26,659 nt of DNA, taken from a virus. The stretch spans positions 1 to 26,659 of the IMG/VR virus record IMGVR_UViG_3300037189_014662. The stretch is one strand, 5' to 3'. A model generated the notes under the pieces. That model saw only the letters and a program-made list of their open reading frames with translations, did no database searches and was not told the DNA's origin. A program made the position numbers and the translations under genes. How positions within the stretch are numbered: position 1 is the first letter of the stretch; the number at the start of each line of letters is the position of its first letter. Of this stretch, positions 1 to 26,659 are shown piece by piece.

Positions 1-339
1 GTTTCCGGTCTTTATCTTTTGGACGATGAAAAGAGCGTGCCAGTCCAAGTTGTAGATGGGTTCGTTCGATTAGAGAAAGCCAATGTCAAATTTCTAGAAA
101 AGACATTCCAAGCAGGTGCAGTTGGGTTCGGATTCGTCTGCATCAAGTCAGGTGTTTTTGAGTCAATGCCTCGCCCTTGGTTCAAACTTGCAAGACTTAA
201 CCGAGGTGATGAGCGACCTGAGCTTATGGTCGGTGAGGATTTTTCTTGGTGCTACTCCGCCATCGAAAACGGATTCAAAATCTGGGTTGACGCAACCGTT
301 CAGGTGACGCACCGCAAAATTCGGAACTTAAAAATATAA
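1..339 (+). CDS. Glycosyltransferase-like protein, C-terminal part (5' end outside window)
   Basis: The reading frame is open from the first base, so this is the C-terminal 112 residues of a longer protein. It contains a hydrophobic segment AVGFGFVCIKSGVFESM, then GEDFSWCYSAIENGFKIWVD and a final VTHRK. The acidic GED followed by an aromatic/Cys helix and a 'G-(F/Y)-x-I-x-V-D' strand is the usual C-terminal acceptor-side pattern of GT-A fold (family 2-like) glycosyltransferases, and such genes are common near phage tail genes. It would transfer a sugar to a phage or host surface component; the donor and acceptor cannot be told. The nucleotide-binding DxD part lies outside the window. It ends before a gene-free stretch and the holin, consistent with the end of the late operon. 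Confidence 0.6.
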   Translation, partial: VSGLYLLDDEKSVPVQVVDGFVRLEKANVKFLEKTFQAGAVGFGFVCIKSGVFESMPRPWFKLARLNRGDERPELMVGEDFSWCYSAIENGFKIWVDATVQVTHRKIRNLKI

Positions 340-523
340 TTTAAAAACAGTTTTTAACTAATAAAGTTCTATGATACTTATTAGCAAATATCTTATTTCT
401 ATTTATAGAAGGGCCGAAATGGTACGGCTCTCTCTCCACACGCCATTTTTTCGTCCGAAAATAAAACCGTTATCCTTTTGTTATAACTATGACACGTGTT
501 GGACTTGACAAAAGGAATTATTT
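340..523. other. Intergenic region between glycosyltransferase and holin
   Basis: AT-rich spacer. It contains a low-GC inverted repeat (TTAAAAAC / GTTTTTAA type) at about 340-357 and a small GCCG/CGGC hairpin at about 413-429 followed by a pyrimidine run, which may together end the upstream transcript. TTGACA at 505-510 precedes the holin, but a well placed -10 box between it and the start codon is not clear. No gene is seen. Confidence 0.4.
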
Positions 524-919
524 ATGTATAGCACCAACTTCCTAGTGGCCGTGGCAGAACGGGCAATCAAAACCTTTGCCCAGACCCTTTTAGCCACAGT
601 CGGCGCAGACGCTGCCGGCGTGTTCACCGCCTCCACCCTAGACGCAGTAACCGTAGCGGCAGGGGCGGCCTTGATCTCCGTCCTAACATCCTTTGCCTCC
701 GCCTCCACAGGCCGGACAGGTCCGTCCCTAGCCGGCGAGACCACAGCCCCAGATGTCTACATCTCAACCCCTCGCGATGAAGTCGGTCGTTTTGTTCGTG
801 ATGGTGACGGAGACGGCCTAGTCAATGACGGCAAGCCAACCCAGGCTCCAGCCCCAAAGAAAGCACCGGCTAAGAAAGCCACACCTAAAAAAGCACCGGT
901 TAAAAGAAAGCCAGAGTAA
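524..919 (+). CDS. Putative r1t-like holin with Lys/Ala/Pro-rich tail
   Basis: 131 residues. Residues 5-70 match the r1t-type holin pattern known in actinophages: an amphipathic 'AERAIKTFAQTLLA' helix, a hydrophobic segment at about 41-60 (AVTVAAGAALISVLTSFASA), then a short Gly-Pro-Ser-Leu motif (GPSLA, 66-70). Holins oligomerise in the inner membrane and time lysis. The C-terminal half is unusual. Residues 93-102 form an Asp/Gly-rich DGDGDGLVND loop like a calcium-binding loop, and 109-131 are repeats of KKAP/KKAT type similar to histone-H1 tails. An AAAGGA ribosome site lies about eight bases before the ATG. No endolysin gene is adjacent inside the window. Confidence 0.72.
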   Translation: MYSTNFLVAVAERAIKTFAQTLLATVGADAAGVFTASTLDAVTVAAGAALISVLTSFASASTGRTGPSLAGETTAPDVYISTPRDEVGRFVRDGDGDGLVNDGKPTQAPAPKKAPAKKATPKKAPVKRKPE

Positions 920-924
920 AAAGC

Positions 925-1069
925 CAACGGGTGGAGGTAAAAAAATTAACGGCCTGCACCATCGGGAAAAGTTAATATTTTTACCTCCAACCCCCGCCGG
1001 CCCCGCTTGAACAACCTATGAACAACTTTCCACAATTTTTTACCTCCAACCCCCCTACCGAAGGCCCAG
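925..1069. repeat. Spacer with three GAGGTAAAAA motifs and an 18-bp inverted repeat
   Basis: Between the holin and the next gene. GAGGTAAAAA lies at 934-943 (+) and, on the minus strand, at 978-987 and 1037-1046. The first two sit in an inverted repeat, 933-950 against 971-988, matching at 17 of 18 positions, with an ACGGCCTGC-containing loop. The string TTTTTACCTCCAACCCCC occurs at both 978 and 1037. There is no T-run that would make this a classical terminator in the rightward direction. Confidence 0.65.
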
Positions 1070-2011
1070 ATGTCCGAAGTTATTAAGTTTGAAACCGAAG
1101 GTCCCAAAGACGACCCATCGGATCGCGAACCACATTTAGATACTCCGCTTGACTTGCGGCCTGACCTTTCGGAACTCGGTATCATAGAGCACGAACGCGG
1201 CGTGTGCGATGACAACTACGAGAACCGTGGCACACTGCGGCGAGCCCATTTAAACTGGGATCCGGTCTATGATGCAACCGGCTCGGCCACCGGACTCATT
1301 GCGGCCAGGTCCGCAGAGTCAATGCGCGAACGGCGTGTCCTTTCCTTGGCGGAGAAGCGGCCTGTCCTAACGGATCCTAAAAATAATAACTCGGATTACC
1401 TAACCGGTGTTGATCTTCTAATTGATGAACAGGCCTGCCAAATTGTTCCACCGTGGGTTGTCGGAGCTACCCGTAAATGGGTGGGCGAACAAAACGAACC
1501 AACGGCGAGCAACAAGAAGCAACCGGCAGTTCTCCCAGCTCGGTGCCGCATTGTGAAGTCAGACGGTCTGCGCTGTATGTTATGGTCATCGGGTCGTGTC
1601 AAGGATGACGGCCTGTGCAGAGCACACCTTAAGACTCAACGCAAACCTGGCGAGGACGTAGAGCGTGCCCGTCGCAAGTTGATCCAAGCCGCACCATACG
1701 CCGTTGATGTTCTTGAAGATATGATGGAAAACGCTGAGTCCGAACCGGTGAAGTTGAAAGCCGCTACCGAAATCCTAGACCGTGCCGGCGTGCGAGGCGG
1801 CTCGGAACTGAGTGTGGACGTTGAAGTCAATGACGCTAGACCGCCACACATAATTGTTGCCGAACGGCTGCAGCGGCTTGCTTCTGGAGCAGCTCACGTT
1901 GCTTCCCAGCTGGTGGAGAAAAATAACATTATTGACGCAGAAATAGTTGAAAATTCAACCGCCGAGGTAAAAAAACCAAACGGCTTGCCTGACAAAGACG
2001 GCGAGGCCTAA
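1070..2011 (+). CDS. Unknown phage protein with Zn-type Cys/His motif and helical domain; possible small-terminase-like
   Basis: 313 residues, ATG start. The N-terminal 150 residues are charged and low in recognisable motifs. Residues 159-186 carry C-x9-C-x13-C-x2-H (C159, C169, C183, H186), a likely zinc site. Residues 195-250 read ERARRKLIQAAPYAVDVLED followed by EPVKLKAATEILDRAGVRGG. This helical pattern is common in phage proteins sometimes annotated as terminase small subunits or as of unknown function. The C-terminus (about 290-313) is polar. GAGGTAAAAA lies inside the coding sequence at 1964-1973, read as Glu-Val-Lys. The neighbour starts two bases after the stop, suggesting one operon. 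A packaging role is a guess from the helical region only; the large terminase subunit is not next to it. Confidence 0.6.
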   Translation: MSEVIKFETEGPKDDPSDREPHLDTPLDLRPDLSELGIIEHERGVCDDNYENRGTLRRAHLNWDPVYDATGSATGLIAARSAESMRERRVLSLAEKRPVLTDPKNNNSDYLTGVDLLIDEQACQIVPPWVVGATRKWVGEQNEPTASNKKQPAVLPARCRIVKSDGLRCMLWSSGRVKDDGLCRAHLKTQRKPGEDVERARRKLIQAAPYAVDVLEDMMENAESEPVKLKAATEILDRAGVRGGSELSVDVEVNDARPPHIIVAERLQRLASGAAHVASQLVEKNNIIDAEIVENSTAEVKKPNGLPDKDGEA

Positions 2012-2013
2012 CC

Positions 2014-2202
2014 GTGGAAAAAAATATTATAGAAGCAGCGGCGAGACTAAGCGGCGAGCTAACCGCAGATATTATTATGTCCAAGACCCGAGAGGAACAT
2101 ATCCGAGTAACGGCCAGGGCAAACGCAGCCCTTGAGCTACTGCACATGCTAACGGACAACAGATTGGATTCAATCTCAGCTGCCGAGGTAAAAAATAAAT
2201 AG
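2014..2202 (+). CDS. Small helical protein of unknown function
   Basis: 62 residues from a GTG start two bases after the preceding stop, so probably translated by coupling. The sequence is predicted helical (AAARLSGELTADIIM, then TREEHIRVTARANAALELLH) and ends in AAEVKNK. The last codons are the GAGGTAAAAA motif at 2185-2194, the same placement as in the upstream gene, which also ends with the motif near its 3' end. No domain is recognised. The helical content and coupling suggest that it may partner the upstream protein. Confidence 0.5.
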   Translation: MEKNIIEAAARLSGELTADIIMSKTREEHIRVTARANAALELLHMLTDNRLDSISAAEVKNK

Positions 2203-2212
2203 CGGCCTGCCC

Positions 2213-2309
2213 TTGATTTATTAAGCCAACCGTGTTAAGCTAGAACTGTTTCCGACTGGGAAGGCGGGAACACGGATAAGCCCTAGACCCACAAGGTCCG
2301 GGGTTTTTT
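2213..2309 (+). ncRNA. Candidate small RNA ending in an intrinsic terminator
   Basis: A promoter-like TTGATT-17-TAAGCT (2213-2241) precedes a transcript of about 65 bases with two hairpins and no credible start codon. The first hairpin is a 7-bp stem GTTTCCG / CGGGAAC with the purine-rich loop ACTGGGAAGG. The second pairs CCC and GACC with GGTC and GGG around loop CACAA (2281-2303) and is followed by six T. The unit resembles a stand-alone sRNA. Its target is unknown, and it might instead be a read-through terminator with a chance promoter. Confidence 0.4.
2280..2309 (+). terminator. Intrinsic terminator
   Basis: Hairpin CCCtaGACC / GGTCcgGGG with loop CACAA followed by TTTTTT. It would end both the candidate small RNA and any read-through from the 1070-2202 operon. 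Confidence 0.8.
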
Positions 2310-2732
2310 CGTTTAAACGGACGACGAAATCCGCAGCGGACGCAGCTGGATCAGAAAAGATAATAAAAATAAAAAATAAGGCTTTTTGCCTCTTTTTGAA
2401 AAATTTTAACGGCCTGCTTTAGCCCATTGCCTAAAGGGGTTTTTGCCTGGGTACGCCTGGGTACGTGGGTACGCCTGGGTACGCTTTCCCCGCAACAGGA
2501 AAAAATAATAAACAGCCCGCAGACCGGACGGACCGCAGCTGAGCTTAAAACCCCATAAGCCGTAACTTATCCACAAATTTTTACCTCCCCTACGGCTGGG
2601 CCTTCAGCTGAAAAAATATTAACCACTAGCAGCTGACCGGCCGGCTTATCCGGCAGAGGCTTAGCCCGCCAAGGTAAAAAATCCGCTCAGCTAAACCCGC
2701 AGCTGAAATTTAAAAATAATTAATAGATGATG

Positions 2733-2761
2733 TTGAAAATGTCAGTGGGTAAGTGTATGAT
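2733..2761 (+). promoter_or_regulatory. TGTCAG-class promoter
   Basis: TTGAAA-17-TATGAT, with TGTCAG one base after the -35 box and ten bases before the -10 box. It drives the gene at 2791; ribosome site GGAAGGAG lies at about 2774-2781. Confidence 0.75.
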
Positions 2762-2790
2762 GAATTTATAACGGAAGGAGATAAGTCACC

Positions 2791-3189
2791 GTGGCTTATA
2801 TGACACAAGAAAAGAAAGCAAAGATAGCTCCGCAAGTTAAGAGCATTCTTAAAAAGCACGGTCTGAAAGGATCGCTATCAGTGGAGAACCACAGCACACT
2901 GGTACTTAAAATTTCGGAAGGGTCAATTGACTTTTACGAAAACCTAATGGAAACAGCCAGAGCAACCGGCCAGGAAACTCAATACATAACTAAAGAAATT
3001 GATGTTAATCCTTACTGGTATCACAAACACTTCTCGGGCTACCCAAAGGAAGTTGTCGGCGAGCTTCTGGCTGCTATGAATGACGGCAACCACGATCGCA
3101 GTAACGCGCAGATCGACTACTTCGATGTTGGCTGGTACGTAAACTTCCACATCGGAACTTACAAAAAGCCGTACCTGCTAGAGCTGTAA
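2791..3189 (+). CDS. Conserved phage protein of unknown function
   Basis: 132 residues, GTG start after a GGAAGGAG site. The pattern is APQVKSILKKHGLKGSLSVE near the N-terminus, INPYWYH-type aromatic residues after about residue 70 (DVNPYWYHKHFSG), and a C-terminal 'DYFDVGWYVNFHIGTYKKPY' block. From memory this arrangement (lysine-rich N-terminal helix, NxYWYxxHFSG, AMNxGNHDxSxxQxDYFDVGWY) is a widespread phage/plasmid family with no assigned function. It stands as a single-gene unit between a TGTCAG-class promoter and a strong terminator. Confidence 0.8.
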   Translation: MAYMTQEKKAKIAPQVKSILKKHGLKGSLSVENHSTLVLKISEGSIDFYENLMETARATGQETQYITKEIDVNPYWYHKHFSGYPKEVVGELLAAMNDGNHDRSNAQIDYFDVGWYVNFHIGTYKKPYLLEL

Positions 3190-3204
3190 GCACGGCGAGC
3201 AAAT

Positions 3205-3231
3205 GCCCCCCTCACGGGGGGCTTTGTTTTT
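3205..3231 (+). terminator. Intrinsic terminator
   Basis: GCCCCCC / GGGGGGC stem with tetraloop TCAC, followed by CTTTGTTTTT. Confidence 0.9.
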
Positions 3232-3385
3232 GCCCAAATGCGATGATGCCCGCAAACATCCTCCGGAAAAAATAATAAGTATTTTTTTGCGGGGCCACGG
3301 AATCGTTCCGTGCAAAAATAAATTAAAAGTTTTTTGAGCCCGCTTCAGGTCGCCGGTCTGCTCCGAGGTAAAAATTCTAAAAAAC
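3232..3385. repeat. Terminator-to-promoter spacer with GAGGTAAAAA
   Basis: No gene. It contains GAGGTAAAAATT at 3365-3376, preceded by TCC as in other spacers, plus an inverted ACGGAA / TTCCGT pair at about 3297-3311. It has the same mixed GC-rich and poly-A character as the other spacers. Confidence 0.6.
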
Positions 3386-3414
3386 TTGCATTTTGAAAAT
3401 AAATACTTTATGAT
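3386..3414 (+). promoter_or_regulatory. Promoter for a leaderless gene
   Basis: TTGCAT-17-TATGAT followed by exactly six bases and then the ATG at 3421. No ribosome site exists, so transcription should start at the start codon. There is no TGTCAG element here. Confidence 0.7.
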
Positions 3415-3420
3415 AAAAAA

Positions 3421-3717
3421 ATGATTGAACTATTACTTCTCTATAACTTATCCAGCTTGCGTGACGAGCTGCGAGAACCTTCAGACACACGCGCTGAAAT
3501 AATTTTGTTTATAGCGGTGGCTCAAATCTTTATCTGGCCGATAACTCTTTTTGCGTTGATTAAACGCATCGGTGTGCGCACGGTGATCGCCCTTTCTGCC
3601 GTGGCAGCTTTTACGGCGACGACCCTAGTCTTTGATTGGACATTTTATTTCCTTGCCGGCTTCGCGGCTTTCTTAATTGGTACAGCGTTCCTAGCCTATT
3701 TAATCTTGCAGGACTAG
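3421..3717 (+). CDS. Small membrane protein, probably leaderless
   Basis: 98 residues. After a charged N-terminal segment (SLRDELREPSDTRAE, about 11-25) there are three hydrophobic stretches at about 26-46, 52-70 and 73-95, so an integral membrane protein with three helices is likely. No family is recognised; holin-like, superinfection-exclusion and other membrane roles are all possible. The ATG lies six bases after a -10 box with no Shine-Dalgarno sequence. Its G+C content and length differ from the soluble acidic genes downstream. Confidence 0.65.
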   Translation: MIELLLLYNLSSLRDELREPSDTRAEIILFIAVAQIFIWPITLFALIKRIGVRTVIALSAVAAFTATTLVFDWTFYFLAGFAAFLIGTAFLAYLILQD

Positions 3718-3722
3718 ATAAC

Positions 3723-3751
3723 TTAAAAATGTCAGTACCCCGTGATTTACT
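3723..3751 (+). promoter_or_regulatory. TGTCAG-class promoter, leaderless
   Basis: Weak -35 TTAAAA, then A, TGTCAG, ten bases and TTTACT. The ATG of the next gene (3758) is six bases after the -10 box. Confidence 0.55.
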
Positions 3752-3757
3752 ACAGGT

Positions 3758-3931
3758 ATGACAAACACGCATAACACACCAGACACAACCGCTAACTACC
3801 TAGGCCTGCTACTGCTAATGGGGTTCGCCCCAGAGAAGTTGGAGAAGTTCGGTCAGGAAGTTGAAGTACCAGAAGGTGCGGTCGAGGATCGCATAATTGA
3901 GCTAATCGAACTTCGTGAAGGATGGAGGTAA
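3758..3931 (+). CDS. Small acidic protein, unknown
   Basis: 57 residues starting MTNTHNTPDTTANYLGLLLL and ending in an acidic amphipathic helix (EDRIIELIELREGWR). The ATG is where transcription is predicted to begin, so it should be leaderless; no ribosome site is present. The stop codon is inside GGAGGTAAAGG, which also supplies the ribosome site of the next gene, so the two are tightly linked. No family is recognised. Confidence 0.5.
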   Translation: MTNTHNTPDTTANYLGLLLLMGFAPEKLEKFGQEVEVPEGAVEDRIIELIELREGWR

Positions 3932-3934
3932 AGG

Positions 3935-4207
3935 GTGAGTAAAACCCACAGTAAAGGGCGAGGAACTAACTTGCTCCCACGGATCTATCGGCCAGCCCGA
4001 GTTGTTAATTTGACACATCGGCGAGGACGTGTATACAATGACTATAAGCCGAAAGAGCAAACCGCTAAAGTAGCGGGCGTAAGCCTTAAGGCGAATCGCA
4101 CGGTCTGGGAGTTTTTCTCCTTAGTTAATCCCAGGCTTTTTGGAGGCGCGTTGTCCCGGCACTTGCGAACACGGGACACCTACACAATGACGAAGGAAGT
4201 AAGGTAA
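3935..4207 (+). CDS. Basic small protein, unknown
   Basis: 90 residues from a GTG start, six bases after GGAGG. The product is strongly basic (many Arg/Lys, e.g. RIYRPARVVNLTHRRGR) in contrast to nearly all its neighbours, which would suit nucleic-acid binding. No domain is recognised. It is the second gene in a run of five closely spaced genes (3758-4828). Confidence 0.45.
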   Translation: MSKTHSKGRGTNLLPRIYRPARVVNLTHRRGRVYNDYKPKEQTAKVAGVSLKANRTVWEFFSLVNPRLFGGALSRHLRTRDTYTMTKEVR

Positions 4208-4215
4208 AAATAATA

Positions 4216-4428
4216 ATGCAGCAAACAAGAATAATAAAAGTTGGACCGCTTTCGGTCTGGGTTGGCTTTGACGAAGGCGAGTCACGCACGGTCGGCTTGG
4301 TACTTACACCACTAAACCGAGTAGCTATTGGAGTGGATCTCACTTTAAGTTTCTACTTCTCACAGATTAGTATCTCTATCTCAAAGGATAGCTTGACTAA
4401 TGATGAATGGTTGGACTCATACCGATGA
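4216..4428 (+). CDS. Small protein, unknown
   Basis: 70 residues. The start is preceded by AAGGTAAAAATAATA, a variant of the dispersed GAGGTAAAAA motif here placed where a ribosome site should be. The sequence looks beta-rich (IIKVGPLSVWVGFDEGE, VGLVLTPLNRVAIGVDLTLS). The stop codon overlaps the ATG of the HTH gene, suggesting translational coupling. No family is recognised. Confidence 0.5.
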   Translation: MQQTRIIKVGPLSVWVGFDEGESRTVGLVLTPLNRVAIGVDLTLSFYFSQISISISKDSLTNDEWLDSYR

Positions 4429-4646
4429 TTAACGAAAAAACAGGAATGGACTGGCTGCGAGCCAGGATGGAGAAGCTCGACTACAAATCCCTTGAGGAAG
4501 TTGCAGTTGAACTCGGAATCAACCGAGGCAATCTCTACCGGTACTTCTCACTCGAGAACCGACCAAGCGTTGCAATGCTTCCGGTGATGTGTGAAGTGTT
4601 TAAGGTAAAAACTGACGAAGTGCTCCGTGCACTGGAAGTGGTGTAA
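4425..4646 (+). CDS. Cro/CI-type helix-turn-helix DNA-binding protein
   Basis: 73 residues from the ATG that overlaps the previous stop (ATGA); an in-frame ATG at 4407 would add six residues. Residues 22-45 (SLEEVAVELGINRGNLYRYF) form a clear XRE-like helix-turn-helix. The rest (SVAMLPVMCEVFKVKTDEVL) matches the last helices of the Cro fold, in which a choice of transcriptional regime depends on operator binding. It is the only small single-domain HTH protein in the window, so it is one candidate regulator of the repeated promoter elements; that is inference. A known immunity repressor would usually be longer. Confidence 0.72.
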   Translation: MINEKTGMDWLRARMEKLDYKSLEEVAVELGINRGNLYRYFSLENRPSVAMLPVMCEVFKVKTDEVLRALEVV

Positions 4647-4648
4647 AA

Positions 4649-4828
4649 ATGTTAAACAACTTTAAAACCAAACGCGTGGTAAAAAAAGAAACACAGTACC
4701 TCGGAGATTTACAAACTATGGTGTTAAAAGATCCCACACCGGAATCCGATGAAGCTATGGTTCGTTACCTAATCGACAGTATTGCTTGGCTGGATAGCTT
4801 TGACGACCGGCCGGCCGCTAAAGTTTAA
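4649..4828 (+). CDS. Small protein, unknown
   Basis: 59 residues beginning MLNNFKTKRVVKKETQ, with a basic N-terminus and an acidic amphipathic C-terminal half (SDEAMVRYLIDSIAWLDSFDD). It starts two bases after the HTH gene and ends just before a terminator, so it is the last gene of the 3758-4828 operon. No family is recognised. Confidence 0.5.
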   Translation: MLNNFKTKRVVKKETQYLGDLQTMVLKDPTPESDEAMVRYLIDSIAWLDSFDDRPAAKV

Positions 4829-4842
4829 CTAAATAAAAAAGA

Positions 4843-4889
4843 AGCCCATTAAACCAGCGCGGGACGTTGGAATGGGCTCTTTATTTTTT
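4843..4889 (+). terminator. Intrinsic terminator
   Basis: AGCCCATT / AATGGGCT stem with a 20-base loop that can pair further (CCA / TGG), followed by CTTTATTTTTT. Confidence 0.85.
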
Positions 4890-4893
4890 GCGC

Positions 4894-4922
4894 TCAAAAA
4901 TGTCAGTCCCTTGATCTATAAT
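4894..4922 (+). promoter_or_regulatory. TGTCAG-class promoter
   Basis: Weak -35 TCAAAA, A, TGTCAG, ten bases, consensus TATAAT. An ATG follows six bases after the -10 box (4929), the same leaderless geometry as at 3421. Confidence 0.7.
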
Positions 4923-4928
4923 GAAATT

Positions 4929-5042
4929 ATGACACACGCACAAAGGGATAGAGGTGAGAACGTGAACCTAGAAGACAAGATGATCGGTTGGGATTACTTG
5001 CTAGATGAAGATGGTAATCGCATCTTCGTTAGCGTCAAGTAA
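4929..5042 (+). CDS. Very short protein with two possible starts
   Basis: 37 residues if begun at the leaderless ATG (MTHAQRDRGENVNLEDKM, ending RIFVSVK), or 26 residues from an in-frame GTG at 4962 that has a GAGGTGAG site just upstream. Both signals look real, so the first 11 codons may be either coding or a leader that carries the ribosome site. The core GWDYLLDEDGNRIFVSV resembles a short beta-hairpin with an acidic turn. Function unknown. Confidence 0.45.
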   Translation: MTHAQRDRGENVNLEDKMIGWDYLLDEDGNRIFVSVK

Positions 5043-5102
5043 GACTAGCCTAACGCTTTCAGCACCTGGGTAGGTGGATAAACTGCCCACACCAATTTGA
5101 AT

Positions 5103-5132
5103 TTGACAAATGTCAGACCCATAATGTATTAT
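5103..5132 (+). promoter_or_regulatory. TGTCAG-class promoter with leader hairpin
   Basis: TTGACA-18-TATTAT with full TGACA-AA-TGTCA symmetry. The leader has a perfect 9-bp hairpin at 5141-5163 (stem TAGTTAAAC / GTTTAACTA, loop AAAGG), directly followed by the ribosome site GGGAGG. Confidence 0.85.
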
Positions 5133-5180
5133 AGAGTTATTAGTTAAACAAAGGGTTTAACTAAGGGAGGAACCAACACA

Positions 5181-5423
5181 GTGAACAAGTTACCAATTTC
5201 AGCAGTAGGCGAATGCGACACCTGCGGATGGACTCGCGTTAGCGACTTCGACCAGTACGACAACGACCTAAACGCAGACTCGCTAGATGCAAACTGCGAC
5301 ACCTGCTACAACACAGTGACAGTCTATGTCAAAGACTTAGACTCACCTGCAACAGAATGGACACCGCGCCCAAAGCTCGAAGTCTATTCAGCAATCTACG
5401 GAAACAAGTTAGGGGAAGTGTAA
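5181..5423 (+). CDS. Zinc-ribbon protein
   Basis: 80 residues from a GTG start after AAGGGAGG. Two CxxC pairs (CDTC at about 13-16 and CDTC at about 40-43) with 23 residues between them define a compact zinc ribbon; the C-terminal part (PRPKLEVYSAIYGNK) is extended. Such small phage zinc ribbons may bind nucleic acid or a host protein, but a target cannot be assigned. The stop overlaps the next ATG (TAATG). Confidence 0.65.
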   Translation: MNKLPISAVGECDTCGWTRVSDFDQYDNDLNADSLDANCDTCYNTVTVYVKDLDSPATEWTPRPKLEVYSAIYGNKLGEV

Positions 5424-5719
5424 TGACATTTAGCAAAGTAGAAGAGTACGTGCAAACTGCACAAGGTATCTCGTTTGATGGTTGTCACAAGATTTACGTT
5501 TTGATGGATGACCAGCAAGTTGAGCAAAGCATGGAGTGGGGCTATGGCCAAGATGGAAGCTTTCTTGCCACTGACCTAAGCCCCGAGGAAATGCTCATCG
5601 TACTTAAAAACTGGTACGAGAATTCCTGTGGCCTTAGGTTTATCGAAGCTGTGACAACTAATCGTGAAGATCCAAACGAGGGGTTTGAAACTTTGATTCC
5701 GCAGGGATTTGAAGACTAA
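5423..5719 (+). CDS. Small acidic protein, unknown
   Basis: 98 residues. The ATG overlaps the stop of the zinc-ribbon gene, and an upstream in-frame ATG at 5357 would lie inside that gene, so 5423 is chosen. The product is acidic with 'SMEWGYGQDGSFLATDLSPE' followed by a helix EEMLIVLKNWYENSCGLRFI. No family is recognised. It is coupled to the zinc-ribbon gene and they form a two-gene unit. Confidence 0.6.
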   Translation: MTFSKVEEYVQTAQGISFDGCHKIYVLMDDQQVEQSMEWGYGQDGSFLATDLSPEEMLIVLKNWYENSCGLRFIEAVTTNREDPNEGFETLIPQGFED

Positions 5720-5720
5720 T

Positions 5721-5749
5721 TCAAAAATGTCAGTCCTAAATGTTATTAT
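5721..5749 (+). promoter_or_regulatory. TGTCAG-class promoter
   Basis: Degenerate -35 TCAAAA, A, TGTCAG, ten bases ending in an extended -10 TG, then TATTAT. A short TTATT / AATAA hairpin lies in the leader at 5754-5768, followed by AAGGGAGG. Confidence 0.7.
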
Positions 5750-5785
5750 AGATTTATTAGTCCAATAAGGGAGGAATACAAAACA

Positions 5786-5980
5786 GTGAATACTTACAGA
5801 GTCACGATGGTAGTAACAAACGTCTACGACATAGAGGTAGAAGCTAACGATCTTGAGGAAGCTCAAGCACTAGCGATAGATACCCCTGAAAGCAAGTGGG
5901 TGTTGGATCAATCTGCAACAACTGCTTACCTAGGTGACGACCACATGATGCTAGAAGATGGAGCGTGGGTTTACGTTTAG
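5786..5980 (+). CDS. Small beta-alpha protein, unknown
   Basis: 64 residues, GTG start. The pattern 'YRVTMVVTNVYDIEVEANDLEEAQALAID' (two strands then a helix rich in Glu/Ala) is typical of short phage proteins with a beta-beta-alpha core and somewhat like DpnD/PcfM-type proteins, but the match is weak. It is a single-gene unit behind its own promoter. The leftward protein at 20404-20210 begins with a similar MNTY(K/R)V strand. Confidence 0.55.
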   Translation: MNTYRVTMVVTNVYDIEVEANDLEEAQALAIDTPESKWVLDQSATTAYLGDDHMMLEDGAWVYV

Positions 5981-6068
5981 CCCACGCCTCCGGGAAAAAC
6001 CCCAAACTAAAAATAAATAAGGTAAAAATTCCGTTATCAAAACGTTATCTAAAAATACCGATTTGAAC

Positions 6069-6097
6069 TTGACAATGTCAGATTAGTGCCTTATTAT
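6069..6097 (+). promoter_or_regulatory. TGTCAG-class promoter, first of a tandem pair
   Basis: TTGACA, A, TGTCAG, ten bases, TATTAT. A second TGTCAG at 6135-6140 with TTATTATAG downstream may be a degenerate second promoter. The leader carries a perfect 9-bp hairpin at 6162-6182 (stem TTAGTTAGA / TCTAACTAA, loop AAG), then AGAAGGGAG. Confidence 0.75.
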
Positions 6098-6205
6098 CTC
6101 ATTATAGACAAAAAGAAAAAGGGAAAGACAAAAATGTCAGTCCTTTATTATAGAGTCACTATTAGTTAGAAAGTCTAACTAAAACACCCAGAAGGGAGAT
6201 CTGCC

Positions 6206-6547
6206 GTGAGCCTAGCCGCCACAAAGATCACAAAGACAATCGTAAAGGTTGTCATAGAGGAACCAACAAAGGTTCTGGACGACACCAACGTAGTGGAACT
6301 TATTGTTGCACTCGCTGATGCCAAAGCTGCTATCAAGGCTTTGAAAGAAAAGCAGTCAGAAATTGACTCTGCTATTCGCGCACTAATGGGCGATGCCACC
6401 ATTGGAACTGTTGCTGGTGTAAAGCGCGTTGAGATCCTTGATCGCACTCGCGCCGGAATCGACAGCGACATGTTGAAGAAGGCTTTCCCTGAAGCTGCAG
6501 AAGCGTGTGCAACTGAAACTGCATACACGCAACTTCAAGCAAAGTAA
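6206..6547 (+). CDS. Coiled-coil phage protein, possible recombination accessory
   Basis: 113 residues, GTG start. Residues 25-60 (VVELIVALADAKAAIKALKEKQSEIDSAI) form a helix with heptad-like spacing. The C-terminal part has 'GVKRVEILDRTRAGIDSDMLKKAFPEAAEAC' then YTQLQAK. The 'R-x-G-(I/V)-D-x-x-x-L-K-x-x-x-P-E' tail recalls the ends of phage proteins associated with YqaJ-type recombination nucleases, but no nuclease is in the window and the resemblance is from memory. It may be a small DNA-metabolism accessory. Confidence 0.5.
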   Translation: MSLAATKITKTIVKVVIEEPTKVLDDTNVVELIVALADAKAAIKALKEKQSEIDSAIRALMGDATIGTVAGVKRVEILDRTRAGIDSDMLKKAFPEAAEACATETAYTQLQAK

Positions 6548-6560
6548 TACCAATGTCTGG

Positions 6561-6590
6561 TTGGGGCAGGGACTTCCCTCCTTGCCCCAA
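6561..6590 (+). terminator. Hairpin ending the 6206 gene, abutting the next promoter
   Basis: Perfect 8-bp stem TTGGGGCA / TGCCCCAA with an inner GGG / CCC pair. Only TTT follows before TTGACA of the next promoter begins at 6592, so it is a weak terminator or an insulating hairpin. Confidence 0.6.
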
Positions 6591-6591
6591 T

Positions 6592-6620
6592 TTGACAACA
6601 CTTTAAAAGTAGTGTACCTT
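6592..6620 (+). promoter_or_regulatory. Promoter of the MoxR operon
   Basis: TTGACA-17-TACCTT without TGTCAG. The leader contains AATGTAAGACAAAATGACAC (6624 onward), nearly repeated in front of the VWA gene at 8279-8298. Confidence 0.65.
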
Positions 6621-6668
6621 TAAGAATGTAAGACAAAATGACACAACGAAAAGGAGAAACACCCAGCC

Positions 6669-7154
6669 ATGTATCCAACCGGATTCATTACAGACCCTGA
6701 TAAAAAAGTGCAGGGATCAGCTCTATACGTAGAGATGAAAAGCAAAGTAAGAGATGATGCGTTTTACCAATTCTTTATTACACCAGATGGTGTTAATGAA
6801 GAAGGTAATTTCGTTTATGCAAAAGTATTCAAGCGCAGAGTGACAAGTGACTCGCCTAAAAAACAATGGCGCATTGCTAGTTTAAGACAAGAGCTTATTG
6901 TGGATTTGCCGGAGTACGCTGACATTGAATCAGTGAAAGACAGCCACAACACTAAGCGCTTCGATCCTATTGAAGCAACGTTGCACAGACTAATGAGTCA
7001 ATACACATTAGTAGGCAAACCATTCTTTGTAGAAGTATCAAAGAAGGATTTGTCAGACGTTGGTATCCATAAGACACCAATCAAAGTTGTCTATCGAATT
7101 GGGCAGACTCGCAAAGCACTTGGCTTTGCCGAGATGTTTGAAGAAGCTAAGTAA
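6669..7154 (+). CDS. Unknown protein preceding the MoxR ATPase
   Basis: 161 residues, ATG after AAAGGAG with a spacer of about 12 bases. It is a mixed alpha/beta sequence with an early Tyr/Phe-rich strand region (GSALYVEMKSKVRDD, YQFFITPDG) and a C-terminal VKVVYRIGQTRKALGFAEMF. No catalytic motif is visible. It is the first gene of a unit with the MoxR ATPase ten bases downstream, and its promoter shares leader sequence with the VWA gene, so a role with the ATPase (substrate, adaptor or inhibitor) is plausible but not shown. Confidence 0.6.
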   Translation: MYPTGFITDPDKKVQGSALYVEMKSKVRDDAFYQFFITPDGVNEEGNFVYAKVFKRRVTSDSPKKQWRIASLRQELIVDLPEYADIESVKDSHNTKRFDPIEATLHRLMSQYTLVGKPFFVEVSKKDLSDVGIHKTPIKVVYRIGQTRKALGFAEMFEEAK

Positions 7155-7163
7155 GGGATAAAA

Positions 7164-8198
7164 ATGAATAAACATCTTTTAGAAAAATACAACGAACTAG
7201 ATCCACAAATTCTAGATTCGCTTAACGAATTTATTCGTCAAGCCACAGATGAAACAGCTTCTATGCGTGTCAACGCACAGGTGCTACCACAGGGTCGCTA
7301 CACAGAACGCGCACCTCGAGGAGCAAAGGTTGCTAAGATTCCGGCTGTGATTCCTACTGGACCTGTATTCGCCGAGGAAGATACAATCTTTACTCGACCT
7401 AATGGCGACAAGTATCACGCGAGAGCTTGGGGCGAGCATCAAGATGTTGCCACTCTTCGCAAGGCGCGTGAAGCAACAGCACTTGTTCAGTCAGGAACTC
7501 CTGGCTCGCCAATGTTCGCGTTGCTTTATGGCGCACCGGGAACTGGTAAGACTGCATTAGTCGAAGCAGCTTTTACAGATGTCTACACAGTCATGGGAAC
7601 TGGCGACACCGAAGTTTCCGACTTCATTGGTGGCTACATCCAAACTCCTGCTGGTGGCTTCGAGTGGATTGATGGTCCACTTATCAGAGCAGCTGAAGAA
7701 GGCGCAGTCTTGTTCATTGACGAAATTGGTTTGATTGATCCTAAGGTTCTCTCAATCGTGTATGGCGCAATGGATGGTCGCAAGGAAATTGTTGTGACTG
7801 CTAACCCAGAGCGCGGTGCAGTAGCAATTAAAGAAGGCTTCTATGTTGCTTCTGCTACTAACCCAAATGCACCGGGTGTTCGACTTTCCGAAGCACTTCT
7901 ATCTCGTTTCGCAATTCAAGCAGAGATGGCAACTGACTGGGGACTGGCTCGCACCTTAGGTGTACCAACCACAATGGTTACTGTCGCTCAAAACTTGGAC
8001 AAGAAACAAGCATCAGGTGAAGTTTCGTGGGCACCACAAATGCGCGAACTCCTAGCCTTCCGGGACATTGCAAATGTCTTTGGTAACTCGTTCGCAATAG
8101 CAAACCTTCTCGCCGCCTCACCAGAGATGGATCGTCCAGTAGTTTCGGATGTTCTCTCTCGAGTGTTTGGCGCGGAGTGCAAGCCAGCAAGAATCTAA
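7164..8198 (+). CDS. MoxR-type AAA+ ATPase
   Basis: 344 residues. Walker A GAPGTGKT at 123-130, Walker B VLFIDEIG with D186 E187, a sensor-1 Asn in ASATNPN (233) and an Arg-finger candidate in SEALLSRF (R248) are all present, in the order expected for MoxR/RavA/CbbQ ATPases. The N-terminal 90 residues are not part of the AAA+ core. MoxR ATPases form hexamers that remodel proteins together with a VWA-domain partner carrying a MIDAS site, and exactly such a gene follows at 8314. Upstream is a 161-residue unknown. The ATG lies after AAGGGAT. The pair is the largest non-structural block in the window. Confidence 0.9.
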   Translation: MNKHLLEKYNELDPQILDSLNEFIRQATDETASMRVNAQVLPQGRYTERAPRGAKVAKIPAVIPTGPVFAEEDTIFTRPNGDKYHARAWGEHQDVATLRKAREATALVQSGTPGSPMFALLYGAPGTGKTALVEAAFTDVYTVMGTGDTEVSDFIGGYIQTPAGGFEWIDGPLIRAAEEGAVLFIDEIGLIDPKVLSIVYGAMDGRKEIVVTANPERGAVAIKEGFYVASATNPNAPGVRLSEALLSRFAIQAEMATDWGLARTLGVPTTMVTVAQNLDKKQASGEVSWAPQMRELLAFRDIANVFGNSFAIANLLAASPEMDRPVVSDVLSRVFGAECKPARI

Positions 8199-8254
8199 TT
8201 CTTGCTCGGGGTGGGGAGTCTGTATTGGGTGTTCAGACTCTCCACTTTCCCCCG
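8186..8254 (+). promoter_or_regulatory. Two hairpins between the MoxR and VWA genes
   Basis: The first is a perfect 9-bp stem AGCAAGAAT / ATTCTTGCT (8186-8206) that includes the MoxR stop codon in its arm/loop. The second is a long GC-rich hairpin, core GAGTCTG / CAGACTC extended by GGG/TCC and CGGGG/CCCCG (8207-8254). There is little U-run, so attenuation or partial termination is likelier than full termination. Confidence 0.6.
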
Positions 8255-8256
8255 AT

Positions 8257-8281
8257 TTGACAAGTATGATACTCTTATAAT
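8257..8281 (+). promoter_or_regulatory. Probable promoter of the VWA gene
   Basis: TTGACA (8257-8262) and consensus TATAAT (8276-8281), but only 13 bases apart, so the -10 box may work with another -35 or with an activator. The downstream leader AATGTAAGACCAAATGACAC (8279-8298) nearly repeats that of the 6592 promoter. Confidence 0.5.
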
Positions 8282-8313
8282 GTAAGACCAAATGACACAA
8301 CAAAGGACAAAAA

Positions 8314-10074
8314 ATGACACACTTTAATCCAGAAGACAAAGAGAGTGGCGCAAGCCACCCAGCGTGGTTACGCGTTGGAGCTGACGTTGGAACGTTAGTA
8401 AATTTAATTGCTCGTAGAAATGATTTAGTTGGCTTGGCCGGCCCGAACGCTGGCTCTGGCTCACCTGCTTGTTTCAAGCCAGCAATCGCAGAAGTAGAAG
8501 TAAACACAGACATTGCTTTCGGCGTTGGCGTAACTCCGGAGATGGTTGGCGACCTTTGCCTACGCGAAACTGAATACGAGTTTCCAAAAGCAATAGGTGC
8601 AATCGCACACGAAGCTTTTCACGCACGGTTCTCACAGTGGAGTCTTGCGGATGCTCAAGCAGAACTAAAAGAAGATGAATACACAGCGTTGGTACTTCTC
8701 GAAGAGTCGCGCATTGAAGCACAAGGCATACTTGCCGAACCTCGCTACCGAGTGTTCCTACGTTCTAGCGCATTAGAGATTGCTCTCGCGGACATAGAAA
8801 ACTTTGAGGGTAGTTCCGTACAGCAACTAGCTCAACTCGTTGGACTGGTTCACGGTCGGGTTATCGCTGGCGTGCTGGAAATGGATGAAGTCGAAGAAGT
8901 TTTAGATTTAGTTGAGTCCGGTCTAGGAATTGATGTTGTAGAAAAGCTCTCGACAATCCTGCGCAAGTTTCAAGCGCATGACAATCATTCAAACATAAGT
9001 GATCTCTATCCCCTTGCTGTCGAGTGGGTAAAAATCCTTCGCGAACTTGCGGAAGAGCGAGGCGAGATTCCAACTGAAAATCAAATGAAAATGATGCGCG
9101 AGATTGTGCAAAAACTTTCCGAGGCTAATGATGGCGTGGGGGTAAAAAACTATACCGACCTCGAGGATCAAAGAGAGTCAGAAGATTGGAAAGCTGAGGT
9201 CAATGACCGAGCAGAAAAGTCTAAAGAGGTTCGCGAACACGAAAAGATTGCAAGTGAAGTGTTCGGGCGTGGCACAGGGCCAGGCAGTGCAGGTACCCGT
9301 AGTTCTTTAATCGAGCATCGTAAGCCAACCGGTGAGGAACGGTCAGCTGCCGTTTTGATTGCACGGCTACTCGAGAAAGCAAAGTACCGTGAGCGCGACA
9401 TAACGGAAGTGGCGAGCATACTTCCTCCCGGTCGGCTTCGTACAAAAGCTCTGGTGCAACAGGCAGCTCTCCGCGACAAAGGTATTCACAAACAGGTCGA
9501 GGCGTTCCGCAAAAACAAGCGGACTCATACCGAGGATCCAACACTTACGGTCGGCGTGATGGTGGACATCTCTGGCTCTATGAATAGCGCGATGCGACCG
9601 ATGGCGACAACGGCGTGGGTTATGTCAGAAGCGGTTAGGCGAGTGCAAGGTAAATGCGCGATGGTTTACTACGGCTCGGATGTATTCTCTACTCTCAAGG
9701 TCGGTCAGCACTTAGACGAGGTAGCGGTCTACTCTGCCCCAGACGGTACTGAAAAGTTTGACAAGGCGTTCAAGGCTCTAAACGGTTCGCTAAACCTGCT
9801 TGACGGTTCCGGCGCACGGCTACTGGTCGTAGTGTCAGACGGCGAGTATACGCACGACGAAGCTCGGGCAGCTCGTAAGTGGGTGTCGCAGTGTGAAACG
9901 GCTGGCGTGGCGGTATTATGGTTACCGTTCGATAGTGGCAGATCAGCACAAGCCTTGCTTCGTGAAGCGTCCGTCGGTATCGTTCCCGGAACTATGGATC
10001 CTGCTAAAACGGCAAGTGAAATCGGTTCTATGGCAGCAAAGCTTCTAACCAAAATCGGTAAGCGAAATGCCTAG
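8314..10074 (+). CDS. VWA-domain protein with HExxH metallopeptidase-like region (MoxR partner)
   Basis: 586 residues, ATG after AAAGGA. Residues 99-103 are HEAFH, a zinc HExxH motif, followed about 27 residues later by LLEESRIEAQG (E130-E135), which supplies candidate third ligands. This arrangement is like the CobT/DUF2201-type 'metallopeptidase plus VWA' proteins. The middle (about 245-400) is charged and helical. The C-terminal VWA domain starts with MVDISGSM, giving the MIDAS D418-x-S420-x-S422, and contains a later VVVSDGEYT strand. With the MoxR ATPase upstream it should form a MoxR-VWA remodelling complex; whether the HExxH is an active protease is unknown. The VWA half looks richer in G+C and CG dinucleotides than the N-terminal half. 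Confidence 0.85.
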   Translation: MTHFNPEDKESGASHPAWLRVGADVGTLVNLIARRNDLVGLAGPNAGSGSPACFKPAIAEVEVNTDIAFGVGVTPEMVGDLCLRETEYEFPKAIGAIAHEAFHARFSQWSLADAQAELKEDEYTALVLLEESRIEAQGILAEPRYRVFLRSSALEIALADIENFEGSSVQQLAQLVGLVHGRVIAGVLEMDEVEEVLDLVESGLGIDVVEKLSTILRKFQAHDNHSNISDLYPLAVEWVKILRELAEERGEIPTENQMKMMREIVQKLSEANDGVGVKNYTDLEDQRESEDWKAEVNDRAEKSKEVREHEKIASEVFGRGTGPGSAGTRSSLIEHRKPTGEERSAAVLIARLLEKAKYRERDITEVASILPPGRLRTKALVQQAALRDKGIHKQVEAFRKNKRTHTEDPTLTVGVMVDISGSMNSAMRPMATTAWVMSEAVRRVQGKCAMVYYGSDVFSTLKVGQHLDEVAVYSAPDGTEKFDKAFKALNGSLNLLDGSGARLLVVVSDGEYTHDEARAARKWVSQCETAGVAVLWLPFDSGRSAQALLREASVGIVPGTMDPAKTASEIGSMAAKLLTKIGKRNA

Positions 10075-10093
10075 TACGATAACTAAATAAGCC

Positions 10094-10141
10094 CTTGTCG
10101 GGGGGTATCGTCCTTCCAGCGTGTGTCAGCCTTCCGACAAG
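10094..10141 (+). other. Structured intergenic element
   Basis: An 8-bp stem CTTGTCGG / CCGACAAG closes a loop of about 33 bases just downstream of the VWA gene and before its terminator. It may be part of the 3' untranslated region. Confidence 0.4.
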
Positions 10142-10150
10142 TATTTAACG

Positions 10151-10199
10151 GAGAACGCTCACATCAAAAAACGGTGTGGGCGTTCTCTTATTTCTATTA
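10151..10199 (+). terminator. Strong intrinsic terminator of the VWA gene
   Basis: GAGAACGC-t-CACA / TGTG-g-GCGTTCTC stem (10151-10187) followed by TTATTTCTATT. Confidence 0.85.
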
Positions 10200-10201
10200 A
10201 C

Positions 10202-10230
10202 TTGAAATTGTCAGGCCAGGATGCTACAAT
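10202..10230 (+). promoter_or_regulatory. TGTCAG-class promoter with leader hairpin
   Basis: TTGAAA, T, TGTCAG, ten bases ending TGC, TACAAT. The leader hairpin at 10243-10261 has stem GTTAGTA / TACTAAC and loop AGGGA, followed by AAAAGGAG. Confidence 0.85.
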
Positions 10231-10281
10231 AAGTTTATAAAGGTTAGTAAGGGATACTAACTGGAAAAGGAGAACTAAACC

Positions 10282-10452
10282 GTGAAGGTTTACAACATTA
10301 ACTGGGTTGATGAAGATGACAACTACAACGAGGGAACTGCACTTTTCGCCACTCGTGAACTAGCAGAGTCGTATGTAAAAGATACGCTCGAACCAGAGGA
10401 TAGCGACAACGCTTACTCCGTAGGCGAGTTAGTCGTGGTTACGAAACTCTAA
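10282..10452 (+). CDS. Small acidic protein, unknown
   Basis: 56 residues from a GTG start: MKVYNINWVDEDDNYNEGTA, then a helix with RELAESYVKDTLEPED and a final strand ELVVVTKL. The strand-helix-strand plan and acidity resemble other tiny proteins in the region. It is a complete single-gene unit between a TGTCAG-class promoter with a leader hairpin and a terminator, which is the best reason to call it a gene. No family is recognised. Confidence 0.6.
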   Translation: MKVYNINWVDEDDNYNEGTALFATRELAESYVKDTLEPEDSDNAYSVGELVVVTKL

Positions 10453-10469
10453 CCAATTCCATAAAGAAG

Positions 10470-10495
10470 CCCGCACTCGGTGCGGGTTTTCTTTT
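10470..10495 (+). terminator. Intrinsic terminator
   Basis: CCCGCAC / GTGCGGG stem with loop TCG, then TTTTCTTTT. Confidence 0.9.
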
Positions 10496-10613
10496 GCCTA
10501 AAGTCCGAGGTAAAAATTACAGCTGAACTTTGAGGTAAAAATTTCCTTATTATTTTTTAATAGCCGGCTGCCGGATAGTTCCCGCGTCGAGGAAAATTAT
10601 TTTTGAAATGGGC
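10496..10613. repeat. Spacer with two GAGGTAAAAA motifs
   Basis: GAGGTAAAAAT occurs at 10507 and 10532, 25 bases apart, with CAGCTG between them. The 21 bases from 10505 are identical to those from 16020. GCCGGC/CCGG sites and AT-rich runs follow. No gene. Confidence 0.65.
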
Positions 10614-10643
10614 TTGACAAATGTCAGCCCTATGCCTTATTAT
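10614..10643 (+). promoter_or_regulatory. TGTCAG-class promoter
   Basis: TTGACA-AA-TGTCAG, ten bases, TATTAT. A short leader hairpin AGCG / CGCT with an all-A loop lies at 10652-10664, then AGAAAGGGA. Confidence 0.8.
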
Positions 10644-10685
10644 CATTATAGAGCGAAAAACGCTTTACCTAAGAAAGGGAACACA

Positions 10686-11159
10686 ATGGGACTAGATCAG
10701 TACCTATACGCTAACGCTTATCTATCAGGCGGCAGTTGGCAAAAAGAAGCAGAGCAAAAAGCTTTTGCGAAAGTGGCGGAAGCTTTGGAAGTAGACGGTT
10801 TCATCTGCGAGGAGTATCCGTCAATTACGGTCAATGTAAAAGTTGGCTACTGGCGCAAGGCAAACCAAATCCATAACTGGTTTGTGAACGAAGTTCAAGA
10901 CGGCGAGGATAACTGTAAAGAGTATTATGTTCCTCGCGAAAAGTTAGAGGAGTTGCTACAAGTCTGTAAAGACGTAAAGGCAAGCAAACACCCTGACGTA
11001 GTGAACGACTTGCTACCACCGGCACAAGGTTTCTTTTTCGGAAACTACGACATTGACGAGTGGTACTGGGAACAGATTGACGACACCATCGAGCAACTGC
11101 AACACGTACTCGCAACAGTTCCAGAGAACTACAACTTTGCATACCAAAGTTCGTGGTAG
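10686..11159 (+). CDS. Conserved phage 'MGLDxYLY' family protein
   Basis: 157 residues starting MGLDQYLYANAYLSGG; an in-frame ATG at 10608 would lie upstream of the promoter, so 10686 is used. The diagnostic stretch is GYWRKANQIHNWFV then VQDGEDNCKEYYVPREKL, and later LPPAQGFFFGNYDIDEWYWE. This combination (MGLDMYL start, YWRKANxIHxWFV, QDGxDxCxxYxV, FFFGxxxYDExY) is a widespread phage family of unknown function. It is sometimes labelled 'phosphoglycerate kinase' in databases, without support in the sequence. Single-gene unit behind a TGTCAG-class promoter. Confidence 0.85.
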   Translation: MGLDQYLYANAYLSGGSWQKEAEQKAFAKVAEALEVDGFICEEYPSITVNVKVGYWRKANQIHNWFVNEVQDGEDNCKEYYVPREKLEELLQVCKDVKASKHPDVVNDLLPPAQGFFFGNYDIDEWYWEQIDDTIEQLQHVLATVPENYNFAYQSSW

Positions 11160-11287
11160 AAATCGCATAGGGGCGCATAAGAGAGGGGGCGGAGAAATCT
11201 GCCCCTTCTCCAGCTTTCCGGCGGGTTTAGTTCGGAGGTAAAAAAATCGGCTAAGTACCGGATCTCCGGCGCGGTCGAGTAGCCTAC
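11160..11287. repeat. Spacer with GAGGTAAAAA
   Basis: A GGGGC/GCCCC hairpin near 11185-11206 lacks a strong T-run and may be a weak terminator. GAGGTAAAAA lies at 11235-11244, followed by CCGG-containing sequence. No gene. Confidence 0.55.
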
Positions 11288-11317
11288 TTGACAAATGTCA
11301 GAGGCTAGGTGTATGAT
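11288..11317 (+). promoter_or_regulatory. TGTCAG-class promoter
   Basis: TTGACA-AA-TGTCAG, ten bases, TATGAT. Transcription should start near 11324, just before the long hairpin at 11326. Confidence 0.85.
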
Positions 11318-11325
11318 GAGTTTAT

Positions 11326-11406
11326 GAAAGAGCGGCAGTCTGAACCGCGTACCGAAAGGGCGTGTCGGACGAAGCGCAAGCGGTCAGGAGTCCCTGCCAC
11401 TCTTTC
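11326..11406 (+). ncRNA. Long structured 5' leader (81-base stem-loop)
   Basis: Three nested stems can be drawn. The outer one is 11326-11338 with 11394-11406 (12 pairs, one C-A mismatch). The middle one is CTGAACCGC with GCGGTCAG (8 pairs, one bulge). The inner one is GTaCCGA with TCGGAC (6 pairs, one bulge). The terminal loop is AAGGGCGTG, again starting with AAGGG. It begins almost at the predicted transcription start and ends 33 bases before the ATG, so it is a leader structure of the 11440 gene and a possible cis-regulatory RNA. Confidence 0.6.
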
Positions 11407-11439
11407 TCAAAAACTAACCAAGGGATACAGAGGGAAAAA

Positions 11440-11745
11440 ATGGAACTAACTATGAATGACTGGGAAGCAATCTACAAGCCGATCAGCAATCACTTAGACG
11501 ACAATGCGTCATTCCAAGATGAACACGGCGTGGGCATTATGTTTGAAACTTACGGCGTTGAGGTTGAGTGGGTTAAAGCGCAACCTAACGAAAACGTATG
11601 GACATACATGGACGGCGACGAGGGGACTTGGCTAACTGCTGGGTATCACGTTGTTAATCGCATTGGCTACCTTGTGACTGAAGTACCTTGGGAAAACCAA
11701 GACACGGTGGTTAGCGTAAGTAGCGACTCGGACGAGGAGAACTAA
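11440..11745 (+). CDS. Acidic small protein, unknown
   Basis: 101 residues. The ATG at 11440 follows AGAGGGA; an in-frame GTG at 11362 would fall inside the structured leader and is not used. The product is acidic and beta-rich (GVGIMFETYGVEVEWVKA, GYLVTEVPWEN) with a Ser/Asp/Glu tail (SVSSDSDEEN). No family is recognised. The stop overlaps the next ATG (TAATG), so the two genes are coupled, and they share the long leader hairpin. Confidence 0.65.
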   Translation: MELTMNDWEAIYKPISNHLDDNASFQDEHGVGIMFETYGVEVEWVKAQPNENVWTYMDGDEGTWLTAGYHVVNRIGYLVTEVPWENQDTVVSVSSDSDEEN

Positions 11746-12119
11746 TGAGTAGCGATGAAGTAGAAGTTACATACCTGATTGAACTTAATCCGGAACAGAC
11801 AGAATCGGCGTTTTATTGCTGGGGAAGTGGGTTTGAACCGCTTGCCAAGGTAAAAAAGGGGGATCGAACTTTTTATGTCGGATCAAGTGGCGAAATGCGT
11901 ATTAACCTAAGCACCGGAAATGTTATTCGCTATACAAGCGACTTACTTGAAGCCGGCATTGACACGGACGAAAAGCTTTCCGAACTAGAGAAAAGACTCG
12001 AATGGGTCAATAACAACTGGTTTGAGATTTACGAAGAAGGCGCGGACGGAGATTGGTGGGAAGTTTGCGACACCCTCGAAGAAGGAATTGAAGCCGCGCG
12101 ACACGCGCTAGACACCTAA
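11745..12119 (+). CDS. Acidic small protein, unknown
   Basis: 124 residues, ATG overlapping the previous stop, with GAGGAG upstream. The sequence opens with EVEVTYLIELNPEQT and includes a helix rich in Lys/Glu (DTDEKLSELEKRLEWVNNNW), then an acidic Trp-containing block DGDWWEVCDTLEEGIEAARH. An AAGGTAAAAA variant lies in the coding sequence at 11847. No family is recognised. Second gene of the 11440-12119 unit. Confidence 0.65.
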   Translation: MSSDEVEVTYLIELNPEQTESAFYCWGSGFEPLAKVKKGDRTFYVGSSGEMRINLSTGNVIRYTSDLLEAGIDTDEKLSELEKRLEWVNNNWFEIYEEGADGDWWEVCDTLEEGIEAARHALDT

Positions 12120-12149
12120 TTGACAAATGTCAGTTAGTGATGTTACACT
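12120..12149 (+). promoter_or_regulatory. TGTCAG-class promoter
   Basis: TTGACA-AA-TGTCAG, ten bases ending TGT, TACACT. It begins at the base after the stop codon of the upstream gene. No clear leader hairpin here. Confidence 0.8.
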
Positions 12150-12179
12150 TTCAGTAACGCTTAGAAAAAGGAGAAAACA

Positions 12180-12512
12180 ATGAGCGCACTAACAGTAAGC
12201 GGAGAGAAGTTCCGTTACGAAACAGACAACGAGCATTTCTGCGCAGGAAGTTCACTACGCGGTTATGTAAAGACCACCTACTACAACTTGGTGGAGAAGT
12301 TCGGAGAGCCAACTCAATACGGTGAGGGCGACAAAGTTACCGTTGAGTGGACTATCGAGTTTATGAACGAGGAAACTTATGAACTCAAGTATGCGACTAT
12401 CTACGACTGGAAACAGTACGAAGAAGGTACGCCATACGATTTATACGACTGGCACATTGGCGGTTACTCGCACGACGTAGTTGAACTAATCAACGCAGTA
12501 ATGGGGGCGTAA
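12180..12512 (+). CDS. Conserved phage protein of unknown function
   Basis: 110 residues. 'GSSLRGYVKTTYYNLVEKFGEP' followed by 'KVTVEWTIEFMNEETYELKYATIYDWKQY' and 'YDWHIGGYS' matches a common phage family with the pattern S-x-x-G-Y-(V/I), L-x-x-x-FGEP, (A/V)EWxIEF, ATIYDWK and WH(I/V)GG. From memory the function is not known. The ATG follows AAAGGAG. It starts a three-gene run, 12180-12968. Confidence 0.8.
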   Translation: MSALTVSGEKFRYETDNEHFCAGSSLRGYVKTTYYNLVEKFGEPTQYGEGDKVTVEWTIEFMNEETYELKYATIYDWKQYEEGTPYDLYDWHIGGYSHDVVELINAVMGA

Positions 12513-12514
12513 TC

Positions 12515-12733
12515 ATGCAACATCACTTTATAGTTTATTTCAACACGCTAACAAACGAGTGGGTTGTGGAGTCGAACGTTGACTCCTTCCTAAATGACGG
12601 AACTGTCTGGAACGACAGCACTACCGAGTGGGTACACGCGATTGACGACAACGACACCTACGCAAAAGACGAAGAACTCTACGACACGCTAAACGCGGTG
12701 TTGAGAAACCTAAACGAAGGGAAGGCGATCTAA
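12515..12733 (+). CDS. Small acidic protein, unknown
   Basis: 72 residues two bases after the previous stop. It begins MQHHFIVYFNTLTNEWVVES (two strands) and continues with an Asp/Asn-rich region and a helix (YDTLNAVLRNLNEGKAI). The strand-strand-helix plan with an acidic middle is like several neighbours. No family is recognised; translation is probably coupled. Confidence 0.55.
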   Translation: MQHHFIVYFNTLTNEWVVESNVDSFLNDGTVWNDSTTEWVHAIDDNDTYAKDEELYDTLNAVLRNLNEGKAI

Positions 12734-12734
12734 A

Positions 12735-12968
12735 ATGAGCGAGGTAAAAATTATGCCGGAAAAAATTAACGTGATAAAGGTTGTCACTTATGACTTTCAA
12801 AAAATCTCGGATGACATGTTCGAGGCGACCGGTCTTCGGCCAATCCACGTTGCCGAAGCTGTGGACTGGATCGAACCTTGGGTGCTAGAAGATTTCGGTT
12901 GCGGTTATGGCCATGAGCCAGCTTTACGCGACCTAATCTTTCAAGACGAGAACGGTGAAGATCTCTAA
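12735..12968 (+). CDS. Small acidic protein, unknown; ambiguous start
   Basis: 77 residues from the ATG at 12735. GAGGTAAAAA at 12741-12750 lies just after this start and is followed, two bases on, by a second in-frame ATG (12753), so the motif could act as ribosome site for a 71-residue form. The product has a Trp-rich acidic middle (AEAVDWIEPWVLEDFGCGYG) and an acidic end. No family is recognised. Last gene of the 12180-12968 unit. Confidence 0.55.
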   Translation: MSEVKIMPEKINVIKVVTYDFQKISDDMFEATGLRPIHVAEAVDWIEPWVLEDFGCGYGHEPALRDLIFQDENGEDL

Positions 12969-12976
12969 AAACTTAA

Positions 12977-13034
12977 TCAGGTCTTGCACTAGGTAAGACT
13001 GTCCCAACTGGAGTGCGGTGCGGGACTCGCCTGA
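12977..13034 (+). other. Cloverleaf-like RNA element
   Basis: TCAG / CTGA closes two adjacent hairpins, GTCTT / AAGAC (12981-12999) and GTCCC / GGGAC (13001-13026). No U-run follows; A-rich sequence and GAGGTAAAAA at 13042 come next. It lies in the leader of the 13067 gene or the trailer of the 12735 gene. Confidence 0.4.
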
Positions 13035-13066
13035 AAATTTGGAGGTAAAAATTTCAAGGAGGCAGT

Positions 13067-13222
13067 ATGTCAAAAAAAGATAAACCTTTAGCAAAGCTCG
13101 TCAGAGCTCGGGGGAACTATGTGCTGAACCAAAAATCCTTTAAGTTTTTTGACAAGCGAACTCGGCGCAACCGCGACCGGAATTCACAGCAAAGAAACTC
13201 AATAAAAGAATTTAACGAATAG
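13067..13222 (+). CDS. Small basic protein, unknown
   Basis: 51 residues, ATG preceded by a perfect AAGGAGG four bases upstream. The product is very basic (MSKKDKPLAKLVRARGNYVL, then KFFDKRTRRNRDRNSQQRNS), out of character with its acidic neighbours, and could bind RNA or DNA. GAGGTAAAAA lies 15 bases upstream of the start. No family is recognised. Confidence 0.55.
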   Translation: MSKKDKPLAKLVRARGNYVLNQKSFKFFDKRTRRNRDRNSQQRNSIKEFNE

Positions 13223-13224
13223 AC

Positions 13225-13253
13225 TTGAAATTGTCAGTCAGGTGTGTTATCTT
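13225..13253 (+). promoter_or_regulatory. TGTCAG-class promoter
   Basis: TTGAAA, T, TGTCAG, ten bases ending TGT, TATCTT. It starts two bases after the previous stop. The TTATCT / AGATAA repeat here overlaps the -10 box and is not in the transcript. Confidence 0.8.
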
Positions 13254-13285
13254 CTAGATAAGAAACCAACGAAGGGAGTAACCAA

Positions 13286-13498
13286 ATGGGTTACAAAGTA
13301 ATTGAAATACCGAAAGACACTTACTGCGAAAGTTGCGATGAAGCTGAAGCAACTACCTATCACGACCACGATGGCTGGCTACCACCTACTTTCTACTGCC
13401 AAGACTGCCAAGACAGAATCGAGTCTGCATACGAACTGCCTTCGGCTATGGATGTCTACGAGCCAGTAGTTATGGATGAACACGGAAGGATCTACTAA
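13286..13498 (+). CDS. Zinc-ribbon-like protein
   Basis: 70 residues. CESC at about 14-17 and CQDC at about 38-41 give two CxxC pairs 20 residues apart, with a His-rich linker (TYHDHDGW) between them, consistent with one zinc site. The tail is acidic (SAMDVYEPVVMDEHGRIY). ATG after GAAGGGAG; the stop overlaps the next ATG. The role is unknown. Confidence 0.65.
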   Translation: MGYKVIEIPKDTYCESCDEAEATTYHDHDGWLPPTFYCQDCQDRIESAYELPSAMDVYEPVVMDEHGRIY

Positions 13499-13599
13499 TG
13501 AACGCGGATACCCTGAACTGCAAGTGCGAAGAGCTAGACGACGATTTAATTGAAAGCGGTTGGACTTGCTACAACTGCTACGAACAAGGGAACGACTAA
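13498..13599 (+). CDS. Mini zinc-knuckle-like protein
   Basis: 33 residues, MNADTLNCKCEELDDDLIES then GWTCYNCYEQGND. It has a CxC pair at 8-10 and a CxxC pair at 24-27, enough for one zinc ion. Both ends overlap neighbours by one base (TAATG at each end), which argues that this very short gene is really translated. It may be a partner of the zinc-ribbon protein encoded just upstream. Confidence 0.5.
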   Translation: MNADTLNCKCEELDDDLIESGWTCYNCYEQGND

Positions 13600-13766
13600 T
13601 GATAGATCTACAAGAGCAACTACAAGAAAACTTGCGGACTTACCTTGATGGAATGAGTGACGAGATACTAGATGACGTTTGTCAAATAGTTGTTGATACT
13701 TTCCGCACGGCACTAGAAACTAAGTACGACGTACCTGCGGGCTGGACTGGAACTACTCAACTATGA
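13599..13766 (+). CDS. Small helical acidic protein, unknown
   Basis: 55 residues from the ATG overlapping the previous stop; a longer reading from 13560 would run through the mini-gene and is less likely. The sequence is helical and acidic (MIDLQEQLQENLRTYLDGMS, DDVCQIVVDTFRTALETKYD). It overlaps the next gene by four bases (ATGA). No family is recognised. Confidence 0.55.
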   Translation: MIDLQEQLQENLRTYLDGMSDEILDDVCQIVVDTFRTALETKYDVPAGWTGTTQL

Positions 13767-14074
13767 AGGAACTAGAGCCAAAGCTCGGTCAATGGCTGCC
13801 GTTAAATGATAATCCGATTCATCTCGGTGTTGCGGTTGTTGATTTAGCAATCTCGCACGGTTTTGACATTGAGGTAAAAATTTGGGAAGAGGATCGGCCA
13901 ATCTTTCTTGAAGGCAACCCAAGCCAGGAGCTCCTAGAAGATTTAATGATTATCTCGGATTTCTCTTTGCAGTACCTAGAGGAGCTTTTACCCAAGGGCT
14001 ATAAATTTACTGTGGATCAAGAGGGCTTAGTTTTAATTAAAACTTTTGAAAATGAACTTGACAAGTCAGATTAA
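13763..14074 (+). CDS. Acidic protein, unknown
   Basis: 103 residues, ATG overlapping the previous stop (ATGA). It has an N-terminal LNDNPIHLGVAVVDLAISHG and a helix SQELLEDLMIISDFSLQYLEE. GAGGTAAAAATT (13871) encodes Glu-Val-Lys-Ile. The gene is the last of a four-gene overlapping chain (13286-14074), and the -35 box of the next promoter lies inside its 3' end. No family is recognised. Confidence 0.6.
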   Translation: MKELEPKLGQWLPLNDNPIHLGVAVVDLAISHGFDIEVKIWEEDRPIFLEGNPSQELLEDLMIISDFSLQYLEELLPKGYKFTVDQEGLVLIKTFENELDKSD

Positions 14075-14086
14075 AAATGCAATAAT
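14058..14086 (+). promoter_or_regulatory. Promoter
   Basis: TTGACA-17-AATAAT. The following AGTCAG lacks the first bases of the TGTCAG element. AAAGGAG precedes the ATG at 14117. Confidence 0.55.
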
Positions 14087-14116
14087 ACTTATAGATGCCA
14101 ATACAAAGGAGAAAAA

Positions 14117-14527
14117 ATGGCAAACTATTTCGGACAATCAAGAACCAATTACTTTTTGGTGAAAGACGAAGAAGCGTTCAAAGCTGAGATGGAAAAGTAC
14201 AACGTCACGGTTATCACAAGCAAGATTGACGATCAGACTGCATACGGAATTATGGATGCGGATGATGATGGTGGTGGCCTGGCTTGGAGTCAATTCAATG
14301 AAGAGACTGACGAGTATGACGACATTCCTTGGGAACACGTTATTGGCCAGCATCTTCAAGATGGTCAAGTTGCTATCTTGGTGGAAACTGGCGCGGAGAA
14401 GTATCGCTACCTAAGCGGTTGGGCCGTTGCGTTCAACAACAAGGGCGAGTTTCGTCGCATAGACATTAGCGACATTTTTGAACTAGCCAAAGAACTAGGT
14501 ACAAGCGTTACACCTGCCGAATACTAA
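14117..14527 (+). CDS. Conserved phage 'MANYFGxSRTNYF' protein
   Basis: 136 residues: MANYFGQSRTNYFLVKDEEAF, then an acidic glycine-rich middle (DADDDGGGLAW), then 'DGQVAILVETGAEKYRYLSGWAVAFN' and 'DISDIFELAKELGTSVTPAEY'. The N-terminus and the 'GAEK(L/Y)RY..G.A.A.N' and 'DI(Y/F)' blocks match a broadly distributed phage/plasmid family of unknown function. Single-gene unit ending at a terminator that overlaps the next promoter. Confidence 0.8.
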   Translation: MANYFGQSRTNYFLVKDEEAFKAEMEKYNVTVITSKIDDQTAYGIMDADDDGGGLAWSQFNEETDEYDDIPWEHVIGQHLQDGQVAILVETGAEKYRYLSGWAVAFNNKGEFRRIDISDIFELAKELGTSVTPAEY

Positions 14528-14534
14528 AAACGAC

Positions 14535-14580
14535 ACGCTAAGGGGTGGACTTGACAGTCTGCCCCTTTAGCGTTTATTAT
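14535..14580 (+). terminator. Terminator hairpin that contains the next promoter's -35 box
   Basis: Stem ACGCTAAGGGG (14535-14545) pairs with CCCCtTTAGCGT (14562-14573, one bulged T), with an inner GACT / AGTC pair, then TTTATTAT. The loop side carries TTGACA (14551-14556), and TATTAT (14575-14580) is 18 bases further on. The same bases thus serve as terminator for the upstream gene and promoter for the 14609 gene. Confidence 0.75.
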
Positions 14581-14608
14581 AGAACTACAAAGCTCGAAGG
14601 GATAAAAA

Positions 14609-14953
14609 ATGAGCGAAGCAAAAGCACTATACCTTTCAACTGAAATGGACACGGAGATTCGTACCTTTACAGTTGGAGATTCATACGAACTAATCAGCGA
14701 TGCGGTAGAAGGTTGGATTGAGTGTGTTCACCTTTCATCGCTCGGCGTAGACCTATGGTGTAACGAAGAAGGAAAACTTGCGGGGTTGCCACAAAACGAG
14801 ATAGCAAGTTATCTATTCCACAAAGAGTTTGGACAGTTTGACTCGATTCGTGGAAACGTAATCTTTACTGGCGGTGCAGATGATGAGGGTGAAACAGTTG
14901 GACTGACTGAAGATCAAATCAAAACACTGACTGAACTTTTCGGGGAGGTGTAA
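14609..14953 (+). CDS. DUF3846 family protein
   Basis: 114 residues. The block 'GDSYELISDAVEGWIECVHL', then 'LWCNEEGKLAGLPQNEIASYL', then 'RGNVIFTGGADDEGETVGLTEDQI' is the DUF3846 pattern (ligand-like G-x-Y-x-x-(I/L)-S-x-A-V, NEEGKLxxLPxN, GNxxFxGxxD). The family is found in many phages and mobile elements of actinobacteria and firmicutes and has no known function. ATG after AAGGGAT. It is followed two bases later by a membrane protein. Confidence 0.85.
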   Translation: MSEAKALYLSTEMDTEIRTFTVGDSYELISDAVEGWIECVHLSSLGVDLWCNEEGKLAGLPQNEIASYLFHKEFGQFDSIRGNVIFTGGADDEGETVGLTEDQIKTLTELFGEV

Positions 14954-14955
14954 TT

Positions 14956-15141
14956 ATGGAATACACGAACTACTACCTAACTTTCAACTACTCATTAAAC
15001 AACAATGGGTTTATGTTGGAGACCTATTGGCTAGACCTTGGAATAGACGCGCACCTTATCTACTTGGTGGTTGCGGTTATTGTGGGGCTGAAGATTCGGA
15101 AAAAGTTAAAGACGCTAAAGATTCGGACAAAGAAAAAATAA
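14956..15141 (+). CDS. Small single-pass membrane protein with basic tail
   Basis: 61 residues. A hydrophobic helix AHLIYLVVAVIVGLKI at about 31-46 is followed by RKKLKTLKIRTKKK, so the C-terminus should stay in the cytoplasm by the positive-inside rule. The N-terminal 30 residues are polar/aromatic. It sits two bases after the DUF3846 gene and ends before a terminator. No family is recognised; holin-like or exclusion roles are possible. Confidence 0.55.
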   Translation: MEYTNYYLTFNYSLNNNGFMLETYWLDLGIDAHLIYLVVAVIVGLKIRKKLKTLKIRTKKK

Positions 15142-15154
15142 TAATTAAAGAACT

Positions 15155-15180
15155 GGCGGCCACGGCCGCCTTTTCTTTTG
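15155..15180 (+). terminator. Intrinsic terminator
   Basis: GGCGGC / GCCGCC stem with loop CACG, then TTTTCTTTT. Confidence 0.9.
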
Positions 15181-15273
15181 CCCAGCTCAGGATGATTTTT
15201 TTACCTCAACTTTTTGGCAGCTGGCCGGCCGGATCAGAGCCCGCGGGCCGGAAAAGATAATTTAGGTTTAGAC
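15181..15273. repeat. Spacer with inverted GAGGTAAAAA, CAGCTG and CCGGAAAAGATAATT
   Basis: GAGGTAAAAA is on the minus strand at 15198-15207. CAGCTGGCCGGCCGG and CCGGAAAAGATAATT follow. The last box recurs near 2352 and 16064 and, inverted, near 16527. No gene. Confidence 0.65.
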
Positions 15274-15302
15274 TTGACAAGCGGTGTTTAATACGGTAAG
15301 TT
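15274..15302 (+). promoter_or_regulatory. Promoter with leader hairpin
   Basis: TTGACA-17-TAAGTT, no TGTCAG. The leader has a perfect 8-bp hairpin ATGTAAGC / GCTTACAT at 15308-15330 with loop GATTAAG, followed by AAAAGGAG. Confidence 0.7.
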
Positions 15303-15346
15303 ATCTTATGTAAGCGATTAAGGCTTACATACAAAAGGAGAAAATT

Positions 15347-15685
15347 ATGGGAAACAGAAGTTTTATCGTAGTAGAGTCAGCCAATTTCGTGACTCCAGTT
15401 ACTCTTTACGGACATTGGTCAGGTGAAGATAACGTAGCAGCAGTTAATAACGTTCTTGCACGGACAGACAGAGTTGGAAGCCCTGACTACCTGACAGCGC
15501 AGATCTTTCACGAATTCTCAACCATGGGTGGCTATGACGGAAACCTGTCGTTTGGTATCGATGCTTGCGGTTACTTTACTGGAGGCGAGTGGGTAGATAA
15601 CGACACTATCTACGTTAATGCAGATACAGGCGAAACCTCAATAGAACAGCCGTTCAACATCTGCCAAAACAAACTAGTTGGCTAA
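15347..15685 (+). CDS. Conserved phage protein, unknown function
   Basis: 112 residues starting MGNRSFIVVESANFVTPVTL, then YGHWSGEDNVAAV, DYLTAQIFHEF and a D/G-rich C-terminal part (GIDACGYFTGG, DNDTIYVNADTGETS). The 'MGNR...LYxHWxG' start with a later Y-x-x-(A)-x-I/F-x-x-(E/I) and D-x-D/N-x-x-x-Y-V-N pattern is like a common phage family that has no known function. Single-gene unit with leader hairpin and terminator. Confidence 0.75.
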   Translation: MGNRSFIVVESANFVTPVTLYGHWSGEDNVAAVNNVLARTDRVGSPDYLTAQIFHEFSTMGGYDGNLSFGIDACGYFTGGEWVDNDTIYVNADTGETSIEQPFNICQNKLVG

Positions 15686-15699
15686 TCTAAATAAAGAAG

Positions 15700-15726
15700 C
15701 CCCCGTTAATTCGGGGGTTTTCTTAT
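15700..15726 (+). terminator. Intrinsic terminator
   Basis: CCCCCG / CGGGGG stem with loop TTAATT, then TTTTCTTATTT; the next promoter begins five bases later. Confidence 0.9.
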
Positions 15727-15730
15727 TTGC

Positions 15731-15759
15731 TTGAAATTGTCATAGGTAGATGTTACAAT
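15731..15759 (+). promoter_or_regulatory. TGTCAT-variant promoter
   Basis: TTGAAA, T, TGTCAT, ten bases ending TGT, TACAAT. Ribosome site GGGAGAGG follows at about 15774. Confidence 0.75.
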
Positions 15760-15788
15760 GGTTTTATAACAAAGGGAGAGGTGAGAAA

Positions 15789-15962
15789 ATGACAACAGGA
15801 CAACTAATGACAACTCTAAACTTAAGAGTGGTGCTAGGTTTCGTTGCGGGTGAAACTACGGTTTCTGAATACCAACTACTAGAAGATGAGAACTTTCTAG
15901 CGGTAGCGCGTAGCGCGGACACGATGCAAGAAGTCGTAGATTGGGTAAACGAGAACTACTAA
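15789..15962 (+). CDS. Small acidic protein, unknown
   Basis: 57 residues: MTTGQLMTTLNLRVVLGFVA, then acidic (TVSEYQLLEDENFLAVARS) and a C-terminal helix (TMQEVVDWVNENY). An in-frame ATG at 15750 overlaps the -10 box and is rejected. It is a complete unit of promoter, gene and terminator. No family is recognised. Confidence 0.6.
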   Translation: MTTGQLMTTLNLRVVLGFVAGETTVSEYQLLEDENFLAVARSADTMQEVVDWVNENY

Positions 15963-15976
15963 CCCAACCAAAGATG

Positions 15977-16003
15977 CCCCCGCCTAGCGCGGGGGTTTTC
16001 TTG
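15977..16003 (+). terminator. Intrinsic terminator
   Basis: CCCCCGC / GCGGGGG stem with loop CTAGC, then TTTTCTTG. Confidence 0.9.
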
Positions 16004-16087
16004 TTTCCGGACACAGCTGCCGAGGTAAAAATTACAGCTGCGAGCTGTTTTCCGGCTGCGGGCAGAAAAGATAATTAAGGGTTTGGA
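16004..16087. repeat. Spacer with GAGGTAAAAA, CAGCTG and AAAAGATAAT
   Basis: CAGCTGCC, GAGGTAAAAATT (16022), ACAGCTGCGAGCTG, CCGG and GCAGAAAAGATAATT occur in this order. Twenty-one bases from 16020 are identical to 10505-10525. No gene. Confidence 0.7.
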
Positions 16088-16116
16088 TTAAAAATGTCAG
16101 TGCCCTATGGTACATT
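16088..16116 (+). promoter_or_regulatory. TGTCAG-class promoter with leader hairpin
   Basis: TTAAAA, A, TGTCAG, ten bases, TACATT. The leader hairpin GAGGTT / AACCTC at 16125-16141 has loop AGGGA, followed by AAAAGGAG. Confidence 0.75.
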
Positions 16117-16154
16117 TAGTTTACGAGGTTAGGGAAACCTCAAAAGGAGAAAAA

Positions 16155-16421
16155 ATGTCAGACGTAAGAACAGTAGACATTATTGAACTAGACGGTGTGT
16201 TGTATGACACGCTAGACACCGCTATCGCGGACATCACGCATAACTGGAGAAATTACGTAGACGATTATCGCGCTGACGAGTTAATCGAAGTCACTCTAGA
16301 AGATAACGAAATCAGAGTGCGCTACGAAACTGACGAAGTTGAAGAAGATGAAGAGCCAGTACGCAAGGAAGTTTATCTTTCCTACAAGTATGAATACCTA
16401 AACATCACCTACAAATACTAA
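16155..16421 (+). CDS. Acidic small protein, unknown
   Basis: 88 residues from the ATG after AAAAGGAG (an in-frame ATG at 16107 lies in the promoter). It opens VRTVDIIELDGVLYDTLDTA and has a long acidic stretch (YETDEVEEDEEPVRKEV) before a Tyr-rich end (YLSYKYEYLNITYKY). Strongly acidic, beta-rich, no family recognised. Such acidic phage proteins can be DNA mimics, but nothing specific shows this. Confidence 0.6.
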   Translation: MSDVRTVDIIELDGVLYDTLDTAIADITHNWRNYVDDYRADELIEVTLEDNEIRVRYETDEVEEDEEPVRKEVYLSYKYEYLNITYKY

Positions 16422-16435
16422 AAAGAGAAGGAACA

Positions 16436-16463
16436 CCCCCGTAGCGTTGCGGGGGTTTTTCTT
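16436..16463 (+). terminator. Intrinsic terminator
   Basis: CCCCCG / CGGGGG stem with an eight-base loop, then TTTTTCTTT. Confidence 0.9.
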
Positions 16464-16591
16464 TGCGCGGGAGATTGAGCTGCCGAGGTAAAAAATACAA
16501 GCTGCCAGGCCAGCTGAGGCAGATAGATTGCAATTATCTTTTCCGGACCGGCCCGCGGCTAAAAACAATTAAAACTTTTTGGTAAATGTGG
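16464..16591. repeat. Spacer with GAGGTAAAAA, CAGCTG and inverted AAAAGATAATT
   Basis: GAGCTGCC, GAGGTAAAAA (16485), AAGCTGCC, CCAGCTGAGG, AATTATCTTTTCCGG (inverse of the box seen at 15250 and 16066), then CCGCGG. No gene. Confidence 0.7.
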
Positions 16592-16621
16592 TTGACAAAT
16601 GTCAGGGGTATGCTGTAACCT
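16592..16621 (+). promoter_or_regulatory. TGTCAG-class promoter with leader hairpin
   Basis: TTGACA-AA-TGTCAG, ten bases, TAACCT. The leader hairpin at 16629-16647 has a 7-bp stem TCAAGTC / GACTTGA with loop AAAGG, extendable by GTAT / ATAC. GAAGGAGA follows. Confidence 0.8.
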
Positions 16622-16669
16622 TGAGGTATCAAGTCAAAGGGACTTGAGACATACGAAGGAGATGATCGC

Positions 16670-16855
16670 GTGGGAGCTTTCCTACAAAATCGCAAGACTG
16701 AACTATGGGTCTATTTCAACATAGGTCAGTTCGTAATCTGCCATAACTGCGATGCAGATGAAGTTGTTATCCTAAAGAGGAACGCTCGCAGGTTCTACAG
16801 ACTGCACGGGGCTATGCACCGTCACCCAAGCGCAACCTACACGGTAGTCGCCTAA
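16670..16855 (+). CDS. Small basic protein, unknown
   Basis: 61 residues, GTG start. It opens MGAFLQNRKTELWVYFNIGQ, then FVICHNCDADEVVILKRNARRFYRLHGAMHRHPS. It has one CxxC (CHNC) and a His/Arg-rich end, so a zinc or nucleic-acid role is conceivable but not shown. Single-gene unit with promoter, leader hairpin and terminator. Confidence 0.55.
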   Translation: MGAFLQNRKTELWVYFNIGQFVICHNCDADEVVILKRNARRFYRLHGAMHRHPSATYTVVA

Positions 16856-16869
16856 GACAAAAGGAAAAG

Positions 16870-16898
16870 CCCTCACCAAAAGGTGGGGGTTTTTCTAT
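16870..16898 (+). terminator. Intrinsic terminator
   Basis: CCCTCACC / GGTGGGGG stem with loop AAAA, then TTTTTCTA; the next -35 box starts at 16899. Confidence 0.9.
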
Positions 16899-16927
16899 TT
16901 GACAAATACCAAAAGATGCCGTAAGAT
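16899..16927 (+). promoter_or_regulatory. Promoter with leader hairpin
   Basis: TTGACA-17-TAAGAT without TGTCAG. The leader hairpin at 16933-16955 has stem TATGAAG / CTTCATA, extendable by T-G and C-G to leave loop AAGGG. Confidence 0.7.
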
Positions 16928-16974
16928 TCAATTATGAAGTCAAGGGGGCTTCATAGAAAGAAGGGCAGGTAAAA

Positions 16975-17076
16975 GTGAGCTACATTTATCTAAATTGTTG
17001 GCGTTGCGGTCAAGCTATGAAAGTGCAAGAAAGAAAATACATTCACGGTTTGTGTTGCGGCAAGTGCAACAAATAA
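16975..17076 (+). CDS. Mini zinc-ribbon protein
   Basis: 33 residues from GTG: MSYIYLNCWRCGQAMKVQER then KYIHGLCCGKCNK. The pairs CxxC (8-11) and CxxC (28-31) form a four-cysteine zinc site with a 16-residue loop, like minimal zinc ribbons. GCAGG lies nine bases upstream. A leader hairpin and its own promoter support it as a real gene in spite of its size. Confidence 0.6.
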   Translation: MSYIYLNCWRCGQAMKVQERKYIHGLCCGKCNK

Positions 17077-17084
17077 CTCAAATA

Positions 17085-17226
17085 AGAGTTGTGCTAAAGT
17101 TGAAGAGTTCCGTCGAGCGGGTCTTTTCTCCCTTCGTCCCAGCTCCGGAATACGGATAGGGTATTCCCTTTAACCTATCCCTAAGCGCGTCACCTTATTC
17201 CCTTTTGGTGGCGCGTTTAGTTTTTG
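17085..17226 (+). ncRNA. Candidate structured noncoding RNA with terminator
   Basis: No coding sequence is seen over 230 bases, but several stems can be drawn. TTCCG / CGGAA encloses a GCGGG...CCC-type hairpin (about 17107-17154), GGATAGG / CCTATCC lies at about 17154-17181, and CGCGTCACC / GGTGGCGCG at 17186-17215 is followed by TTTAGTTTTT. The structure and the final terminator suggest an RNA of about 130 bases, either a trailer of the 16975 unit or an independent RNA; no convincing promoter of its own is found. Confidence 0.45.
17186..17226 (+). terminator. Intrinsic terminator
   Basis: CGCGTCACC / GGTGGCGCG stem (one T-G pair), 12-base loop, then TTTAGTTTTTG. Confidence 0.8.
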
Positions 17227-17238
17227 TCTGAGTGCGGT

Positions 17239-17267
17239 TTGACAAACTAAATAGTTGGTAATAGATT
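17239..17267 (+). promoter_or_regulatory. Promoter of the double-HTH gene
   Basis: TTGACA-17-TAGATT, no TGTCAG. A small GTAAT / ATTAC hairpin lies at 17279-17293; the ribosome site is GAAAGG inside AAGGTAAAAA. Confidence 0.65.
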
Positions 17268-17307
17268 GAATAAATTAAGTAATGACAAATTACGAGAAAG
17301 GTAAAAA

Positions 17308-17937
17308 ATGTCACGTCTAGAAGGAAAGAAAAAAGTTGTTGTCGGACAACGAACTATTATGCAACAGCATCAAGAGTTGCCGGCCTCAGCACTAAAAACA
17401 ATTGAAGAAATAAAAGCAAGAAACAGTAGTCCGGACAGAGATGAATACATCAAAATGCTCCGTGAAGCTGGGTGGACACTACAAAGTATTGCTAGTGCAC
17501 ATGGGATGACTCGTGAACGCGTGCGACAGATTGCGGCAGAGCCTCGCATGTACTTTGAAGATGTCAAGTCTTTGGAAGTGCCAGTAGCTCCAAATCGAAC
17601 TGTCGATGTGTTTAAGTCAGTTGAGGTAGAACTAGATCCCGCGGTGACTGCAAGAATGATTGAACTTTCTGCACTAGCTCGAAAGCCTATAACTAACTCT
17701 GCAGAAGCCTTTGAGTTTGTTGCATTACTGAATCAGGAGATTGAACGCGGAGTAAGTGGTATTCGCTTAGCCAAGGTTTTGGGTATTAACCACTCGTCAA
17801 TTTATGCTCGGTTGGCCAGATACGGTTATCGGGAAACCAAGGCTGTATCAAAGCACATGCAATTAAATAAAATGCTTATTCGCGAGGGCTACTCACCTGA
17901 AGAAGCATTAGTCAAGACTTTAGCCGAGGCTAAATAA
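17308..17937 (+). CDS. Protein with two helix-turn-helix segments (regulator-like)
   Basis: 209 residues. Residues 51-77 (LREAGWTLQSIASAHGMTRERVRQIA) closely resemble the sigma-70 region 4 / LuxR-type HTH signature, with RERVRQI as recognition helix. A second HTH lies at about 145-173 (GVSGIRLAKVLGINHSSIYARL). The C-terminal tail SPEEALVKTLAEAK is helical. It could be a transcription regulator; it lacks the -10 binding regions of a complete sigma factor. The structural-operon protein at 23876 has the same layout (a GW(S/T)L-type HTH near the N-terminus and a second HTH near the C-terminus). It stands alone between two promoters. Confidence 0.72.
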   Translation: MSRLEGKKKVVVGQRTIMQQHQELPASALKTIEEIKARNSSPDRDEYIKMLREAGWTLQSIASAHGMTRERVRQIAAEPRMYFEDVKSLEVPVAPNRTVDVFKSVEVELDPAVTARMIELSALARKPITNSAEAFEFVALLNQEIERGVSGIRLAKVLGINHSSIYARLARYGYRETKAVSKHMQLNKMLIREGYSPEEALVKTLAEAK

Positions 17938-17946
17938 AAGATGTGC

Positions 17947-17975
17947 TTGACTTTATCAGGTAGACGTGTTACCTT
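17947..17975 (+). promoter_or_regulatory. Promoter with degenerate TGTCAG element
   Basis: TTGACT, T, TATCAG (for TGTCAG), ten bases ending TGT, TACCTT. GGAAAGGAG precedes the ATG at 18003. Confidence 0.65.
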
Positions 17976-18002
17976 TGTGTCATAGGCGGAAAGGAGAACA
18001 AA

Positions 18003-18230
18003 ATGCCTAAGTTAAAGTCAGACTTTCACACTCTGTACTACAGCGGTTTGGAAGGCGCAACAATCGTACGGTTCATAGAGATGCGAGGCGACGAATTCGG
18101 TGGGAAACCATTCCCAGTATTCCTAGTCAAGTTTGCTGATGGGTCGAACGGAGAGATTGAGATCTCGCAAGATGAGGAAGGTAATGGTGGCGGGTTCGTA
18201 TTTGGACTGCCAAGCCCGTTCATCGACTAA
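18003..18230 (+). CDS. Conserved small phage protein, unknown
   Basis: 75 residues. 'GLEGATIVRFIEMRGDEFGGKPFPVFLVKFADG' then 'EIEISQDEEGNGGGFVFGLPSP' is a recognisable phage family pattern (IxxF...PFPVFxVxFxDG, (I/V)EISQDEEGNGGGF(I/V)FG), of unknown function. A beta-barrel-like small fold is plausible. Unit with its own promoter and terminator. Confidence 0.8.
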   Translation: MPKLKSDFHTLYYSGLEGATIVRFIEMRGDEFGGKPFPVFLVKFADGSNGEIEISQDEEGNGGGFVFGLPSPFID

Positions 18231-18243
18231 GAAGTACGGAAAG

Positions 18244-18272
18244 CCCCTTGCGAAAGCAGGGGGTTTTTCTAT
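18244..18272 (+). terminator. Intrinsic terminator
   Basis: CCCCTTGC / GCAGGGGG stem with GAAA tetraloop, then TTTTTCTATTTT; the next -35 box follows at 18277. Confidence 0.9.
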
Positions 18273-18276
18273 TTTC

Positions 18277-18305
18277 TTGACTTATCCGGATTGGTTAGGT
18301 AGGTT
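18277..18305 (+). promoter_or_regulatory. Promoter of a leaderless gene
   Basis: TTGACT-17-TAGGTT followed by six bases and the ATG at 18312. No ribosome site. Confidence 0.65.
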
Positions 18306-18311
18306 AAAGGT

Positions 18312-18536
18312 ATGAAGTATTCAGTAACAATGATGACCTCACGAGGCAGGGAGGTAAAAATTCCTATGGGCAGGGCCCAAGCCAGCCTCGGATTAGCAAT
18401 TGCGTATGCTCACAAACAGCTATCGCTAAATAAATCCTCTGCTGTTGCAATCATTAGAGAAGTAAGCCTCGGAGGAACTAGCAAAGTAGTCAAGACAGTT
18501 TCCCAAAGTGACAGACACACCAGCGTTCTGAAGTAG
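18312..18536 (+). CDS. Small basic protein, leaderless
   Basis: 74 residues: MKYSVTMMTSRGREVKIPMG, then ASLGLAIAYAHKQLSLNKSSAVAIIREVSLGG. Strand-strand-helix-strand plan with positive charge. GAGGTAAAAATT at 18351 encodes Glu-Val-Lys-Ile. The start codon coincides with the predicted transcription start. No family is recognised. Confidence 0.6.
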   Translation: MKYSVTMMTSRGREVKIPMGRAQASLGLAIAYAHKQLSLNKSSAVAIIREVSLGGTSKVVKTVSQSDRHTSVLK

Positions 18537-18572
18537 TAAATTCAAGGAAAAATAGCCCTTGTAGAACTGCGG

Positions 18573-18585
18573 TAATCTCGCTAGT
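18573..18585 (+). promoter_or_regulatory. Possible -10 box for a leaderless gene
   Basis: TAATCT (18573-18578) seven bases before the ATG at 18586, with no ribosome site between. No good -35 box at the normal distance, so support is weak. Confidence 0.35.
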
Positions 18586-18861
18586 ATGAACAAACTAGAA
18601 ATTGTCCAGAGCGCATACCACGCCAACCGTGCAGGGGAATCCTTTGTCGTTGCTATCGTTGATGACGCGGAGAACGATGACACCAAGCTGGTAATTATGT
18701 TTGAGGACGATGGATACACTGCGGTTCTATCTTTAGATCAACTTATTGACGAGGAAGATATCTCGGAAAAAACTAATAACTGGGATCCAATTAAATACGA
18801 AGAACGCCTTCGTACGGCTCTCTGGGATGACGAAGACGATTCATACGAATTCGAGTACTAA
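18586..18861 (+). CDS. Acidic small protein, unknown
   Basis: 91 residues: MNKLEIVQSAYHANRAGESF, then FVVAIVDDAENDDTKLVIMFEDDGYTAVLSLDQL and an acidic end (LWDDEDDSYEFEY). Beta-rich and strongly acidic. The following gene starts three bases after the stop, so the two are probably co-transcribed. No family is recognised. Confidence 0.6.
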   Translation: MNKLEIVQSAYHANRAGESFVVAIVDDAENDDTKLVIMFEDDGYTAVLSLDQLIDEEDISEKTNNWDPIKYEERLRTALWDDEDDSYEFEY

Positions 18862-18864
18862 GTT

Positions 18865-19434
18865 ATGACAACTATTGCTGCTATTCAAGGTGATGGTTGG
18901 TCAGTTGTTGGCTACGACTCTCGCCTATCCCGTGGGGATTCTGGCGGTCGCATTTACACATTACCTAAAGGCAATGGAAAAGTTGTAAAAAGGGATAGAT
19001 ACTTAATTGGCGCGGCCGGTGACTTAAGAGCAATTAACTTAGTTTCCGATGTAATCAAGCTGCCAGACCCTGGAGAACTTACCGGAGCTAAGCTGGATAA
19101 ATTTTTTACCACGGCAGTAGTTCCAACTATCCGGACTTGCTTTGAAGCTGCGGGATACGGAAAAGATGGAGCTCAGGAATCTCAACTAATAGTTTCTATA
19201 GCTGGCCAGCTCTTTGAGCTTGGTGAAGGTTATGAGTGGAGTAAAGACACAAGTGGGCTTTACGGAATTGGTAGCGGTGGAGATTACGCAATAGGATCAT
19301 TACACTCAATCGTTGAAAAGAATTGCTCTATTGAAGAAGCTAAGGACTACATTAAGACTGCACTTGCGGTTGCCATAAGTTTAGATCCATCTTCAGGTGG
19401 GCCTATCAACATAGTTACACAGGAAAATTTTTAA
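18865..19434 (+). CDS. Proteasome beta / HslV-like N-terminal nucleophile hydrolase
   Basis: 189 residues. After removal of Met, Thr2 becomes the N-terminal residue in TTIAAIQGDG, as in HslV/proteasome beta subunits. Counting Thr2 as 1, an Asp falls at 17 (GYDSR), as in HslV. The Lys expected at 33 is probably one of K34/K38 in a loop with a small insertion. Residues 134-145 (GIGSGGDYAIGSL) match the conserved GSGG segment, and helices follow. It should be a threonine-type peptidase or a relative that has kept the fold. No ATPase of the HslU/ARC type is adjacent; the only AAA+ protein in the window is the MoxR one. ATG three bases after the previous stop. Confidence 0.75.
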   Translation: MTTIAAIQGDGWSVVGYDSRLSRGDSGGRIYTLPKGNGKVVKRDRYLIGAAGDLRAINLVSDVIKLPDPGELTGAKLDKFFTTAVVPTIRTCFEAAGYGKDGAQESQLIVSIAGQLFELGEGYEWSKDTSGLYGIGSGGDYAIGSLHSIVEKNCSIEEAKDYIKTALAVAISLDPSSGGPINIVTQENF

Positions 19435-19445
19435 GTAAGAGTAGT

Positions 19446-19473
19446 TTGACAAACCCCGTGAAGGTCATAGACT
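19446..19473 (+). promoter_or_regulatory. Promoter of a leaderless gene
   Basis: TTGACA-16-TAGACT followed by six bases and the ATG at 19480. No ribosome site. Confidence 0.6.
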
Positions 19474-19479
19474 TTTAGA

Positions 19480-19752
19480 ATGACTGAACTTACACGGGAA
19501 CAAATTGAACTTAGCCTCTCCGAGCACGATGAATCTATTCTGCTGATGGATGGTTTTGATTCCGCTTTCTTGGGGACAGCGAAGCGAATAAATCAGCCAA
19601 CACTTGCGGTCTACTCTTGGGAAAAGATGGTAGATGTTTTGATTAGCCGTGATGGTATGGACATGGATGAAGCCATTGAGTTTATTGACTACAACTGTCT
19701 AGGTGCTTGGGTCGGAGAACTGACCCCAATTATTGTTATGCCTTTGGACTAA
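19480..19752 (+). CDS. Conserved small phage protein, unknown, leaderless
   Basis: 90 residues. 'DGFDSAFLGTAKRINQPTLAVYSWEKMVDVLISRDGMDMDEAIEFIDYNCLGAWVGE' fits a widespread phage family (F-D-x-A-(I/F)-L-G, VYxxExxxxxLxxRDGMxxxEAxEFIxYNxxGAxxGExTP) with no known function. The start coincides with the predicted transcription start. A terminator follows and the next two genes are on the other strand. Confidence 0.8.
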   Translation: MTELTREQIELSLSEHDESILLMDGFDSAFLGTAKRINQPTLAVYSWEKMVDVLISRDGMDMDEAIEFIDYNCLGAWVGELTPIIVMPLD

Positions 19753-19760
19753 AAGAAAAA

Positions 19761-19788
19761 GCCCCCCTTTCGGGAGGCTCTTTCCTTT
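19761..19788 (+). terminator. Intrinsic terminator between convergent genes
   Basis: GCCCCCC / GGGAGGC stem (one mismatch) with loop TTTC, then TCTTTCCTTT. On the minus strand it is followed by CTTTTTCTTTT, so it can serve both directions. Confidence 0.85.
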
Positions 19789-19791
19789 GGC

Positions 19792-19998
19792 TTATTCGCC
19801 TTTGGCTTTCTGAATTACTTTCATACAACGCTGGCATTCAAAGTCTGCGCCAGTTCCGTTAGAAGCAACTACTCGATAGCGTGAATTACATCTTGCTTGA
19901 ACGCTGTCATCTTTGGCTAGGTGTATCCAGTTTGTGCTGGAATCCTGTACGAAATTAAAACCTAGCTCCCGTGCTACGGCTATTGTGTAGAAAATCAC
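19792..19998 (-). CDS. Small zinc-motif protein, unknown
   Basis: 68 residues from a GTG at 19998 that follows AGAGGAGA; longer readings to 20070 would cross the promoter and leader hairpin and are rejected. It opens MIFYTIAVARELGFNFVQDS. A CxxC pair at about 55-58 (CQRC) with an earlier Cys at 37 could bind zinc. The C-terminal VIQKAKGE is basic. The gene has the same promoter and leader design as the rightward genes. Confidence 0.6.
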   Translation of the reverse strand: MIFYTIAVARELGFNFVQDSSTNWIHLAKDDSVQARCNSRYRVVASNGTGADFECQRCMKVIQKAKGE

Positions 19999-20041
19999 TT
20001 TGTTCTCCTCTTTAGTTGCTCCCTTGCAACCTGATAGAACT

Positions 20042-20070
20042 ATCATAACACACCTATCTGACAAATGCAA
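20042..20070 (-). promoter_or_regulatory. TGTCAG-class promoter (leftward) with leader hairpin
   Basis: Reading leftward: TTGCAT, T, TGTCAG, ten bases ending TGT, TATGAT. The leader hairpin at 20030-20015 has stem GTTGC / GCAAC with loop AAGGGA, followed by AGAGGAGA. Confidence 0.8.
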
Positions 20071-20170
20071 GTTTATTTCTAAATTTCTTTTTGTCCGGCC
20101 AACCAGCTAAATCCGGCAGCCGCTTGTAGCGGACTGGAGGTAAAAAAACCAGCTGCGGGAGCTCAAAAGA
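20071..20170. repeat. Spacer with GAGGTAAAAA and CAGCTG
   Basis: GTCCGGCC, CCAGCTAAATCCGGCAGCCG, GAGGTAAAAA at 20137-20146 on the plus strand although both flanking genes run leftward, then CCAGCTGCGGGAGCTC. No gene. Confidence 0.6.
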
Positions 20171-20173
20171 ATA

Positions 20174-20195
20174 CCCCCCGCCTAGCGGCGAGGGG
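20174..20195 (-). terminator. Intrinsic terminator of the leftward 20404 gene
   Basis: Leftward: CCCCtCGCC / GGCGgGGGG-type stem with loop GCTA, then TATTCTTTT. Confidence 0.75.
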
Positions 20196-20209
20196 TTCTT
20201 TGGTTTTGA

Positions 20210-20404
20210 TTAGACAGGCATTGCGGTAATCGCGTAAGTGTCTAAACGATCACGGAAATCTTTTCCGTGTATTTGGTAACCAATCTCGATGCCTTGGTCA
20301 ATAATAATGTTTGACGTTTCTTCATCTAGATGGTTGATGTTGCTCTCAACAAGAACATCTGCTTCGCCGTTGTTTCCAACGAAAGATACTTTGTAAGTAT
20401 TCAC
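20210..20404 (-). CDS. Small protein, unknown
   Basis: 64 residues, GTG at 20404 after GAAAGGAG: MNTYKVSFVGNNGEADVLVE, then ETSNIIIDQGIEIGYQIHGK and a short C-terminal strand. Beta-rich. Its first residues resemble those of the 5786 gene product (MNTYRVTMVV), so the two may be distant paralogues. Single-gene unit with promoter and terminator. Confidence 0.6.
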   Translation of the reverse strand: MNTYKVSFVGNNGEADVLVESNINHLDEETSNIIIDQGIEIGYQIHGKDFRDRLDTYAITAMPV

Positions 20405-20438
20405 TGCTGGGGGTTTCTCCTTTCTTCCAGTTAATGAA

Positions 20439-20467
20439 ATCTTACAATACTTCTATGACAAAAGCAA
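20439..20467 (-). promoter_or_regulatory. TGTCAT-variant promoter (leftward)
   Basis: Leftward: TTGCTT, T, TGTCAT, ten bases ending TG, TAAGAT. It faces away from the phosphatase promoter at 20532. Confidence 0.7.
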
Positions 20468-20531
20468 ACTGGGTTTATAACGGTTTGATAACAAACTAAA
20501 GCCCTTGCGGTTATTATCTTTTTAGGCCGAT

Positions 20532-20560
20532 TTGACAATGATAGCCTTTCGTGTTACCCT
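20532..20560 (+). promoter_or_regulatory. Promoter of the phosphatase gene
   Basis: TTGACA-17-TACCCT; ATGATAG stands where ATGTCAG is found elsewhere. A 5-bp CTTAA / TTAAG hairpin at 20559-20576 overlaps the predicted start; GAGAGGGAG follows. Confidence 0.65.
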
Positions 20561-20590
20561 TAAAGTAATCCTTAAGAGAGGGAGAACACA

Positions 20591-21181
20591 ATGACAAAAA
20601 ACACAAATACGAAAACTAAACAAACAACTGGCGGGATTGAAGCTCCTGACTACTCAGACTTCATTGACGGTATGCCTCTATGGAGTAACGTTCTTCACGG
20701 GCTCTGGGTAGGCGGAACAGATGACAACGACACCCTAGGCGATCACCACGCTTGGAGTGGTAGACAAGCCTTTATTACGCCTGAGATGTTTGACACGGTA
20801 GTGACTATGTACCAATACGCCAATCCAGTTGATTGGTTAGTAAAGGAATACCGCTACTGTATCTACGACTCAGACGTAAACCACTTTGACTGGGCTGAAC
20901 TATTTGCTACGGCTAAATTCGCTCACACCGAGTGGCAGAATGGGAAGCGTGTGCTAATCCGTTGCCAAGCAGGGCTCAATCGTTCCGGACTTGTTACGGC
21001 TCTTGTGCTAATCCGTGAGGGTTTTTCACCTGAAGAAGCGATTGCCTTACTCAGAGAGAAGCGAAGTTCTATGGCCTTATTCAATAAGCAGTTCGTTCAG
21101 TTCCTTAAAACGATTGACGTTGAGATGTGGCGCGGAGATGCCTTTGTAGATACCAGCGTGTCGAGTGTTGACATAGACTAA
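20591..21181 (+). CDS. Dual-specificity / tyrosine phosphatase-like protein
   Basis: 196 residues. The P-loop VLIRCQAGLNRSGLVTAL gives C125-x5-R131 and a following Ser-Gly, the cysteine-phosphatase signature CxxGxxRS. The residue before Cys is Arg rather than the usual His. Acidic residues in IYDSDVNHFDW (D93, D95) are candidates for the general acid. The N-terminal 90 residues contain VLHGLWVGG, the usual opening 'I-x-x-x-L-(Y/W)-(V/L)-G' of DSP domains. It would remove phosphate from host or phage proteins or from nucleotides. The promoter of the next gene lies in its 3' end. Confidence 0.82.
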   Translation: MTKNTNTKTKQTTGGIEAPDYSDFIDGMPLWSNVLHGLWVGGTDDNDTLGDHHAWSGRQAFITPEMFDTVVTMYQYANPVDWLVKEYRYCIYDSDVNHFDWAELFATAKFAHTEWQNGKRVLIRCQAGLNRSGLVTALVLIREGFSPEEAIALLREKRSSMALFNKQFVQFLKTIDVEMWRGDAFVDTSVSSVDID

Positions 21182-21197
21182 AGAAGTGTGATACCTT
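21168..21197 (+). promoter_or_regulatory. Promoter inside the 3' end of the phosphatase gene, with leader hairpin
   Basis: TTGACA-18-TACCTT. The leader hairpin GTCGC / GCGAC at 21204-21217 has loop AAGG; AAAAGGAG follows. Confidence 0.65.
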
Positions 21198-21235
21198 TAG
21201 AAAGTCGCAAGGGCGACAAAACAAAAGGAGAAACA

Positions 21236-21394
21236 ATGAACCTCACAAAGCGTGGAGTTATAGTACGAAACATTTCTATCGTTCTACTAGTTCTTGTAGC
21301 GTTTGTAGTGGCTGAAAGAGTAACCACACCAGATGCTTGCAAGGTAGACGTTAATCAAATGTCGCAAGGTTGCAAGGACTTGCTCTACCCATAA
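21236..21394 (+). CDS. Small secreted or membrane-anchored protein
   Basis: 52 residues: MNLTKRGVIVRNISIVLLVL with a basic N-terminus and a hydrophobic helix at about 11-26, then a short extracellular part with two Cys (DACKVDVNQMSQGCKDLLYP) that might form a disulphide. The ATG at 21236 follows AAAAGGAG; an upstream in-frame ATG overlaps the promoter. The plan (signal anchor plus short Cys-containing tail) is common in phage superinfection-exclusion or lysis accessory proteins; not assignable. Confidence 0.6.
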   Translation: MNLTKRGVIVRNISIVLLVLVAFVVAERVTTPDACKVDVNQMSQGCKDLLYP

Positions 21395-21400
21395 GGGTAG
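21385..21400 (+). other. Short hairpin between two membrane-protein genes
   Basis: CTACCC / GGGTAG stem with loop ATAA overlaps the stop codon of the 21236 gene; no U-run, so it may stabilise or partly end the transcript. Confidence 0.4.
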
Positions 21401-21426
21401 GGCCTGTCCTATTTCTAAGGAGAAAA

Positions 21427-21579
21427 ATGAATAACATCAACATTGTTTGGACAGCAGTTCTTTCAGCTGTCTGCGGTATTGGTTGCATAGTATCTGCACT
21501 TGCACACAACACGGACTTGGTAATTGCCCTTGGTCTTGTTTCAATTTCATCTGCTCTTCTGGCTGGCCGCGAGCTCTAA
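21427..21579 (+). CDS. Small membrane protein
   Basis: 50 residues, ATG after AAGGAG: two hydrophobic helices, at about 6-26 (IVWTAVLSAVCGIGCIVSAL) and 30-46 (LVIALGLVSISSALLAG). No charged domain. It overlaps no neighbour but is close behind the 21236 gene, so they may work as a pair. Holin-like by size and shape, without any motif. Confidence 0.55.
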   Translation: MNNINIVWTAVLSAVCGIGCIVSALAHNTDLVIALGLVSISSALLAGREL

Positions 21580-21661
21580 GGTAAAAATTTACTGAACTAG
21601 GCTGCTGATCCCTAAATTATAATTAGATTCAACAGTCCTAGAAGAAACAGGTAGACACACT

Positions 21662-21994
21662 ATGTCAGAAGAATCTACTCCTGCAGAAGAACTAACTGAA
21701 GTTGCAGAAGTCTTAGAAGAACCAGAAGCAGAAGCGCAAGCAGCTGTTGAAGTAGCTGTTCAGACTGAACCGGCTGCGGCTGAAGAAGAAACTGTAGCAG
21801 TTGTTCCGGAGATCAAAGCTGAGCCGCGAGGTAAAAAATCTAAAGCTGCATCGGAATCTGCGGTGGAAGTTGAGGCAGCTGAGCTGCAAGAAGTTGTTGA
21901 AGTTGTTGTACCAACGCCACCAGCTACACCAGCTGCGGCAACCCCAGCTGTGTCACGCGGAGGACTGTCGATCTCAATTCGCAACAGGCAATAA
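21662..21994 (+). CDS. Low-complexity acidic Ala/Glu/Val-rich protein
   Basis: 110 residues, ATG at 21662. Almost the whole chain is Glu, Ala and Val with scattered Pro (VLEEPEAEAQAAVEVAVQTE), a short Lys-rich island near residues 56-61 (RGKKSKA) and a Pro/Ala/Thr stretch before GGLSISIRNRQ. Probably disordered. A TATAAT box at 21618 may be part of its promoter. GAGGTAAAAA (21828) is read here as Arg-Gly-Lys-Lys. No family; such proteins occur in phage structural or lysis regions. Confidence 0.55.
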   Translation: MSEESTPAEELTEVAEVLEEPEAEAQAAVEVAVQTEPAAAEEETVAVVPEIKAEPRGKKSKAASESAVEVEAAELQEVVEVVVPTPPATPAAATPAVSRGGLSISIRNRQ

Positions 21995-22008
21995 CAACTT
22001 TACGAATT

Positions 22009-22057
22009 AGCATCCAGTCACTGCGATAAACTTGCAGGGCTGGGTGCTATTTCTTTA
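22009..22057 (+). terminator. Intrinsic terminator
   Basis: AGCAtCCAG...CTGC / GCAG...CTGGgTGCT stem, then ATTTCTTT. Confidence 0.85.
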
Positions 22058-22089
22058 GTGCCGGTGTGATCAATGGAAGGACGACACCC

Positions 22090-22353
22090 ATGACAGCAAT
22101 CAATAAATTGCGACAGGTTAGCCTACGCATTATTGCGGTATTCGCCGCTTCAGGACTTTCAGTCATTGGCGCGGGTGCTCTTGCTGGAGTAGAACTCTGG
22201 CAAGCAGTGTTTATGGCAGGTGTAAGCGGAGTAGCTACGGTAGTCGAAGGACTATCCCGTGCCTACCTCAAAGACGGAAACTTATCAATGGAAGAGATTG
22301 ATGAAGTATTCGTTGCCGTAGATAAGAAGACTGCTAAAGCCACAGGCAAGTAA
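22090..22353 (+). CDS. Small membrane protein, holin-like
   Basis: 87 residues from the ATG at 22090 (GGAAGG is 11 bases upstream); an in-frame GTG at 22066 would add eight residues. Residues 12-31 and 36-56 are hydrophobic (RIIAVFAASGLSVIGAGALA, ELWQAVFMAGVSGVATVVEG), then comes a charged cytoplasmic tail with LKDGNLSMEEIDEVF. This two-helix layout with an 'AGV' turn and a DG-x-(L/I)-(S/T)-x-x-E-(I/V) tail is seen in many actinophage membrane proteins of uncertain role; a holin or antiholin partner of the 524 gene is possible. Confidence 0.65.
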   Translation: MTAINKLRQVSLRIIAVFAASGLSVIGAGALAGVELWQAVFMAGVSGVATVVEGLSRAYLKDGNLSMEEIDEVFVAVDKKTAKATGK

Positions 22354-22366
22354 CCACGCAAACAAG

Positions 22367-22405
22367 TACGCCCCTTACCTTGCGGTAGGGGGCGTATTTT
22401 GTTTG
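22367..22405 (+). terminator. Bidirectional terminator
   Basis: A 13-bp stem TACGCCCCTTACC / GGTAGGGGGCGTA with loop TTGC, then TTTTG rightward. It separates convergent genes; the leftward side has fewer T. Confidence 0.85.
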
Positions 22406-22412
22406 TTTAGGA

Positions 22413-22652
22413 TTATGCGGTAAAGGCTACTTCGTAACCTTTTTCCAACTTTGCCCATTTCTTTTCGCTGGCAAAACGCTCGGCGTGGTATTCATTAACG
22501 AATCGCTTGACCTGTGTCTGCCGTGCGGATACTTCAGCCTTGCCCCAAGATACGGTAACAACATTTCCGTTTACGGTAATTTCGTAAACCTTCTTCTTGC
22601 CGTCTTGCCCACGCTCACCCTGTGACTTGCTTACTAGAACTATCTTGTTCAT
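22413..22652 (-). CDS. WGR-domain protein
   Basis: 79 residues, ATG at 22652. 'VYEITVNGNVVTVSWGKAEVSARQTQVKRFVNEYHAERFASEKKWAKLEKGYEVA' matches the WGR domain (WG(R/K)xExxxxQxxxKxFxxxxxAxxxFxxxxxxKxxKGY). WGR domains occur in PARPs and in bacterial conflict proteins, where they bind nucleic acids or connect to a catalytic domain; here it stands alone. The conserved third residue is Lys instead of Arg. Single-gene leftward unit with a leader hairpin, ACCGC-AAGGGA-GCGGT, just upstream. Confidence 0.75.
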   Translation of the reverse strand: MNKIVLVSKSQGERGQDGKKKVYEITVNGNVVTVSWGKAEVSARQTQVKRFVNEYHAERFASEKKWAKLEKGYEVAFTA

Positions 22653-22674
22653 TTGAGTTTCTCCCTCATTTGGT

Positions 22675-22728
22675 TACCGCTCCCTTGCGGTATGTATCTA
22701 GTTAACCATCACTATATGGTCTTGTCAA
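22675..22728 (-). promoter_or_regulatory. Leftward promoter with leader hairpin
   Basis: TTGACA-17-TTAACT (22728-22700) and a hairpin 22692-22675, stem TACCGC / GCGGTA with loop AAGGGA. GAGGGAGA precedes the ATG. The block is repeated at 22968-23021. Confidence 0.75.
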
Positions 22729-22754
22729 GTCTATTTGATAACAAGTTAATAACA

Positions 22755-22785
22755 AGAAAAACCCCCCTGCCATACGGCAGAGGGG
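22755..22785 (-). terminator. Intrinsic terminator (leftward)
   Basis: Leftward: CCCCtCTGCC / GGCAGgGGGG-type stem with loop GTAT, then GTTTTTCTT. Confidence 0.85.
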
Positions 22786-22801
22786 CTATCTGGATTTAGA
22801 T

Positions 22802-22948
22802 TTAGACTAACTCGAAAGAGTCAATCTTTGGGTGGACTTCATACTGTCCGGCTAGAATCTCTAGTGCCTTTGTGTATGAGTGGCACTCGTATACATAAGT
22901 AGTGCCGTCAATGACTACCACTAGTGAGTTCATTGTTTCTAATACCAT
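22802..22948 (-). CDS. Very short protein, unknown
   Basis: 48 residues, ATG at 22948 with AAGGGAG nearby: MVLETMNSLVVVIDGTTYVY, then ECHSYTKALEILAGQYEVHP and KIDSFELV. Strand-strand-helix-strand plan, acidic, no family. It has its own promoter, a leader hairpin and a downstream terminator, which makes a real gene likely despite its length. Confidence 0.6.
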   Translation of the reverse strand: MVLETMNSLVVVIDGTTYVYECHSYTKALEILAGQYEVHPKIDSFELV

Positions 22949-22967
22949 TTCGATCTCCCTTGTTCTT

Positions 22968-23021
22968 TACCGCTTCCTTGCGGTATGTATCTATCTAACC
23001 ATTAGATAACTACAATGTCAA
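22968..23021 (-). promoter_or_regulatory. Leftward promoter with leader hairpin, duplicate of 22675-22728
   Basis: TTGACA-17-TTAGAT (23021-22993), hairpin 22985-22968 with stem TACCGC / GCGGTA and loop AAGGAA. About 20 bases upstream of TTGACA (TTGATAACA) and the ATACATACCGC leader are also shared with the other copy. Confidence 0.75.
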
Positions 23022-23096
23022 GTCTATTTGATAACAATGCGGTAACAGTAAATAACGCCCCTAACCCTATGCGGTAAGAGAGTTAGTCGCTCTCAA

Positions 23097-23306
23097 CTAG
23101 CAATGACAGTTGTCGCTATTGCAACAAGGTCCTTGATACTCAGGCGCATCCCAATCAGATTGCTCCCCACACTTCTCACAAGTAGCCCAGATAACGTTAT
23201 CTAGTACTTGACCATCTGTGTTCTCATTTTCGTATTGACATTCCTCATTGTGACAAGTGAATGAAACAATTAAATCTGTTGCACTTGGCTGATCGTAGTA
23301 ACCCAT
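23097..23306 (-). CDS. Zinc-ribbon-like protein
   Basis: 69 residues, ATG at 23306 after AGGAGA. It has Cys pairs in CHNEEC (18-23), CEKC (43-46), and a final GPCCNSDNCHC with four more Cys, enough for two zinc sites. The start MGYYDQPSATDLIVSFTC is beta-rich. No family is recognised. The promoter lies in a region with three TGTCAAGTG-type repeats. Confidence 0.6.
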   Translation of the reverse strand: MGYYDQPSATDLIVSFTCHNEECQYENENTDGQVLDNVIWATCEKCGEQSDWDAPEYQGPCCNSDNCHC

Positions 23307-23745
23307 TTTCTCTCCTTAGAGTTTGTCTGCCTCTATAGTCACACGTTTCTTGTCAGTTGTCAAGTGTTGAGTGACTGTCAAGTGTCAAGTGTTGAGTGTC
23401 TTAGCCTATCTATCTATTACTAACCTACTAAGTCACAATGACAACTCGCCTAGGCAAGCCTAATAATAAGCACTTCTTAGTAGTAAAAAAATAATGATCA
23501 GCTCATAGTTAAACAAGAACTAATTATTAAATCTTTTTTGCATCGAAAAAGCCTTCAGAAATTGCACAGCAAAAAGCTGGCTAACACAAAAAAATCTCGA
23601 AACAATTTGCGACACACCCGGATGCGAGCGTAGCCAACTCGCAGGCCAAATCCAAATAAAGTAACTGTTCACTCTTTTTACTTAATCGTTCAATAATGAC
23701 CGACCTCAAGTAGTTATAAAATGAAGTAACCGAAAGGGTAACTTC
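23307..23745. other. Strand-switch spacer before the structural operon
   Basis: About 440 bases with no gene. It contains the TGTCAAG repeats (23358-23398), an inverted repeat CTACTAAG / CTTAGTAG (about 23425-23484) that encloses the palindrome GCCTAGGC, AT-rich runs, and a GGCTA / TAGCC pair near 23578-23636. Its place between leftward genes and the start of the structural genes fits a packaging start or control region; no cos or pac signature can be shown. Confidence 0.5.
23335..23363 (-). promoter_or_regulatory. Leftward promoter within a TGTCAAG repeat cluster
   Basis: TTGACA-17-GACTAT (23363-23335), with two more TTGACA-like boxes upstream in the direct repeat TGTCAAGTGTTGAGTG (23358-23373 and 23383-23398). 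Confidence 0.5.
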
Positions 23746-23871
23746 TTGTCCTACTCCTCCGATCCATATGCCCATTTATGGATTTGCGACTGGTGTAAAA
23801 AACACTACGTGGTTCCGCAACTTGCTAGGGACTGCGAGGATAAACACTTAAAAGAAAACTCTGTACAATAG
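23746..23871 (+). CDS. Mini zinc-finger protein with TTG start
   Basis: 41 residues read from TTG: LSYSSDPYAHLWICDWCKKH then YVVPQLARDCEDKHLKENSVQ. C14-x2-C17 and C30-x3-H34 make a C2CH zinc finger. No ATG or GTG is available in frame; AAAGGG lies eight bases upstream, inside a hairpin (GAAGT / ACTTC around ACC / GGT). The last codons overlap the -10 box TACAAT of the next gene. Start codon choice is uncertain. Confidence 0.5.
   Translation: MSYSSDPYAHLWICDWCKKHYVVPQLARDCEDKHLKENSVQ
23864..23869 (+). promoter_or_regulatory. -10 box for a leaderless structural-operon gene
   Basis: TACAAT with six bases before the GTG at 23876. The -35 position (TAAACA) is weak, so an activator may be needed. 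This is a candidate late promoter. Confidence 0.5.
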
Positions 23872-23875
23872 AGCA

Positions 23876-24355
23876 GTGAAGTCGTTACCTGACTATGAGA
23901 TTAAGTATCTAAACGCGTTTCCCTACCCCCCAACGCGCCGACTAGCCGCGCTTCGCGCAAAGGGGTGGTCTTTGTCCGTTCTCGGCAAGGCACTAAACCC
24001 TCCGCGCTCAAAGGCTACTATCCATAACTGGACTGCAACCGAGGAAATTTTTGATTTTACAGAGCCATTCCCACTTCCTCAGAAAGCCCCTATCCCAGCC
24101 CATCCCCTGGCTCCTCTAGTTCCCCTAGAAACTATCCCTGAACTCCAGCGACTAGTACCTTTGGCCCAGAGATACCGCTCTAGAACCCCAAAAAACTCAA
24201 TTTATGCCGAATCTAACGAGAAGTTGACAGAATTAGCCGTTTCATTATACCTAAGAGGGATTCCAGTAAGCGCTATCGCAAATGCAGCACAAGTTTCTAA
24301 CCGAGCAATGTACCGTAGAGTTAGTAAAGGATTAGGAAAACACCATAATGACTGA
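23876..24355 (+). CDS. Double-HTH protein at the head of the structural operon; possible small terminase subunit
   Basis: 159 residues, GTG start, probably leaderless. Residues 25-52 (LRAKGWSLSVLGKALNPPRS, KATIHNW) and 127-150 (RGIPVSAIANAAQVSNRAMY) are two helix-turn-helix segments, separated by a Pro-rich linker (FPLPQKAPIPAHPLAPLVPL). Small terminase subunits have an N-terminal HTH and this is the usual genomic place, but two HTHs also fit a regulator, and the 17308 protein has the same plan. It overlaps the next gene by eight bases. Confidence 0.6.
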   Translation: MKSLPDYEIKYLNAFPYPPTRRLAALRAKGWSLSVLGKALNPPRSKATIHNWTATEEIFDFTEPFPLPQKAPIPAHPLAPLVPLETIPELQRLVPLAQRYRSRTPKNSIYAESNEKLTELAVSLYLRGIPVSAIANAAQVSNRAMYRRVSKGLGKHHND

Positions 24356-24659
24356 TGAAACCGCCCAAGTTTGTGTAGTTTGGTACAACGCTGACCGTAA
24401 AACCAACCCACAATCTCGTTATTTACAAGCACTTTCTACAGATTCTAAGCCAATTACCCCTTTATCCTTTGATATTACTAGTTTAAGTGCCTTAGATTCC
24501 TTTAAAAACGCCATTTTTGTTGCTTCAGAGGCCGATTTATTTAAAAATCTACCTATTTCTAGCAGAAAAGTTCCACTTATTATGCCAGTCCAGGTTGCTC
24601 GGCAACTTCTAGGATGGCAAAACTTTGTGTCAGCACCAGCCCCGAAGGGAGCCCTATAA
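24348..24659 (+). CDS. Unknown protein in the structural operon
   Basis: 103 residues, ATG inside the end of the double-HTH gene. Mixed alpha/beta sequence (VCVVWYNADRKTNPQSRYLQ, then NAIFVASEADLFKNLPISSR, then RQLLGWQNF). No motif is recognised. Overlap with the upstream gene and two bases to the next imply one operon leading to the portal gene. Confidence 0.6.
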   Translation: MTDETAQVCVVWYNADRKTNPQSRYLQALSTDSKPITPLSFDITSLSALDSFKNAIFVASEADLFKNLPISSRKVPLIMPVQVARQLLGWQNFVSAPAPKGAL

Positions 24660-24661
24660 AA

Positions 24662-25051
24662 ATGGCAGAAAGCAGTCCAGCACGCACTTTTGATGTATTT
24701 CCAGCAAATGTTGTTATCTGCCCTGAAAACTCTATTGACTTGCTCGATCCAGAAAGTGTTATGGCATCACGGCATCACGGGATTTCAGGGGCAAAATACA
24801 TAGAAACAGCCAGAGTTATCGCATCTTCGGGCATTGTCTATATAGGTGCTGATTCATCCACAGGCCCGGTTGTAATTTTTAGTGAAGCTTTTACTCAGCA
24901 AAACAGAGAAACTAACTCCACTACCCGTTTTGTCACAGGATCTGGGAAAATTATTGCCGTTTCCAAAGACAGAGGTTGTGGGTGTGGCTCGCGTCTAAAG
25001 AACTGGTCACCTATAACCTCTGTAAGTAGAGCAAATCGAAAGGACATTTAA
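24662..25051 (+). CDS. Unknown protein in the structural operon
   Basis: 129 residues from the ATG at 24662 (AAGGGAG is ten bases upstream); an in-frame ATG at 24614 lies inside the previous gene and has no better ribosome site. Beta-rich: FPANVVICPENSIDLLDPES, SGIVYIGADSSTGPVVIFSE. The end has a Cys cluster (DRGCGCGSRL) followed by a basic tail. The stop overlaps the next ATG. No family is recognised. Confidence 0.6.
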   Translation: MAESSPARTFDVFPANVVICPENSIDLLDPESVMASRHHGISGAKYIETARVIASSGIVYIGADSSTGPVVIFSEAFTQQNRETNSTTRFVTGSGKIIAVSKDRGCGCGSRLKNWSPITSVSRANRKDI

Positions 25052-25347
25052 TGTCTGACATTAATTTTATTACTTTTATTATCCTTGCACTAGCAACGTA
25101 TCGCGTTACTAGGTTCTTTACGACAGACCATCTCTTTAATGGCCCGAGAGAAAAGATTTTTAATCGGTTTAACCCATCTGAATCAAAAATAGGATATCTA
25201 TTCACTTGCGAGTGGTGTATGAGCATTTGGGTCGGATTGGGTTTTGTTTTTTGGTATACAATTAGTCAAGAAATTACTTGCTTTTTTGCAATAGCTTTTG
25301 CTCTATCTGCAGTAGCAAGTTTGTTGTCCGCATACGAGAATAAATAA
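25051..25347 (+). CDS. DUF1360 family membrane protein
   Basis: 98 residues, ATG overlapping the previous stop, AAAGGA nearby. Pattern: ILALATYRVTRFFTTDHLFNGPREKIFNRF, then GYLFTCEWCMSIWVGLGFVFW and a last hydrophobic helix. The 'LATYR(V/L)TR(L/F)xxxD...PxR', 'C-x-W-C-x-S-(I/V)-W' and final Ala-rich helix are the DUF1360 signature. The protein should span the membrane three times. It is commonly found beside the portal or terminase gene in actinophages; function unknown. Confidence 0.85.
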   Translation: MSDINFITFIILALATYRVTRFFTTDHLFNGPREKIFNRFNPSESKIGYLFTCEWCMSIWVGLGFVFWYTISQEITCFFAIAFALSAVASLLSAYENK

Positions 25348-25390
25348 ATGTTCATCTCGTATTCCGCAGCGTTAAAGACAAGGAGCAACA

Positions 25391-26659
25391 GTGGGCGTAT
25401 TTAGCCGAGATAATGTAGAACCAACCCGTTCTACACGAACTGCTACTAGCCCCTCGGGTGCCTTTGTTTCCGGTCAAGCGCAAGCACTTCCCTACACCGC
25501 TATACGCTCTCTCACCGCTGCTGCAACCCAGATCCGAGTAGGCGACAAGGCAGAATTTGAACAGTTTAAGAGTCGTCGATCTGCAAACTCTTCTGCGTGG
25601 CAATCCGAGGCCTGGGAATATTACGACGCAATTGGCGAAATAAAGTACGCATTTAATCTTGTTGCAAGTGTTATCTCGCGTATCCGAATTTACGCGGCTG
25701 TTGTAGAAAATCCTGCAGAAGCCCCTACATCAGTTCGCACAACAAGCAACATTGATCCAAGTCTTGCTTCTGCTGCTGAACGTGCACTAAGTCGCCTTGA
25801 TTCCGCTTACGGTGGTCAGGCTGGACTTCTGCGCGATGCCGCTCTCAATCTTTCCGTTGCTGGCGAATGCTACTTAGTACAAGTTCCAGAACGTCCAGGA
25901 TATGGAATTCCAGAATCTTGGGATATTAAATCTGTAGACGAAGTTCTTGCTGGACAAAAAGGTGGCTACAGCCTTATTGGTCGCCGCGAACAATCAACAA
26001 GTACTGGCTACAGCGGCAACAACGGCGGACAGGGTATGCAACTTAACAACAACGCTTTTGTTGGTCGCATTTGGCGGGCACACCCACGCTACTCAGACGA
26101 AGCAGATTCATCATTACGCGGTCTACTAGATCTTTGCGCCGAACTTCTACTTCTTAACCGTACTTTCCGCGCAACAGCACGCTCACGCCTAAACGCTGGC
26201 GCTTTGTATATTCCAGATGGTCTAGCAGTTTCCTCTGGCGCAGCTCCTGACTACCCTTACGCAGATGATTCTGATTTAGATCCAGCGATGCTTGCCGAAG
26301 AACAGCAAGATGATTTTGAAGAGCAACTTATCGACGCGATGACAACTCCTATTAAGGATGAGGATTCAGCAAGCGCAGTTGTTCCACTTATTATTCGTGG
26401 TCCTGCAGAACTTGGCGATGCTATAAAGCAGTTCAAGTTTGAGCGTTCTTTTGATGCAACTCTTGTTCAGCGTGCCGACCGCGTTCTAGAACGTATTCTG
26501 CAGGGCATAGACGTGCCTAAGGACATTATTACCGGTCTTGCTAATGTCAAGTACTCAAATGCGTTACAAATCGATGAGACGCTTTACAAGACCCATATCG
26601 AACCTCTTATGCTTTTGATTGCAGACGCACTTACCGTTGTCTACTTACGCCCTTACTTA
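25391..26659 (+). CDS. Phage portal protein (3' end outside window)
   Basis: Open from a GTG at 25391 (AAGGAGC five bases upstream) to the last base, 423 codons so far. Diagnostic stretches are 'AWEYYDAIGEIKYAFNLVAS' (a helix of the clip/wing region), 'VAGECYLVQVPE', 'WRAHPRYSDEADSSLRGLLD', 'RATARSRLNAGALYIPDG', and 'GLANVKYSNALQIDETLYKT' followed by HIEPLMLLIADALTV. These are the blocks of the large actinophage portal family. Portals form a dodecameric ring at a capsid vertex, through which DNA is packed and to which the tail binds. Capsid and protease genes should follow beyond the window. Confidence 0.92.
   Translation, partial: MGVFSRDNVEPTRSTRTATSPSGAFVSGQAQALPYTAIRSLTAAATQIRVGDKAEFEQFKSRRSANSSAWQSEAWEYYDAIGEIKYAFNLVASVISRIRIYAAVVENPAEAPTSVRTTSNIDPSLASAAERALSRLDSAYGGQAGLLRDAALNLSVAGECYLVQVPERPGYGIPESWDIKSVDEVLAGQKGGYSLIGRREQSTSTGYSGNNGGQGMQLNNNAFVGRIWRAHPRYSDEADSSLRGLLDLCAELLLLNRTFRATARSRLNAGALYIPDGLAVSSGAAPDYPYADDSDLDPAMLAEEQQDDFEEQLIDAMTTPIKDEDSASAVVPLIIRGPAELGDAIKQFKFERSFDATLVQRADRVLERILQGIDVPKDIITGLANVKYSNALQIDETLYKTHIEPLMLLIADALTVVYLRPYL

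Follow-up and report, generated by a model that had tools for sequence, protein, structure and literature searches.

The question raised by this locus is why one asymmetric sequence of 10 nt, GAGGTAAAAA, recurs so often in a single stretch of viral DNA, and what reads it. The window analysed here, i.e., the whole stretch of 26,659 nt (positions 1 to 26,659 of IMG/VR virus record IMGVR_UViG_3300037189_014662), contained 19 exact copies, 15 on the plus and 4 on the minus strand, at precisely the coordinates and strands given in the original prediction. Together with seven copies of the variant AAGGTAAAAA, for which two coordinates had to be adjusted (4200 to 4201 and 4612 to 4602), RAGGTAAAAA occurs 26 times, 22 times on the plus and 4 times on the minus strand (Table 1).

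Abundance and location of the motif

The claimed over-representation held against dinucleotide shuffles, which resulted in 0.14 expected copies of GAGGTAAAAA with a maximum of 2 (0.26 expected for RAGGTAAAAA). An order-4 Markov null gave 0.4 expected copies of GAGGTAAAAA, and an order-5 null, which itself embeds the hexamers of the motif, gave 3.1 with a maximum of 9. Likewise, the strand bias was borne out (P = 0.019 for 15:4 and P = 0.0005 for 22:4). With 77% of the window being coding, 13 of the 19 exact copies were not fully coding (P = 3e-5), in line with the 13 described as lying between genes, and five of the six coding copies are indeed read in the Glu-Val-Lys frame, the exception in the ORF list being the copy at 21828 (Arg-Gly-Lys). 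The described succession of terminator, motif, and promoter could be recognized by eye for most intergenic copies. However, of the 19 copies of RAGGTAAAAA not located in called genes, a strict terminator search detected a hairpin within 70 nt upstream in only 4 (control, 5%).

Table 1. Motif copies in the window and the gene of the candidate binder, with their surroundings and state in relatives
Feature	Position	Strand	Context
GAGGTAAAAA	934..943	+	intergenic, precedes gene 1070; unchanged in L084, flanks 85%
GAGGTAAAAA	978..987	-	intergenic; unchanged in L084, flanks 87%
GAGGTAAAAA	1037..1046	-	intergenic; unchanged in L084, flanks 87%
GAGGTAAAAA	1964..1973	+	within gene 1070, close to 3' end, Glu-Val-Lys
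GAGGTAAAAA	2185..2194	+	3' end of gene 2014; unchanged in L084, flanks 90%
GAGGTAAAAA	2578..2587	-	intergenic; unchanged in L084, flanks 77%
AAGGTAAAAA	2671..2680	+	TGTCAG promoter element 59 nt downstream, at 2740
GAGGTAAAAA	3365..3374	+	intergenic, precedes gene 3421
AAGGTAAAAA	4201..4210	+	spans end of gene 3935; unchanged in L084, L009
AAGGTAAAAA	4602..4611	+	within gene 4425; unchanged in L084, L009, L010
AAGGTAAAAA	6019..6028	+	TGTCAG promoter element 47 nt downstream, at 6076
GAGGTAAAAA	10507..10516	+	terminator 10466-10490 upstream, promoter 10614 downstream; unchanged in L009, L010, flanks 83%
GAGGTAAAAA	10532..10541	+	second copy in gap shared with 10507
GAGGTAAAAA	11235..11244	+	TGTCAG element 51 nt downstream, at 11296; L010 has AAGGTAAAAA
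AAGGTAAAAA	11847..11856	+	within gene 11745; L010 has GAGGTAAAAA
GAGGTAAAAA	12741..12750	+	start of gene 12735; possible ribosome site for ATG at 12753
GAGGTAAAAA	13042..13051	+	intergenic, precedes gene 13067
GAGGTAAAAA	13871..13880	+	within gene 13763
GAGGTAAAAA	15198..15207	-	terminator 15155-15170 before it, gene 15347 after; L014 motif in same gap
GAGGTAAAAA	16022..16031	+	terminator 15976-15996 before it; TGTCAG at 16095, 63 nt on
GAGGTAAAAA	16485..16494	+	terminator 16435-16456 before it; TGTCAG at 16600, 105 nt on
AAGGTAAAAA	17298..17307	+	abuts ATG of gene 17308; unchanged in L143, L010
GAGGTAAAAA	18351..18360	+	within gene 18312
GAGGTAAAAA	20137..20146	+	gap flanked by two minus-strand genes
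AAGGTAAAAA	21578..21587	+	spans stop codon of gene 21427; unchanged in L143
GAGGTAAAAA	21828..21837	+	within gene 21662
Protein A, candidate motif binder	23876..24355	+	159 aa, two HTH domains (residues 20-54, 109-157); putative role

Conservation and replacement in related phages

Conservation among relatives, which had been suggested as a check, was observed despite diverged flanks: 18 of 21 alignable decamers were letter-perfect in relatives of 85–95% identity, where 5.8 were expected (P = 5e-9), while the flanks of the alignable decamers were 74–94% identical in the compared relatives. The conserved set includes coding as well as minus-strand copies, at least three of the four latter being kept, so that the orientation is not a strict one, and the site at 2671 is the sole alignable one lost in a close relative (L084). 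In relatives with genomes of 118–136 kb (G012, G022, G006, and G027), the motif is restricted to one region of 20–30 kb with short genes. This early region consists of shuffled single-gene units with the motifs in the gaps between them.

The closest relative, L014, revealed several genes with 86–99% identity to those of the window, yet not a single copy of GAGGTAAAAA. Most slots homologous to those of the window harbored GGAAAAAAAT, even within homologous genes, and GGAAAAAA was counted 16 times on the plus and 4 times on the minus strand. The L014 counterpart of the terminator at 15976-15996 is 100% identical over 32 bp and is then followed by GGAAAAAAAT. In the L014 homolog of gene 1070, the L014 motif is located close to the corresponding 3' end, in that of gene 13763 it is found at a different position in the gene, and the homolog of gene 21662 in G005, the contig of L014, has GGAAAAAAAT inside the gene. 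In dozens of related phages, the corresponding slot, mostly the gap preceding a promoter, is occupied by yet another asymmetric motif, such as GGTAAAAA in G012 and G022, or AACTGAAATTTTTT and GTATCCACTTTTTT in other relatives. An exact search of viral contigs for GAGGTAAAAATTACAGCTG resulted in no match. Further enriched words were rejected as equivalent motifs, since the L068 word GAAAGGATA is similar to a ribosome site and those of the TATAAT type (L050, L057, L060-62, and DSL-LC01) represent promoter elements.

Judged by the sequences, the near-complete swap in close relatives looks as if the regulator and all of its sites had changed together. To our knowledge, such a coordinated change is mainly known from lysogenising phages, i.e., the immunity groups of cluster A. 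The freshwater actinophages compared here form a large group in which an integrase was not found, and they display this pattern as well, with dozens of motif variants. They would offer a natural experiment on how DNA-binding specificity shifts in concert with some 20 sites.

A candidate regulator and its spacing to promoters

On balance, we favor the reading that a phage-encoded regulator of early transcription recognizes GAGGTAAAAA, or more generally RAGGTAAAAA, and protein A would be the likely candidate for this role. Such a sequence-specific protein would bind RAGGTAAAAA and control transcription of the early region, whose short genes would largely form separate transcription units, many of them served by a promoter and a terminator of their own. 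The AlphaFold model of the 159-aa protein A displayed two HTHs (mean pLDDT 87), and the asymmetry of the site would be accounted for by two such domains in tandem. In all genomes inspected, the gene of protein A is found at the downstream border of the motif region. Relatives sharing the motif have identical recognition helices in this protein, and those of L014 differ. Motif distance correlated with protein A distance (r = 0.53; partial r of 0.32 given portal distance, P = 0.001), with linked neighbors being nearly equal, as the neighboring genes 24348, 24614, and 25051 co-varied with the motif almost as well, so that protein A does not stand out from them in this distance-matrix test. Comparison of protein A with named repressor families revealed no match above the cut-off, sequence and fold searches against the PDB matched single HTH domains only and no full-length protein, and among 84,980 bacterial genome records it was present in one. 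The two products proposed earlier as binders are poor candidates and were rejected by their distribution among relatives: G012 and G022, with their GGTAAAAA motifs, lack both the XRE protein 4425 and protein 17308, and L014, despite its other motif, possesses a protein 17308 of 86% identity. Protein A would thus represent a concrete candidate for early-gene control in an abundant, uncultured phage group. A role in prophage immunity is unlikely, since the search of 11 relatives revealed no tyrosine integrase; a short serine resolvase was detected in 7 of these.

Hints on the mode of action were obtained from a sister clade carrying GTATnnAnTTTTTT, in which the sites most often precede the -10 box by about 60 bp and 45 off-peak sites are displaced by one or two turns of the helix (V = 0.52 for a period of 10.5 bp, p = 5e-5). 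Since the promoter score was a simple one and part of the sequences were related to each other, the P values of all phasing tests are indicative. The helical phase points to control of initiation, and the site of the sister clade may act on it most simply by touching RNA polymerase, similar to a class I activator. The sites of the window may work likewise. Helical phasing was absent from the window's own clade (R = 0.08, n = 102, P = 0.5), and the distance between motif and promoter drifts by 2–9 bp when homologous gaps in close relatives are compared; six L014 sites gave R = 0.79 (P = 0.02), a post hoc value that we do not rely on. Based on this loose spacing and the sites within genes, the mechanism in the window's clade may involve action at a distance or an effect on elongation. 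Tentatively, one family of two-HTH proteins might read its sites in two ways, one promoter-phased and class I-like, the other position-free and genic, with the lineage-specific codes of these lytic-seeming phages being rewritable. If true, such early-region codes could change from one sister phage to the other in about 20 positions simultaneously.

Alternative readings and known systems

The original prediction compared the motif with the stoperators of cluster A phages. In phages such as L5 and TipsytheTRex, these comprise more than 20 asymmetric sites of about 10–13 bp, mostly oriented along transcription and located in narrow gaps between genes; motif and cognate protein vary jointly among related phages, and the natural reader is a monomeric protein having two DNA-binding domains (PMC9283540, PMC6550527). 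The likeness holds with respect to the many asymmetric, direction-biased sites of a regulator, the window also having more than 20 copies mostly oriented along transcription. It does not extend to their distribution, which is genome-wide for stoperators and confined to the early region here, nor to the tyrosine integrase, which was not found in the 11 relatives, nor to the reader, which for stoperators is the L5-type immunity repressor of a temperate phage, with protein A revealing no detected similarity to named repressor families. In addition, the sister clade is promoter-phased, and many sites of the phages studied here are located upstream of promoters and not within transcription units.

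A stoperator-like roadblock, with a bound protein halting elongating RNA polymerase past terminators or within genes and thereby shutting off or insulating early units, is rather unlikely in our view. It would account for the orientation along transcription, for copies past terminators, over stop codons, and within genes, for the conservation of intragenic copies and the other motif inside homologous L014 genes, and for the absent promoter phasing in the window's clade. However, the fixed promoter phase of the sister clade points to initiation, little elongation is expected at the many copies between a terminator and a promoter, and four copies, at least three of them conserved, face the minus strand.

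For the preferred reading, a regulator of early transcription, further parallels were found in the sister clade. CRP-type class I activator sites lie upstream of the -35 element in helical phase with the promoter, the bound protein contacting the alpha subunit of RNA polymerase, and the sister-clade sites resemble them in their distance of about 60 bp to the -10 box, their fixed helix face, and their one-turn steps, whereas the window's clade differs in its lack of phasing (see above). A phage-encoded parallel is p4 of phi29, which activates a late promoter and represses early promoters (PMC3100819). Compared to both, the phages studied here harbor 10–30 sites each and not one or two, and contact to RNA polymerase is a proposal.

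A host-protein site had also been named as an alternative. The site of a host DNA-binding protein enriched in the phage, such as that of a nucleoid protein, a Chi-like sequence, or a replication signal, seems improbable. Asymmetry, the A-tract, and the strand bias are all possible for such sites, but among 26 actinobacterial genomes GAGGTAAAAA and its reversed control were of similar rarity, the motif is confined to one phage region, and sister phages with proteins of 86–99% identity carry different motifs.

Short shared sequences might mark boundaries at which early gene cassettes are exchanged, which we regard as very improbable. The region of shuffled single-gene units with motifs in its gaps would agree with this, and T4-type phages possess promoter early stem-loops, i.e., repeated elements in the gaps of a shuffled early region beside early promoters. 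The likeness comprises the repetition, the intergenic gaps, the shuffled early region, and the nearby early promoters, but here the element is a short asymmetric decamer and not a stem-loop containing a promoter. Synteny breakpoints between the window and L010 were not significantly nearer to the motif (4 of 18 within 25 bp compared to 2.15 for random intergenic positions, P = 0.16), and the fixed promoter phase of the sister clade would be unexpected.

Finally, a ribosome-binding or start-associated sequence merely resembling a separate motif is refuted as a general explanation and has hardly any probability left: most copies lack a start codon at the right distance, the usual ribosome sites of this phage resemble AAGGAGAAA instead, AACTGAAATTTTTT and GTATCCACTTTTTT in the same slot of relatives cannot serve as one, and, different from the start-associated sequences directly before start codons in cluster K mycobacteriophages, only about 2–3 of the 26 copies are so placed. 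For two or three copies it may apply, given the GAGG core: the start codon at ribosome-site distance, thought to be unique to 12741, was also found for the AAGGTAAAAA variant at 17298 (AAGGTAAAAAATG), and in the GGGTAAAAA phages L213, L259, and L272 several copies abut an ATG.

Motif copies in the window and its close relatives

The window, a linear IMG/VR virus record of 26.7 kb, carries genes for an AAA ATPase, a VWA protein and an HslV-like peptidase, with the portal protein gene at its right end. Its named relatives are actinophages, the nearest being DSL-LC01 (VWA 47%, portal 74%), metagenome-assembled according to a 2023 paper (PMC10611076), and Microbacterium phages such as Pumpernickel. 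All 19 listed copies of the decamer GAGGTAAAAA were present at their positions, and copies of the variant AAGGTAAAAA were found as well, though two coordinates originally assigned to them were wrong; both words together occur 26 times. Dinucleotide shuffles led to an expectation of 0.14 exact copies versus the 19 seen, an order-4 Markov null to 0.4, and an order-5 null, which already includes the hexamers of the motif itself, to 3.1 (maximum 9). The proposed orientation bias (22:4 among the 26 copies) and mainly intergenic location (13 of 19 exact copies non-genic in DNA that is 77% coding, P=3e-5) were confirmed. Since the flanking words vary from copy to copy, the motif is a site and not a copied element.

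Alignment with four relatives of 85-95% nucleotide identity (L084, L009, L010 and L143) revealed 18 identical decamers among 21 alignable ones, versus 5.8 expected from the local identity of 74-94% (P=5e-9), while two carried the tolerated A/G change and one was lost. Coding copies and the minus-strand copies at 978, 1037 and 2578 were likewise conserved. The relatives compared throughout are metagenomic contigs with simple gene and promoter calls, and related phages do not supply independent motif sites. Motif-bearing intergenic gaps of the window also showed recurrent CAGCTG palindromes, often as AGCTGCC-GAGGTAAAAA-TTACAGCTG, and the 2203-2790 gap holds a short imperfect tandem repeat, GGGTACGCCTGGGTACGCCT.

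Motif replacement and a candidate reader

L014, a close relative with a different motif, has many genes in common with the window (524, 98%; 22090, 99%; 18865, 93%; 17308, 86%). GAGGTAAAAA is absent from L014, which carries GGAAAAAA (16+/4-), chiefly as GGAAAAAAAT. Following a terminator identical over 32 bp (15971-16002 in the window), the window continues with GAGGTAAAAA and L014 with GGAAAAAAAT. Most mappable window slots hold the L014 motif, including intragenic sites of genes 1070, 13763 and 21662; some of the matches, those at the starts of genes 12735 and 2014, lie within conserved coding sequence and carry no weight. Further relatives displayed GGGGTAAAAAT, AGCAAAAAGTAAAAA, AACTGAAATTTTTT, AACTGAACTTTTTT, GTATCCACTTTTTT, GTATTCATTTTTT and others. 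Replacement on this scale from one sister phage to another speaks for a reader encoded by the phage itself. In four GGGTAAAAA phages (L213, L259, L264 and L272), many copies occupy the space from a TAG stop to the following ATG and also serve as ribosome sites.

The products of genes 4425 and 17308, originally suggested as binders, proved unfit. Proteins of the 17308 type contain an HTH resembling sigma region 4 (RERVRQI) and do not belong to the universal set. The candidate reader is protein A, which has two HTH domains (model pLDDT 87) and, in all genomes examined, borders the motif region on its downstream side. Its HTH1 recognition helix reads KATIHNW in the window and its relatives with GAGGTAAAAA, and KSTVHNW in L014. 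Across about 100 loci, helix type KTT goes with GGTAAAAA, KST...HFW with AAGTAAAAA, K-ST-[VI]YNW with AACTGAA and R[ST]T[VI]RSW with T-tract motifs. This association partly reflects shared ancestry: correlation with motif distance sets protein A above portal (partial r 0.32 vs 0.21) but not clearly above its linked neighbours. Together with three neighbours, protein A belongs to a block that has diverged between window and L014 (42-60% identity) and is flanked by genes at 99% and 89%. The two-HTH family has several paralogues per phage (in the window, the 17308 product and protein A are members; also G006, G009, G021, G022, G027 and DSL-LC01).

Regional confinement and comparison with stoperators

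In four larger related genomes, G012 (118 kb), G022 (136 kb), G006 (120 kb) and G027 (127 kb), each genome's own motif lies nearly entirely inside a single region of 20-30 kb with short genes and low coding density, which adjoins the AAA and VWA genes and is distant from the long structural genes; "early region" is a label given from gene content. The logic is similar to that of cluster A stoperators, the original comparison. There, a monomeric repressor with two DNA-binding domains binds an asymmetric site that points in the direction of transcription (PMC9283540), and motif and repressor diverge together (PMC6550527). The defining context fails, since the sites are regional, a tyrosine integrase was not found in 11 relatives (seven had only a short serine resolvase), and protein A occurred in 1 of 84,980 bacterial genome records. 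We therefore class the set among dispersed regulator sites, as a variant distinct from stoperators. The single record, L361, a contig of an Aquiluna sp. MAG that carries the TAGTTATTTTTTC motif, is probably a phage contig in the Aquiluna bin and a clue to the host of the sister clade.

Promoter spacing and further promoter elements

At twelve sister-clade loci whose motifs contain a T-tract, the spacing between T-tract and predicted -10 box peaked at about 60 bp, e.g., 60-61 bp for eight sites and 70-71 bp for another three in L291, and 58, 68-71, 80-81 and 90 bp in L314. The 45 off-peak sites were offset in steps of 10.5 bp (V=0.52, p=5e-5 relative to jitter), and AACTGAA motifs (G006/L012/L013-type) revealed the same tendency. 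A factor that touches RNA polymerase from upstream would be placed in this way. In the window's clade, the motif showed no promoter phasing (n=102, P=0.5) and its promoter distance shifts by 2-9 bp among close relatives; the mechanism is thus shown for placement only, and only in the sister clade, while for the window we infer it.

Location of protein-coding and sequence features
Feature	Record	Position	Strand
Protein A	window	23876-24355	+
Two-HTH paralogue	window	17308-17937	
CAGCTG palindromes (examples)	window	16010-16050, 2540-2720	
GGGTACGCCTGGGTACGCCT repeat	window	2420-2480	
TGTCAG element	window	2740, 4901, 5111, 5728, 6076, 6135, 10209, 10622, 11296, 12128, 13232, 16095, 16600	+
TATAAT-type promoter word	DSL-LC01 (OQ999401)	about 18000-44000	

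The window has a second conserved element: TGTCAG, followed after exactly 10 nt by a TANNNT -10 box, occurs 13 times on the plus strand versus 0.56 under a both-strand null. Usually joined to TTGACA as TTGACAAATGTCAG, it seems to be a promoter class of its own or the site of a regulator. In relatives without an A/T-tract motif (DSL-LC01, L050, L057, L060-L062 and L324), a promoter word built around TATAAT is strongly repeated instead, e.g., AAAGATGTTATAATAG with 17 copies; in these phages, regulation may have shifted to the promoter itself.

Follow-up and report, generated by a model that had tools for sequence, protein, structure and literature searches.

We found that a freshwater phage carries a three-gene cassette encoding a 161-residue protein, an AAA+ ATPase and a 586-residue VWA protein, and we lean towards reading it as a mobile-element remodelling machine made up of an ATP-driven ring, a MIDAS grip, a probable metallopeptidase domain and the 161-residue partner. 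The DNA analysed (the window) is a virus record of 26,659 nucleotides, IMGVR_UViG_3300037189_014662, that also holds a portal gene and a holin. The three ORFs were confirmed at the coordinates in Table 1; those of 344 and 586 residues are the largest complete ORFs in the window, and an earlier note on this DNA made a fair claim for the present fragment in calling the cassette its largest non-structural block.

Table 1. The cassette and its flanking elements, by position in the window
Feature	Position	Strand	Remark
Hairpin 5′ of cassette, ending in AATTTGACA	6552..6600	+	−29.4 kcal/mol, z −5.86
Leader repeat, copy 1	6626..6647	+	22-base match
161-residue accessory protein gene	6669..7154	+	directly 5′ of ATPase gene in 61/63 distinct loci
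AAA+ ATPase gene, 344 residues	7164..8198	+	AAA_5, phrog_16448 and profile matches; motifs intact
Hairpin between ATPase and VWA genes	8196..8262	+	−28.2 kcal/mol, z −3.62
Leader repeat, copy 2	8280..8301	+	22-base match
Metallopeptidase-like/VWA protein gene, 586 residues	8314..10074	+	motifs, predicted helices, fold matches
HEAFH, residues 99–103	8608..8622	+	H99, E100, H103 in 69/69; predicted helix 91–106
LEESRIE, residues 129–135	8698..8718	+	E130 putative third metal ligand
Conserved pre-VWA segment, residues 331–408	9304..9537	+	candidate ‘finger’ for ring pore
MIDAS DISGS, residues 418–422	9565..9579	+	D418, S420, S422, D509 in 69/69

The ATPase has intact Walker A (GAPGTGKT at 123), Walker B (VLFIDE at 182), ATNPN (at 231) and LLSRF (at 245) motifs. 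Its best Pfam match is AAA_5 (E 3.9e-19) and the classical MoxR model, AAA_3, falls under its cut-off (24.8 versus 27 bits), which sets the protein with NorQ, CbbQ and CobS within the broad ‘MoxR’ group; it also matches phrog_16448 (1.4e-56), and a PDB search with its profile hits midasin, NorQ and CbbQ. The sequences support a broad-sense MoxR-VWA pairing of AAA+ and VWA proteins, and the earlier note’s description of a full AAA+ ATPase followed by a VWA protein with intact MIDAS and HEAFH motifs proved right, positions included.

All 69 full-length relatives of the 586-residue protein keep the HExxH, ExRxE and MIDAS residues unchanged; E131, R133 and E135 are present in every one and E130 in 68, with aspartate in its place in L010. 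The invariance of the catalytic E100 exceeds the needs of a structural metal site, and the N-terminal domain is, judged by its sequence, probably a metallopeptidase. Among the solved-structure matches listed, which were filled by the VWA domain, the first 330 residues had none of their own, so calling the domain a ‘zincin’ depends on motifs and helices. In two relatives from plasmids (L122 and L123) DxSxS is kept but HExxH is missing, so peptidase action is not required everywhere. The fusion of VWA with a possible metallopeptidase, singled out in the earlier note, is supported, the metallopeptidase domain being probable, but it is not novel, being known from group 2.2 jumbo phages (PMC7824862). 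Cyanophage ‘peptidase’ genes also hold a metallopeptidase-VWA fusion.

Structures were predicted as single chains; for the 586-residue protein the top Foldseek matches were VWA chains of NorD, taken from structures of its complex with NorQ (E 1.4e-7). VIA gave Z 17.4 and rmsd 3.0 over 200 aligned residues against the Rea1 MIDAS, and Z 14.4 and rmsd 6.9 over 218 against NorD; by sequence, the VWA profile had no direct match in the PDB. Residues 331–408 are better conserved than residues 255–330 (mean identity 57% versus 37%), and this pre-VWA segment aligns with the NorD region ahead of its VWA core.

Every one of the 63 distinct viral loci has both the ATPase and the VWA gene. A search for the 161-residue gene beside other phage pairs, as the earlier note had suggested, found it directly 5′ of the ATPase gene in all 61 loci uncut there, the remaining two being cut inside the ATPase; the genes thus co-occur in other phages, which that note had allowed they might not. 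The next commonest neighbour family reaches 52 of the 63 loci, at scattered offsets. An obligate third gene is new relative to published pairs. We rejected a phage HslV-like peptidase as an obligate partner: it is present in only 19 of 30 records (17 of the 20 IMG/VR records, plus DSL-LC01 and Pumpernickel), and those that lack it include A3Wally, Cece and Zooman as well as three Gordonia phages and two cyanophages. Linkage of the ATPase and VWA genes is not universal, since in Microbacterium phages they lie about 30 kb apart; there too a homologue of the 161-residue protein is encoded 5′ of the ATPase gene.

VWA homologues were also found in 25 actinobacterial plasmid records, with an annotated ATPase gene adjoining the VWA gene in 10 of 12 neighbourhoods examined, and the AAA-VWA pair occurs at an ICE-like locus; its presence on these elements is new. 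Few genomes have the cassette (3 of the 296 sampled from Actinomycetota, one being the Aquiluna MAG used as centre). A WGR gene lies beside the ATPase gene in 5 of the 12 plasmid neighbourhoods and is fused to it in one, and a MarR-like winged helix is fused to the ATPase of L110 (1.4e-5) and, weakly, L111 (0.0092); Rhodococcus, Dietzia, Corynebacterium and S. anulatus plasmids have no WGR gene annotated beside the pair. Because ‘WGR domain’ was not found with MoxR and VWA together among the literature matches listed, we call the WGR link unreported.

The 161-residue protein diverges fastest of the three (31% mean column identity versus 60% and 57%) and has an AF2 mean pLDDT of 85.7. It is without a proven fold family: the best structural row is another fold (Z 5.4), WGR chains of PARP2 and PARP3 come within the top 13 (Z 3.9–4.3, rmsd 3.1–4.0, 76–86 aligned), and all rows are below Z 8. 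We give no weight to the lack of further fold families among these structural rows or among those for the 586-residue protein. A WGR identity, prompted by the gene’s slot and these weak rows, is not supported by the sequence (hhalign 0.8%); PF05406 (WGR) is absent among the families matched by 43 members, and standalone WGR ORFs lie elsewhere in five IMG/VR records and DSL-LC01, none at the 161-residue gene. The protein being without sequence kinship to WGR, a nucleic-acid link is conjectural for the phage version. Other candidate homologues gave no match: a fused domain in long Gordonia ATPases, a small gene between Gordonia phage ATPase and VWA genes, and a 139-residue gene 5′ of cyanophage CobS.

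Our remodelling reading builds on gene linkage, intact motifs, the VWA fold, likeness to NorD and a distribution that takes in phages, plasmids and an ICE-like locus; from these we infer the ring, the finger, metal binding, cutting and an adaptor role. The AAA+ protein would assemble as a ring, with the pre-VWA finger of the 586-residue protein entering its pore, by comparison with PMC13036017, and the MIDAS would grip an acidic residue on the target. By analogy to NorQD, ATP hydrolysis would then turn and pull the VWA protein and deform the target, which the N-terminal zincin-like domain, presumably metal-bound, would probably cut, or at least clamp, once loosened. The 161-residue protein may go with the ring and probably selects the target or site. 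We guess at a nucleic-acid-bound complex of the host or element as target, because several plasmid and chromosomal ATPases are coupled to WGR or winged-helix modules. A bolder and rather doubtful version is that Actinomycetota phages, plasmids and integrative elements share a nucleic-acid-steered strip-and-cut device for clearing DNA obstacles, in which WGR, winged helix or 161-residue partner would steer the AAA+ ring and the MIDAS arm would pass a host or rival protein bound to nucleic acid on to the built-in metallopeptidase.

MoxR and metallopeptidase-vWA pairs were previously described in jumbo phages (PMC7824862), and such pairs have been named CobST in tailed viruses (PMC8651126). Those of group 2.2 (Iyer et al. 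2021, PMC7824862) likewise place AAA+ beside a vWA protein with an N-terminal metallopeptidase, whereas the present phages are freshwater, probably actinobacterial, have contigs of at most ~160 kb and carry an obligate third gene; the part of that paper available to us makes no mention of plasmid or ICE-like copies. Among phage and archaeal-virus CobS/CobT and cyanophage ‘peptidase’ plus CobS (PMC8651126), the cyanophage proteins share the motif order (HEVGH, LED/VEDxRIE, DWSGS) and the ATPases are related, but profile similarity of the VWA proteins is weak (hhalign 2.6%, HExxH region only), and gene order and the missing CobN of the tested host family set them apart. NorQ/NorD (PMC13036017, PMC9976466) offer AAA+ profile kinship, a VWA with a pre-VWA segment and the best fold match; unlike here, their target is nitric oxide reductase, there is no third gene, and the accessible parts of these sources report no peptidase in the NorD N-terminal domain. 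The E. coli cluster yehF (WGR)-yehI-yehL (MoxR)-yehM-yehP (VWA), compared by gene descriptions, groups WGR, ATPase and VWA genes as some plasmids do, but has other extra genes, and its YehP, at 378 residues, leaves no room for the fusion. Kaur et al. 2020 (PMC7159879) described MoxR-vWA ternary conflict systems, which also join an AAA+/vWA core to a third conserved protein; however, Pfam and PADLOC scans found no VMAP, iSTAND or effector domains here, and a 161-residue third protein without a proven fold family is unlike theirs as described in the portion of that source available.

Phage cobS/cobT-like pairs have been interpreted as vitamin B12 genes, and following Liu et al. (2021, PMC8651126) the cassette would encode CobS/CobT subunits using host CobN for cobalamin; we disfavour this and hold it to be very improbable. 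The annotation of the DSL-LC01 copy reads ‘cobalamin biosynthesis protein’, the ATPase matches phrog_249 ‘porphyrin biosynthesis’ (9.3e-21), and an adenosylcobalamin-dependent ribonucleotide reductase occurs in 17 of 25 records, TIGR02505 being above cut-off in both copies tested. However, CobN/ChlH (PF02514) is in none of 26 records (25 phages and the Aquiluna MAG) and none of 100 genomes of that MAG’s family, which is perhaps not that of the window phage’s host (controls 5 of 14 positive); this absence is a new point and counts against a cobalt chelatase. In the L078 phage the cassette is accompanied by a class Ib reductase (TIGR04170, 1199 bits) and there is no RTPR match, and three Gordonia phages searched have neither reductase. 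The CobS model TIGR01650 gives 12.3 bits against a cut-off of 558.55, and CobT_C matches one of 49 members (E 0.034). A large phage lineage thus has a CobST-like pair, with CobN missing from the tested host family and the pair also on plasmids, which cautions against reading a common phage gene pair as B12 metabolism; its function is open to test in cultured Microbacterium phages and Streptomyces and Rhodococcus plasmids.

A chaperone-protease for virion assembly or maturation, as proposed in print for jumbo phages (Iyer et al. 2021, PMC7824862) and, without the peptidase, for Acidianus two-tailed virus (ATV), is an unlikely reading. The architecture is phage-wide, with full-length BFVD matches in Gordonia GMA2, Sixama, Brevibacterium Cantare, Haloarcula viruses and Thermus P74-26, and a weak one to ATV ORF892 (E 3.8e-6), but the same protein is on plasmids and an ICE-like locus without annotated virions, so virion assembly is not its sole role. 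In DSL-LC01, moreover, the cassette lies among small genes outside the structural block, 14 kb before terL, and three annotated capsid maturation protease genes sit beside the capsid gene. We give similarly little credence to a conflict module, which would either counter host defences or exclude rival elements. Rarity in spite of a range that covers phages, plasmids and chromosomal elements, the fast divergence of the 161-residue protein, methylase genes close to some copies and the known MoxR-vWA ternary conflict systems (PMC7159879) would fit; PADLOC, however, gives nothing beyond P-loop matches of a generic kind and weak ones to WGR (best 2.7e-4), and against the effector swapping typical of such systems the VWA protein keeps one architecture, with HExxH in 61 of 61.

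Scans for tRNA and Rfam families found none. The earlier note had described near-identical leaders opening two transcription units; the repeat is real (22 bases with one mismatch, two copies in the window versus none expected from 100 shuffles), but it extends no further than near-identical relatives (L013, L014 and L088), which rules out a conserved regulatory element. Elsewhere the shared sequence amounts to no more than 8–17 bases, frequently of TTGACA type, or is absent altogether. Neither leader had a reported consensus promoter, so the two transcription units are unproven. Hairpins, noted earlier as lying between these units, do hold, with one before each leader: RNA folding of shuffled sequence did as well in none of 200 cases for the upstream hairpin and in one of 200 for that between the genes.

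The three-gene cassette is real and strongly selected. Its core ATPase-VWA pair is of a known kind; what is new is its obligate third gene of 161 residues, the plasmid and ICE-like versions of the pair that carry nucleic-acid modules, and the result for CobN, the partner subunit of cobalt chelatase. Scanning IMG/VR with the VWA protein as query gave 76 loci from 78 pattern matches, and removal of identical VWA proteins left 63 distinct loci, including the window. All 63 have the ATPase and VWA genes, and the 161-residue gene, which the earlier note proposed to look for beside other phage pairs, lies immediately upstream of the ATPase in 61; the contigs of the other two, L052 and L067, start within the ATPase. 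The runner-up neighbour family occurs in 52 of the 63 at offsets that range between -4.9 and +7.2 kb, and this scatter around a constant linkage indicates that the trio is fixed amid reshuffled surroundings. Median gaps over 56 loci are 18 bases between the 161-residue gene and the ATPase and 130 bases between the ATPase and VWA genes (9 and 115 bases in the window). A hairpin is indeed present within the 115-base gap; the proposed shared leader is a genuine repeat in the window, but is restricted to near-identical relatives. The RecE-like family of the small gene upstream of the cassette was found in 52 of the 63 loci, in shifting positions.

Features of the 26.7-kb virus record
Feature	Position	Strand	Match
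Holin	524-919		
Small protein resembling C-terminal part of RecE-like exonuclease family	6206-6547		phrog_434, 7.8e-12
Three-gene cassette (161 aa; 344 aa, AAA+; 586 aa)	6669-10074	+	
HslV/proteasome-like peptidase gene	18865-19434		phrog_1040, 4.3e-23; Pfam Proteasome, 1.8e-6
Dual-specificity phosphatase-like gene	20591-21181		Pfam DSPc, 2.9e-10
Portal gene	right end		phrog_776, 1.9e-85
TTGACAAATGTCAG-like near-palindromic stretch over promoter -35 sites	e.g. 5103, 10614, 11288, 12120, 16571-16613		
GAGGTAAAAA element, repeated	1964, 2185, 10505, 12739, 13042, 16020, 16483, 18351, 20135, 21827 and others		

The HEAFH and MIDAS motifs reported in the VWA protein held up in a set of 69 distinct full-length sequences, of which eight come from named phages and 61 from the window or IMG/VR: H99, E100, H103, E131, R133, E135, D418, S420, S422 and D509 are the same in all of them, and E130 is replaced by D in one viral locus, L010. 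An AF2 model (pLDDT 85.9, pTM 0.58) places HExxH on a predicted helix at 91-106 and LEExRxE on another at 120-141, the layout expected for a gluzincin-type site, and we infer that this candidate site binds metal. The top Foldseek rows for the model were NorD VWA chains from NorQ-NorD complexes (1.4e-7), VIA-align gave the Rea1 MIDAS domain (Z 17.4) and NorD (14.4), and in BFVD many proteins of phages and archaeal viruses matched over the full length, with low TM-scores. The phage VWA protein retains a conserved pre-VWA segment with PPGRL (57% identity over 331-408 versus 37% over 255-330). For NorQD, a finger of the VWA protein is reported to insert into the ring, and the partner is twisted and stretched as ATP is hydrolysed (PMC13036017); by analogy, the phage machine may act in the same way, with the N-terminal domain of the VWA protein acting on the target.

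Three of 296 Actinomycetota genomes contain a relative: the Aquiluna MAG that served as centre, plus two genomes of high GC content. One of the latter, L110, has the ATPase-VWA pair after genes for a TraG/TrwB-like coupling protein and Replic_Relax (2.4e-47), an ICE-like setting; in both L110 and the other, L111, the ATPase begins with a winged-helix segment (MarR_2, 1.4e-5 in L110 and a weak 0.0092 in L111). Among plasmids, 25 records matched the VWA protein of the window, 14 of them from Rhodococcus. We examined 12 plasmid neighbourhoods (L112-L119 and L121-L124), ten of which have an annotated ATPase adjacent to the VWA gene. The order WGR-ATPase-VWA occurs in L113, L114, L116, L117 and L118; in L118 the WGR gene is annotated as hypothetical and escapes PF05406, but it matches its L113 counterpart at 48%. 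In L119, WGR is fused to the ATPase (PF05406 match), in L121-L124 the ATPase gene adjoins the VWA gene in divergent orientation, L112 has a truncated ATPase and L115 lacks annotation. Of the 13 non-phage VWA proteins examined, 11 (L110-L114, L116-L119, L121 and L124) have an intact HExxH motif and two (L122 and L123) lack it. The nine plasmid or chromosome rows form one side of a branch (99/98) in a tree of 31 VWA proteins. On the Streptomyces plasmids L113, L116, L118 and L119, a gene of no known function (210-224 aa) follows the VWA gene, and three of the four have an MXAN_6230/SCO0854 RING-family gene nearby.

Named phages vary in gene order. Actinomycetia phage DSL-LC01, described in PMC10611076 as a genome from a lake metagenome assembly, has an order identical to that of the window. 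Microbacterium phages likewise have a 161-residue homologue upstream of the ATPase (hhalign E 6.5e-9 for Pumpernickel gp226 and 1.7e-7 for A3Wally gp242), but their VWA gene lies ~30 kb from the ATPase. A 729-786 aa protein follows the ATPase gene in Microbacterium phages (L011, 5878-9503; L012, 5914-9255), and a gene annotated as rIIB-like in A3Wally also lies downstream. Gordonia phages have the order ATPase, unrelated gene, VWA, and in cyanophages a 'peptidase' gene whose product contains HEVGH, [LV]ED.RIE and DWSGS lies close to CobS.

The 161-residue protein is the fastest evolving of the three: its mean column identity is 31%, where the ATPase has 60% and the VWA protein 57%. Its AF2 model (pLDDT 85.7, pTM 0.80) had no significant structural match (best Foldseek E 0.17; best Z 5.4). 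A role for it is suggested by two facts: its gene stays next to that of the ATPase in phages whose VWA gene lies far off, and WGR or winged-helix modules fill the corresponding slot in other loci. On average the protein is basic (median pI 9.35 across 72 sequences), a composition that fits nucleic-acid binding but proves nothing. Standalone small WGR proteins occur in some phages (W01, 43428-43601; G011, three places; G015, 75261-75455), one of them within ~2 kb upstream of the cassette in both G011 and G015.

ATPase-VWA pairs have been read as cobalt chelatase components, and a B12 link is still thinkable because AdoCbl-dependent reductases are frequent (17 of 25 records), although viral locus L078 has a class Ib reductase instead and none was found in the three Gordonia phages searched. 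Against a chelatase, no CobN/ChlH (PF02514) was detected in 25 phage records, in the Aquiluna MAG or among 100 genomes from that MAG's family, labelled Microbacteriaceae, to which Microbacterium belongs. The evidence also speaks against virion assembly as the only role of the cassette, given the plasmid and ICE-like copies and the fact that DSL-LC01 has other genes annotated as capsid maturation proteases. For a defence role, PADLOC returned only generic matches and no defence model for the cassette.

Elsewhere, among 30 phage records that are related or served for comparison, 19 have the HslV-like peptidase gene, which is doubled in two contigs. TATTAT-type -10 boxes follow the TTGACAAATGTCAG-like stretch at several genes, and this stretch may be an operator for a phage regulator. 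Two copies of the GAGGTAAAAA element, at 10505 and 16020, are identical over 21 bases.
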